Translations under genes and position numbers: made by a program
Assembly (NCBI GenBank): GCA_023078555.1
Contig: CM041197.1
Coordinates: 8,588,842-8,652,841 of the forward strand
From: Ulva prolifera
Lineage: Eukaryota; Chlorophyta; Ulvophyceae; Ulvales; Ulvaceae
Reading direction: 5' to 3'
DNA length: 64,000 bases
In this document: one piece after another, positions 1 through 64,000 of the stretch
Position numbering within the stretch: the first letter of the stretch is position 1
Layout of the letters: each line of letters starts with the position of its first letter
The notes under the pieces: generated by a model
The model's database searches: none
Told to the model about the DNA's origin: nothing
Seen by the model: the letters and a program-made list of their open reading frames with translations, nothing else

Positions 1-1080
1 GAGGGCGCCCGCTAGCGCTGGAGGCAAACAAACTGATGTTGATTGACTGATCTTGTGTGACGATTGCTCAGGCCAGCTCTGGAGCTCTCCTCGGTAATAT
101 TACTAATGGTTGAGCTCTCGAGTGATCTGTTCCTCTTCCGCGAATTCATGTTCTTCTGAATGTCCGCGGGCTTGGCATCGTATAAAGCTGCGCGCGATAA
201 CTGGGTCGCACAGTTGGATCCGTACTTACCTAGTTGAACAAAATAATCGATGCTTTGAGACTGCTGATGTACGGTGACGTGCGAATGTTCAATAGATTGG
301 CGGCAAGCTTTGCGGAAGCTGCTGCTGGGGCTTTGCAAAGCTTCGCGAATGTCCAAGAAGGCTGCGGCCGTGCAGAGCGCCAGGCAAGCACCCGTGCCTG
401 CGTCTGTGACATGCTAGAGAGGGTCAAGCTGCTTCGTATGAGGCTTTTTGCGCTGTATTCGCCTGAGGCCATTCTGTTCTGAAGTGCGCTATAGCTATAG
501 CCTCGCCTCGTGATCAGTGGGTTAACGCCTGGCGTCCGGCGCTGTAATATGTATTAGCGCGCTAGCTGTAACAGCGCTGGCTAGTGCAACAATTCACGCC
601 TGCGTTGCGCCCGTCACCGGCTACTGCCCGGTAGACCGCAACTGTGACGAGCGCAGCAAGATCCGGTCAGCTGTGACGTGCGTACGCATCCGCCGTAACC
701 GGCTCGCGCTGCGCTAGCTGCCCCGAAACAGACAGCGAACCAGCTCTGCGCAGCTGGGAGCGCCCTCGCATGTGTGCGCTGCTCAAGGAAGGTTTGCAGA
801 TAGTTGTAGCAATAGAAACCTGCCGCACGAGTGTGCTGTCACGCGCAGCCTCTGCGCCTCGCCCCGGTCGAACAATGATCGGCAAGCGCACCTTCGCGAA
901 GCATCTGCAGCTGTGCGTTCTGACCTACGCACTGCGAACAACATGCATGCGTGTACCCAAGGAAACAGCAAACCTCTTTCACAGCGAAGAAGAATCGCAG
1001 GGGGCGCTGTAAACATGCATGCAGCTCGCATGCACTCTGGCTCCTGAACCGGAACCGGCACACGGGTCTCCTGTGCCGAT
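1..1080. other. Intergenic, nothing assigned
   Basis: No reading frame here looks like protein and no repeat of note was seen. Open frames of 70-90 codons exist on both strands but overlap each other and have no matching splice signals. Confidence 0.5.
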
Positions 1081-1204
1081 CAGTGCTCCACAGGTGGATT
1101 TTCACCTGGCGGGAAAACCGACGGTTCGCCTCGCTGGCCGTCGGTATTTTGACTGTTTTTTTTTCCAAAATTAGTCGCGAAACCGACAGGCAGGTGGAGC
1201 ACTG
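1081..1204. mobile_element. 124-bp hAT-type MITE
   Basis: The element starts CAGTGCTCCAC and ends with the reverse complement GTGGAGCACTG, giving terminal inverted repeats of about 11 bp. It is flanked by a perfect 8-bp target duplication, GTGCCGAT, at 1073-1080 and 1205-1212. An internal pair ACCGACGG/CCGTCGGT can also fold. The CAGTG start and 8-bp duplication are hAT hallmarks. It is too short to code for anything and must have been moved by a transposase made elsewhere. Its ends resemble those of the larger element at 19016-20007. Confidence 0.88.
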
Positions 1205-2189
1205 GTGCCGATAGTGTCGCCAGCGCTTCCTGGCAATATCAATGCGGCTCTGTGCAGCGCGGCCTATGACTGCACTCGCTGAGCGTGTCGTTGTGCAGCT
1301 GCGCGCGCAGTGCTGAGTGGAAACTGAACGTTCACAAGCTGCACTGGCGCTGACGCACGGTGTCCACGTGGCACGTGTATGCTGACTCAGCCACACCTGC
1401 CCATGTGCGCCACGTTGCCGCTGCACTTCCAGCTGTAAACGCCTCGAAGTCATGACACATCATATGTGTGGTTCACCTCGTCTTGTGTCGCCTCGAGGCC
1501 GTACATCCAGTCGCTGAGTGTGCAGTCGCTTGCAGAGAGAATCCCTGACAAGTTTCGAAATACACTAGGACATCGATCGAGCCCTCGCCCAGCCGCTTGG
1601 CGTCCAGTAGGGCCATGCAGCGAACAAGTAGCCACGCGATTCATGCTCATGCGTCGCGTGCACATGTATTCTCTTTCAAGTCGAGAATTTGTTTGTTCGA
1701 GGCACTAATGGAAACGTCTGCGCCGGCGGCCGATCCCCAGTGGAGCCCCGACTCGGGGCCCCCGGGTGTGGCCGTGGCTTTGGTGGAGCCTGCCACAATC
1801 TGCGTTCAACCGATAGGCCACTTCGCGCATCTTCGGTGATCACATGGCACACACGTTGGAATTCCGCAGGCCGGCCGGCAGGCAGTCCACATCGTCAGGC
1901 AGTCCACACATCATAGCTGATCTCCATGGCTTGTGCACCCACCCCCACCAATGGATTCGCTCCAAACTCTGAGCATTCCCAGCATTGCAGCTACAATATA
2001 TCTAGATGCCCACACTCTTGTCTCGCGAACCCGGTTCCATGGCGCGCCCGGGTGCATCTCGCTCTGCCTGACCCTGTGCCACACGCATGCAGGTCGGAGC
2101 CACAGCTACCAGGTGGGCACCAGCCCCTGACACTCCATCGTACCCATTGCACCCCCGTCCTGTTCACGTGACACCAGCCAGCTGCTGCA
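1205..2189. other. 5' flank of the first CAP gene
   Basis: Non-coding stretch before the first CAP gene. An AT-rich patch at about 1994-2006 could be a TATA-like element, but its distance from the start codon is nearly 200 bp and there is no transcript evidence. Nothing else was recognised. Confidence 0.35.
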
Positions 2190-4146
2190 ATGATGACCAT
2201 GGTAGTCGCTGGGGCCCTCGCGCTGTTTGCGCCTGTGGCCACAGATGCACGCATGGCGCCAGTAGGCGCCGAGATTCGCATCGGCGAAGCTGCCGGACTG
2301 CTCGAGCTGTCGAATGTTGGCAGTGGAAGGGATGAGGACGTGCTGGGCGGCCGTGCTGGGTGTGCTTTGCTCCTGTGCTGCGGGCCCCCCTTCAGCTGCA
2401 CTGACCCCGAAGTTTGTGAAAGCTGTAATGTGCCATAAACATCCGCACCAAGCTCGCGCCAGCATGGTGACGCGAAGGCCGGCATCTGGTCGCGAGTGCT
2501 CCAGGCAGAACCAGTCTTCACAACCCCGCCGAGCTCGCACATCGTGGTTCCGCATGCATGCCTGAGTGATACGGTGTGGCTGCAGGGGCGCAGGTGGCCG
2601 CGGCCTCCAGAACACGTTCATTTTGTCCGGCGCCCAATTCCAAACCAGCGGTGGAGGCGATGGCGTCTTTACAGTCACCAGTGGCGGAGAAACGCAGACC
2701 GCGACCATCACTGACGGCATCGTGACTGTTGAGGAGGACCCGGCACCTTCCTTGCCGGCAGACGTTGACGGCGACGAAGGGGACGAGGGCAATGAGGGGA
2801 ATGAGGGAAATGAGGGCGATGAAGGGGATGAGGGCGATGAGGGCGACGAAGGGGTTGACGGGGACGAAGGTGATGAGGGGGACGAAGGCGATGAAGGGGA
2901 TGAGGGGGATGAGGGCAACGAAGGGGAAGAGGGTGATGAGGGCGATGAGGGCGATGAAGGGGACGAGGGCACCGCGACGCGCCTGTCCCCACCATCGAGC
3001 ACGGGAACCGGCCAGTGCGGCGACCCTCTCGTGAAGGCCATGGTCGCCTTGGACAACGACAAGCGGGGGCAGGCCGGCGTGGGCCGCCTCACGTGTGACA
3101 ACACTCTTGGCGGCATCGCGTACCGTTGGAGCATCGGCCAGTGCCAGTACGAATCCCCCCCCCCCCCCCCCCCCCCTCCCACACCCTAGGCTCCCCTGTA
3201 TAATCTCTTCCGCTTCCGCTTTGTCGGTGCTTCCTACTTAGTGTCCTTCTGAGGTACAGATAGTCGTGCTGCGGTATCAGCGCTGTTTAGGGCTGGGTGG
3301 GGATGTGGTGCGGTGCACCAGGCCCCAGCCGTAAATCCAAGACACTCGCGGCTGCCGCGCCGGGAGTTTGCTCGCACAGATCGGCGTGCTGTCCCGTGGC
3401 CGGCGGATCTGCCTGACTGGTCACACGGCCGTGGCCGTGTGTTCTCAAGGCAGTCATCTGGGGCCCATGGCCACTTCCATGGGGCCTTCTGTTGTGGCTG
3501 CTTGACCCAGGGCGGACATGCGCCGTGAAAGCCAGTCCACCATATCGATGCCATGGTGGCACACACGGTGCACAGCCTGCGCTCGCCCCCTCCGTGTGCA
3601 GCCTGCATGGCCATGCAGTTGCCCGACCTCTTGCCAGTTGCTCGTTTTGCCCTCGCCCAATGTACCCCCACCCCATCCAACGGTACAAAGCAGCCACATG
3701 CCAAGTGGTGAGTGGAAGCACTTGCGCCAGGGCCGCACGAGCGGCACCCAGCTCCGGACGGCAGATCGTTGTGCGCGTCACCAAACGATGAGTTGCGCTG
3801 GCATTGCACCACATTGCACCGCTGTATCGCCTGCCACAATCAATGCTCTAGTGACTGCTGAGTGCTGTCTCAGGGGGGGCTGGGGTGCAGGGACCGCGAG
3901 ATCAGCCACGACGGCTTCAGCGGCCGCTGCTCGGAAAGCCAGCTGACGACGTGCGGCGAGAACGTCGCATTCAACCGCCCCCCCCAGCTCACCACGACCG
4001 TTGGCAACACACACATCAGCTGGATGGACTCCCCTGGCCACCGGGACAACATCCTCAACTCCCGCTTCAACGTCGTCGGGTACGGCTGGTACGTCTGCGA
4101 GGCCAACGACAGCGTCTACTGGACAGGGTTCTTCGCCGCACGCTAA
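2190..4146 (+). CDS. Secreted CAP/SCP-domain protein with acidic Gly-X-Glu repeat (copy 1)
   Basis: Three exons: 2190-2359, 2586-3146 and 3891-4146; both introns are phase 2; 328 aa. Residues 1-20 form a hydrophobic signal peptide. Residues 120-185 are 22 near-perfect triplets (DEG, with some NEG, one VDG and one EEG). The CAP domain runs from C201 to the end. The second half carries the family motifs SHDGF (H250), CGEN (E267), W288 and SPGHR (H294), with FNVVGYGW and WTGFF near the C-terminus. Six cysteines (CGDP, LTCD, GQCQ, GRC, TCGEN, YVC) suggest three disulfides. CAP proteins (PR-1, YkwD, sperm-coating type) are usually secreted and bind sterols, lipids or metal; the role here is unknown. 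Exon 1 (170 bp) and exon 3 (256 bp) match copy 2 in length exactly, which fixes the boundaries. The start could be either of two adjacent ATGs. Confidence 0.85.
2770..2970 (+). repeat. 9-bp-unit coding minisatellite (DEG/NEG)
   Basis: Inside exon 2 of CAP copy 1. The unit is GAY-GAR-GGS, with AAY at some first codons. Variation is almost entirely in third positions or in the D/N swap, so the protein pattern is kept while the DNA differs, which suggests selection on the peptide as well as slippage. Confidence 0.85.
3155..3176 (+). repeat. Poly-C run (22 C)
   Basis: Begins eight bases after the donor of intron 2 of CAP copy 1. One of five long C runs in the first 17 kb, all on the plus strand. 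The minus strand would be a G run able to form quadruplex structures. Confidence 0.9.
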
Positions 4147-5064
4147 TGGGGTGCAGCTGCCGGGTAAGCCCGGCCCGGCGCAGGCAGGCATTACGGTGTG
4201 TCGTGTTTGCCTGGGGCGTCGCGCAACTGTCCCTGTGCTTCGGCGGACGGTAGGTGAACACGTGGCTGTGCTGCGGCGCCGGGCGGCCAGCATGGCTGTG
4301 ATTGCCGATGTGCTATGGCTTCGAAGTGTGCGGGGGTGTGGTGCTGTGTGGAGTCAGGGCAGCGCTGGGAGAGACCCTGCCAGGCACGCGGCGCCGGGAG
4401 CGTGCTGGCTGCGCTGTGCTTGCCACATGATCCCGGGACCCTAGGGGGTGTTTTTTTTTTAAGGGTGGTGTGAGGCTGGGTGCTGTTCACATGGCGGGCT
4501 GGACGTAAGTGTCCATGGGTGCTGCAAAGATACAATAGGAGTGCGTGCGTGTGTATCGGTGTCCTATGCTTCGATGTCTAAATCTGGTGCTGCCGGCATG
4601 CATGGCGCTGGGTGTCCATGTGCGGCTTTCATAAGCTTCAAACATGTGTGGTGTCGTGGTTGCGCAGCGGTAGAGCTCGTTTCCTAGTCGACCAGGAGGG
4701 TCTTCAAAAGGGGGAAAAAATGTGTCTCTGGCGAAGGGGTGGTGCAGCGTGGTGTTGCGCAGCAGGAGAGTTGCCGAGCATCGGCGTGGCGCTGGGAGTG
4801 CATCTGGTGGGCAGGTCCTGTGCATCTTTTCTGAGGTGCCTTATATCACAGTAGTCCCACACAGCTGACCTGGAAGTGGACGTGGTGTGGCAGTGATGAC
4901 GCCTGGAATGGCTTGAGCCATTGGCAGTGTGGTGGCTGCGGCCATTTTCTGTGCAAGGCAGCCCCACATCTTTGCGGCCTGATCCCTTTTGCGGACAGTT
5001 GTGGCAGTTTTCCGTGGCCCTGGATGGCGTGGGCTGTTGTCTGGATGTTGGGGGATGTTATAAG

Positions 5065-5166
5065 GCAGCCCTCTGCTCTCTCAGCCATGTAACAGTGATA
5101 GTAAAGACAGCCTGTGGCTTGCAGCCCTCTGCTCTCTCAGCCATGTAACAGAGATAGTAAAGACAA
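5065..5166 (+). repeat. 56-bp tandem duplication
   Basis: A block beginning GCAGCCCTCTGCTCTCTCAG at 5065 recurs at 5121, with nearly identical sequence through TAGTAAAGACA. Two copies only. Confidence 0.85.
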
Positions 5167-8070
5167 CCCCGGAATGTGACAACTGCGGAGACCAATCCTG
5201 AGGTTAATCACCCTTTCACAGGACCCTCGCAATGCACAATTTCGGTAGCAGGTTCTCCCAGATGCAGTCTGCAAACACAGGCCATGACTGACAGTGGGGA
5301 TTACTACCCCTGAGACCTGCCCATGCTGATTGGCTGGCAGTATGCATGTATCTCTCCCAGCTTGTGGCGTCTCGAGTGTAAGGTGATCTGGGATAAAGGT
5401 TGCAGCACCTGTGCTTACCTGCCCCGTGTGGGCTTGACATCTCAGTCATGTTTCTGGCCACACGGTGAGGGGCCCTGGAGCATCATCCCGTGTGCAAAAC
5501 AACCACAGCCTTGAGTTGTGTTCACAGAGTATGACCAGCAATCTGCCCCAATCTAATAGATCACCCAGTCTGCCATGCAAGATCAACCATGGGACACGCC
5601 TGTAGACACATGGCACAGAACATCAAGCCCACACTCTTCCAGAGCTTAGCTATGTATCTATCTGCTGCATACACTCCACATCCACATCCATCCCTGATCC
5701 AGCAGTCTGATGTGTTCCACAGGTGCCAGCACAGGTGTGCAGCTGCTGAGCAGCTAATGAATACATGACTCATCCTGGTGTGTCATGCCTCAAAGCACCT
5801 TCCACCTGCCTGCTCCTCACCAAGGCAGCCCCTGAGAGATCTCACGCCACCGGAGCCCTCCAGCAGATGGAGATCTCCTGCAACAGCACCCTCGATCCTT
5901 CACACAACCACAATTATGCCAGAACCACAGACTAGACACAGCTGTGAAGGTCAGCCTTGGATTACAGCCTGTTCAAGGTAACAGTGGCCTCTGGTATCAG
6001 CATTGAAGCTGTTGCACTGGAACAATTGCATCATGAGAGCTGCCTAGTCACCCACACACCCCAGCAAGAGTCACTGTGCCACAGGCTGCAGCAGGCTCTG
6101 CAGATCACACAGGCGCTCACGCCACAGTTCATCTTGTGTCACCTCAGTGCCACAGTGTCAACAGCACCTGGTTTGCCAAGAGCACCGGGTTTGCCAAGAG
6201 CACCTGGCTCGACTGGGTGGCATGGGCCACACCATCGTCCCACAGAGGCTGTCATGTCAGAACTGGTGCCAGAAGTTGTTGACCTCCCACATTGGGCCTG
6301 GTGACTGGTCTGGTGGCAGTAGTAAACGCTCCTGGCATTTCGTTGCAGCCAAGCCGTCACATCCTCCACTATATGGCTGTTTGCCCGTGTGCCTTGCGCA
6401 ATTTATTTAGTCATGGCGTTGCCCCTCATTGCACCTGTCCTACTGCCTGTCCCACCACCTTGGCCTTGGACACATCGCCTGCCTGGCAACGGCACAGCCA
6501 GTCAACTCCTGCAGCAGCCCCTATCCCCTCCCACAACCCCCTCCCAAAAGCCAGTTGTACCTGCCAGAGAGGTCAGGCACATGCTCTGGTGGCCCATGAC
6601 ATGACAGTGCAGTCACCTTACTTGCTGGAAAATCTGTCACCTTGCTTTCTGGAAAATCTGTTGTGGCAGATCCGGTGAGGCCCGTTCCCATTCGCCCCAC
6701 CACGGCTGCAGGCGGCATCCAGCGATGCTGATTTGTCAAGGTGCCCAAATGTGGCAATCCAGTTTTGTGATCTGAGTGCTATACAACTGGACTGTCCCAA
6801 ACAACGCATATGTCAGCAGGCCAAAGAAACGAAATGTTGTCAATGGCATGTCGGCCATGCGTGACCAATGCACATGCAGCAGCTGACTTTCAAGCACCGC
6901 CACGAGGGTGACTGGGCTGCATGAGGGTGGCTGGCTGCAGCTGGGTGGCATACACAACACCCACCACCATCGTGAATCCAGCCCCACACAGCTGTGCAGC
7001 TGCAGGGATCACATGCACCTACACCAGCGGATGTAACGAATGCACAATGTGCAATTGCAATGTAAGATTTAGCCAATATCAATCACCCGCTCCTGGCCTC
7101 AATCTGAGGAGCCCCATGGCCAGCTTCCCGGACACAAAGCAATGTGGCATGATGAGATGTGCACGTGTGCTGTGTGCTGCGCTGTGGCACTGTGCTGTGT
7201 GCTGTGTGCTGCGCTATACCACTGGACCCTGGCACGTCGTTATTTGACTGTGCTTTCACTAGTGGAAACATGGGCACTGGCCAGAATTGTTCAGGACTGG
7301 GCATCCTCACCCTCAAACAGCTCAGCATTCGTGGCAATCAGCGATATGGCAACAACAACTCCATAGGGTTCACCATAGGGTTTCTGTAGCACCATAGGGT
7401 TTCTGTAGCCGCCGCTTCGTGGACTGGGCACCCGAGATGTACCTACAGCACAACCACTGCAACCACTGTGCAACCACTGCAACCACTGTGCATCGAGATT
7501 GTTGAAGTGCCTCCTAGGACTCTGCCTGCAGATCGATCCAGGATATCCTCCAAAAGCTGCAGCCGGACTCGCCCAATCAGGACCTGCATGTGGCAATGAG
7601 GCCGCTGTACCGCTAGTCGCATGCATTAGACCCGAGATGCAACACATTGCTTTTCATCAGGAGTTTGACGCCCAATTTCGGGACCGCGAGGCGCCCCCGC
7701 CGCAGGCACGATCGAGCTGCGAATTGGGCTGGGGCCCAGCTTGAAGGCCGGGCCGCGGCGCCGGCCACCTGCTGCTGCTCCGTCCTCTCGGAGTCTTCCC
7801 AGAAAATCATGTTCCTTGCAAGTCAATTGAGCAAGATCAGGCATGATGACTCAGCTGGCCAGGCTCGAGCTCCTGTGATTCGAATTTATCGGGGCTCACA
7901 CATTGCAATGGCGTCCTCCCACCCAACACGCTCAATCATCCCACTCACAAATAGCAGTCGAGTGAGGCAAAGCTGGAGTGCAGTGTACCATGGTCGTCCG
8001 TGCGGCGCACATCGACCCTACCCTACGTCTACCGGCCGGTAGACGTGGCCACGTAGCCGCTGTTGCAATG

Positions 8071-8092
8071 CCCCCCCCCCCCCCCCCCCCCC
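8071..8092 (+). repeat. Poly-C run (22 C)
   Basis: Uninterrupted C22 in intergenic DNA, followed directly by CATATGG. Same strand bias as the other runs. Confidence 0.9.
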
Positions 8093-11000
8093 ATATGGCG
8101 ACAGCCATGGCTAGCTATATTCGTATACTGAGGATTTATAGTATGGCGACGTGCACTGATCTGGTCATCCATCAGCAGGCCGCCATGCTCAAAAGTGGGC
8201 CCCCAGGGCAGCGGACTCCCATTCCCCCGGCACATGAAAGCAGCCTGATCAGACGGTCGCTAGTAGCTCGAGCACTTCGTTGGGTGTACACATGATGTGC
8301 GCGAACAGGTGGATCGAGTAACGTGGGACGACCGGCATGACCCCGGGGGCCCTGTGGCCAGCCAGGCCAGCCAGAACCTTGGTTCAAAACATGCCCCCCA
8401 GCGCCCTGAACGCGTACGTACGTAAACAATTCCACCTCTTCGTTCTATTTGCTAATGCGCATGTAGCGTCTCGATCGCCTCCTGTGTCGAAATATATCAC
8501 AACTGAAACTTAGGTATACATACATCGCGCCATGTGCATATCCTTGCATCACAATTCGGCTGAGTGGGCCCGGGCGCGTCAAGTGGCTTGCGCCGGGGTT
8601 CGAATCCGGACGCGTCCGCGCGAGCTCTGGGGCGCGCGCAATCCTCGTCGGCCCGAATGAGCAGCACGCGTACGCAGGACTGCGTATCTCGAGATAGTAT
8701 ACGCATGCAGGACTGCGCGTGCTGTATCTCATGCTCTGAGGCCTGCGTCAGGCTCATGACGAGCACGCCCGTGCGCACTGCTCGCCGACGTCTACCCGTT
8801 CTGCCTGCAGATTATGCATATATCGTTGCGCGTGCGTTGAGTCACACGGCCGCGGGGTTCGGGCGTGCTAGAAGCATGCTGACGTGGCCAACGCCACGCT
8901 GACCGCTTTGACCGCTCTCGCGCGCCTCAGCCCGGTAAACAGCAGGCGATGCTGCCAACAGGCGAGAAAAGCTAGCCAGATGCTGCTTGCTTCTACCGCT
9001 CAGTGGCTGCAGGCCGGCGAGGGCTTGGCTTTGTCACCTCCTCGATATGTGACCATTCGAGTGCGAGGCGCAGGTGAAGGCATACTGTGCACCCCGCCGC
9101 CGCCGCAGCGCAGCTGTAGTCACAACGCCGCCGCCGGCCTATGCCCTCGCGAGGCCTCGGCACTACAGGGCCTTACGGCATATGCGCATTCGTAGAGGCC
9201 ATGCATGGCGTGATGCATGGGCCTGGCAGCGGTCCTAGCTAGCGTGACCTGCAGAGCACTGTGCGCGTCCATATATGGGCGAGGAGACGGGCATGCCACA
9301 GCTATTTAGATTCTGCTGGACGACTGAGGTTTTTCTGCTGCTTGTGATTCCGATAAAGGCCTGGAAAGACCAGGATCCTTGGACGCCAAACACACAGTCA
9401 GTTAGGTGCGCACCTGGGTCAGAAGAAGCCTGCTATGAGCGCGCTAGAACTGCGAATCGCATCTTATTTTGTGAATTCGTGCTTTCAGCTGCCGTGGGCG
9501 GGTATTGCGGGCGTGGCATTCAGCAGCAGGCAGTGGTTACGTGCGCACTTCGAATTTGCGCAACGCTGGTTCCCGGGCTTCAAAGTTCTAGGCTGCTGCG
9601 CAGCAGAATCACGCCGGCTTGAGGGCAGGCGGAATAGTTGCTACGAACATTTAAAATTTTGACGTATCCGCTGACGCTGTGCGCCACTCTGCTGCTCTTG
9701 TTGAAGTCAATTGCACGAGCCAGTATACGTATTTCGCGCGCTCCTGCCTATGCATACGAGACCGGCCACTGCGGCCTCAAGTGAAGCTTGCAATGACCAG
9801 ATCCTGCCCTCATGATCTTGCCTGAGCTTGAAGTCTTACCGACTGGCGATATCTGTTTACATTTGGATGTGGGGCTCTGAGCGCGCTCAGAAGGATAGGC
9901 CGTTGACTATTTGCAGCAGAGCACGACGCAGTGGGCAGCTTAGTAGCATCGAGGCGGCGCCGCACGACGTGCCCACTCAGCTAGTTCTTGCGGCCGCGAT
10001 CTCGCCATGTGCACCACGTTGATGCCGGTACACTGATCGGCGGGGGAGTGCACAAGTATCATAATATTTTCGCTCTGTCTAGGCAAACACGCGTGCGTCA
10101 CTAATGTGCTCTGTTACAACGCATCGTGGCTGAGTCCCGATGTGCAGCCGCTGCGTTGCAGCTGCCCTGTTGCTAGCTCTGGGCAGGAGGGCGGCGGGTA
10201 ACATGCTGCACGGTTAGGGGTGCATGACGCGGCGCAGCGCAGGTGTGACCCTTGGATTTTTCAAACCTGCACCGGTTTCCGAAGCCTGCAGCAGCTGGGC
10301 GCTTGCAGACTCGATCATTCAGCACGAGACATCAGACCTTCGTGCGCAAAAGGTTTAGTTATCAAAAGACGCGCAACGCTTGCGTGTCTGTGCGTGCGCG
10401 AGCGTCGCTTGCTGTCATCCGCTTCCGCTACTCTGTGCATCCAGGCGGGGCATCGACAGGGCCATAGCTGTGCGCGACCCTGCGAGGCCGCATTTCGACC
10501 AGCGCTTGCGCGCTTCCGCCACCGTACCTGCGCCACACGATGCGTCGCTCTGATGCGTCCGTACGTTTACGTTGAGTCATCGCCTCAGCAGCGCTGCCTT
10601 TCATCATGCTTGAGCTCAGTACGAAGGTCGAGAACAAAATTGTAAAAATTTTATGCACTTCGTCGACCTCGTTGTTCCGCCATCACCTCGTTGTAATCCA
10701 TGGGAAGCATGAGCGGCCCCCATGGGTGTGGAATTCCGTGGCGTAGCTGCGTGCACTCGCAGGCTGGGCGTTTGCACACATGACTACATGAACACTCGGA
10801 TGCATACGAGCCTGCGGACTTACGAGGACCAGTCATGCAGTGCCCGGTTGCATGACAGCCTATCCTGATGCTTGTGCTTCAGCATGACCGCAGTCACGCC
10901 TGATGCCGCTCACAATGTGCACACTCGGCGCACAGGGCCAGCGCGCGAGTCGACGTGAGCTGACCTGAACTCACAGGTCTCGGGCGGTCGCACGGTGCCG

Positions 11001-11400
11001 CTGCGGCAAGTCTGCGCATGCCGCGTCCGCGCATAGTGTTCGGACGGGCCACTCGGCCTGCTCTCGCCACAGCTGCATCGCGATGCATCGGCCGCAGGGC
11101 ACTGTACACTCGGCACATGCACATCCCGCATTCGTTGCTCTTTCCGTGCACCTCGGCGGCAGCGCCGCATGCATACCCACGGCGTTCAGATCTGTGCGCT
11201 GAGTGCACCGCGGCGATCACTAAATTCTTGTCACCACAAGAGATCATGCATGCTGTCCTACGTGTCGGAGCGTGCATGCGATGCATGCTGTGCACCGGCC
11301 AGCAGTTGTGCGACGGCACAGGAAGGCATCATCAATCATCATAATGGAAGAGATGGCTTGGCAGCCACTTTGTCTGAACGTAAAATTGTATCAGCTGGCG

Positions 11401-11454
11401 CAGATATATCACATCGTATATACTTTGCAGATATATCACATCGTATATACTTTG
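11401..11454 (+). repeat. Perfect 27-bp tandem duplication
   Basis: Two identical copies of a 27-bp unit that starts CAGATATATCACATCG. Perfect identity suggests a recent event. Confidence 0.9.
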
Positions 11455-12018
11455 CGAACCTGGTGTCTGCAAGCAGTGCAGCTGGCTTCTGGCACTGAAT
11501 CATCGGTGTCATGTTAGTGACAGTAGAATGGTTACTGTCTGTGCCATTTTGAAGATGATACATGTTGGTGTGGAAATTTTGTAGGACCACCATGGTGCCA
11601 TGGTGCAGCCATGGTGCCATGATGCACCGCACCCAGACCAGCCTGCAAGCTCTAGGGCTCTGCCCAGGCTGCTGTTGCTTGCCTGCTTGATGACGTGTTG
11701 AGAGGCTGCAACTGCATTAACTATGGAGCTGTTCCCCTGATTTTGGTTTGTAGGCAAGGACATCGCAGCCCCGCTCCTCGCAGCCCCGCTCTGTGCATTC
11801 ATGATCACTCGAGTGTCAGTGATCGCGGCCACAGTCTAGACCCTGCCTCTTCCAACACATTGGCAACCTCCGCGCGGCAGTTGCCGTGCCGGCCCGCCCC
11901 GCCTCACAGCGCACACACCCTTGCAGGTACTCCCACATCGGCTCCGCACAGCTTCCGACAGACGGAACTCGCGCGCCGGTCCCAGCTGAAACTCCCAAGC
12001 GTTCACACCAGCAGAGCC

Positions 12019-13777
12019 ATGGCTTTCTTCACCGTCGCCACCGCCGTGGCCGCACTCTTTGCGCCCGCTGCCGTTGCGGGCCGCGCTGCGCCAGGGGCCG
12101 CTGTGGAGGCCTCGATCTCCACCGTAGCTGTCGGCTACACGCTGCGCTCTGAACTCGCAGACATCGCCCTTGACAACCTATCCTCCCAGTGCGTTGCCCC
12201 GGGGCCCCTCGAGCTCCATACCCCCCCCCCCCCCTTTTAAAAAGGGCTGAATTCTAGCCTCTGCATCTCTTCTGTGACGAGGGTGATGTTTGCTGTGCGC
12301 ATGTGCTGGGGCTGGCTCAACCTGACCGGGCTGCGAGGGCAAGCCTGGCCATGGTGTGCAGACTGTGCGGGGAGGGGGGGCGAGGATCCCGCGCAATGCC
12401 ACAAACTGATACGCTGTACTGGTGCCACCGATGCCACTGCCTTTGCTTTGAATTCGACGCAGTTACCCGCCTGAGGCAACCCAACCAGCTACAGGACTGG
12501 GTCTACCGCCAGCGCAGCTTATACAAGTAGTGCCGCGGCTCGACATCTGCTGTCCGTGAAGCTGTTGCGAAGGGTGCGTAAAGTTCACGGCCGACTGTGT
12601 GCAGAGAGAACTCCCGCCGTCTGCAACGCTGGACTTGGAGCTGGAAGTTTGGTGGAAGCGATGGCATGGGTGACCTGATGACCCGCACCGGCTCCACCCG
12701 CAACACGGTCATGGACTCCGACACCGGCGGCGCCGACGAGGGCGACGAGGGCGACGAGGGCAACGAGGGCAATGAGGGCAATGAGGGAAATGAGGGCAAC
12801 GAGGGAGATGAGGGCACCGGGGGCAGCAGCGGCGGAAATGGTGGCGATGAGGGTGATGAGGGCAACGAAGGCGACGAGGGCGATGAGGGCGACGAAGGCA
12901 ATGAGGGTGATGAAGGCAACGAGGGCAATGAGGGTGGCAACCCGACCCCGAACCCGACCCCCAGCGCTTCCCCCACACCGACCCCCACCCCCCCGTCCGG
13001 CGGCAGCAAGACCGGCACCGGCACGTGCGGCGACCCGATGGTGAAGCAGATGGTCGCCAACGACAACACGAAGCGCGGCAGCCCCCTCGGCTGCGACCAG
13101 AAGCTCGGCAACATTGCTTATGACTGGAGCAAGGGCCAGTGCAGGTGCGAGTCATGCCACGAGCGCTTTCCGCCCCAAACCCATGTGTCAGCCACTAGAA
13201 ATGCAAATTGGCACGGAGAGCTCGTCACGGAGATCTCAGAGGCAGCGCCGCCGTGTTGGGTGCACGCGCGAGTGCAGCCCATCTAGATCTGCGCGCCTTT
13301 GAACAGTAAAACTTTGTGGCATGCAACAGCCCCCAGGTGCCGGGCCCCCCTTGCATTTTCAGCACAGTCCGGCCGAGTTCCGGAACCCTGCCGGAACTGA
13401 ATTCCGGAACTGAGTTCCGGAACTCAACACATAACCTGTGGCAATCCAGTGGTATAGCGGCCATATCACTGGGTTGCCACAGAAACATTCATAGATGTTC
13501 TGAGTGGACACTGGTGTGCAGGGCGCGCAAGATGAGCCACGACGGCTTCAACGACCGCTGCGACGCCGCGGGGTACCCCGCGTGCGGCGAGAACGTGGCC
13601 TTCAACCGCCCCCCGCAGATGGATATCACCGTCGACGACACCCACCGCCGCTGGATGAACTCCGACGGTCACCGCAAGAACATCCAGAACACCGGCTTCA
13701 ACGTCGTCGGCTACGGCTGGTACGTCTGCGACGACGACCGCCTGTACTGGACCGGCTTCTTCGGCAAGAAGCCGTAG
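12019..13777 (+). CDS. Secreted CAP/SCP-domain protein with acidic Gly-X-Glu repeat (copy 2)
   Basis: Three exons: 12019-12188, 12605-13144 and 13522-13777; both introns phase 2; 321 aa. A signal peptide of about 20 residues (LFAPAAVAG end) is followed by a linker, then the DEG/NEG triplet repeat coded by 12735-12935. The repeat is interrupted by TGGSSGGNGG and followed by a Pro/Thr/Ser linker (NPTPNPTPSASPTPTP). The CAP domain begins at TCGDP; H243 (SHDGF), E260 (CGEN) and H287 (SDGHR) are the conserved residues, with FNVVGYGWYVC and WTGFFGKKP at the end. The Pro-rich hinge is found only in this copy and resembles flexible linkers of extracellular proteins. The last exon is exactly 256 bp, as in both paralogues. 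Intron 2 contains a palindromic MITE (13437-13481). Function beyond a secreted CAP protein is not known. Confidence 0.87.
12221..12234 (+). repeat. Poly-C run (14 C) in intron 1 of CAP copy 2
   Basis: C14 followed by CTTTTAAAAAGGG-type sequence about 32 bases after the donor. Like copy 1 intron 2, the run sits early in an intron. Confidence 0.85.
12735..12935 (+). repeat. 9-bp-unit coding minisatellite (DEG/NEG)
   Basis: Two blocks of GAC/AAC-GAG-GGC units in exon 2 of CAP copy 2, separated by a Gly/Ser-rich interruption of ten residues. Confidence 0.85.
13370..13426. repeat. Cluster of GTTCCGGAAC palindromes
   Basis: Within intron 2 of CAP copy 2, variants of GAGTTCCGGAAC recur several times in both orientations, including the perfect palindrome GAGTTCCGGAACTC at about 13413-13426. 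It sits just before the MITE at 13437. Confidence 0.6.
13437..13481. mobile_element. 45-bp palindromic MITE, copy 1
   Basis: Starts TGTGGCAATCCAGTGG and ends CACTGGGTTGCCACA, so almost the whole element is one inverted repeat around a GC-rich centre. It lies in intron 2 of CAP copy 2. Flanks TAACC and GAAAC do not form a clear duplication, unlike the two related copies. Confidence 0.65.
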
Positions 13778-15114
13778 GGAGTTCCCCCCTGGGGACTCCC
13801 GGCGCTGCACCACGCGCATTTTCTGCGTCCGTGAGTGCTGGATCATGGCCACGAGGGCCACATAACGCGCGTGGCACGTGCGCGCCCGGAAGGGTGGTCG
13901 GGTGCCGCGCGCTTGATGGATGCGGCGGCTGAGAGCGGAGCTGAACGGCTGCAGCACGCAGCACACGGCATGAAGCGCATGAGGCCGGGAGCTCATGAGT
14001 GCGCGAGCGTGGCTGCATGAGTTGTAGGGGCGTGGAGTAGGGCGGTAGGGCGCGAGAGGAGGAGGTGGCTGCCGGTGCCGGCGCCACGTGGCGGCGGCGG
14101 CATCGGGCGAATGGCGATGGAGAGTGAATGCGGCCGTTTGTTGCTGTTGGCAGGAGCCGTGGTGGAGCACGCGTACGTGTGGCTTCATGCGTGTGCAGTT
14201 TCCGTAGGTGTGCCCGGCGGTGGGGTGTGACTTGGGGCAGCGTGGTCCGCTTGGTCAGGGTTCTTGGGTAGGCATGCATTGGGGCGCAGGGTCAGCGTGT
14301 GGCCGCCTCAGCCTGTGGGCACCAGCTCTTGCGGATGCTGTGTGTCTGGGCGCAGGTAGCGCTGCCTTCTCAGAGGGTTGCTTGACCGCAGTTGCTGCCT
14401 CGTAGGTCGGTGCGTGCGTGCGACTGGCGCAGGTGGCCGGCTGTTTTGAGATCTCACTTGGGGTTGCCTGCGCGTTCGCGGTTCAGCCCCGCTTCTTATT
14501 TACTTGCCTTTCTCGTTTAGTTGGAAGCGCGTTGAAGCACATTTTGATGCACTTTGATTTTGACCTGGGGTCGTGGCGTATTAGGGGGGCGGTGCGGCGT
14601 TGCGGCGTTGCGTGGCCCCTATGGCATGCATCAAATGCCCTCGGTGGAGGGTTTACTTGTATCCAGCGTATGCTTGCTTAGCCGGCATGCGTGGACATGT
14701 AACTCTCTTTTTTTGCACATCCTTGCTCTTGCTCCTGCTTTCGCATGATTGATAGAACACATCACCTTGAGTGATGAACTGCAAGGGCGTCAGACTCCCA
14801 GCTAGCCTCTCGCCTTGCCGTTCCGGCAGACTGCAAACCGTACATATTGCTATCCAGACGCACGTGTGATGGACCACATGCCAAGCAGGCCATTTGTGAA
14901 GGTGAGAGAAGCACGGCTGCCGGACATGTGTGACCAATCATGTGAGTGTGGTGACAATGCATTGACATGTCAACCTGGTGTGCACCCCAGTTGTCCTCAT
15001 CCCAGCAACTTGAATCCCAGCAACTTGAATCTACACAAGTTAGTGCAACTCCTGAAACCTGCAATACTAAGCCATCGCAACTTGCATGATTGGAGCTTCT
15101 TGGCAGGCCCTGAA

Positions 15115-15139
15115 CCCCCCCCCCCCCCCCCCCCCCCCC
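15115..15139 (+). repeat. Poly-C run (25 C)
   Basis: Uninterrupted C25 in intergenic DNA, same strand as the other runs. Confidence 0.9.
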
Positions 15140-15492
15140 TCTGTAAGTGAATGGCCACGCTCCCCAGCTCCCCAGCTGCAGCTACTGCTGGCAACAGTAT
15201 ACTGTATACAGCTGTACCGTGGTAGCTGCAGGTGTGGCACCCAGTGGTATAGTGTTGCATCTCTGGGCTGCTACAGCAGCAACCAGGTTTGACGGCTTGA
15301 AGTGTGTGTGGCCAACCTGCGTTCAACACAGATATATCTGTGTTGATGTATCGATGTGCTCTCGAGACTACGGATCCGTGTCTTCGTATGTTGATCAGTC
15401 AACGGCGAGCTCCAGCTCCAGGTGTATTAGAGAAGCCAGAAAGAGGAGAACTTTCTATCTGAAGCACAGTCCCGGTCAGTTTTAAAGGTGAC

Positions 15493-15537
15493 TGTGGCGA
15501 TCCAGTGGTATAGCGGCCATATCCCTGGATTGCCACA
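15493..15537. mobile_element. 45-bp palindromic MITE, copy 2
   Basis: TGTGGCGATCCAGTGG to CCTGGATTGCCACA, flanked by a perfect 5-bp duplication GTGAC at 15488-15492 and 15538-15542. The target duplication shows that this very short sequence moved as a unit. Confidence 0.8.
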
Positions 15538-16793
15538 GTGACGCACAGTACACAAGCACACAAGTCAGACCGAAGATGTCCTCTTTAGGATGCGGCTACG
15601 CAAACCCAGGTTTGCTTTACCTTACTACACAAGCCTCCTGTGTGGGTACCTACGCCACTTTCGCCCAGAGTAGTGCGAGGGGCACGTGTCGCGGTGGCAG
15701 TGCCAAAATCTGCCCTAGAACTTTTGAGGCTGCAGAGACTTGATTGTTTCAAGCGCAATGCCAGATTATGCTTGGTCCACTTGCGCCGGAACAGTTCTGA
15801 GCTCACCTACAGGAATCCCAGATCGGGTGTTGCACCTTACCTGAGATGCTGCTGACTGGGCACGCCGCGGCGACAGCTTGCAAACCTTATGCACAACACT
15901 AGTACAGTACGAACGTTGGCCGCTGCACAGGACAAGCAGAGTCAAGCCGTGGATGTGAGTCAGGGTATATATGGTGAACAAGATGTTTCCCACAGTGCTG
16001 TGAGGCAGCATGAGCATGATGCAAGTTCAAGTTCATACCTCTGTGTTTTCTGTTATGCTGCAGCCTGGTGGGCATTTTAGTGCAATGCAAGCTATTTCAC
16101 ATACGGTCCCAACGCAGTCACACTTACACACCAGTCCTGGCAAGTTGAGATACCTTCCCTAGGCCTGGGTCTCTGGCTTTGGTTCCATTGGACCCCGCAA
16201 CCCGCATTTCAATGGGCAGTCTCTGCCACATGCTCTGCTCTATTTACAAACTTGCAAGTTAACATGTTGAGCTTATACCAATTCGTTTGGTGGTAATGTA
16301 CTGTAGCTCACTTTTCAGCAGCTCCCAACTGCAAAGTTGTTTCACAACTCTGTCGTGTTGCTTACGTGGAATAATCGCGCACATACAGGCATGAGACTGG
16401 GACCATTGGTGACTCGAATGACCGAGTCCAAGGGGCACCACTGTGACTTACATTCTCTGCACGTCCGTCCCACAAGCTTGTGCCTCGTTCACAGCAGCAT
16501 CTCATTCTCAGTCACAGCCTCCATCTTGTAACTAGTTACAGTACTGGCCAATCTAGACAGCCGGAGAGAATTCATTTGGCAAGAATGGCAGTCCTAGCTA
16601 GAGCATGTCACGCATTCCTAGAACCGTTTGTGTGGTCCTTGGCAGCTCGTAATCGAGAGGAGGAGCTGCACAGCAGGGGGGTATGTGCTGCCCCCCTCCA
16701 TGGCCATGTAGCTCCAGTGGCCCGGGTTCTTGCAAGTTATGAGTGCAGGCCTAGAACAGTCAACTAATCATCTGGGGGGGAGTCCCCCCTTGT

Positions 16794-16818
16794 CCCCCCC
16801 CCCCCCCCCCCCCCCCCC
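16794..16818 (+). repeat. Poly-C run (25 C)
   Basis: Uninterrupted C25; a short G7 stretch lies about 25 bases upstream. Confidence 0.9.
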
Positions 16819-17554
16819 ATTCACAGCCCGGGTTCGCAGCCCAGCAAGTTGCTCCAAACTTACAGCCCGTTGTCCAGCTGGCTGGATCCAGGCATCCATC
16901 ACTGCTGCGCCCCACAATGCCCCACAAGTTGCTCCTTGCGAGGCCTCGTGGATCCAACACCACAGGATATCCATATGGTACAACAGGGCTGTCCGGCGTG
17001 CAACACTAGACTGCATTTATCTCGGCACGAGATAGTGCTTTTTCACGTGGTGGGATCTCAGTGAGACATATATACTATAGTAGCATTGTAATGGCAGTTG
17101 CTACCACCCTCACTGCTGCTCACCTGAGGAGTGCTCACCTGAGGAGCAAGTATACGTGGAAACACTGTAAAACAGCAGAGCTGCCAGCGGAGAGGTGGAA
17201 TTACAGGTTCACCACTGGCAATTGCACCGCAACCCAATCACAACCCAATCACAACGGCACTGGGCCCTGACCAGGCTGGCCTGTGAGATTTCTCGCAACT
17301 TGCAGATGCTGGGCAGCAAGTAGAGCAGAACACCCTCCTGATCACCTGATCACCAGCTTGAGATGCTCCTACAACGCCCTGCAGATCAGGTGAATCATGC
17401 TGATCAGCTGACAAGGGTGACACAGGACAGACCTGTCCTCTGGTCCTCTGCATATGTTGGCCCAATCGATTTCAAGCTTACAACAAGCATACAGCACATC
17501 ACTGTGAGACAGAGTGTGTTGCAAGGACCCCCGGTTGCACATGCATGCTGCTTC

Positions 17555-17634
17555 TGTGGGCAATCCAGTGATATGGCCGCTATACCACTGGATGCTTGCA
17601 CGTCGCGACGTGCAAGGATCACTGGATTGCCACA
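17555..17634. mobile_element. 80-bp palindromic MITE, copy 3
   Basis: Same termini as the 45-bp copies (TGTGG...AATCCAGTG and CACTGGATTGCCACA) with the core inverted. An extra perfect 22-bp palindrome (CTTGCACGTCG and its mirror) sits inside the right half. Flanked by a perfect 5-bp duplication GCTTC at 17550-17554 and 17635-17639. Confidence 0.82.
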
Positions 17635-19015
17635 GCTTCCAATCTATATCTTTCTCCAGCTGGACCTAGGTGCTCGTGGCCCGTCCTACAGCAAGGTCTC
17701 CGTGACAGAGGGGCCACAGAGACCACGTGGCAGAGGGGCCACGTGGTGTTCCGAGTCACACAGACTGTGCCTTTTTTCGCGGTGCTGCCCGCATCGCCTC
17801 CTTTGTCCTTCTAACACAGACTGTTCCCTGTTGGCACAGATGTTCCTCACGAGGTTATCTGCACAACGTTGTGCTCTGAGATCTTGCTCCTTTCAGGGCA
17901 ACTGCAGTACAACTTCATTCTCCCCCTCTCCCATATGCATCGCGCAGGGTCCGTACGTTCAACACCTCATCATCACTGCCAGTGGCAGTATTGTTGAAGA
18001 AGCTCCTGAGTATGATTGCACACTGCAAATTCATGACACACATACGCATCCCATGCATCCCATCCCATGTGTACTGGTGGCACTGATGTTTGTGCCATGC
18101 AGTAGCTACTGGGGCGCAAGAGCACCTAGATTGTTCTGGCTTCTAGAAGCTCAGCTGAAGATCAGTGAACTAAGCTTGCAGGCTCTGCTGTGCAGAACCT
18201 CCATCTGGCTGTGCAGAAGCATCTACTTTTACAGCTGCTGGCAACGGAAACGCATGCCTGGCACCAAGAGTTTGTTCACAGCTGGCCTGGCCCGTGTTGG
18301 CTTCGAACCCTGATCGATCGAGGACACGTGATCCGGCCATGGGGCAGCTGCAGGTGGAGGCAGCCTGCGGAGACTCGAGCTGTAGCATACACGCGGAAGT
18401 GTTGTAGGGGCAAAACGCTGCGCGGTAGCACGCAAAACTGAGCCATTGTCAGCGGGTCGTCACGGCGTGCCGGCGCGCGCAGCATGCGATTATTCCACGC
18501 AAGCACTGCCACGCAGCATGCAACGCACAGTGCCATCTCACATCCCACGGTACCGTACGTGCACTCTGGCGGCAGTGTATCACATGCCTGTATAGGCAAA
18601 TGAACGGGTGCATCAAGAAGAAAACATATATGCCATACAAAACACAGGCATCTTCTCCGTTAGGGTGCTCTCGCGACGTTGGGGGAGCTCCTCGCAAACG
18701 CGCGGCTCACTCCGCGCATTTCCTCGTCGCCCACCGGAGTACCCCGGCGCCGTCCCAGAAAGCTGCCCGGACTTTGATCAAGAAGATTTGTTTGGCCTGA
18801 ATTTCCGGCGGACTGTACAGTCCGTATACATGTAGACCACTGGTCGATGCTCCTTGGCCACCATATGTGGCTCCTATCTAGGTAATTTACAAAAGAGCCT
18901 CCTATACCTCATATCCAGGTATCTCGATAGTCTCGAGTCGAGGCGTCACATGCAGTCATCCGGGTGACCGGCCAGCGGGGCTATAGGCGGCCCGCATCGC
19001 GGCCGGGGTCGCAAC

Positions 19016-20007
19016 CAGTGCTCTACAACCCCCGTATTTTATGGAGGGATTCCCGCTGAGTTTTTCTATTTTTCAGAGGGCAAGCACCGCTGGTATGCTG
19101 AAATTTCGAAGGGCTGTCCCGCCGTAATTGTTTTTTTCTGGAGGGATGCCACAAATATTTCGGGCTCGCTGCGCTCGCAATCATATATGTCTGCTGAAGT
19201 AAGGTAGTGAGGAATGACCTTTGCAGTCATATACATTTACCTCCAAGGCCTGTTAAATTTGTGTGGGCAACAACAGCAACATACACATTCAGTCGCCCTC
19301 TTGCATACCAAAGGTCAGCAAGCGCTCTAACTCATCACGCTCAATGTCCTGCTCATCATCATTGTCACTATAACCTACCTCCTCACCACCTTCAGCACCT
19401 GGAAGCACATCAGACAAAACTGCGTCCCACGCCTCATCAGGCTGCATATGGCTACTGCCTCAGCAAGCTTACGGACGAGGAGGTCACAATTTGAATCTTT
19501 CGCCAGTTTCTCATACATGTCTATCAGGGTGAGTGCACCCTCCTTATCATCTATGGGCCTGGTGGGATCAAAATGCTGCTCGCGCAAGTCTTCGTATGTG
19601 ATAGCTTGTTTCACACGTATTTGAGAAGGGTGGCCACATGCGTTGATATGCGGCGGTCACCAATTAGCAGCTTGAGCAGAGAGAAGCCCCGCTCGACTTG
19701 GGCAGACGAAGTTGGCATTATCTCTCCTACACTGTGCACCTAGGTGCAGCTGCGCGTCAAGATCGCTCGCTTCGCTCGCTCGTGTGCTCGCAGCATTATC
19801 TATGTGAACACATCCCGCACGCTTCGCGGGCAACATTTCAGCGGGCAAGACCGCTCAGACGCCAGAGACACAGCGGGCTGCGCCCGCTGGCCTTTGCTGT
19901 AACAGCCCATTTTCAGCGGCGTAAACCGTCGACTTTTCAAAACCTTGGCGGCATTTTCAGGAAAAACGTCTATTTCAGCGGGAAAACCGGCGGTTTGTAG
20001 AGCACTG
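19016..20007. mobile_element. hAT-family DNA transposon, 992 bp, internally deleted
   Basis: Left end CAGTGCTCTACAACC; right end is the reverse complement of CAGTGCTCTACAAACC. Both ends share a subterminal TTCCCGCTGA. It is flanked by a perfect 8-bp duplication GTCGCAAC at 19008-19015 and 20008-20015. It carries only the C-terminal part of a hAT transposase on the minus strand (19289-19724), so it is a non-autonomous derivative. The ends closely match the 124-bp MITE at 1081-1204. Confidence 0.9.
19289..19724 (-). pseudogene. hAT transposase, C-terminal remnant
   Basis: Reading the minus strand from 19724, the peptide has the hAT dimerisation-region signature PTSSAQVERGFSLLK, followed by GDRRISTHVATLLKYV. 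A TGA follows at 19611-19613. The same frame then continues as KQAITYEDLREQHFDPTRP and KLAEAV; coding sense then shifts frame near 19440 to DEAWDAVLSDVLPG and an acidic tail ending at 19289. No N-terminal zinc finger or DDE core is present. It is therefore a broken remnant inside the 992-bp element. Confidence 0.75.
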
Positions 20008-22730
20008 GTCGCAACGGGCCGTTGCGGCAGCTGCAGCGTGCGCGGTCCTGTACAGGCGCCACCTGTGCGCGCGCAGGGCACGTGCGGACGTTTGTGTATT
20101 CCCAGCCAGGCAAGAAAACCTTTAAACGTTAACAAAAGAGTGGACATAAATTCTTTAAACGTTAATTATGCATGTGCCGAATCCGGGGTGCCTCGTTCCG
20201 GCGCCGGCTGATACAAGGGCTTTGCATCGAGATCGACACGTAGCCTGTGGATCCTGTTGTGGTAATTATCTTCTCCCGAGAAGAGTTACAGAAGGGTGAA
20301 CGGGAGAACATGTGACGCGTAGCCTGTGGCCATGGCTGCAGGTGCCCTGACTGAAGCGGTGCTGCGGCAGCCTCCTGAAAGGAGATTTTGTGCATGCCAC
20401 GGGAGTCTTGTACGATATATCAGTGTGGCCACTGGCCAGGGCTGCATGCAGCAGCAGGCCGTGCAGGGTCGGCCCTCCTGGTCTGTCTCCAGCTGACGTT
20501 GCCGCTGCTGCACAGTCACCTCGCATGGTTTGTGCCTCGATACGTGTGGCCGGATTTGAAATTCGGACATCAGCTGGCCGAAAGCTTGAATTCGAGAAGC
20601 TTCGTGCGGTTGGGTGTCTCGAGGCCTGTCCACCTAGGACTGCAACGCATGATGCTGGGCCTGATGACGTACACAGAGTTCGATGCAGTCCCGTCCGGCA
20701 AACTTAATGGCGGGGCACCGGAAGATCTGTGCTACCATCAGGCCGTCGAAAGTGTCTAGAGGTGGTGTGCGTAAGCACTACAACATGTACATGCCACAGG
20801 CAACCCAGTTCCTCACTTCCGTCCGCAAAACCATGCATGCGACGCGCAGTGATGTTTAGCTACGTGCGCGTGCTCGCGAATGCAGCTTGCTTCGCACAGC
20901 GGCTGATGATTGGGCGGGCATAAGGGCCGCGAATGCGCCAACTGCAAGAAGCCATGGAGGCTCTGCACGACGCGGAACTCGAGGGCTTCCAGCACCCCAG
21001 CTGGACCCAGTGTGCCAGCGCGCGATCGGCTGTACTGTGAGACCGGTCGAGATCGCATGTGCAGCGTGCACATCGGTACCCAGCTCGATCTCTGTCGCGA
21101 CATGTCGAGTCACACGTCCCAGGCCAGCGGGGAGCAAGCTTGTGCTGCCTGCGAAATTAGAACCGAGCCTCGAGCTTGCTTCGCATCGACTCGGGTGTTA
21201 GATGTTTTCAAACATATCTGGAAATACTCATCAATTATTGCAGACCTGTGTAGGCGTTCTTCAGGCGCGCCGGATCAAGTTTGCAACGGCTACATTTGTG
21301 TCGCATCTCATTCGAGAACACAAGAGTCGAGTTAGTTGCCGGTGCACATATGCATGGACATGGTTTGGGAGAGCTATGCGCCGTATAATGCAGCGACTGG
21401 AAACACATACATATCTGCATGATCAGACTCTTCATATTATCTGTACGTGCCAGCAACGTCATAAGCCTGCGAGGTCTTTGGAAAAATCGTCTGAGAGTCT
21501 GGAGTGCCCGGATCTGCCAGACGATAGCTTGCCCCGAAGAGCTGAATAGGTACGTTGATGTTCATACCAATTGTTTTTGTTGCACTGTGTTGATGCGGTT
21601 CTTTGCGTCTGATTTTGCCTTTCTGCCGGCTTAGGAGCATGAATCACCGGGAAACTGGCGGACACATGACTCCGGTCCAGACGCTGCAAAGCATGTAAAT
21701 TGTTGCTTGTACACAAATCAAGAGCATATTGTGTTTCATTCATCTCCGCGACGTTTCTGTCATGCTTTTGATCACGAAGTATGCGGTGCCTCTCTACTTC
21801 CGCGCCTGTTGCATCGGCGTCGCAAGTCCACGCCTCTCGTCAGGCGCATCCCCAGCTCCTTCTGAGCGAATGACGTTTACTTTTCCTCTGTTGGCGCGGC
21901 GCGACAGGCGGCACGGTAGGATGCGCCTGGTCAGTGCTAATGGCTGATGAACCTTTCCGCCAGCCTCGCGAGCTCGGGCTGCTCAACAGTCGATATGGGT
22001 GACTCATGTCCTCCTGCTCGCCTCAGTCACAGGTGCATGTAAAAGTTATTGTAAGCATCTGCATACACAATCTCGCGAGTTTATGTTGCACACTGTGCCA
22101 GGGCACAGCGGCATCAGCACTGTTGGATGACCTGTTTCCAGCTGCTGTGCGAGGGCTATGGTCCCTGTGAAAGCGCCAGTAGCGAACCATCCGATCGAAC
22201 GATGCCAATGGATCGAGTCTTCGTCTTGCCTTGGCGCATTCACAGCCGCATGCACATACGGCCGTTGCGAGCACTGCATGCAAATGTTTCCCTGCATTGG
22301 TGACCTCGACGATGAATAAGCCTTAAATTTTGCTCAAACAGCAATTTCGAAACATGCACAGGACACGAATCGGCTACGGATGTTCCAAGCTACTACCGCA
22401 TGCCGCACAATTGGTTTGTGTCACAGTCACACGCGCGGGTCTACAAGGGTATACGTATACGACGTGCAGGGCTTTCGACAACTCGCAATGCTTGAAAAAG
22501 AATTCTTCGCTCGGTCCCACCATTTGGTTTCATGTTGCCGTTGACAATTCATGCTGCCAAGCCTCTTGCCACACGTGCCGGATCAACGCTTGGCAGCATA
22601 TTTTTGCCCTGCTGGACACTGCAGATGCAGGCAACCACCCGATGACGCTCAGTAACAACCGAAAAGATGACACCATGACGTGGATTGTACGTTTGCAGGC
22701 CACCCTTCCTTGACAGAAGAACAGAACAAA

Positions 22731-25420
22731 ATGTTTCGTGGAATCGTTCTTGCCGCTGCCGCTGTGGCCTGGTCACCTGTAGCAACATCTACATCTGCAC
22801 CTGCTCATGGCGAAGTCGAATTCGAGCATGGCATCTCCGTTGCTGCTTTCCTCGGCCCACGGCAGGAGTCTCAGACGCCACTAGACCTCGTGGATAACAC
22901 GGGCAGTCGGCGTCTCCTGCGATGGGTACGGTACCAGTGCTCGGTGATACACTCTCCCTTGTCGCAATGTGCCCACGTTCAGGCAAGAAACGCCGAATCA
23001 CTGAAGCAATTCGCCTCTTGGTGGCGTGATGTATATATCTCCTGGAGGTCTCATGTACATTCAGCACGTATGTCCTGCTGCATTGGGAGCCAGCGATTGA
23101 CGTCTGTCCTGTGCTCTTGCTGTGGTGCAATACGAAGGCTCCACCTGTTGATTTGTAGCTCACGTTTTGGCACATTATTTGAAAGGATTGCAGAATACAC
23201 CCTCTGAATGGTTTTGCATGTGGCTCTCTGCTGTCTGCTGTGTGGCATGCTAGTGGCCTTCGCTGGTCGTCTCGTTTCTCTGTGGCTTCGCTGCGCTGCT
23301 TTTGCACTTGTGTGCGCCAAGCCACAGAGAAAGACAGCAGATGTTTGATGCACAGATGTATCCCCCACATTCTGCCAGCACAAACTTCAAGCTTGAGCTT
23401 GGGTGCTCAATTCAGTTTGTTAGTCATGACTCATCTGAAGGCCTCTCTTGGTGACAGGTGTCATGCCTGGCTTCCAGTACCTCATGCCTGCCTGGACCAG
23501 GAGGAAACATTTGCATCCCCAGCTGTCAATATTCGATTACCTCATAGCTGTCAGCACCAGGTGGGAGCCTGGTGAACCAGAACAGTTTGGACAGTTTTGA
23601 CCTGCTTCAAACTCATCAGCAGCTGACTCTATCGTCCTCGTTGTGTCTGCACCCTGCCTCGTTATCGACTACCTGTGTCGTAGTGTGCTTTGCCTGTGCC
23701 AAGAACAGCCAAGCCGTGGTGCCCACCTGGCTGCATCGGTGTACGTGCCTTTTCACTCGCCTGCCCTTTTCACTCGCCCTGTCCCATGTAGTCTCTGATA
23801 TGATGTGTGCATCACATCAGTTGCCTGACACCTGTGGCTCCAATGCGTCTGTCACCTGACACTCGGTGGAACCATGACACCCAAGCAAGTGTGCCGTGTT
23901 GCACGTCAACGCTTAGGTGGCTGGGTTTTGATTATGTGTGGCGTTGTCGTTGTACCTCCCTTGCGCCTCGTGAGGGGGTCACGATGACCTTGGAGAGGCC
24001 GGCGGCACCTCCGGACACGAAACGAATCGAATCCGACACGAATCAAGCACGCGCTGTGTCACCTGAGGATATGCATACCTAAATGTACCTGATGCCTGGA
24101 GAGGCCGCCCCTGCTCTGTTGGCCTGCGTCGGGGCAGATTACCTAGCAATCGGGAGGTACATTGAGAGTTGCCAATGGGACGCCGCCTCGCGTTGAACTG
24201 TAGGCGGAGCCGCATATTCGGGTTATGTCTGTGAACTTGTGTACCCCACGGTTGCTGACGCTGCCTGTCGCATGCAGAGGTGGAACATGAACAACGGTAA
24301 CGAGGGGAATGAGGGCAACGAAGGCAACGAAGGGAATGAGGGCAACGAGGGGAACGAGGGCAAAAGGCGCAAAAAGAAGTCCAGAAGCAACAACGGAGAC
24401 GAGGGCAACGAAGGGAATGAGGGTAATGAAGGCAACGAGGGCAACGAAGGGAATGAGGGCAATGAAGGGAATGAGGGCAATGAAGGGAATGAGGGCAAGA
24501 CTCGCAAGCCGGCCCAGGTCCGCTCACGCGCCACGTCCAACCCGTCTGCTCCTTCCGACAACTCGAACGGCAGCGGCTCATGTGGGGACCCAATGGTCAA
24601 GCAGATGGTGTCGAAGGACAACAGCAAGCGCATCAGCAGCCTCTCTTGCAACCAGGAGCTCGGCAACATCGCCCTGACCTGGAGCAAGGGCCAGTGCCAG
24701 TATGCCCCCGCCCCACCCCTCCGCCCTGCTTGCTGCCCCTCCTCCTGTGTTGCCGCTGCACTCTGCTAGATTAATAACAACAGTCCTGCTGTGGTGGGGC
24801 TACGTGCTGAACAGTTGGCTGAGTGATATGGTGCGGCCATGTCCAAGCAGTGTGCTGATCACGAAGTCACCAAACAGTGACAGGGTCAGACAAAATACAG
24901 CCAAAGAGTCTCTTCCGGATCATCGGTCACACACACAGCCCCCTGCTGATCATCAGTGCTTGACTGCGTCCATGCTTCGTCACGGGGGCACAATGCTGCT
25001 TGCCTCGCCCACGTGTGCGCCTTGACCGATCGCTTGCGCGACATGGGTAGCAGTTCCGTGTATCCACGCGATCGCATCTGCGCAAGCGTGTCTGTCGGGG
25101 GGATCCTGCGGCTGGAGCTGCATGCGTGCGCGGGCGGGCGTCTGAATCGATCGCCGGTGTGCAGGGCCGGCGCGATCAGCCACAACGGCTTCGGCGGGCG
25201 CTGCGCACAGGCCGCGAACAAGGCGTGCGGCGAGAACGTGGCCTACAACCGCCCCCCGCAACTCGGTGAGACGGTGGAGGACACGCACCGCCGCTGGATG
25301 GAGTCGGACGGCCACCGCGCCAACATCCAGAACGAGGGCTTCAACATCGTCGGCTACGGCTGGCACGTCTGCAGTGGAGACGACCGGGTCTACTGGACCG
25401 GCTTCTTCGGCAAGAACTAG
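22731..25420 (+). CDS. Secreted CAP/SCP-domain protein with Asn-Glu-Gly repeat (copy 3)
   Basis: Three exons: 22731-22925, 24278-24699 and 25165-25420; intron 1 phase 0, intron 2 phase 2; 290 aa. Exon 1 codes for a signal peptide (GIVLAAAAVAWSPVATS) and a short linker that aligns loosely with copy 2 (VE..ISVA and a final LVDN/ALDN). The repeat is mostly NEG, split by a strongly basic insert, KRRKKKSRS, absent from the other copies. The CAP domain starts at SCGDP; H212, E229 and H256 are the conserved residues, and it ends WTGFFGKN. Intron 1 is long (1352 bp) compared with 226 and 416 bp in the paralogues. An alternative phase-2 splice (22930 to 24280) would also keep the frame, so the exon 1-2 junction is less certain than the rest. 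Confidence 0.8.
24299..24496 (+). repeat. 9-bp-unit coding minisatellite (NEG)
   Basis: AAY-GAR-GGS units in exon 2 of CAP copy 3, in two blocks either side of the basic KRRKKKSRS insert. Asn has replaced nearly all of the Asp seen in copy 1, lowering the negative charge. Confidence 0.85.
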
Positions 25421-26309
25421 GCAGCTTCATGCGTTGCTGGTGTTGCGTGTGGCTAGCACGCGGTCTGCTCTCGACGAGAAGCTAGCGTCTGGCCAAGGCA
25501 GTGGCGTGCAGCTGCACAAGATGAGTTGTGGCCGGCGACGTGGCCAGCATCTGCTGTGTGTGGTCTCGATGGTCAGGCGGGCCCGTCGTAGGCTCTGCGT
25601 GATGGTCGTGGGGGTGGGGGCCTGATCGGCTGGGGTCCATTGAGGACCCCAATGTGCGGCGTTCGAAGGTGCATGGAAGAGTTCTGTGCGAGTGCCGGTG
25701 CTGGCTGATGCTGCCTGGCGCCATGTGGGTGGGCAAGGAATGTGTTGACGTTGCCTGCACAGTGCACATCATCGTGCTGCGTGCGGTGCTGGGGTATATG
25801 GTGAGCGTTGCAGACGGAGACGTGTTGGTGAGGGGCGGCCCGTGAAGGCTGTGCATGTGACGAGAGGGTGTGCTTGAGGCCTGGCTCGGTCGGTGACAGT
25901 ATATTTGTTGAGTTCCAATCTGCGCATGCTCAGGCTGCTTTGGAAATTTCTTTTTGGTTTGAATGCGTGTACGATGTGGGAGTGTATCTCCCCAGAGCCT
26001 TTTTCCCCTGCTTGATAGGATAGCAGAGCATGACTGTCTGGTGTGTAAGCTGATCTGTGCATGTCTGCCTGGAAGGAGTCGGCCCTCGTGCATCAGCGGG
26101 GTGTAGTGAGTGCGGTGTGGATGGCGCGGTGGTCATCACGCGCTCTAGCAAGCACCATGGCTTCACATTTTCAGCAATGCTTGCCTGACATCTCAGCGGT
26201 GATTGATGCCTGAATTATACTTTTGCAAGGTATGACTCGGGTGTCGGAGTGGGATGCATCAAGGCAGGCCCTCCGTCTCTGTCCAACTTGATTGAGAACA
26301 GACTTGATG

Positions 26310-26336
26310 GGCCCTGATCAGATCGTGATCAGGGCC
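26310..26336. repeat. 11-bp inverted repeat, 5-bp loop
   Basis: GGCCCTGATCA / TGATCAGGGCC around GATCG. Perfect arms. It could be a small hairpin or a MITE remnant; no flanking duplication was found. Confidence 0.7.
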
Positions 26337-26790
26337 GTCAAGAATACTAACAATTGGCTTGGACAGAGCACTGACACTGCTTTTGCTGTCACTCCATGTT
26401 CCCCAGCGATATATGCTGAAACCGACGCATTGGTAGATTCTTCAGAGTCATTGATCCTGTTCACTTTTGCACTTGTTATGAGTCACACCGCTGGGGCAGC
26501 ACGATCAATGGGGCGCGCCATCAAACGCCCACGCTGCGACTGGAGCTGCTGCAGGGCAATGCAGGCCTGCCCAGGACCTTACAATGACTTGCAGAGCAAG
26601 TTTTGGGGCTCTGATTGTTCCGACGCCCACGCTGTACTGCCTCCATCTTGCATTGCTACCATGTTCAAGCTGCAAGGCTGCTGCGTTTTGAAGGCCTGGG
26701 GCATGTTGACAATGATGTCCTGCAACATGTGGTCCCGTACATTCAGAGTGGCCAATGTCCTCTTACGGGCACCGCTATGAAAATCCAGGG

Positions 26791-27294
26791 TCACTTGAGT
26801 AAACCTTTACATGCAGATTCCAGAGGCGTGCTATGTGCACAGGATGGCATATTGGCAGCCACACTTTGTTCAGGATGCTGCATTGTTGCTATGGACTTGC
26901 TACTGCAGCCAGTGGTGTGCTCGAGATTGCTCATTCGTCCCAACCCCTCACCTGCCAGACCTAGTATGCCGGCAGAAAATATGTTGATGATCAAGAAGCT
27001 GCTTACATGTATGTAAGTATCTGCGTATGCACTCAAACACAGCCACATCCATTTGGGCACTGACGACTCCGAAATCCGGGACCGAAAGAGCTCGTGAAGT
27101 CGCTGGGTCCTGTTGTGGGGGCCGAATGCCAGACCCTCGGTATGGTGGTCAGCTGTGGTACTTTCCGATCCACCTTGTGGCGAGTCAACAACAACGTTGA
27201 CCACCTTGCCAACCCCTGAAAGAAAAAGCCCATGCGGACTGTTCAACGCCGGACCACGCAGGCCCAAAGATCTCACCCCACACGCACCCTGCAA
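26791..27294 (-). CDS. Hypothetical coding segment, unrecognised
   Basis: An open frame of 167 codons on the minus strand with balanced composition, for example VGKVVNVVVDSPQGG and RTQRLHELFRSRISESS. A pyrimidine-rich TTTTTCTTTCAG lies just before the GVGKVV part, and a small TGCAG-to-GTGCGT exon-like block lies upstream at about 27286-27333. No family was recognised and the segment may be chance or a relic. The frame ends at a TGA at 26791-26793. Confidence 0.2.
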   Translation of the reverse strand: MQGACGVRSLGLRGPALNSPHGLFLSGVGKVVNVVVDSPQGGSESTTADHHTEGLAFGPHNRTQRLHELFRSRISESSVPKWMWLCLSAYADTYIHVSSFLIINIFSAGILGLAGEGLGRMSNLEHTTGCSSKSIATMQHPEQSVAANMPSCAHSTPLESACKGLLK

Positions 27295-28446
27295 CAGACA
27301 CTCGCCACCCCGGCAACAGGGTCCAAGGCAGCTGCCTGCAAACAGCCGCTACCGCAGACCGTCTACACTCGGGCCCATTCAGATCCATGCGATGGCCCCT
27401 CGAGGCCCAGGTCCTGCATTTAGGTGTGCATGCCCTGGCATGCCGGGCCGGCAACCAGCAGGCTGCAGTCGCCGCTGCGGCTGCATGCATGTTCACATGT
27501 ACGTCCGTGGCGCAGGTGTGCAGGTGGGCCGGTGGCGGCGGTGTCACGTTGTGAAGCTCGCGGTGCGATCTGCTGTGCCTTACATTACTTTTGGGCGGCC
27601 ACTGTCAACCAGGCCTACGGGTACAACATTTCGCCAAGCGTGCACTTCACTCAGGACAGGATCTGAATCAAGGTCAAACACAGAGTAGGCCAACGTGTGC
27701 ATGTCACCCACCTGACTGCGGGGAACCTGCCAACGCAAAAAAAAGGCTTCCAAGCCAAATGTAATCGTCCTGACAGTGACATTACAATTGATGTACCGTT
27801 GTGTGTGTGTGTGCTAAGTCTGAGGATCTTTGAGAGAACAATTACAACAGAAACAATCCCGGTGACGTGTCATACAACAAACCTCTTATTGTGAATACAC
27901 TAGTCTCGGGGTAACGTAATTCAGATGCCTCCTGTGTAATCACCTACGCCACTGTATATTGCGAGCGGCACACACCAGTGTGTCAATGTTGAAAGTGATA
28001 GCTCCAAAGAGTCATGTGAAGGACCAGGAAAAGAGCGCATGCAGGAGTGTCATTGTTCCAATTCATTCTATGGAGCCATATGTATCATGGAATCGCTGGG
28101 CACGAGTGCGTACACGTCATAGCTGCTGTCAGATGCGTTTACATGTTGAGCAATGGACACTCGTGAAGCTAGGGCCTCATCAGGCAAGAGTTCAGCTCAG
28201 CAGTAACTGATCAGTGCTTGCTAAGAGTCCACAAACGAAAACACCCAGCTGAAGTCGAAGCATAGTTCAAGTCATGCTGCTGCACAACAGCAACACAGCA
28301 TGTGACACGGAGGCCCGATGAATGCATGCCCATCTAATCACATCCAATGGCAATGTCGCGCAGCCAATAGCTCTTGGCCGTTCCTCTGAACGCACGTCAG
28401 CTGGACCATGACTATGTTGCATACAGCTCTGAAGCTGATGACCAGC

Positions 28447-29145
28447 TCAGATGACACCCTCTTCTTTAAGCTGCTTCATCGCTTCTTCCTCAGCCCAGTC
28501 GTAAACACCCATGCCTGTTTTGGCGTACACGGTGACAGTGCCAACGAAGGCAGTAATGGCGAACGTTGCCCAGCTGCATTCAAGAAATCACCTAAGTAGG
28601 CAGGTGAGAGTTCAGCTGTAAGGCAGTGTAGTGCAGATGTGGGGACCATTGCGGACTGTGTCAAGCCACCAGGCACAAGCTAGATAAAGCATGCTGTAAA
28701 TTGGTGCTTTGACAGCTGCTCTGCGATAGCAGCCATGTAGAGATGCCATGGTGCAGGTTCGTGAGCAGCCGTTTCTGTGTAGACAGGAATGTCAATGTGA
28801 TCATATTTATGAAGGCGTACTATGGCCCCTCCCAGCTCTCCCATTTCCTACTCTGGCCAGGAGGCGGAGGCGATTCATTGAATAGCAAACCATCCACTCG
28901 TTTCTGCGAGCCTTCTGACCAGAAGCCACCTTTCCAAGGGAGTCCGCCCCCTCTTGTCCTCGCTGCCGAGCTCAGGCAAGTCTGCAGAAACAGTCCAATA
29001 CCCCACTGGCGTTGAAGATCAGCAAAATACCGAAGCTTGACACCGTTGTTGGATATATTGGCGCGTGTTGTGAAGCTCCGTTCACCATGATCGCGATAGT
29101 GAGGATCGTGAGTCGCACCTGTACGCTTCTCCGCAGCACCGACAT
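28447..29145 (-). CDS. Mitochondrial complex I ESSS (NDUFB11-type) subunit
   Basis: Three exons read on the minus strand: 29145-29119, 28981-28821 and 28573-28447; 104 aa; phase 0 then phase 2. Residues 1-22 are basic and Ser/Arg-rich, as in a mitochondrial presequence. LFNESPPPPGQSRKWESWEGP (begins at residue 42) corresponds, from memory, to the conserved pre-membrane segment of plant ESSS proteins. One transmembrane helix follows (residues 64-80), then an acidic tail (DWAEEEAMKQL). The subunit belongs to the membrane arm of NADH:ubiquinone oxidoreductase. Donors are GTGCGA and GTACGC, and both acceptors are TGCAG. It sits head-to-head with QCR9. Gene structure is well supported by phase; the family name rests on the motif and topology and needs a database match. 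Confidence 0.75.
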
Positions 29146-29595
29146 GATGCTTACGGGTTTGCGAGTAGAAAGAGGTTTCACGACCCTGCTGTGCTGTACG
29201 TGGATCTGAAGGCTACCGTAGAGTGGGCAAGCAGCAGCTGGACACCTAGATTGCGATGCAGACCCACCGTTTGGTTTTTCATCGACACCACATCCCATGT
29301 GGTCCCCAACCGCACGTCGTACTGGACATCACCAAAAGAGTGCATCCGCCCCAGCATTCTTGACGCGGCCGGGCTCGGACATCCCACGGCATGCATGCTG
29401 GCTGTGACACCGCAATTCATCGTTGTGCCGCTTGGCTGCGGTCTGCGAGAAACTCCCCGATTGCATACATTACTTGGTAGGCAAGCGATTGCAAGTTTCT
29501 TACCTCCGACGCTGTAACACCGACTGCTGAGCATTGACCGGCACGATTTGTTCCGATATTTCAGCTACGTCAAGCCTCCCGCTTGGACTGCAATC
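29146..29595. promoter_or_regulatory. Shared intergenic region of the divergent ESSS and QCR9 genes
   Basis: Only 450 bp separate the two start codons, which point away from each other. It must hold both 5' UTRs and both promoters, so it is a candidate bidirectional promoter for two nuclear respiratory-chain genes. No specific factor site was recognised. An open frame of about 110 codons crosses it but overlaps both gene starts and is judged a shadow. Confidence 0.6.
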
Positions 29596-31856
29596 ATGTT
29601 TGAAACATTTTATCAGGTACGGTAATTTGTTTGGGCTTGAGAGGTGATTGTATAGTCCGGCACACTCTTCTTCCGGCTCTAACTGTATAGTTTGCAGACC
29701 ATCATGAGGCGGTCAAGCCTATACGTGGGATTCATCCTCGTTGGAAGTTACTTTGGGGAAAAGGTGGGCTATGTGATGCCTTCGTTCTGTGATCTTGTAG
29801 TTTGCAGGTACCACTCATGCAGAGGTCTGGTTTGGTTTGCAGGCTCTGCACGGGACCTTTGATTCTGCATGGGAGCAGAGGAATCAAGGGGTATGCCTCA
29901 CAGCTCAACATAGTCAAGTGCTTGCTCTAAATGCCGGTGTCATATCGTCTCACCTTGCATATGGCAAATGTTTCTGTTTTTTTGCACCTTCATAGCATCC
30001 ACAGGCGGTCCATCCACACACACTAAGGCTGCACCAATCACACCAGGCCGTCGCTGTCGTCCTGCCGATGTTGAATTTATATCGTTCCAGTCTTATGCTG
30101 GTGACCTAAGCTGTTGTGATCTTCCGGACGCTGGCGTGTTGATGTTGGCATCACGGTGAACATCCAAGCCCACTTGCAGATATTGGAATGTAGAACATGA
30201 TTTTCTTGCACACAAGTCCAGTGGATCGGAATGGTCTCCTGCATGGAATAATCGAAGTACTCAGGGTGACTGCATCGTCTGCAAGCACTACCACCGAACC
30301 ACCGCCTGTATGGTGAACAGTTCTCCATCGAGTGCACCACATCTGCACAGGGTGATAGACACCATCGAGCAAAGACACAGTGCCTCGTTATATCTGCCAA
30401 GACAAATCGAAAGGGCACTTCAGGCGCCTGATTCCTGCGACATTGACCTTTGTCAGTGGTTGCCACATTGAAAAGACACTATCACACATTAGGCTTCGTG
30501 TATCTGGCAGGTACTATCTGCCTATTGTCACCTCGCTCTCCTGCAGTGTTGGGTGTCACGCAATGGCCATCTTGCTGCAGACACGTTCGTCGTGTCATGT
30601 CTTTTTCAGTGGATGCTTGACAAGCTGGTTTCAGCGCTGAGCTGCACACGCTTGGGTCAGCAATCAATGCGTGTTTCGCTGAAAGTTTCATCACCATTAG
30701 TCGGAAGACGACCGGCTTTGATGTGCATGGCCGGCATATTCGCGGTGTACCCATCACAGACTTTGCCTTGCAAACCTGTCTAACATTGTGGATGTGAAGA
30801 GGCTTTCTCAGCAAAGTGGGCCTGTGCACGGCCGTGCACCGATCCACCTGAGTGATACTGCTGAACACTGCTGAGCATGTTGCCTTGCTGGTTGCAGAGA
30901 TTGCACATTGACCGCAATCACAGCACGGGGGTCACACATGCACACTGGTGGCAATCCTTGCCAAAAGCAAATTGTTTGCAATGCATTCGTCTGGGCAGCT
31001 GGCACGGGTGCACTTCTTGTTGGTGCTAGCATTCCGTCTGTCACAGTCTCGCACCAATCATCCTTGGATCACGCACCTTGCTCCACAGTGATAGAGTGTA
31101 GAGACACCAGCATTACCACAGTCGGCAATCGAGCACCATTATCTCGAGACACACGCCGCCCACCCATTCCACAACACGCCAGCGTGACACAGTCATCACC
31201 TTAATAGCCACTTCGTATACACCTCGTGTGTGTGCCTAGTGTCTGGTGCGTTGGGCCATGCAGCACCATCCCTCTCATTTGGGATGAGCAACAGAGCTTT
31301 CTGCAGAATGTGACACGTATCATAAGTGTTCAGTCTGATGTGGTCGAACAGAAAGGCATCCTACAGAATGCAGCAATTCGACATCCAATCGTGCGTGCAC
31401 GTCATCATGGGACCGATTTCACGTGCGCTTCAGGGAATCGAAACACCCGGGTGTGATCGCTTTGCTCAGCACAGGTGGATGTCGTTTGGATTGTGTGGGG
31501 CTGCCTGGAGCGGGTTCTCAGGTGCATGTATGCTTCGGCAAATGGTCCCGGTCATCCAGAGGTGTCAAGGTCCGGTATGAAGACGGCTAAGTAAATTCAA
31601 ATTGGCTCTACTTCACACCTGGCATGCAAGATGTGCACACTTTCTGCAGGACCTTCTGCAGAGCCTGCAACGAAACTCAGACAGTCCACCATGACACAGC
31701 AAGGATACGGCTATGAACTCAGTCATACATGCTATTGCATACAGCATCAGTGCGCGTCGTTTTCTTTACTGCCTTCATTCCTTTCCAACACTGTCTTGAC
31801 ATGTGCAGAAGCTCTTTCACCAGTTGACCTTACCAGAAGGCGAGGATGATGAGTAG
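29596..31856 (+). CDS. QCR9: Cytochrome bc1 complex (complex III) subunit 9, QCR9 type
   Basis: Four tiny exons, all phase 0: 29596-29616, 29698-29763, 29843-29890 and 31809-31856; 60 aa. The protein reads MFETFYQ, TIMRRSSLYVGFILVG, SYFGEK, ALHGTFDSAWEQRNQG and KLFHQLTLPEGEDDE. This follows the plant QCR9 pattern (LYK-LMRRNSVYV, a single membrane helix, then a W-ER-N-GK motif and acidic end). The family is a small single-span inner-membrane subunit needed for assembly of ubiquinol-cytochrome c reductase. Acceptors are all TGCAG; donors are GTACGG, GTGGGC and GTATGC. The last intron is 1.9 kb, far longer than the whole coding sequence. The last exon was found by the expected GK junction and splice motif, so it is slightly less certain than the first three. 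Confidence 0.82.
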
Positions 31857-34800
31857 GTGTCAATGGCCCTGCCTGTTGGTGGGGATGAAGACAAGCTAGC
31901 CCTCGACCAACAGGATTGAGACATGCAGCAGCGGTGTCACCGTCTGGCGTTATCAGTCGTCACGGCTGATGTTCTACACACCAACCTTCCTGGCCGCGAG
32001 GATAAATTGTGTGCACTTGCGGACTCCATTGCACCAAGTGGCAGCACATGTTTGTTGTAGAACACGCGGGATTACACATCAAGTGCAATGGAACCATTTG
32101 CAGTTGTTTTCATCACACCAAAGTCTGACTCGCTTGTTCTCCTCAACGCTTGTTGTGACCTCATGTGTGTTTGCAATGGCGTGCTCACACTGGCAGCTTC
32201 TATCGATGCACGCAGACCGAAGCCATGCTGTGCAGCCCAAGCAAAATAATTTGTTTGAACATGTTGTAACAAGGTAGCAAAGTGCGAAACGCAAACGTGT
32301 CCGCTCTTGCGCTTCTCATCTCATACTGCGTGTGTGCATGGTGTGCACATAGGAGGTGAGGAAGTCCTCGCCGCATCGCATGATTCGCACTCTGAGTCCC
32401 GCCATCAACAAATTGAATCCTCCATCACCATGCCGTCCTCAGCGTGCGCAGGACCTGGCATTCTGCGCTGTAGAACACCTGGATATGCACTTTCTCAGAC
32501 GGGCCCGCTCACATTCAAATGGAGACTCAATTGGACTACCTGATTTTTCCAGAGCTGCGAAAGCTACGCGTTGCACCCTAGTACCTCGAGCACGATCTGA
32601 TTGGTGACCAGTGGTCAACCACCCTTTGGGCGGAAACCTGCCACAGATTTCTTGATCGTCAGTGATAATTTGATAACGAAGAAGCTAAGCAATGTGTGCA
32701 TGTAATGTCTAAATGCATGTATTGTAGACCACAAATTTCGTGACAGACTGCCGATTTCCGTCAGGATGGTTTCCCACGGCGTCGACCTCGCCAAGGAGCA
32801 CTAGATGGGCCATGAGGTAAGCATGCGGCAGGGGTAGTGACCACAACCATCCAGTGTCGGTCCCACGAATCCCAACAATGAGTTGCTATGGAGTGGACCC
32901 GGCCCAGTTGTTGACGCCCTGGAGAGCGCTGGTGCAGCGAGACGGACGGACTGATTGTGTGGGACAGCCACAGGCGAATGCCTGCAGGCTTGCAGGCGGG
33001 CCACGATGTTCTGTGTGCCCGTTTGCGATGTCAGCTCATCGCTGAAGGAATTGTGTGGGATCTGATGGATGTTTCGTAACCACGCGGACCCGTCACGCTG
33101 ACCAGCAATGGATCACTGCTGGCTCACTGCAACGGTTTTTTGTATTACCTCTACGCCTACCCAGCACCCGGCGCCATGTAATGTCTCAGACCATCTGTAC
33201 AATGGTTAATTCGCTTATAAACATCGAGTGGTCACGTCTCCGGGCGCACATGGCAGAGGCACTGACGGTGTTGCTTCCGGCAGCCACAAGTGTACGTGAC
33301 AATTGCAGTGGCGCCGAGCACATGCCGAAAGGCAATGTAAATAAACACATGATGAGAATACAGCTGGCCAGATACGTTCGGCGCCCGTATGCACATGGCA
33401 TGCGCTTGCAAGCGTTGCATTCAGCAGCGAAACGGCACATGCGCGAGATGTCGGGAAAATGAGCAGCCTCTAAATTCGAACAGCCTATTCGCTTGCAGCG
33501 CAGCAGCCTATAAGTGCCTATCCGAAACAATTAATTGTTGAAATCGCTTCACCCAGTGTCGGGTTGTGCCGCTCGGCATGGTGTTGGCATTTCGTGTGTG
33601 TCGAAGCCGCGGCGAGAAGAGATCCGTCTGCAGCGCACAGCCTCTTTCATGCCGCGACAATGCGAATGTGTAGAACTCAAATTGATTTTATCTGTTGAAC
33701 GATTATACATGCTTGTTGTGCTGTCTGGCCCAGGGAGCTGCTCATCCCAAGCGCGCCGCAGTCATTACGTCGTTGAAGGGGCAAATCGCCATCCCCAAGC
33801 GCAGATTTTCTTTAGTATGGTACGATGCGGCTCATTTGACTCTTGTCGTGCTGGTCGAGCCAGGTGACTGGCCGCAAACTGTCTACCAGACTATGCAGTA
33901 GTCCTGATCCGCAGCACGCGATGTATAAAGCAAGACACGTGTTACACAGACCTTTCCATCAATAAGATGATCTTGAATCTTTGACTGTCCGGTGAAAGCC
34001 ACGCTCGCAGATGGTTTTTCTCGCGCAGTGCACTCGCTTTCTCGCCAAAACCCAGGGCGACCACATATTACTTATTTAAGTATAAAGTTTGTCATATTTA
34101 CCCATTGTGGTGGTGTTCTGTGTAAGGTCCTGCCCTTCAGTGGAACTCAACATGTGTCGCGTTCGATATCTCTCACAATGGCTGCAAGCAAAGAGCAATC
34201 ACCAGAACTGGATAATCCTCTGTTGCACCAGATCGCTTCGCATCGGGGCACAGCTTGAAGCTTCAGCTGTCTCATCTTGTTTATGAAAGTCTGAATGCGT
34301 GCTGCTGCAGCGCGTTGTTTCATCTGCTCGCAGCTGCCTGTCCTGGCATCTCGAGCCACAAACAAACGGAAACCCTCCTTTTTCTATATACGGCGCCGTT
34401 ATGCAAACTCCGGCTGCTTTGTTAACATTTGAATTGCTTACACCATGCACGTGTGTACCTTTTTTAGTCGTTTAGTCATGCCCCGCGCTATGTTGCCTTG
34501 TTCACGTCCGTCTTGCTGTCGTCCTTGCGGCAAACACGTGCCAGGCAAACATTCAATTTTTCAGTTGCTGCATGCCAGCATGCTGTGTACGTCGGAATGC
34601 CGTTGAGGTTGTGTTTCTGTGAGTCCGCCACCTCACTCACTGCGTAGGACACATCCACCAGCTGGCGATCAGTGTCGGCTCGCTTGTTTTCTTCAATGCT
34701 AACAACGTTGCCGAGGACAATCATTACATGTAATAACAACATCGCCCGCAGCGGAATCGGTTCGCACAGCGCTTCGTGTATAGCTGAAACGTGTGTCCTC

Positions 34801-34884
34801 GCCGCTGCAGCGATGGACGCTCACGTTACAGTACTGCTTGACTGCAGGGTCGCGAATTGAGATAGAGTTGCGATTGTCTCGGCT
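31857..34884. other. Intergenic between QCR9 and the 1240-residue gene
   Basis: Several short coding-like stretches occur but none could be joined into a gene: a plus-strand frame ending IPKRRFSLVWYDAAHLTLVV and QTVYQTMQ at 33901, a plus-strand tail MVSHGVDLAKEH ending at about 32803, a minus-strand start MTKRLKK with a GTACAC donor at 34479-34459, and an 84-codon minus-strand frame at 34488-34742. Any could be exons of a small gene or relics. Confidence 0.35.
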
Positions 34885-37800
34885 ATGCAGACAGATACGT
34901 CGCCTCCAGTGTCTCTGCCACCAGCGCCTACTGGGCCAACTCATCCATCTCCCAGGTCTTTGCCGCTCATTCAAGTCCTGTTCGGCTCCTCTCTCAGTCC
35001 GACGAAAGCTTCAGAGGGAAAGGCGCCGGACGAGACGCCGGTCGCATCTGATTTGGCCCACTCACTGCATGTCCAAGCGCCGTGCGGTGCTGCCAACGTC
35101 TGCATGTCCCCGCCAACCCCCCTCCAAAACGCAACCACCGCAAACTCCAGCGGATTCGATGACCACAGAGCTGGAGACACCTGCGAGAATGTGCAGCAGT
35201 CTGGTGGCTTCATGAAGATCGCTTGCACAGGTGGCGCCCTGCATCATCTACAGCTTCAACAAGCTCTTGTGCATGCATCATCTGCAACACTGTATGCACA
35301 TGCACAACAGCATCTTACTCAGGCTGACTCTACGCTGTTTGAAGACGACACGGGCACCGCAAAAGATGTGGCAAGCGCAGCACCTGCATCGGGCAGTCTG
35401 CCAGAGAGCAGTGCCAGGACAGCAGATGGCCACAGTCTCACACAGAAGCAAGTCTCCCAGAGAGTGCCCGAAGAACCACAGGCTGCAGCTGCGATGGCTA
35501 TGAGTGATCTCAACACATCCATCCTGTATGCTGAAGCAGAGAAAATTCTAGAACATCTTCAGGTGCGGCCGCTGACATGCTGGCCAGCTCCGTTTCGCCT
35601 CTGCTGTTTGCTTGCGCTCTTGGACTCCAGGCCATACAACTGCTTGCTCACAGAATCTGCTGTCCCTTTAAGGTCTTGTTCGACTGTGGCGGACTTGGTA
35701 GAGGTCATGGGCTGTGCAGTGTGTGCATATGTCCTGTGACCACGTGGCGTGCGCGTCGCTCCTGCTCCTGATCTCATGGCAGTTCCTCTGTTGAGAAGCT
35801 GTGCTGTGCTGTGCTGTGCTGTGCTGTGCCGTGCCGTGCTCTGCTGAGCTCTGCTGGTGGTGCGCCAGTGGCCATCACCTGGTCATGCCTCACGTGCTCT
35901 GCTCTTTTCCTTTCTTACTCCTGCCTCCCGAAGCAGCCCCACCCACACCACCGCATATACCTGCTGCACCTGCTGGCCCTGAGCCCTGCCCTGTGCCCTG
36001 CCACCCCTGCTACCCCGCCACCCCGCCATGCAGCTGTATTGATGAGGCTCCATGCACATCATCGCTGCATGTTTGTAGCAGCCTTGCAGTCACAATGCAG
36101 TTCAGTCTGCCTCCCAGCCTGCTGTATGCCTCACACACGTGTTGGTCCACTTACTTCCTTACCTCCTTCAACTTTTGTCTGTTGTTTTGTTTTGTTGTGC
36201 GTGCACGGCACATGCATGAATCATGCGTGCCTCTCTGCACAGCCCACCACGAGGGCCCTCGTATCTTCTTGTGCAGGACAGCAGGAGCCTCGCGCCGCTC
36301 GCGGCCGAGTTTGAGGCGATGCTGCAGACCCTGCAGTCCACCTTCTCCACCTCCGCCACAATCTACCGCGCCCCTTCCCTCCCAGACGGCGGCGGCGGCG
36401 CGGCCACCCCGGCCATCGGGTGCCTTGTGGACGCGGCAAACACAGCAGCCGCCCACACCGCGTCGCTCTGCCACGGCATGCATGCCGTGCTGGTGCAGAT
36501 GGAGCGGCTGCCACGGCACGCCGCGGCCGCGTCGTCGCTGCGGGCGTCTCTCAGCGGTGCCCTCGCAGAGTGCAGCCGCCTGGACGCCGCGTGCGGGTGC
36601 GCAACACGCTTCTGTTTCCTCCCACACCCAGCATGCTGCGCAGCATGTGGTCCCGGCCACCTGCTGCTAGAAAGCACAGAGCACTCGTCAATTGCCATTG
36701 GCGCATCCACTCACGTCCACAGGATCTGGGTGGTATGTCTGCACCATGTTGGTTTGGAGTGCATGACAGATCCTCTACTCACCTTTTTTTTTCTGGTGCG
36801 CTTGTGATGTCAGCATTTGTCTGTGTGTAGAGTTCTGTACACCGGGTTGGGTTGGTGTGGGGTTGGTTAGCTGTGGCATTGCCTTGCTTGTCAGTGGGAG
36901 TGATGCTATGGCAATGGAAGCGCACAGCTGCAGGGTACACATCAGGGCACCCACCTTGGTTGCCTTTACCTTGTAACACATAAGAGCACTGACTCCAGGT
37001 GATGCAATGTCACCCCGAGAGGGTATAAGATATTGGCACATCCTGGCCTCATATGCATGTGGTGTCATCTGCTGTCATGGAGGCCACTTGCAACTAGCAA
37101 GTCATGGAGGTGGTGCAGCATGCAGGCCACTTGCAACTAGCATTCAAAACCATCAGGCCTAGCCCTTGATCTATCGTCTATTTTTGTTCATCTCTGTGTT
37201 TTACATGGGCCAGGAAATCTGATGCGTGCTGTGTGTCACTTTGCATTCAAGTGCACTGCACAGGCTGCTGTTGAATTACGAATGCACGCCTGCAATTCAC
37301 AGCTGTGAACTGTATCTGCATGGACAGCACTGCAATGCAAATAGGAATGCAAATACGAATGTACGGTGACGAATTTGTCTGTCCACTGTCAAACTGGACA
37401 GGTCAATGCCTGTCTGCTGTGCATGTAAACCAGGCAGACAGGCACCACTGCCAGCAGCACAGCATGCAGTGGTGATGTGACTGCTTCATGGTGACACCTG
37501 CCTCGACACGCACACATGTACACCCTGCATCACACCTGCACCAGTGGCCCCCCCGCCCATGCTCCAACCCCCCACCCACCATGCTCCACCCCCCACCCAC
37601 CATGCTCCAACCCCCCACCCCCCATGCTCCAAACCCCACCCCCCATGCATCGCACTGCTCTGCACAGACACCCACACATGTATGCTGTCTGCAGGGAGCG
37701 TGCCGCGATGACACGCACACTACACCTCCCAGTGGCTGAGAGCACAGGCAGCGGCACTGGGGCCGGTGCCGCAACCCCGCTGCAGCTGATCCGGCCGTGG

Positions 37801-40800
37801 GCGCGCCAGCACGAGGCCCTGCGGCTCACACGAGTCGCCTTCCACTGCCTCCAGCAGCTATCTTCCGCCGGCCTCGCCCACTTCACCCTGGACCTCCACT
37901 TCCTCCACAAGTCCGGCGGCGCGGTGGACGGCGGCGCGGCCACGGCCGTGGCTGCCGCCGCCGCCGGCCTGGCGTGTGCCGCTGCGGCGCAGCCGCCGCG
38001 GCAGCCCGACTCTTCCGCGTCTGCGTTGCAGGCCTCGTCCACCGCAGCGCAGGGCGGCGCCACCGCGCCCCCGGCGGCGCAGATGCCGCAGTCCTCAGCT
38101 GGCAGGGCCGTGTCGCTGACGGCGGTGCCGTGGCACGGCGCCGGCACGCCGGTGCCGACCGCACTGAGCCCCTCCGGCCACCCACACCTGTCCACACCGC
38201 TGCCGGCCGCGCCGCTGGGCACGCTCGCGATGGCCCCGCTGACCGTGCCACTGAATGCGGCAACGCCGCTGGCAGCCGTGCCGCTGCAGCCGGTGCCGCT
38301 CACCGCCCCGGCGCTGGCGGCTGAGCCGCTGACGACGGCGCCGCCAACGCCGCACGGGCGCACATTGCCGGATTCGGTGCTGCAGGCGCGGCAGGCCGAC
38401 TCTGCGGGCGCGCCGTCTCAGACCCTCACTGCGGGGCATGCGGACGATGTGGAGCAGAAGCCCGTGCTTCCGATGCGGCCCGGATCGTGTTCGTTCGGCG
38501 CGTCTGCCGAGGCCCTTGCGCACCTTCGGCGGACACTCGACACGCCCTTGCCTTCCAACGCAGGTGCGCGAGCAGCCACACCCTCCCCCCACAGATTCAC
38601 TACGAACCCGCTTTGTGCTCTGCTGCCCAATCTGTATTACCTGCTCTCGATTTGAGGTGTCTAGAGACTCTTGCATGCACACACGGTGTCATTTAGCTGG
38701 TTCACCTGAGTGGCACATGGCCCAGGGTCGTGTCTGCCTGCGGATGTGTCACTTGTGCGGCGGAGGGCGCTGACGCATAGACAGTGCCTGCAGCCTCGGA
38801 GATAGGTTCTGCAACAGACCTGCTGCTGCCGGTGGCGCGGACCTCCAGCCCCGGTGCAGAGGGCGGCACCAAAAAGCCGCCGGCGATATCGCTCGAGAAC
38901 GTCAAGGGGGCCTCGGCGGCGGCGACCGGCGGCGGTGCGGCCAGCGGCGGCGCCGAGGCGCATGCCGCGATGGATCTGGACCAGCCGCTGGCGACGCGCC
39001 GCTCCCCGCGCAACGTCCCGCGCCGCACCGCCTCGGCTCTGACGAGCAGCGAAGCAGACGCTCAGGGGAACAAGCAGCTGGTGTGCCGCTGGCGGCGTTT
39101 TTTTATGGCGGCACTGTGTTTTGTGTACCATGGCATGCACTGTGGCATGCACTGTGGCATGTGTGTGGTCCGCTGGTGCAGCTGTGACCTGCTGGCTGTT
39201 GATGCAAGGGTGCTGGTGTGGCAAGAGTGGCACTGCCTGGTTGTTGGTCACGTTTCGTGCTTTTTCTTTTTTTAGTGATGGCTGTCACTGCAGCCCTGCT
39301 GTGGAGGTCTGGGAATGAAAGCCTTTGTACAGTTTGTTGTTGTGGCCGGCTGTGTCACGAATCAGGACAGGACAGGCACTGCATCCAGTTGCTGTGCATC
39401 TCTTGCTGACCTGCTGCAGAAGGACCGCTGGGGCGTTGACTCACCTCAGTTTGTTAATCTCATCTCATTCAACTGAGCTCCCCTAACACTCATCCACACA
39501 GTCAGCTGCTGCCTGACTGTGTGCAGCTTCACCTGTGCAGGATGATATCCACTTATCCAGCACAGGTCAGTCAGTCACTGTCATGGTTTGTCATGTATGC
39601 ATGCCCTGCCTGCCCATGTGTCACTGCTACATCATTGCCCATGCATACCTAATGCCACATCACACCTGTGCTGGAAGAGCACATGCATGCATCCCCCCCA
39701 CGGCCGTCCGGGGGCTGTCGGGGTGTGGGTCGGTGGCCGCTGTGGCTGGCGGCGTTGGTATGCTCGTGCGTTGCCCGAGCGGAGCTACCGGCCTCTCCAA
39801 CGTCGTCCTTGTAACACACACCCCCTCACACCTGTCTCATTATGCAGGTGTCCAACACTCCCATCCCCCTCCCCGCCCCTGGAAGCAGAGGCCCCACCGC
39901 CTGCCCGCACGCAGAAGAGAGCACTCACCCCGTGGCGGACAACGCATGGGAGCACCCCCCGGCCGCCGCGACGCCCGCGGCTAGCGCCCGCAACACCGGC
40001 ACCGGCGCGGAGGCTGCCCCCCCCGGCGGGGACCCAGGGTACGTCGCAGTCACGACAGAGGAGCTCGTGCGCGCGTTTGCGGAGGCCTCGGACCTGCGCA
40101 TGCGAGCACTCGGGGCGGTGGGGCTCGTGGACGACGACGGCGGCGGCCGCGGTGCGAAGCGGCGCCGCGTCGACGGCGGCCGCACCTTCCACCCGACGAT
40201 CGGCATCGGCAACGTCGGGAAGAAGGGCGGCTCGGACGTGCCGGGCGGCGTGCAGGTGTCCATGGTGGCGCTGTGCGACTATATCCTGCGCCATGGTGGC
40301 TGGGACCAGGCGCGGCCCCTGCTGCGCCCCTTGCTGTGCCCCCTGCTGGTCCCTGCTACGCCCCCTGCTATTCCCCCTGCTGCGCCGTGCTGCGCCCCCT
40401 GCTGTGCCCCCTGCTGCGCCGTGCTGCGCCCCTTGCTGTGCCTGCTGCTGGTCCCTGCTACGCCCCCTGCTATTCCCCCTGCTGCGCCGTGCTGCGCCCC
40501 CTGCTGTGCCCCCTGCTGCGCCCGGCCGCTCTGCTCGGGCACCTGCCCCCAGTCTGCATGTCAAGTGGCCTGCGGCTGAGAGACGATCGCCGACCCTGTT
40601 TACTCGGGCTGTTTGCGTCGCGCATCGAACGCCTTGTACCATTGATGCGGTGTGGCGCGCTTCGTGCCTGCGTTCCGGCATGCATGCAGCCGCACAGCCC
40701 AGCTGACGTGGCCGCCGTGAGGTGCAGATGAAGAGCGACCGCGAGGCGAAGCTGAGGCTGCTGCAGCACTTTGGCTGGGGCGGCGCCGGCGCGAGCGGCC

Positions 40801-42167
40801 GCGCTGCCACCTTCCGCGCTGACAAGGCCGTCCAGTCCCTCACCACGCAGGTCCGCCCCCGCCGGCATGCATGCACTCACCTCGCCAGCCGCTGCTCTTT
40901 CCTGCAGGTCCATGCCTGTCGATGCCTCGCCTGCTTGTGACGACCCTACAGCATGCTCCTGCCAGATCGGGCTGTTTCACCCCGGATAGTTGTTTATTGC
41001 CCGGTAGTGCGCCAGCAATCGGCGGCTTCCCGCGGGCTTCAGCTGACAAGATGCCGTTTCGCCACGATCATGTGCGGCTTTGGTTGTGCTCGGTTTTACC
41101 GGAGTGGTGCACCATGCTGTGTCGGGGGTCAGGGTTTGCTGACTTGCGTCAGGGGTCAGGGCAGATCAGGAGCGGGCATGCAGGTGAGGGAGTACTTTGT
41201 CAAGACAGGGGTCTTCCAGATCCTCGCATCACACCGCAGCGGCCCCAACGGCTCCGCGCGGCCATCTGTGTCCGCCACCACCGCAGGGCCCGCAGTGTCC
41301 GCAGGATCGCTGCAGGCCCCCCCCGGCCGCCCATCCGCCTCGAGCAGCCCCCCCCAGGATCCCGCGCAGTACGCGATCCGCATGCATGACGGCACCTGCG
41401 CGGGACGGCGCGGCGGCCTCAACGATGCCCCCGGCTCGGAACCAGTCCGCAACGTGACCCTCGACTCGGAGTCTCAACGGCGGCTGCAGTTGGCCGCGGG
41501 GGCGTTTCGCGACCCCTCCAAGGGGACAGTGCTACAGCCAGGCATGTTTTCCGCGCCGCCGGGTGCGAGCGGCACGACTGCGGACGGTGCCGCCGACATG
41601 GCGCCGCAGCAGGCTCTCCAGCCGATGAACGCCCTGCTGCACGCGATCGACGTTGTGCAAGAGAGCGACTCCCCCGGCAACCCTGGCGTACGCGACGGCG
41701 GCGCTGGTGGGATGCCGTCGCGGCCGGGGGCTGCTGACGCGGCTCCTCTCGGCGCCGGCAGCGACGGCATGTTTTCGAGCGGCCAGCTGCGTGACGCTGC
41801 GGCGCTGCTGCTGTCGAACAGCGGCGACGGCGTCGCGGCGTCGGCGTCGCTCTCCGCGGCACTTCAGGCCGCGAGTGCCTCTCCGGCGGCGCTGCCGCCA
41901 CAGCTCATGCCGGACATGCAGCAGGTTCTGGCGGGCGCACTGCGTGCGCAGTGGGCCGCTGTCTCTCCGGCGCCGTGGGCGTACGGCGGCACCGGAGCCG
42001 CGGCGGGTGCCGGCCCGGCGCCAGTCGGGATGGACGCACTTGCACTGCAGCATTGGTGGGCGACCGCCGGAGGCCTGCCCGGTGCCAGCGCGCCCGCGGG
42101 CGTCGTGCTGCGGGAGGTCCAGAACATGTTTGGTGATGCGCAACCCGCACCGAAGGAGGAGCGCTGA
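34885..42167 (+). CDS. Unrecognised 1240-residue Ala/Pro-rich protein, probably nuclear
   Basis: Seven exons: 34885-35562, 36277-36596, 37695-38563, 38794-39080, 39848-40309, 40728-40850 and 41184-42167. Phases at the junctions (0, 2, 1, 0, 0, 0) all agree and give one 1240-aa frame. An in-frame TGA at 34858-34860 supports the start. Residues 1-200 are Ser/Thr/Pro-rich. A helical, Leu-rich part spans exons 1-3 (EAEKILEHLQ, EFEAMLQTLQ, LRLTRVAFHCLQQL). A long Ala/Pro low-complexity part follows, then a basic nuclear-signal-like KRRRV at 822-826. The most domain-like stretch is about residues 830-940 (IGIGNVGKKGG, MVALCDYILRHGGW, KLRLLQHFGWGG, REYFVKTGVFQIL), spanning exons 5-7. No family was recognised. 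Intron 5 begins GC rather than GT. A transcriptional co-factor is one possibility but is only a guess from composition. Confidence 0.78.
35799..35840 (+). repeat. GTGCT pentanucleotide repeat in intron 1
   Basis: Six or more GTGCT units followed by GTGCC variants, inside intron 1 of the 1240-residue gene. Confidence 0.85.
37548..37648 (+). repeat. C-rich minisatellite in intron 2
   Basis: About five imperfect copies of a roughly 21-bp unit of the form CATGCTCCAACCCCCCACCC in intron 2 of the 1240-residue gene. Confidence 0.8.
40326..40530 (+). repeat. Nested minisatellite in the GC-AG intron (102-bp higher-order period)
   Basis: Short units such as CCCCCTGCTGTGC form a higher-order repeat: a block beginning GCTGGTCCCTGCTACGCCCC at 40345 recurs at 40447. 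It fills much of intron 5 of the 1240-residue gene and stays open in the frame of exon 5 until 40579. Confidence 0.75.
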
Positions 42168-42597
42168 GGGGCGGCCCGCCCATCGTCCACGCTCATGCTT
42201 ACGTATATATCTATGTTTCGCCTCTTGTCGGGGCTGCTCAGGATAAAGTTTGTGGTATCACGTCCGCCTGTGTGCGAGCGGCCTCCGGCGCTCTATATGC
42301 TGCGCCCCGCACTCCAGTAGGCTGCTCTAGGTGTTCTGTAGGGTTTGTGGTGTCGCCACGGTTGTGGCGCGTCCACCCTCTCCCCCGCGCTCCATCCCGG
42401 ATACGGAGCAGGCTGCGCACAGCCTTTCGATGGTTTTCTCTTGAATTTTTGTTGCGGGAGCCATGCCGGTGGCCCTGTAGCCCTCGGGCCGGCCACGCCG
42501 CCCCGGGCCTGGCTGCTCCCAGTACGAGGCCAACCCGCATCTGCCTGCTGTGGGTTTGGTCCTCCTAGTTTTCGATTCTGTCTCTGGCTGGGCATTG

Positions 42598-42622
42598 TGT
42601 GTGTGTGTGTGTGTGTGTGTGT
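42598..42622 (+). repeat. GT microsatellite
   Basis: About twelve GT units without interruption in intergenic DNA. Confidence 0.9.
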
Positions 42623-43149
42623 GGATGGAATGTGCTAGTGGTCATCTGCCTCTGTGGTGATACAGGCTGCAGCTCAGCGTAATCACAGTGGTGGCTCGGA
42701 GCCGCTTTCCAAACTCATTGCACGCTCTAGGCACCAAGGTGAGTAGGATGGGTGGGGTGCCACCCCAGCCCCAGCGCCGGCGCTGCGCATGGCTCTGTCG
42801 TGGGCGTCTGCTGCTGTGGCGTGGTCACTGCTGTGCACGCATGCAGCACATGCATGGCCATCCTGTTCCTCCGGGCCGAGCAGGCGATGATTTGCTGACT
42901 GAATGTCGTGGTTTTCATGTCATGCTGCACAATAATTGATTTCGAAGAATGCGGCCGTGCTTTCTGGGGATGCTTGCCAGTGTTGCTTGTGATTGCAGAG
43001 GCGATGGTGGCCAGGGAGGCGTGGCTGCAGCTGCAGCCACCCGGGCGATGCGCTCGGCGGGCCATGCATGCCGAGCACATGTTACGGCCGAGGCGGTTGC
43101 CGTTGGTGTAGGGGCTTTGTTGCCGAGGATGTGGAGGCGTGGGGAGCGT

Positions 43150-43680
43150 CACTGGCCGCAGCGGCTGCGATTACCCCTCTTAGTTTGCGTTGGTGCGCTG
43201 ATCGCGCTGAGTGGTGGGGGCTGTGCACGGGGGCACACACGGCGGCGGGAACGCCGCTGGCGGCTGCGCGCAAACCAACTCGCGGTGCGAGTTCACGCGT
43301 GTGGGGCGGGGGCTTGCAGTTCGCTTCGATTCTGCCGTCCGCTCTACCAGCGCTTGCCCACGGCCCCCCCGACTCCTTTAGATGTTGTCCCGGCGAGACT
43401 GGGAGGTGTTGTGGTCACGTGGCGAGTGTGAGATTGTTGTAGTAGGACTTAGTTGTGGGAGTAGGGGGGTGGAATGTTACGTTGCCGGTGGGATTATAGT
43501 GATGATTTTCGTCGACCTCGCCGAGGTGTACCTATCAGCCCGCGGCCTCGCAGGCAGCTGATGCGTGGCGTGTAATTACGCGATAGATCCGGGATTCGGC
43601 TGTCATAGGCCGTGCTGCAGCACCATCGGGCCAGCCAGTCGTGAGTTTGCAAAGGCTTGTTAAGCTGTACACGTTGTCAC
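43150..43680 (+). repeat. Divergent direct duplication, left copy
   Basis: Shares ordered blocks with 46665-47260: CTGGCCGCAGCGGCTGCGAT, GCGCAAACCA-CTCG-GGTGCG, GGGATTATAGTGATG and GGCTGTCATAGGCC. The copies flank the GT32 gene in the same orientation about 3.5 kb apart. Many substitutions and indels show that it is old. Confidence 0.7.
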
Positions 43681-43803
43681 TGCAATGCACCGACGTTGTG
43701 GCGCCGTAGCAGCTGCCGCAGCTAGATCTGTGCGTTGTGTTTTCGGCGCTGACGGGCCCGGTGCTGCCCACGCTGCCTTGACTGTGCATGCAAATTCAAA
43801 ATC

Positions 43804-43964
43804 CTCAGCCGTGGCCTGAAGCGGACTTTGACAACTCCGAATGAATGGGACCACATGCCGAAGGGGTCAACCACCTAGAAGCCTCCCTCAGAGGTATTCA
43901 CCCCGGCATACCTCTGAGGGAGGCTTCTAGGAGTTGCTACAGTCCTCTTGAGGCCACGGCTGAG
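43804..43964. mobile_element. 161-bp foldback element
   Basis: Outer arms CTCAGCCGTGGCCT and AGGCCACGGCTGAG enclose weaker paired sequence and a perfect inner hairpin with 24-bp arms (43874-43897 and 43908-43931) around a 10-base loop. The left half is shared with 53443-53512, so it belongs to a dispersed family. No clear target duplication was found. Confidence 0.72.
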
Positions 43965-44557
43965 TCCAGAGATCCATTTCTTGACAGGTGGGCGGAGTAC
44001 TGTGTCGTCGTGACTGCAACGCTGCCAGGGATGCCGTAGCGAAGCAGCATGCCTGTGCGCAAGGAGATTGGGAATGCGCCGTGTGTGCGGACCAGATGAC
44101 GGCCCAAACCCCAACGCCGCCCCAGCTGCACAGGACTGACTCTGATTTAGACCATCGATGAACAACACGCTCAAGAGGAAACGCAACGAGTACTCAAATG
44201 CCGAAACTGCAGGGGCCGGTTCTCACGCTGATGGGTCATTGCAACAGCGTTCATGGGACCATTCAATCATCTCGGAGCGCTTGTGAACAGCGCTGCACTT
44301 GCAAGTGACAGCTCTACGGATCGGCTGCTCCCCGTCTGGCGAACGCAGTTGGGCACCACACCGGCGGCAGACTTGTGCATTCAGTGTAGCCCCCTATGCC
44401 ACAGTCCAATGTGCAGTCTGGGTTCCCCCGAGAAGAATCGCACGAATGCCATGCCAGCGGCGACAATGTTAACCAGAGCTGGTGTTTGCCAATTTATTTT
44501 TCTGCGATAGCATGTGGACGTGTCTACGTGAACAAGCACTGGTGCTGGTCGGGTCGG

Positions 44558-46378
44558 ATGACTTTTTCGCGTGCAGGGCAGCACGCCGTGGCCCTCAAGC
44601 GAGGGCCTTTGTACGCTGCCTTTGTAGCAGTGCTCTGTCTTATTGGATTTTGGGTCGTTCGACCTAGCATACATAGCTTAAGGCCCTCTAGAACTTCCTG
44701 TGATCCCGAGACCTTGAATGCCGAAGCGCTTGGGCAGGCTCTCCAGAACATCGCATCCGTGTCACAGACGACAAAGCAATCAAGCCTCGGTGCAAGCGCC
44801 GTCGGAACTGCCGCGTTGCAAGACCGTGGTGGACTCGCTGGCGCCCGCCTGTCCAGCGTTCCGCGAACAGTGTTGCCGACTATGGACAACCGCATGCAAG
44901 TGAGCGTGCCTCTCACCATCTGGCAGTCGCTGCCCCTTCGCAATGGCAGCTTTTCTACGATGTCACCTTTGTTCAACTCATGGACGGTACAGCATCCAGA
45001 GTGGGACCACTTCTTGGTCGACGACGAGGAGATGCGTGCGTACATCCAGGAGCATCTGGAGCCAGCCATGGCAGAGTTGTTCTGGACCATGCCATCGGCT
45101 GAAATGCGTGCTGACGCTTTCAGGTGCGCGCGTGCAGTCACCTGCAGGAGAGTGTACGCATTTTTGCACACGTGTCAAAGCAGACGGCCGTGCTGGTCTG
45201 GCTTCGCCCATGTCCCTGAAGATCACAGTGCCCATGCCGTCCACGCAGGTTGCACCAATCTTGTCCTCTTAGACAGGAGTTCCGGTGTGGTCGAGCGTCG
45301 AGACTTTGGCGCTTGTCATGTGCTGCTTGGTGCTGTGATCACTGGTGTACCGCTCCATATCATCATGCGGGAATCGATGCAGTTTCCGAGATCTTGCCTC
45401 ACACTGCACTGCTGTGAGACACCGTGTGTATTTTTCGCGTGTGTATTTTTCGCGGGGAGTAGTCAGGAAAGATCCAGTAACTGACACGCAGCTGGTCTGG
45501 TCCAACAAAAGGAGCGACGCCTCCAAGGAGCAGCTGCACGCATGCATCCACACGCTCCGCCAGCTTCCAACACACAGCCACTGCAAGGCTGACCCCAGGC
45601 GCAAGCCCTGCCAGCGCACGCTTGCGCTGTCAACCTCCCGAAGGCTGCACATGCTGCTGCACCCCCAGCCATGTTCACCCTCATTCTCAGCACATTGTGT
45701 GATCACGGACGACTCCACTCTTGAAGCAATCACCAGGGACACCACAGGTTAAAAAAAATTAAAAAAAACTACCGACACGTTAACCGTCAGGCCGTGCAGG
45801 AATTCCTCTAAGGAGCTGAGGGGATGCGCATGAACCGTAGACGTGCACAAGCCCATCCCCCCCCTCGCCGAACTGCATCAGGTGACGCCGTCACCGATGC
45901 GAATGCCTCAGACGTGTGATTCACCCAAGGCGCCTGCAGGTACTTGGTCCTGTACCAGCACGGTGGTGTCCATGCGGACATCGACACGCGGTGCCGAGCA
46001 CCCGCCGCGGCATGGGCGCCCCGCGGCTGCCTGCTGTCTCTAGCCACCACCGGCCCCGGCTCCCTCTCGCCGGCCGTGATGGCATCCGTCGCGGGCCACG
46101 GGGCAATGAGGGCGGTGGTGCAGCTGATGTGGGAGCGCATGGGACACGCCGCGGCGCTGCTGGCGGCCGGCGCAGACCCGGACATGGTCGCGCACAACAC
46201 GACTGGCGCGGGCGTCCTGACAGACGGCATCGCCCTGTTCCTGGCTGGAGGGGGGGCGCCTGTCGGTGCCGCGGGGCTGCTGGCCCAGGCCCCGCGCCTG
46301 CGCAGCGATGGGCTCTGCGTCGTGCCGGCAGACGAAATGGCGAGGGCTGTGACGCGGGCTGCCGCTGCAGCTGTGTGA
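44558..46378 (+). CDS. GT32 (OCH1-like) Golgi glycosyltransferase
   Basis: Two exons: 44558-45123 and 45940-46378, phase-2 junction (donor GTGCGC, acceptor TGCAG); 334 aa. A short cytosolic N-terminus is followed by one transmembrane helix at residues 17-34, giving type II topology as in Golgi glycosyltransferases. The family motifs are in order: VPLTIWQSL at 117-125 (the IPKIIWQ motif), HPEWDHFLVDDEEMR, RADAFRYLVLYQHGG, and the catalytic DXD as HADIDTRC with D202 and D204. The splice falls inside AFR-YLVLY, between two motif blocks, and restores them exactly. GT32 members transfer mannose or other hexoses from nucleotide sugars. Sugar and acceptor cannot be told from sequence. The frame is open upstream to 44396; the first Met before the membrane helix at a sensible distance was chosen. 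Confidence 0.87.
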
Positions 46379-46664
46379 CGCTCGGGAGGCTTGAGTGCAG
46401 CGCGGAGTGTTGCGCATGCATGCTCCCTGCATCTGACTCGAGCGAGCCCCTGCCATGTCACTCTCAGCCTATACGATCTGATGCCTCGGCTGCGACTAGA
46501 TCACCGGTGTGGGCTGTGCCAGCACCCTGCTCCTATTGGGTCTGGCGCCTCACATTCGTGGGCGAAAAACAAAACGTGAGCAGACAGCAGACATCAATCG
46601 TTGTGGGGCGTCACAGTTTACAATTGTGCAGACTTCCTGCTGTGCACGCGTGTATGTACGGGCT

Positions 46665-47260
46665 GGCCGCAGCGGCTGCGATTATCCCTGTTAGTTTTCT
46701 GTGGTGCGCTGGTCGCGCTGACTGGATTGGGCTGTGCACAAGGGGGGGGCACACGGAAACGCCGCTGTCCGCGGTGCAAGGAAGGGCTTCAGGCCCATAC
46801 TGCGCTGACATGGAGCAAGGCTGCGCGCAAACCAGCTCGTGGTGCGAGTTCACGGGTGTGAGGCGGGGCCTGTGCACAGCCTGCTTGACCCTGTCGTGTG
46901 CTCGGTTGGCGCCTGCCCAGAGGCGCCGTCGGATTCTCTAGAAGTTTGCCGGGCGGGACCGGATGGTTTTGGTCGTCAAGAGGTGCATGTGACACAGTCG
47001 TAGTGGGACAAAGGGGGAGTCGGGCGTCTGAATTTACATTGCCAGTGAGATTATAGTGATGTTTTTCGTGTCGCTCGCTCAGGTCGAGCTGCCTGTCAAC
47101 TCCTACGACAGCCAGGGCTCGCCGGCAGCTGGTGCATGGCATGCCATGCGCCAGATTCGAGACCGGGCTGTCATAGGCCAATGTCGCTTCTGGGCGCGGC
47201 CAGATCTGTGAAGCTCATGCATGTGTGCACACACAGGCTGGTAAGATGCACACATTGCCA
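46665..47260 (+). repeat. Divergent direct duplication, right copy
   Basis: Counterpart of 43150-43680, downstream of the GT32 gene and in the same orientation. Confidence 0.7.
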
Positions 47261-47649
47261 CGTAGCTGATGCAGCTGTGTCCTGTCCACATCGGTAGCTC
47301 TGTCCATAGATGCTCACCGATCTAGTGTTGTTCACCTGCACGGTCATTCGGTACGAACACCAGGCAGCTTCGCAGGATGGAGTGCGCTTTGACCACTGCC
47401 AACATGTCAGGACTGTACACCACATTCCAGAATGATCCTCACAACTCCGAAGAAATTGAATGCAACCAGACGACCAAGAACAGTCTCAGGACCTAGAAGG
47501 AGGAGCGCGGAAGGACATTGCTTGGGCTCTTTGCTGCCACCGAAGCACACGGGTCCGTGGGATGGTGGAGGTGCGGCCACTGGGAGAAGCGATTGGGGTT
47601 TTGCACAGCCCCACAGGCCCTTTGTTGTCACGGCAACGACAAATTTCCG

Positions 47650-47685
47650 TTAGGGGTTAGGGGGTAGGGGTTAGGGGTTAGGGGT
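47650..47685 (+). repeat. Interstitial telomere-like repeat
   Basis: About five tandem units of TTAGGGG, one altered, in the middle of the window. The sequence resembles algal telomere repeats but the unit is not the usual plant TTTAGGG. Confidence 0.75.
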
Positions 47686-48538
47686 GTGATTTCGTTTGTG
47701 CCTGGCCGAGGCCGTCATGCTGTGGTGTGGGTGCTGCTGTCCAGGTGAACATACGTGTGGTAACTGAGGCACTGAGCAAGTGGGGGCAGCTTTGGACCTA
47801 GCTTACATCTGTAGAGCCGGGGCCACCCGCGGCAGTTATGACCGCCGGCAGTGCCAAAGACAGAAAACGAGTTCTAGAAGCAGGTGGCGAACATGCGGAG
47901 TACCCGGCCCAGTCTACCATCTGTCTGATGCTTACAGGGTAGTCAGTCACTGGCACACTAAACAGGGCCATTGGCGCCTGGCAGCATATGCAAGTGTGTT
48001 GGCAGCATCTCTGGTCTGATGCCGACCCCGAACCAGTCTACAGCAGAGGCTGTTTCATTGCCAATGACGGCGCGGCCAGGCTGACTGCCTCGACCCCCGC
48101 TCTCTATTTTGTGACATTGAACATGGAACGTTGTCAGACATGCCGTGCTGTACAAGCTCAGAGCGTACGCGGTTGACGAAAAATGCATTCACACACGCAC
48201 ACAGGCCACCGACACACATATCTAGATCTACAAAAAAGCATGCACCTGACTCAGATGAAGTTCTCTAGATGCTGTTACACAGGCAGGCCATGTCGATGAC
48301 TCGAGTGCTGCTGCTTGATGGCCACAACCCCAACTGTGGCACATGCACCATGCATCAGCTCAATACCATGCATGTTCAACTGTGCATGGGATGGACCATG
48401 CGGGTCCACCCTGTGCGCAGCTCAATCTCGCAACCCCATGCCACGCCCCCTGCCCGGGAGGACCGCCTGATACCATGCACTCACCCGACGGAATGCGGCT
48501 GCCCTCGGCTGCCCGGCAAACCTCCTTACTCGTTCCCC

Positions 48539-48567
48539 GCCGCCGCCGCCGCCACCGCCGCCGCCGT
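48539..48567 (+). repeat. GCC trinucleotide run
   Basis: About nine CGC/GCC units with one CAC interruption. Confidence 0.85.
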
Positions 48568-49246
48568 CGCCTTTGCGACAGGTCCGCATGCATCTTCAGT
48601 GAGAGTGTCGGGGGGGAAACGTGGTACTTCCGGCGCTGAATTGCTGCCGTCCAATCGCGCTCCCGTCAGCACTCGCACCATCTTCTCCTCTATCTGGCGC
48701 TCTGAGCACATGAGGTGTGTACCGTCCTGTATGTCTTTCTCAGCAGGAAACCGTGCCATTTGTTTCATTTGTAAATGGCACAATGATCCCCATCAATTCA
48801 CCGTATTGAATTTCATTTCTTGGATTTGCAATGATGGATCATAGGCACATACTGGAACTGGGCAGTTGGTTAGGCGACCGCGAGAGCGCCGTCCTTGGCC
48901 ACTGGTGACCACAGGAAAAGCATGGCTTGGATCTGGGCTGGGCCCTACAGGAAGGCAGCACAGTGCTGGGCACTCCCTGGAGCTATTGTGCATGGGCATG
49001 CTGCGCAGCATGTTGCAGGAAGGCAGCACACGTGCGGTGCCCGAGCCGAGGCTCCACCGCTCCAGGTCTGTGCGGCACAGTACGAGGGAAAAGGAACTAG
49101 TACATGGTCTGGTGTCTGGAAGTTTGGAGCACGCTGAGGCTCTCACTCCCGGCTGACTCTGGCTTTCGATGAAGTTGGTCACCGTTGGTCACTTCACTCA
49201 TGATCGAATCAACGGGGCCTCCCAAAGCTGCACTGGCTGTACATGG

Positions 49247-51001
49247 AGGGGGTCATGCACTCCCGCTACATGGTGGGACCCCGGTGGGCGCGCAAAATCC
49301 ACCGCGAATTTGACACTTTGGGGAAGGTTTCCACTATTGTCTCAGTCGATTGGGCAATCCTAGTGTACGATCTCGGCGTTGGGGAGCCTCCCCAACAGAA
49401 GCAGCCCTTTTGGCGGAAAAGCCCGATTCTCCCCAAAGCCGTTCAGATGCCCCCCAACGCTACGGCAATATGCCCAATGCACGCAAGACATCAAGAATAA
49501 GACCCAACACATCTCATGTTATTCTCCTTGCGTATGGTAGCTGTTTGTGATTTCGCGAGGACTCGACAGTGATTAATGAATTCGCGGTTGACAGCACAAT
49601 TGGGCCCATGGCTGCGCGAACACAGTCCGGTCGTGAGATCTTGCGAGACGGTATCGACGACGTGTCTGGCGCATATTACATTAACCGAAAACCTTTGACG
49701 GCGATACAGCTCCAAGAAGTTGTGGAGGTCGTGGTGGCTCGTGCTTTGGGTGCCCCCAATGACGTCGGGGACGATCACATCAGAGATTTTTGCTTCAGAG
49801 TGTCCGATATGGAACGATTTTGTGCTACTCATGGGCTCAGGTAGACTGTACGAATGGTGCTCTGATGACATGTGAAGAGCCAGTAGACCACCATCGTGTA
49901 GTAACCACCAAGACTGCCAAACAACAATCTGCTGCTTCGCCAGAGCTCCTCGCTCAAAGTGAGGTTGAAATAGGGGGTGATGAGGATGAGTGTGGGGATG
50001 CTGAACGTGTGCATGTCAACGGCTCCTCTATCATCATGAGGTCAGTCAAAGTGGATTGGCAACGGTGTCGGTTGCTCGAGCCACAGCTAGTATTATATAC
50101 CATATTAGGGGCTCTTGTTCTATAGCATCAACATGTATGCGTATCGAATACGCTGGTAGTACTGTCCTCTTGTGAAATTACCGCGTGCCCACTAATAGAC
50201 ATGGATCAAGAGTTTATGACACTTCACCGCTAGGCCTGTTCACATGATAATGAACTTTTTCAACTGATCGGCAGGGCACTTCGGAGAGTTGCGGGGTCCC
50301 GGCAGCATTTCGGTTGAAAGTATGACAGCATGAGGTTTCCATCTGCCTCCAGATCATTGCTCTCCTATGCAACATACTCCTAGACAATGCAATGAAATGT
50401 TATTGAGCAAGCCAACAGGCTTAATTAACATGAACGTTCCTCCTTGCTAACCCAACAAGATGCAGCGCTGGGTGCCTGCAACAAGCAGTTGTGCAGACCT
50501 ACACCAAATCAGTGAACCACAGACAACAAGCACCTCAAGCTGTGTTATCACCGATGTAAATAAACACACCAGGACTTGATTTTATTAATACACAGTCGCG
50601 TGGGCTCGTACAACACAACTCAGGGCTACATGTGCCTGGTGTGTCATTCTGCGATGATAACACGTCCATATGACCACACGTGGACGCCCCACAAAGAGAC
50701 GCGACTATCTACATGACGAAAACATCATGATAAACGTTGTAGAGGCGGTTTGGGGAGGATTGGGCAAGCGGGCGAGGCGTTGGGCAGCTTTGGGGAGCAG
50801 CGCCCGCGAAAAGCGATTCTCCCCAACGAGACAGCCCTATTTGGCGAATTAGGGCCATTCTCCCCAACAAACTAAAATGAAACACTACGATTGCCCAATC
50901 GACTGAGACAATAGTGGAAACCTTCCCCAAAGTGTCAAATTCGCGGTGGACTTTGCGCGCCCACCGGGGTCCCACCATGTAGCGGGAGTGCATGACCCCC
51001 T
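49247..51001. mobile_element. TIR transposon, copy 1 (1755 bp)
   Basis: Both ends start AGGGGGTCATGCACTCCCGC in opposite orientation and match for about 140 bp with very few differences. Flanks GTACATGG (49239-49246) and GTACATCT (51002-51009) look like a partly decayed 8-bp target duplication. Long inverted repeats with an 8-9 bp duplication suggest a Mutator-like element, but no transposase was recognised. An open frame at 49569-49844 lies inside. Confidence 0.72.
49569..49844 (+). CDS. Hypothetical open frame inside TIR element copy 1
   Basis: A 91-codon frame with protein-like composition (GREILRDGIDDVSGAYYINR, EVVEVVVARALGAPNDVGDD, FRVSDMERF). It ends with CTCAG before GTAGAC, a possible but atypical donor. 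There is no TGCAG acceptor before it and no family match that I know. It may be a captured exon or a relic of the element's own protein. Confidence 0.3.
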   Translation: MINEFAVDSTIGPMAARTQSGREILRDGIDDVSGAYYINRKPLTAIQLQEVVEVVVARALGAPNDVGDDHIRDFCFRVSDMERFCATHGLR

Positions 51002-52064
51002 GTACATCTGTACATGGCACGGCTTGAGCCTTGTAGTAAGTCTCCTGTGACGTAAGCACATTGCGCTGCAGGCTCGGGCAGTGGTCGAGTGACTAAGCTG
51101 ATACGAACGACCCATCGAGGGCAGAGGACCGGGCTGTAGTTAAAGCTGCGGAGGTGGTCCCCGACAGCAACTCAAAGGTACGGCCTACTCAAACGTAAGA
51201 TGCGAGTTGATGTGCAGGTGTATAAGATGCATTTGCAATGACGTTCATGTGCTCTGCTATGCTGAGGTGCGGTGAGAGTTGTCTTGAAATCAAACACAAG
51301 CATCCCAACACAAGCTGCAGCTGCAGGTGACAGCTGCAATCCTGCAGTGGCTCACAAATCAGAGACAAACATCACCAGAGCCCGGCGCAGTCACGAGAGA
51401 ACATCCCGAGAGCCGGTTCGGATGTTAATGCTCTGAAATGACGCAAGCGGTTCACCAAGTCATCGAAGCAAGGCAACAACAAAAAATTCCCGTGGACGGC
51501 CCCAGCATTGGACTGATTGTCTTTGAGTGCCTATGAATGACACTGGCAGGCAGTTTTGATCGATATGCGGCTTGAAAGCCATGCGGTTGTATGCGCATCG
51601 CTCTACACACCACCCGGATTCGGCACAAGCGTGAGCAAAAATGCAATTGACGGGAGGAGACACAATATTTGTGTTATTGAAAATCTCTGTGCGACGATTG
51701 TCCGGTTACGGGACCCCAACAGGGACGCCCGAGGCTGCATGCACCTGTCTCAGTCGCAGAGCGAGCAGCCACAGATGGACCTGTTGTCAAGCGATGCACA
51801 TAAGTCTGCAGAACAATTAGCGATAGCATCATGAGAGGCTAATGTTTGCTGCTCTTCGTGTGAATCTTGAACATGTGAGCCTGGCCACCGTGCGCTGCTT
51901 CGATGACCGCGCGAGGAACAACAGACACAGACGACTGAAAACATAGGTAATCGCGGCCGGAACAGGCACATCGTACTGCACTGATCTTTGACTGCTTTTG
52001 TGGCGAAGCAGGACGTGTTTTGAAGCAGTGTGCGCAAAATGGTTTTTCGCAGTTCAACTGCGCA
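51002..52064. other. Spacer between the two TIR elements
   Basis: About 1.06 kb with no coding-like frame or repeat recognised, apart from the target duplications at its two edges. Confidence 0.5.
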
Positions 52065-53720
52065 AGGGGGTCATCCGCTCCCGCTAAAGGGTGGTCCCCC
52101 CCCGGGCGCGCAAAATTCGCTGCGAAACAGAGAAATTGGGGAAGGTTTCCACTATTTTCTATGTTGAATGAACAATCGTAGTGTTTTAGTTCGGAGTCTT
52201 GGGCAAAATGGGTCACAATCGCCGAAATGGCCGGTCTGGTTGGGGAGAACCTCGATTTGCCGTCCTCGGCTCCCCAATGTTGCCCAGTGTCTCAGATCCT
52301 TTCCCAATCTTTCCCAAACTTCTTCTACAACCTTTGCTATTGTGTTATGTTGCCCCTAGACGGCCGCGCTGCATCGAATTTGTCAAATGGGAGGCAGCTG
52401 ATTCGTGCACTTTGAGACGGCACGCAGGGGTAACAGTGCACACGTGAGACAAAGCGAGTAGCTTTGACTGTTTCTATTCGCAAATGATTACACCATTTTA
52501 CGTGTCTTGGCATCTGCAGTTTCAGCGCTCTCGAATCGTTCCTGTGTCTGTGACAGGGCAGCAGGCGGTGACCCGGAGGTGCACCAAATGGACCCTGCTT
52601 GACAACATAAGCAAAATCACGAGAGCATATCAACTCGTTTTGTTGCCTGGACATCGACTGGATCCAAGTGACGGCCGTTCGGAGCATTTGTGCTCGTGTA
52701 GTGTGCAAGCCAATGCAGTTGCAGAGCTGAACAACGGTCGAGGCTCTAACGGGCCCACATACAGGATGCAAGTCCAAAGCTTGGAGTAAGTGGCGTAGTG
52801 TGGTCGATGTGTTTAGTGAGGTGGCGAGTCTGTCGTGGTGAATGAGTGCCTGACATCCTCCGATGTGGGCTACTTCTCGCGAGGACGCTGTCAAATAGCG
52901 CAGAATGCTTGTTCCGACTGTTGATCTGATGGTCGTGTTTTGGTATGCGATGAGCACGTGGTTGCGTCGCGTTACGAAAGAACTGTGCGTGCAAACGTGC
53001 CATACAGCCGTCGACGCATGTAATCGGCGTTGTCTCATTGATCAACGACACTGCTAACATATAACAAAAGCACCATCGATCGACGCTTGCTTGCCGTCTC
53101 CAGCAAGTTGATTGGCAGCCGAACGACACTACGTACTGTACACACTGTGCCGGGTCACCCGCATACAACGGAAATACACAAACCACAAAAATAGCAACAT
53201 ATTATAGATTATGCATGGCGTGGTTCGTGTTCTGGAAGCAAAGGCGAGTGATTGGGGACGTTATCTCTTCGTTCTGTCGATATTGGCCAATGGGGAGAAT
53301 GGCTGATTTGTGCCGAAAAGGGTACGAACCTTGGGGACTTTTCCCAAGACTGAGATCGAACACTACGAGTTCCAACCTACCTAAACAATAGTAAAAGTAA
53401 AGTAAAGTAAATCTGAATTTACTGAGCCGTATCCTATTGGACATTGACAACTCCGAATTAACGGGACCACATATGCCGAAGGGGTAAACCACCTGGAAAC
53501 CCCCCTCAGACGACCGTACGCAACTCACAGGGCCTCCTCCTGTGCTAAGCGAGGTGGTCACGTACGGCCGTTTCGATTCCCCCAAAGCGCACGCAGAATC
53601 GAACCCACGACCTCCTGAAACGGAGGTCGTGGGTGGAAACCTTCCCCAATTTGGCTGTTTCGCAGCGGATTTTGCGCGCCCGGGGGGGGACCACCCTTTA
53701 GCGAGAGTGGATGACCCCCT
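52065..53720. mobile_element. TIR transposon, copy 2 (1656 bp) with nested insertion
   Basis: Same family as copy 1: both ends start AGGGGGTCATCC, with shared GGGCGCGCAAAAT and TTGGGGAAGGTTTCCAC. Flanked by a perfect 8-bp duplication ACTGCGCA at 52057-52064 and 53721-53728. The right inverted repeat is interrupted by about 240 bp at 53393-53633. A 233-codon frame on the minus strand (52337-53038) lies inside but does not resemble a transposase. Confidence 0.8.
53393..53633. mobile_element. Nested insertion related to the foldback family
   Basis: It splits the right inverted repeat of TIR copy 2 inside what was ACAATAGTGGAAACC. It begins with AAGTAAAGTAAAG-type sequence, contains a 70-bp block shared with the foldback element at 43804, and ends in a hairpin with arms CCACGACCTCC/GGAGGTCGTGG. 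No clear target duplication beyond one to three bases. Confidence 0.6.
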
Positions 53721-54964
53721 ACTGCGCACCAGCGTCGCGCACCCGGGGTGTGCGAGCGTCACCTAGCCCCTGTGTACAGTATACTGTATGCATGCACGCC
53801 CGCGCCCTTGCCCTGCAGCTGCAGGGCCCTGCCAGAGCGAAGATGGCAATCATGCACGCCTGTGCGTCATGAAGTGCCAGTGAAGGGCATGAAGTACAAA
53901 AGTCTGTAGCCGTTGAGGTCGTCTGGCTTCCGTGAACATCTGCGCAGCCGCTCCCAGCTTGCGCTTCTCATGTTCCCATGCCCTCTATGTCTCTGGAAGT
54001 ATGAGCTGGAATCTTTCCGCTGCAGTGGTCGTGCACGAACCGGTGGCAGTGCCGTCTGCAGAGTGCTGCATCGTCTGTACACGTCCTGGCTCATGTTACA
54101 AGGGCGGGCCTGACAAGGGCGGATAGGTCGGAGCAGAAACAGTCGCCTTTTGATGTGATTTCAACCGAAATGACCATGTTCAATATGATATTGACGCATG
54201 ATATGCTTTATCCGGTTCGTTGTGGTCTACGGACGCAGTTGCACTGTGCCTGTCTTCGAGGATGACTCGGTCGGCCAGCGCTGTTACGATGCTCACGAAC
54301 AGCGCGATAAAAGCGTGTATATCCTTTCACGGGAACATATTTGGTTACATTCAGGCTTAACTTGGGCTCTGGAGACTCGCGGCCTTTCTGGAGGTCAATC
54401 AGCCTGAGGACACACTTGGGCAGAGCTTAGGACGGCTGCGTGTCACCGCTAGAAGCTAATCCGTCAGTGATACAAAATTAAACCTACCATGAACATGTTT
54501 ACCAATTTGCTCAAAGTTTTATGACGTGTTGTCTCTAGCGGAGCTCATCATGCGCCATCGCGAAGCGGGCTACTGGAGCATCTGGTCTATGAACAGGCCC
54601 CACACGCACAGATCGCGCCACGATCTGATTCTACAGCGCAAATTATATGTATGTGAAAATCGGCAATATACGGCTGCAACGGTGTTCAGGGACGAGCAGG
54701 GCAAACCATCGCTGCTACATAGCCATTTGGAAGCTCGGGCACATCATGCTTCACCAATCTGCAATGGAGATTTTGGAAACTGTATGAACCACAGGCGCGA
54801 GCGTCTACGGCTACGGACAGTTGCAGACTTCTTACGACACTGCTTGCGGCAAGTGATGCCTGTGCTCTTCGTACTAAATGAGAGTGCCACTGCGGGCGCT
54901 TTGGAGATCAGTCCCCCTGGCCATGTGGTTATGGAAACACCGGCTGGACACGAGGACGGCTGTG
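53721..54964. other. Intergenic before the satellite
   Basis: One open frame of 166 codons (54526-55026) runs into the satellite; it is not convincing as a gene. Nothing else was recognised. Confidence 0.45.
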
Positions 54965-55533
54965 CAGATGATACAAGTGCTTGTCGGTGTGCTGAGATAG
55001 CCCTCCTGTGGATGTCAGTGATGTGATCACATGCAGCCGCTGGTATTCTGGCCAGCAGAGATGCTTCACACGATTTACCAGCCTCTTTGCAAAGGAGTTG
55101 TCACGCTAACTGGCCACGAGTACAGCTGGGCTGGTGATGCCAGTGCTCGTGCCTGTCGGTGTGCTGAGATAGCCCTCCTGTGGATGTCAGTGATGTGATC
55201 ACATGCAGCCACTGGTATTATGGCCAGCAGAGATACATCAAACTATTCACCAGTGTCTTTGCAAAGGGGTTGTCACGCTAACTGGCCACGAATACAGCTG
55301 GGCTTGTGATGCCAGTGCTCGTGCCTGTCGGTGTGCTGAGATAGCCCTCCTGTGGATGTCAGTGATGTGATCACATGCAGCCACTGGTATTATGGCCAGC
55401 AGAGATACATCAAACTATTCACCAGTGTCTTTGCAAAGGGGTTGTCACGCTAACTGGCCACGAATACAGCTGGGCTTGTGATGCCAGTGCTCGTGCCTGT
55501 CGGTGTGCTGAGATAGCCCTCCTGTGGATGGCA
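54965..55533 (+). repeat. 172-bp tandem satellite, left part
   Basis: The marker GCTGAGATAGCCCTCC recurs at 54991, 55163, 55335 and 55507, exactly 172 bp apart. Each unit also holds ACTGGCCACGA-TACAGCTGG and TTGTCACGCTAA. The outermost unit is the most diverged. The array is cut by the copia element at 55534. Confidence 0.92.
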
Positions 55534-55927
55534 TGTTATAAGCAAGGACCTATGCGCAGCATTCATCAAGCTAGCTAGTGGGCTGCAGAGCCGTTACCTG
55601 TGGAGCACTCAGGTCGTACGTCGGCAATGCACAGATCAGGGGATGTACTGTAATGCAGTGAGGCAATACAGGAACCACGTAAGACTGTAAGAGAATGGTT
55701 ACAGTAGACTTGGAGGCACATGACTATATGCCACCGATCTGTCAAGTCTACAGCGGTCATAATCACAGTGACCGCACACAATCCTCACATGGATTGTGCT
55801 GGATTATGCTCATGCATATGATCATGCATATGTCCTAACATAACATGAGTTGGGCCCGTGGCCACCACACTCATGTGCGTACTTGCACGTCATGCATTGT
55901 GTCCCAGGATGGACCTCATTTATGACA
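55534..55927 (-). repeat. Long terminal repeat (3' LTR of the copia element)
   Basis: 394 bp. Read on the element's strand it starts TG and ends CA. Nearly identical to the copy at 61989-62382 (about one difference). A short purine tract, AGGGGAG, lies directly inside it and serves as the polypurine tract. Confidence 0.93.
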
Positions 55928-55932
55928 CTCCC

Positions 55933-58900
55933 CTAGAGACTAATCTGGACTGGCATCAGATGAAGTCTCTTCCGAACATCCTTCAATGCAGGACCTGGTA
56001 ACACCTTCGTGAAGACATCAGCAAGCTGGTCTTTGGTCCCTACCCATTGCACTTGAATCTCGTCTGCCTCTACAAATTCACGGACCCTTAGGTGCCGCAC
56101 TCGAATGTGTTTAGACCTATCACTAGAGATTGGGTTGTTGGCTAGGATATTCGCACTTTTATTGTCTCCCCAAAGCACAGGTTTTTCTGGACGAAGATGC
56201 AGGTCTAACAACAACTGTTTAGCCCACATCAACTCGTTTGCTGCACTACTCATAGCGATCAGCTCAGCCTCAGTTGTATCACCAGCAGTGATAGGCTGTC
56301 GCTTCGACCTCCAAAATACTGTGTTGCCATAGACCCTTAGGACTAGGCCACTCACACTTTTCAGGCCTTTGTCATTCGCGAAATCAGCATCCGAATAGCC
56401 TTCCAGCAAACAGCTCTTTGATGAGCCCTCAAACACTAGACCTAGTTCCTTCGTGGACTGCAGGTATCTCAGTATATGTTGCACCGCTGGCCAATGCTCC
56501 TTTAAACTACACCCCATATGTTTGGCCAAAACATTGCAGGCATAAGAAATATCAGGCCGCGTAACTACAGCAATATATTGGATGCCTCCTACAGCACTCA
56601 TGAATCTAGCGTGCTCAGCCTGGTCTGCTACCTCAAGTTCGGGATGATCCTTAGCACTCCTCAACTGTTGCCTTGGCACCAGCGGAGTCGGACTAGGTCT
56701 GCAATCTGCCATGCTGAATTTCTCTAGCAAGTTCACTACTTTCTGCTGCTGAGATAGAGAGATGATCTTCTGCTTCCTATCCCTGGTGATTGAGGCACCT
56801 AGTGCCCACGACAAGTCACCAAGGTCTCTACCTTCAAATGCTTTGAGAATCTGATCGATCAACTCCTTCAGGCCCGTAGACCGTCCAAAGATAAAAAGAT
56901 CATCAACCCACAGAAATATGAAACACCTACCCGTTTTTCTAACATACAGTGCTGGGTCCGAATGTGATCTCACAAAACCCATTTCACCTAGCAAACGTGC
57001 AAGGGCCTTGTGCCATTCACGTGCAGCCTGCTTCAATCCATACAAAGTCTTAAGCAATTTCCACACACGATTTGTACCATCATTCAGGATAGGAGGCTGT
57101 TCAACGTAGACAATCTCATTCATTACCCCATTCAGAAAGGCACACTGAATATCGACATGCTTCATTTCTAAGTCCTCTACTGCAGCGACCGAAAGCAATG
57201 CACGCAAAGTAGCATAGCTCCCTACTGGAGCCCACGTTTCAAAGAAATCAATTCCCTCTTCCTGGGTAAAACCCCTGGCTACATACCGCGCCTTGTAACG
57301 CTGGATCTCCCCTGTGGGTCCCCTCTTTATCTTATAGACCCACTTACCAGAAATGGCCTTGGCCCCTACTGGCAGCTCAACGAGCTCATAAGTTCCATGC
57401 TCGCTCAACGAAGTCACCTCCTCCTTCATAGCACCATGCCACTTCTCGGCATCTTCTCCAGCTAAGGCCTGTTCCCAAGGCGGGCTATCAGGATCAAAAG
57501 GCTTCCTCTTCTTAATGGCTGCAACCCGACGGGATGAACGTCGCTGGGCTGACTTACCGCCATCAAGCTCCCCATGCTTGGTCACCTCTGCACCAGCCAC
57601 CGCACTGTCAGCCGTAGCCAACATGCCCGATGTTTCAGCTACCTTTGGTGCTACTGTCTGCTCACTCACTGTGCTATGCTCTATATCAACACTAGCTTCT
57701 ATGACAGCAACATCTGCATGTGGAATCAAGCGCTTGCGTACAAGCGGGTTCCATTTGTGTCTAACTGGGGCCGACTGCGCTTCCTGCCCTTGGGCATCAG
57801 CAGCAGTGTCATGCAAATCAAAACTAACTTCTTTAGCAGGATGCATAGACTCCCCAGCGACAGGTGAGTTTGGGGCCGGACTTACCTCTCCCCTGGAGAT
57901 AAATCCACCCAGATGCTCGCGCATGTAGTCCATCCCATGCTCCAAGCTGCGAGCCGTAGCCCGTTCGCCTGAAGCCCTGGGGACGGGTCCCCCAATATCT
58001 CCCATGGCCCCTCGCGGCGGGCCAGCTGATCCCGCCGCGGCAGAGCTGGGTTGATGTTGTATCTCCATGTCGCGGACACTCACCTCATCTACTCTGCCAG
58101 AGTCGCCGGCGAGAGATCTCCCCGGAGATGTGAAGCTCTTCGCCCTCTGGCTGTTGTGTGCGGCCGATGGCGACATGTCGATGTTGGAGTGCTCAAGCTC
58201 CCGAAAGCGGTCGACGTTGGAGTGATTGTTGACGCGCTCGATGTTCTCACCTGGCTGAAGGTGCAAATCAACAGCACCTTGGCGTAGCTCCTGACTACGC
58301 ACTACCGCATGGACGTTCTCCACTACCTCTGGAGTTGTCTGTCTAGTCTTCCGCTGTAGCTCCCCTGAACCGAGGTCATCCCCCAGCTCCGGAACTACAT
58401 GCTCAAACTCTGCGGCCAGGCTATCGTCGATGTACTCCGAATCATGCAGGTCAACAAGATTCTTGCCTATGGCCATCCCGTCAAAATCATACTCAGCAGC
58501 TCCGTGCACTTGCATGTACTGCTTGCGAGCAGCAACCGCATCGACATCTGACAACGGGGGCGCGTACACCTTTTCCGCCATCTTGGGCTGGAATTCTAGT
58601 TTCTCAACTTCACTCCTAGTCGCTTTCGGCATGAGCCCTATCTCCACGCTATCGAATTTCTTGATGTACTCACGCAACATCGCAGCGCTATACACCATCT
58701 GCCGCACTTCAATCACTTTGCCGCCCCCCGGTACGGATTGGTAAACCCTGTTCATGTGTGGGCCTTGACCCGGACCTACCCACACAGCGTTTGCTCCCCT
58801 AGCGTCTAGTCTGCGTAGATGCTGACCATTCTGATAGAAATACACTGGCAAACCCCATGGGCGCATCTGCTCTACAAGCAGTTTGAATCGTTCAAGATTC

Positions 58901-61725
58901 AATGATCTCCCGTAGAAGACCATATACGGGACCACAAGTCGGAAATTAGTGTTTTCCCAGAGTCTATTGCACCGCTCACTTTCGCCACGCTTTGCCTGTG
59001 CCGTGATCTCCTCTTCTGTCATCAGCTTATCACCTTTAGCTAGAGCAGGCTTGTTACTCACACCTTTCGATTTCACTGCGAGCACTCTACTTCTATTAGC
59101 TCTGCTAAGATTTTCAATCGCATTGGACAAATTCTTCTGTATGAACTTTTTCTTTTCACGAGTCATCAAAGCAGTACTAGGCACAAGATTAGTGCAATGG
59201 TTGACACACATCGCCCCCTCCGGCCATAGCCGGCGGGGTAGATCGGTGGGGAGAATTGCAGCACGCATTTTGTCAGAGGTGACACCACACGTACGCTCTG
59301 CTATACCATTGCCCTCATGGTGTCCAGGAGCACATGTTTCCCACGATATCCCGTTCTCCGAGAAATAATCTTGGATATTGTGACCCTCAAACTCTCCGCC
59401 ACGATCTCCGTGTACACCCATAACTCTAGGTGTGATCTTAATGCCCTCATCATCAACGAACTCATGCGGAAGAACACTAGTCCGTATGTGCTCAATGATT
59501 TCAACTAGCAGCTGTGGCACCCCAGACTTCGCATCCATTGGACATGCAAAACTGTAGCGTGAATGCTCATCGACGACTATGAGAATGTACCGTGCTTTTC
59601 CTACCCCTACAGGCAAAATGGGACCCATAACATCAACATGCAGCCATGCACCAGGCCATTGGGCCTCATCATGTTCTACGTTTGTGCCATGCTGATTGCT
59701 AGAGCCGGAATCATGGGAGGCTAGGCGACAACCGTGGCAGCGACCTAGATTCTCCTTCACCACATCAGATTTAATTCCTAGACCCTTATACACCTCAGCT
59801 TTGGACATCATTTGCAGAATGGATGTGCCCGTTTGCAGACTCAAATGTGTCAGAAATGTCGTGTTCAGCTTGGCAGCACCCGGAACATGTTGTGCCTTGC
59901 CAGTCAATGCAGCTATTCTGCAGAGATCGGCCTCGTCACTCTCGAGCTTTGCCACGGCATTGCTCGAGGACCACACACTAGGACTATTGACTTGCTCACC
60001 CCTTAGGATGGGCTTGCCCTTATCCGTCTCAATGAAAAGAACAGGTCGATTCTTCGCGTCTGTGGATTGGTTAATCCTACCCTCCTTGTGGCCTAGGGCC
60101 TGGTCAGAGAAGCCTGGGATGATGACTATATCACCTCCCTCCGTGACAGCACGTGTTTGCAGGAAAATATTCTCATGCTTCAACTCCTCCGTAGACAAGA
60201 TGTTGAAGGGGCATGCATGGACATACAGACAGCTCGGGATCTCTAGGACTAATTCCTTCACATCACCACCCGTAGTCACATACGAACCTACTTTGAAACA
60301 AATTGTTCCTTCGCCCACGACAGGAATGTCCTCGTCACCGACAGGCTGGATGCACGGGATTCTCGATTTCCGCATGCAGACGAATAGCTCAGGATTACGG
60401 ATCACATGAGCTTGAGATCCACTGTCTATGAGGAAATTGCACAGCTCGCCCAGGCGGGCAACATCAACCATGCTGAATCCGTCACCTGGAAACTCCAGTG
60501 CAGCGACGGATGGGCCTCTGCCCCGTCCGCGTCCGCGTCCGCGTCCTCGTCCGCGGCCGATGTTGTTGCCGCGAGGCTGAGCTGCCTGCTCAGAGAGGAA
60601 CTTTCTGACCTCTGGATGGATATCCGGGCAGTCCTTCTGGAGATGGCCTGTCTTCTTGCACACGTAGCATGTGCGGGTCTCATTTGTAGCGACGGCAGCA
60701 ACTGCAGGGCGCTGTGGCTGTTGTGGGTTCCTACCTCTAGGGCCATGATCACGCCCTGCCCCTTGGGGAGGTCCACAGGCATCTAATGCCCGTGCGTGAT
60801 TCGTGATGGCAGCTATCTGAGTGAGGAAATCACGACCTCCTTGCTCGCTACGCAATGATACAAATTCCCGACCGAGAGGCTCGAACAGCTTGTTGCTAAC
60901 CTGGTACTGAGCAGGTTGAGCACCCAAAGCAGTCAGCTGATTGACTAAGGACATAATATATGTGCAGTATTCTTCTACCTGCGTGGCTCTATGACCTTTG
61001 AGTACAGCACGGGAGAACCTATCCCACAGGGATCTGATCTCTGCCTCTTTGCTAGGCATATACTTGGCACGCAGTGCACTCCATACATCCTTAAGGGAGA
61101 CAAACACACGGACATATTCTAAGTCCTGTGCTGGCAGTGCAAAGCATACAACTGCCATTACCTTGTCATGAGTTGCAGTCTCAGGACCAGTAGGCAATTC
61201 TGTCAGAAGGTGATGAAGGCCATGGCCTTTGAGCCACAGCTCAACACGAAACTCAAACGTTGAGAATCGTTCACCTTTACTAAAATCCCACTGTGGGGAC
61301 TTCCCTTTGTCAATCGCGGGCTCACGGAAGTTCATAGATCTCATTGCGTCAACTATGGCATTAGCATCAACTAAGTTCGCATTCAGATGACTATTACCTG
61401 AGTCATCAGCTTCAGCATGGGCCGTAGCACGCAGAGCTTCCGCCTCAGCCTCGGCAGCTTCACGAGCCTGTTCCGCGCGCGCTAGAGCAGCACGAACATT
61501 GCTTGCTTCAACCCGAGCTTGCTCCGCCGTAGCGTTAGCAGCTTCGAGCTGAGAGGCAGCTTGTGCAGCTTGTGCACGTCTAGTACCAGCGGCTGGCCCG
61601 TCAGCGCGGCTAGTAGTGGGTACGCCACCAGGTGCATCGCCCGAAGCGTGCAAGAGAGCAGCTTGCCTCTCAGCTTCGGCCGTAGCCTCAGCTTCAAGAG
61701 CAGCTTCCCCTTCTGGTGATGACAT
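55933..61725 (-). CDS. Copia gag-pol polyprotein
   Basis: One frame of 1930 codons. In order: an Ala/Glu-rich coiled-coil N-terminus, gag, a CCHC zinc knuckle (CYVCKKTGHLQKDC), an aspartic protease with DSG, an integrase with its HHCC-type region and D-D-E core, a reverse transcriptase with the copia-style VDD motif (LWVDDLFIF), and RNase H. The order integrase before reverse transcriptase is the mark of copia as against gypsy elements. It is part of the element at 55534-62382 and not a host gene. Confidence 0.95.
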   Translation of the reverse strand: MSSPEGEAALEAEATAEAERQAALLHASGDAPGGVPTTSRADGPAAGTRRAQAAQAASQLEAANATAEQARVEASNVRAALARAEQAREAAEAEAEALRATAHAEADDSGNSHLNANLVDANAIVDAMRSMNFREPAIDKGKSPQWDFSKGERFSTFEFRVELWLKGHGLHHLLTELPTGPETATHDKVMAVVCFALPAQDLEYVRVFVSLKDVWSALRAKYMPSKEAEIRSLWDRFSRAVLKGHRATQVEEYCTYIMSLVNQLTALGAQPAQYQVSNKLFEPLGREFVSLRSEQGGRDFLTQIAAITNHARALDACGPPQGAGRDHGPRGRNPQQPQRPAVAAVATNETRTCYVCKKTGHLQKDCPDIHPEVRKFLSEQAAQPRGNNIGRGRGRGRGRGRGRGPSVAALEFPGDGFSMVDVARLGELCNFLIDSGSQAHVIRNPELFVCMRKSRIPCIQPVGDEDIPVVGEGTICFKVGSYVTTGGDVKELVLEIPSCLYVHACPFNILSTEELKHENIFLQTRAVTEGGDIVIIPGFSDQALGHKEGRINQSTDAKNRPVLFIETDKGKPILRGEQVNSPSVWSSSNAVAKLESDEADLCRIAALTGKAQHVPGAAKLNTTFLTHLSLQTGTSILQMMSKAEVYKGLGIKSDVVKENLGRCHGCRLASHDSGSSNQHGTNVEHDEAQWPGAWLHVDVMGPILPVGVGKARYILIVVDEHSRYSFACPMDAKSGVPQLLVEIIEHIRTSVLPHEFVDDEGIKITPRVMGVHGDRGGEFEGHNIQDYFSENGISWETCAPGHHEGNGIAERTCGVTSDKMRAAILPTDLPRRLWPEGAMCVNHCTNLVPSTALMTREKKKFIQKNLSNAIENLSRANRSRVLAVKSKGVSNKPALAKGDKLMTEEEITAQAKRGESERCNRLWENTNFRLVVPYMVFYGRSLNLERFKLLVEQMRPWGLPVYFYQNGQHLRRLDARGANAVWVGPGQGPHMNRVYQSVPGGGKVIEVRQMVYSAAMLREYIKKFDSVEIGLMPKATRSEVEKLEFQPKMAEKVYAPPLSDVDAVAARKQYMQVHGAAEYDFDGMAIGKNLVDLHDSEYIDDSLAAEFEHVVPELGDDLGSGELQRKTRQTTPEVVENVHAVVRSQELRQGAVDLHLQPGENIERVNNHSNVDRFRELEHSNIDMSPSAAHNSQRAKSFTSPGRSLAGDSGRVDEVSVRDMEIQHQPSSAAAGSAGPPRGAMGDIGGPVPRASGERATARSLEHGMDYMREHLGGFISRGEVSPAPNSPVAGESMHPAKEVSFDLHDTAADAQGQEAQSAPVRHKWNPLVRKRLIPHADVAVIEASVDIEHSTVSEQTVAPKVAETSGMLATADSAVAGAEVTKHGELDGGKSAQRRSSRRVAAIKKRKPFDPDSPPWEQALAGEDAEKWHGAMKEEVTSLSEHGTYELVELPVGAKAISGKWVYKIKRGPTGEIQRYKARYVARGFTQEEGIDFFETWAPVGSYATLRALLSVAAVEDLEMKHVDIQCAFLNGVMNEIVYVEQPPILNDGTNRVWKLLKTLYGLKQAAREWHKALARLLGEMGFVRSHSDPALYVRKTGRCFIFLWVDDLFIFGRSTGLKELIDQILKAFEGRDLGDLSWALGASITRDRKQKIISLSQQQKVVNLLEKFSMADCRPSPTPLVPRQQLRSAKDHPELEVADQAEHARFMSAVGGIQYIAVVTRPDISYACNVLAKHMGCSLKEHWPAVQHILRYLQSTKELGLVFEGSSKSCLLEGYSDADFANDKGLKSVSGLVLRVYGNTVFWRSKRQPITAGDTTEAELIAMSSAANELMWAKQLLLDLHLRPEKPVLWGDNKSANILANNPISSDRSKHIRVRHLRVREFVEADEIQVQWVGTKDQLADVFTKVLPGPALKDVRKRLHLMPVQISL

Positions 61726-61988
61726 GGTCTACCTGCAGCGAGCGATCTCTTCTCTCGCGCGGGCAGCTTCGTCGGCCGGCCCGTGGACCGTCACGACTAA
61801 TCTAATGTAAACCGCAGCCACACAGCTCGCAATCAAACATGCGAATGACTACTGTTGACTATCATGCGGTTGATCTGGTCATATGACTACGCACTAAAGC
61901 AGCGCAGATGCCCTTGGGCATGCGCGGTCATATGACACACCACTATTACGCACAACGAATGCAATCGCGCAAACGTTCACCGATACCA

Positions 61989-62382
61989 TGTTATAAGCAA
62001 GGACCTATGCGCAGCATTCATCAAGCTAGCTAGTGGGCTGCAGAGCCGTTACCTGTGGAGCACTCAGGTCGTACGTCGGCAATGCACAGATCAGGGGATG
62101 TACTGTAATGCAGTGAGGCAATACAGGAACCACGTAAGACTGTAAGAGAATGGTTACAGTAGACTTGGAGGCACATGACTATATGCCACCGATCTGTCAA
62201 GTCTACAGCGGTCATAATCACAGTGACCGCACACAATCCTCACATGGATTGTGCTGGATTATGCTCATGCATATGATCATGCATATGTCCTAACATAACA
62301 GGAGTTGGGCCCGTGGCCACCACACTCATGTGCGTACTTGCACGTCATGCATTGTGTCCCAGGATGGACCTCATTTATGACA
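61989..62382 (-). repeat. Long terminal repeat (5' LTR of the copia element)
   Basis: 394 bp, TG...CA on the element's strand. It should contain the element's promoter. It is followed on the inside by the TGGTATC primer-binding site. Confidence 0.93.
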
Positions 62383-62975
62383 TGGCAGTGATGTGATCAC
62401 ATGCAGCCACTGGTATTCTGGCCAGCAGAGATACATCAAACTATTCACCAGTGTCTTTGCAAAGGGGTTGTCACGCTAACTGGCCACGAATACAGCTGGG
62501 CTGGTGATGCCAGTGCTCGTGCCTGACGGTGTGCTGAGATAGCCCTCCTGTGGATGTCAGTGATGTGATCACATGCAGCCACTGGTATTCTGGCCAGCAG
62601 AGATACATCAAACTATTCACCAGTGTCTTGACAAAGGGGTTGTCACAAGTTTTGACCACGAGTACAGCTGGGCTTGTGATGCCAGTGCTCGTGCCTGTCG
62701 GTGTGCTGAGATAGCCCTCCTGTGGATGTCAGTGATGTGATCACATGCAGCCACTGGCATCATGGCCAGCAGAGATACATCAAACTATTCACCAGTGTCT
62801 TTGCAAAGGGGTTGTCACGCTAACTGGCCACGAATACAGCTGGGCTGGTGATGCCAGTGCTCGTGCCTGACAGTGTGCTGAGATAGCCCTCCTGTGGATG
62901 TCAGTGATGTGATCACATGCAGCCACTGGCACTCTGGCCAGCAGAGATGCTTCCACCTAGTAACCAGCCTCGTTG
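62383..62975 (+). repeat. 172-bp tandem satellite, right part
   Basis: The same marker recurs at 62533, 62705 and 62877, again 172 bp apart. The last unit fades out after about 62950. Together with the left part the array had about seven to eight units before the copia insertion. Confidence 0.92.
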
Positions 62976-62977
62976 CA

Positions 62978-63160
62978 GCGCTGCTGCCCCCAATGTTAGC
63001 ATGTTCGGTGTCACGCCCTCTGCACTGCGAGGTAAGACAGAGGGCATGCCAGCAAAGACACTGTCACCACAGCACTGCTGCCCCCGACGTGTGCACGTTC
63101 GGTGCCACGCCCTCTGCACTGCGTGTGAAGGCAGAGGGTATGCCAACACAGAATCGCGCA
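62978..63160 (+). repeat. 94-bp tandem duplication with hairpin
   Basis: Two diverged units starting GCGCTGCTGCCCCC (62978) and GCACTGCTGCCCCC (63072). Each holds an inverted pair such as CCCTCTG/CAGAGGG, so each unit can fold. Confidence 0.75.
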
Positions 63161-64000
63161 GCACTGTGAGAATCGCTCAGCGCAGTGTTGTTGCGTCTGG
63201 CGTGTACGGAGTCTCCTCGAGGAGTCTCCTCAGATCTGTGCCCTCAACACTGTATGCGGGCACCCCTGCCCATTTGCATCAGTGCTTGGTCATGATGGGA
63301 CTGATTAAACCTCCTCAAGCCTAAAAAGCTCAATCTTTAATGCACAAGGCACTGGTTGACTCCAATCCTGATCGCATGCAAGATCGGCTCACTGCTCTAT
63401 GTCATGCCTTTGGTAGGGCCAATATGGATGTTAAGCTAATGTGCAGTGCATAGTTGTGACGAAGACTTTGTGGCCACATCCTAGGCCTCAATGTGTTCCT
63501 GTGAATCTGCGTTGCAACATCATGCCACCGGATTGTTAAGCATTTATGGGCAGTGTCGCTCTGATGGGGCTGCCGGATGATACCTATGTGGTTCAATGCC
63601 TGCTGCGAGGCCCGTCTGTCATGTGTCTCACTGTTGTCACGTTGGCTGCCCTGGTGGCCACATACGCATGCATACTCCGCTCTGCCCCAGCTACTCATCG
63701 CTGCAGCGTGCACACAACTTTGTACTGCGCAGAAGAAACTCTTATCAGCGCTGACGTGTACCAACACTGACATCATGGTCATCGCATGTGCGCAGTGATG
63801 GCACGTATTCTTATGCCTGCGGTACGTTCTGGAGGGCCGGTTCCCGAAGTTTCATGCGCAGCGACCATGTCTATACGGCTTCGGTACTCATGTCACTTGT
63901 TTACACATCGTTGATAAGCAAGTACAATGTGGCTCACTGTAGGTGTAGGGCTCGCTGTCCGTGCGAACTTACACGTTTGTTAGCAGCAGCAACACGACCG
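63161..64000. other. Intergenic to window end
   Basis: No gene or repeat recognised. Short overlapping open frames on both strands near 63400-63800 look like chance. Confidence 0.45.

What the first reader, a model, noticed from the sequence alone, without database searches (positions are those of the whole stretch)
2190..25420. Tandem triplet of secreted CAP proteins fused to a Gly-every-third acidic repeat
Three same-strand genes about 10 kb apart share exon structure: the first two have 170-bp first exons, and all three have 256-bp last exons. They keep the CAP residues while the repeat and linkers change freely. A CAP domain behind a proline-free Gly-X-Glu array is not an arrangement I know from described families. 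It may be a lineage-specific wall, mucilage or interaction protein family.
Basis: partly seen in the sequence, partly recalled or inferred. Interest (0 to 1): 0.8.

Follow-up and report, generated by a model that had tools for sequence, protein, structure and literature searches.

The report
Acidic-stalked secreted CAP protein trio
An unidentified eukaryote carries three neighbouring genes for apparently secreted proteins that join a bacterial-style CAP domain to a negatively charged glycine-rich stalk of nearly constant length, an unusual combination whose role outside the cell is untested.

Summary
Three intact three-exon gene models lie at 2190-4146, 12019-13777 and 22731-25420 (+). Each has a hydrophobic N terminus, a proline-free (D/N)EG array and a C-terminal CAP domain (PF00188, E 6.6e-12, 3.9e-9, 1.9e-9). 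Last exons are 256 nt in 3 of 3, after a phase-2 intron.

Three refinements. (1) The array does not change freely: its span is 66, 67 and 66 residues, each with an interruption, and base variation falls mainly in third codon positions (26, 10 and 81 of 198, breaks included). (2) The CAP is of bacterial YkwD type: the only three PDB sequences matched up to E 10 are ones I recall as bacterial. It keeps their His/Glu/His but carries six cysteines that aligned relatives nearly always lack. (3) Gene 3 has its first intron at another place.

No CAP-plus-array protein appeared among 50 CAP ORFs or 8 array loci, or in the papers listed. No eukaryote sequence collection was searched, so novelty is provisional.

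Most likely function, inferred: an extracellular CAP domain held on a polyanionic, perhaps Ca2+-binding spacer in a wall or mucilage. New variant of a known kind; moderate interest.

The parts
2190..2359 (+). Gene 1 exon 1: signal-peptide-like N terminus (170 nt)
   Evidence: model; 12-residue hydropathy peak 2.35
2586..3146 (+). Gene 1 exon 2: pre-array segment, array, linker, first part of CAP
   Evidence: GT-AG sites
2773..2970 (+). Gene 1 (D/N)EG array, 66 residues, with VDG and EEG breaks
   Evidence: window coordinates worked out from the exon table
3891..4146 (+). Gene 1 exon 3: rest of CAP domain and stop (256 nt)
12019..12188 (+). Gene 2 exon 1: signal-peptide-like N terminus (170 nt)
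12605..13144 (+). Gene 2 exon 2: pre-array segment, array, Pro/Thr-rich linker, first part of CAP
12735..12935 (+). Gene 2 (D/N)EG array, 67 residues, with a 10-residue Gly/Ser-rich break
   Evidence: window coordinates worked out from the exon table
13522..13777 (+). Gene 2 exon 3: rest of CAP domain and stop (256 nt)
22731..22925 (+). Gene 3 exon 1: signal-peptide-like N terminus; runs past the junction used by genes 1 and 2 (195 nt, phase 0)
24278..24699 (+). Gene 3 exon 2: array, basic linker, first part of CAP
24299..24496 (+). Gene 3 (D/N)EG array, 66 residues, with a basic 12-residue break
   Evidence: window coordinates worked out from the exon table
25165..25420 (+). Gene 3 exon 3: rest of CAP domain and stop (256 nt)

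Best explanation
Three diverged, apparently functional tandem paralogues in an unidentified eukaryote encode secreted extracellular proteins. The C-terminal CAP domain is of the bacterial (YkwD) type, probably stabilised by disulfides (six conserved Cys). It is presented on an acidic Gly-(D/N)-Glu stalk of about 66 residues that behaves as an extended polyanionic spacer, probably binding Ca2+ or cationic matrix components, so the CAP domain is held within a wall, mucilage or other extracellular matrix. There it binds a small ligand (lipid, metal or glycan) rather than acting as a classical enzyme. Shown: open gene models, domains, array conservation, CAP type. Inferred: secretion, disulfides, spacer and calcium role, ligand binding. 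My confidence is about 0.9 in the anatomy and about 0.35 in the function; the score below is for the whole statement.
For: PF00188 above its cut-off in 3 of 3. Frame-consistent GT-AG introns, a phase-2 intron inside CAP and 256-nt last exons in 3 of 3. Protein-level constraint on CAP and array, while introns and 2-kb flanks show no similarity between copies (the only hits were a dispersed 47-bp repeat within gene 2's own surroundings). Array span 66/67/66; no proline in 3 of 3 arrays, net charge -39, -29, -12. Pocket-type residues: H46 in 29 of 30, E63 in 40 of 41, H90 in 50 of 50 relatives with a residue there. Six Cys in CAP in 3 of 3 models, none in the rest of the proteins. Hydrophobic N termini in 3 of 3. 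Nacrein gives a precedent for an acidic Gly-every-third array fused to an extracellular domain (PMC4066178, passages). CAP domains of fungi and worms are reported to bind sterols or fatty acids (PMC4921858, PMC5893428 and others, search listing with abstract starts only).
Against: dN/dS of 0.46-0.48 is not strong constraint, and the third-position excess in CAP alone is weak. E63, H90 and two of the six Cys positions lie in the peptide patterns used to collect relatives, so those counts are biased; H46 does not. The equal array spans may simply be inherited. Gene 3 has a basic insert in its array and gene 1's CAP is itself slightly acidic (-2), so one common role may not fit all three. There is no ligand or calcium evidence.
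Confidence: 0.55

Rival explanations
1. The arrays are genuine collagen-like segments that trimerise, so that three CAP domains sit at the end of a short triple-helical rod, as in collectins.
For: Gly at every third position; PF01391 above its cut-off in 2 of 3 (30.3 and 31.0 against 27.2 bits; the third 24.0).
Against: No proline in 3 of 3 arrays, and no K or R except the 7 in the break of gene 3; each array has at least one break. The Pfam match can come from glycine periodicity alone. Recalled: triple-helix stability needs imino acids or opposite charges.
Confidence: 0.12
2. The acidic segment is a propeptide or intramolecular mask: it is cut off in the secretory pathway or outside the cell, releasing a short active CAP protein; the basic clusters of gene 3 would be processing sites.
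For: Gene 3 has KRRKKKSR inside the array and a basic linker before CAP. Gene 2 and 3 CAP parts have net charge +2 and +1 against the negative array.
Against: Genes 1 and 2 have no K or R in the array, and gene 1's CAP is itself -2, so processing or masking would not be common to the family. Conservation of the array as protein fits either reading.
Confidence: 0.2
3. Decaying or neutral tandem duplicates: the arrays are microsatellites that happen to be open, and the genes have little function.
For: Moderate dN/dS and weak third-position bias in CAP; repeats and a retrotransposon in the same 64 kb.
Against: All three models are open from start to stop with GT-AG sites; 0 of 2000 neutral simulations per pair match the residue conservation; array variation is mainly at third positions even with breaks included; span is near constant.
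Confidence: 0.08

Closest known systems
Bacterial YkwD/SCP-type CAP proteins (TIGR02909; PHROG 16914 'sporulation protein'; PDB 4ifa)
   Same: Best profile matches: TIGR02909 E 3.4e-11, 5.3e-10, 2.7e-9; phrog_16914 E 5e-10, 2.2e-8, 1.6e-8; 4ifa E 2.5e-4 is the only PDB sequence below E 0.01; the His, GEN and W-M-x-S-x-GHR residues are shared.
   Different: Scores of 37-43 bits are far below the TIGR02909 cut-off of 171; six Cys that aligned relatives nearly always lack; introns; signal-like N terminus with acidic array.
Brown algal PR-1 clade 5 (PMC12879055; abstract, sections 10, 11 and 16 read)
   Same: CAP proteins of a eukaryote that the authors place among bacterial CAPs and that lack the C-terminal CAPE motif; tandem duplication is described for other clades of that family.
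   Different: The paper gives clade 5 two conserved Cys and a long coiled coil; here six Cys and a Gly-X-Glu array. 'Collagen' has no occurrence in the paper's main text. Whether the window is from a brown alga is unknown.
Nacrein and nacrein-like carbonic anhydrases (PMC4066178; passages)
   Different: Different partner domain (carbonic anhydrase), third residue Asn not Glu, mollusc; analogy only.
Tandem CAP arrays such as Lucilia cuprina SCP/TAPS (PMC7694928; passages)
   Same: Tandem same-family CAP genes, most of three exons.
   Different: Animal CAPs; 'repeat', 'glycine' and 'acidic' have no occurrence in that main text.
Yeast Pry1 and parasite VAL CAP proteins (PMC4921858, PMC5893428; search listing with abstract starts only)
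   Same: Secreted CAP domains with lipid binding, a model for ligand binding.
   Different: No CAP chain named as eukaryotic appears in the PDB search up to E 10.

Membership tests
CAP superfamily (PF00188) | Pfam score above the curated cut-off | tested here: met
   46.8, 37.8, 38.8 bits against 21.1, 3 of 3
CAP superfamily (PF00188) | alpha-beta-alpha sandwich fold | not tested
   Spliced proteins are not read letter for letter from the DNA, so no fold job was sent
CAP superfamily (PF00188) | Conserved His and Glu residues of the CAP pocket (role recalled) | tested here: met
   H46, E63, H90 invariant in 3 of 3 and in 29/30, 40/41, 50/50 relatives (the last two biased by the search patterns)
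YkwD family (TIGR02909) | Score above NCBIfam cut-off 171 | tested here: not met
   43.1, 39.3, 37.0 bits: related, not a member
Plant/animal/fungal PR-1-type CAP | C-terminal CAPE motif PxGNxxG (as given in PMC12879055) | tested here: not met
   0 matches in 3 of 3 models
Plant/animal/fungal PR-1-type CAP | Nearest solved relatives are eukaryotic CAPs | tested here: not met
   3 sequences up to E 10: 4ifa, 4d53, 4h0a; I recall all three as bacterial
Brown algal PR-1 clade 5 | Two conserved Cys, coiled coil | tested here: not met
   Six Cys in CAP, 3 of 3; coiled coil not scanned; no clade 5 sequence was available to compare
Collagen-like proteins (PF01391) | Profile score above cut-off | tested here: inconclusive
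   2 of 3 above 27.2 bits
Collagen-like proteins (PF01391) | Pro/Hyp or opposite-charge pairs that stabilise a triple helix (requirement recalled) | tested here: not met
   0 Pro in 3 of 3 arrays; K/R 0, 0 and 7, the 7 all in the break of gene 3
Secreted proteins | Cleavable signal peptide | tested here: inconclusive
   Hydrophobic N termini, 12-residue means 2.35, 2.20, 1.97; no dedicated predictor available

The most novel reading that the evidence does not exclude
A eukaryote acquired a bacterial YkwD-type CAP domain, refitted it for the secretory pathway with six cysteines, and mounted it on a length-controlled (22-triplet) polyanionic Gly-X-Glu stalk: a new class of modular extracellular-matrix protein in which the acidic stalk acts as a calcium-set ruler, expanded in tandem.
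Probability: 0.2. Interest if true: 0.55.

Novelty: new variant of a known kind. Interest (0 to 1): 0.36.

Why it matters
CAP domains are widespread, yet their mode of action is often described as poorly understood (for example PMC7340583, abstract start). A bacterial-type CAP with added cysteines in an intron-bearing gene family would be a clear case of such a domain adapted to eukaryotic secretion. The near-constant acidic Gly-X-Glu stalk gives a simple, testable model of a proline-free polyanionic spacer, with a parallel in molluscan nacrein. If only the domain combination is new, it is a modest addition to CAP diversity.

Tried and rejected
Triple-helical collagen: kept only as a rival, because the arrays lack proline. 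Chance open frames or microsatellite: judged unlikely on the simulations and the third-position bias; my first count of that bias (14/2/72 of 180) picked units by their protein motif and so left out the breaks, and the recount with breaks (26/10/81 of 198) is weaker but still clear. An antisense gene: the antisense strand is also open over the arrays, but CAP continues in the sense frame in the three models. A fourth copy in the window: none found; best further CAP-profile match E 0.19. Recent segmental duplication: rejected; between copies blastn finds only exon 3 (3 of 3 pairs) and the array-to-CAP part of exon 2 (genes 2 and 3), each reaching at most about 24 nt into the adjoining intron, and none in introns or 2-kb flanks tested alone. 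The same architecture in viral or bacterial loci: of 53 loci fetched for CAP, 50 gave a profile-confirmed CAP ORF and 0 of 50 had a run of six Gly-X-Y triplets. Of 8 loci fetched for (D/N)EG arrays, 0 had a CAP hit; in 7 of 8 the array lay in an open frame of 40 or more residues. Literature (10 searches, listings unless said): array letters gave one engineering paper, not opened. Four papers hold both Pfam accessions; in the passages seen the two are in separate proteins or in a table of families. The other listings showed no such architecture in titles or abstract starts, but were partial: 20 of 57, 4 of 4, 15 of 752, 12 of 21, 12 of 65, 10 of 12. Two further searches were for nacrein (10 of 15 listed) and for CAP lipid binding (8 of 26 listed). 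Identifying the organism: no genome held, no tRNA, no Rfam family; a 24-base pattern from the palindromic repeat gave 0 hits in viral contigs. The organism remains unknown; that it is a eukaryote rests on the introns and an LTR retrotransposon.
Full report
What is there. The finding's coordinates are correct. Splicing the three loci with GT...AG introns gives three open proteins of 328, 321 and 290 residues (donor and acceptor contexts). Genes 1 and 2 begin with 170-nt exons and gene 3 with a 195-nt exon; all three end with a 256-nt exon entered in phase 2, inside the CAP domain. Pfam finds CAP in 3 of 3 (E 6.6e-12, 3.9e-9, 1.9e-9) and the collagen repeat model in 2 of 3 above its cut-off. CAP parts are 60-72% identical between copies. 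Introns and 2-kb flanks show no similarity between copies, so the duplications look old; in the whole-window comparison the matches reach at most about 24 nt from exon 3 into the intron. A six-frame search with the CAP profile finds no further copy in the window.

Is it more than chance. If the observed base changes between CAP parts are placed at random, none of 2000 simulations for each of three pairs keeps as many residues, and 1739-1899 of 2000 contain a stop. Against this, dN/dS is 0.46-0.48 (NG86: 0.30/0.62, 0.33/0.73, 0.21/0.45; YN00 failed) and the codon-position bias in CAP alone is weak (46/36/58 of 123 each, chi-square P 0.07). The arrays give the stronger signal. Counted over every triplet length of the span, breaks included, minority bases at codon positions 1, 2 and 3 number 26, 10 and 81 of 198 each (Fisher P 6.6e-19; gene 1 alone 4/1/29 of 66, gene 2 13/5/22, gene 3 9/4/30). 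In gene 2 one residue of the break was left out to keep register. An earlier count restricted to motif units gave 14/2/72 of 180, and all 14 first-position cases there are the G/A choice between D and N. A DNA-level microsatellite is not expected to do this. Units in an array are not independent, so the P values are indicative only.

The stalk. With one definition (first to last (D/N)EG triplet) the arrays span 66, 67 and 66 residues. Each is broken: VDG and EEG in gene 1, TGGSSGGNGG in gene 2, KRRKKKSRSNNG in gene 3, with the first break after 9, 9 and 7 triplets. That is 22 triplet lengths in each gene, with one residue over in gene 2. So the break sequence and the D/N choice vary while the span hardly does. 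The arrays hold no proline; net charge is -39, -29 and -12. The linkers to CAP are 15, 30 (Pro/Thr-rich) and 28 (basic) residues.

Gene 3 differs. Its first exon runs through a segment (SRRLLRW) whose counterpart in gene 2 (NSRRLQRW) lies in exon 2 (alignment; exons). The join RRLLRW-RWNM resembles RRLQRWTWSW of gene 2, which supports the modelled splice, but the intron sits at a different place and in phase 0.

What kind of CAP. A profile of the three CAP parts matches three PDB sequences up to E 10: 4ifa (2.5e-4), 4d53 (0.11) and 4h0a (0.78); only the first is significant. I recall all three as bacterial, while the PDB holds many eukaryotic CAP chains (also recalled). NCBIfam's YkwD domain matches at E 3.4e-11 to 2.7e-9, far under its cut-off of 171 bits, and PHROG 16914, annotated as a sporulation protein, at 5e-10 to 2.2e-8; both libraries are prokaryotic or viral, so they cannot show a eukaryotic relative. 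The CAPE motif described as conserved in plant, animal, fungal and brown algal clade 1-4 CAPs (PMC12879055, sections 10 and 11 read) is absent in 3 of 3. Among 51 aligned domains from viral and bacterial loci, H46 is kept in 29 of 30, E63 in 40 of 41 and H90 in 50 of 50 that have a residue there. The six Cys of the family are matched in 0 of 0, 0 of 28, 0 of 31, 0 of 18, 3 of 38 and 1 of 39. E63, H90, the first Cys and the Cys before GEN lie in the peptide patterns used for collecting relatives, so those counts are biased. The reading is a bacterial-type CAP with cysteines added, as expected for an oxidising secretory route; disulfides are inferred. Whether this reflects gene transfer cannot be decided without eukaryotic sequences.

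Is the architecture known. Of 53 loci fetched for CAP, 50 gave a confirmed CAP ORF and 0 of these 50 has six consecutive Gly-X-Y triplets. Of 8 viral loci with (D/N)EG arrays none has a CAP hit, so such arrays recur as acidic stretches elsewhere. The brown algal PR-1 survey, which describes domain partners across kingdoms, has no occurrence of 'collagen'; for brown algae its text names WSC, lectin, CBM and coiled-coil partners, while the many combinations of other kingdoms are in a figure I could not see. Four papers hold both PF00188 and PF01391; in the passages I saw, the two are in separate proteins or in a table of families. These searches cover open-access text and prokaryotic or viral DNA, several listings were capped, and no eukaryote collection was searched. 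Novelty is therefore 'not found', not 'absent'.

How it probably works. Most likely the protein is secreted, the CAP domain folds with disulfides, and the acidic stalk keeps it extended and ties it through Ca2+ or cationic partners to an extracellular matrix, where CAP binds a small ligand. The anatomy is shown at the level of gene models; the rest is inference. [quoted passage not shown] Sterol and fatty-acid binding by other CAPs (abstract starts) motivates the ligand idea. Rivals are a collagen-like trimer, a removable propeptide (suggested by the basic clusters of gene 3), and decaying duplicates.

Verdict. A real, intact tandem family with an unusual domain combination in an unidentified eukaryote; a new variant of a known kind. 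Interest is moderate, mainly for the bacterial-type CAP with added cysteines and the near-constant proline-free acidic stalk.

Noticed in passing
55534-62382 (-): Apparently complete Ty1/copia-like LTR retrotransposon with a 1931-aa open frame (55933-61728); its terminal repeats match over 396 bp with 1 difference, and TGGCA borders it on both sides, suggesting a recent insertion. Assignment to copia is by reading the frame, not by a family search.
   Followed up: partly
54944-55531 and 62383-62977: The retrotransposon sits inside a 172-bp satellite array, splitting it in two.
   Followed up: partly
13436-13482, 15492-15538, about 17549-17593: A 47-bp near-palindromic dispersed repeat, one copy inside intron 2 of gene 2; a 24-base pattern from it has no match in viral contigs.
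   Followed up: partly
3155, 8071, 12221, 15115, 16794: Five poly-C runs of 14-25 bases on the + strand and no poly-G run of 10 or more in 64 kb; two lie within about 35 nt after exons of genes 1 and 2.
   Followed up: no
44390-46378 (+): Probable glycosyltransferase gene with a DXD sugar-binding region (PF04488, 23.3 bits against a cut-off of 23, E 1.1e-4, at 45920-46375), flanked by 67% alike direct repeats at 43152-43611 and 46663-47179.
   Followed up: partly
49247-53728: A family of dispersed repeats of about 90-270 bp in both orientations.
   Followed up: no
47649-47685: Interstitial GTTAGGG tandem repeat, telomere-like.
   Followed up: no
L010, 4911-5453 (+): A CAP protein with three cysteines in the CAP part, in a large (254-kb) viral contig.
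   Followed up: no
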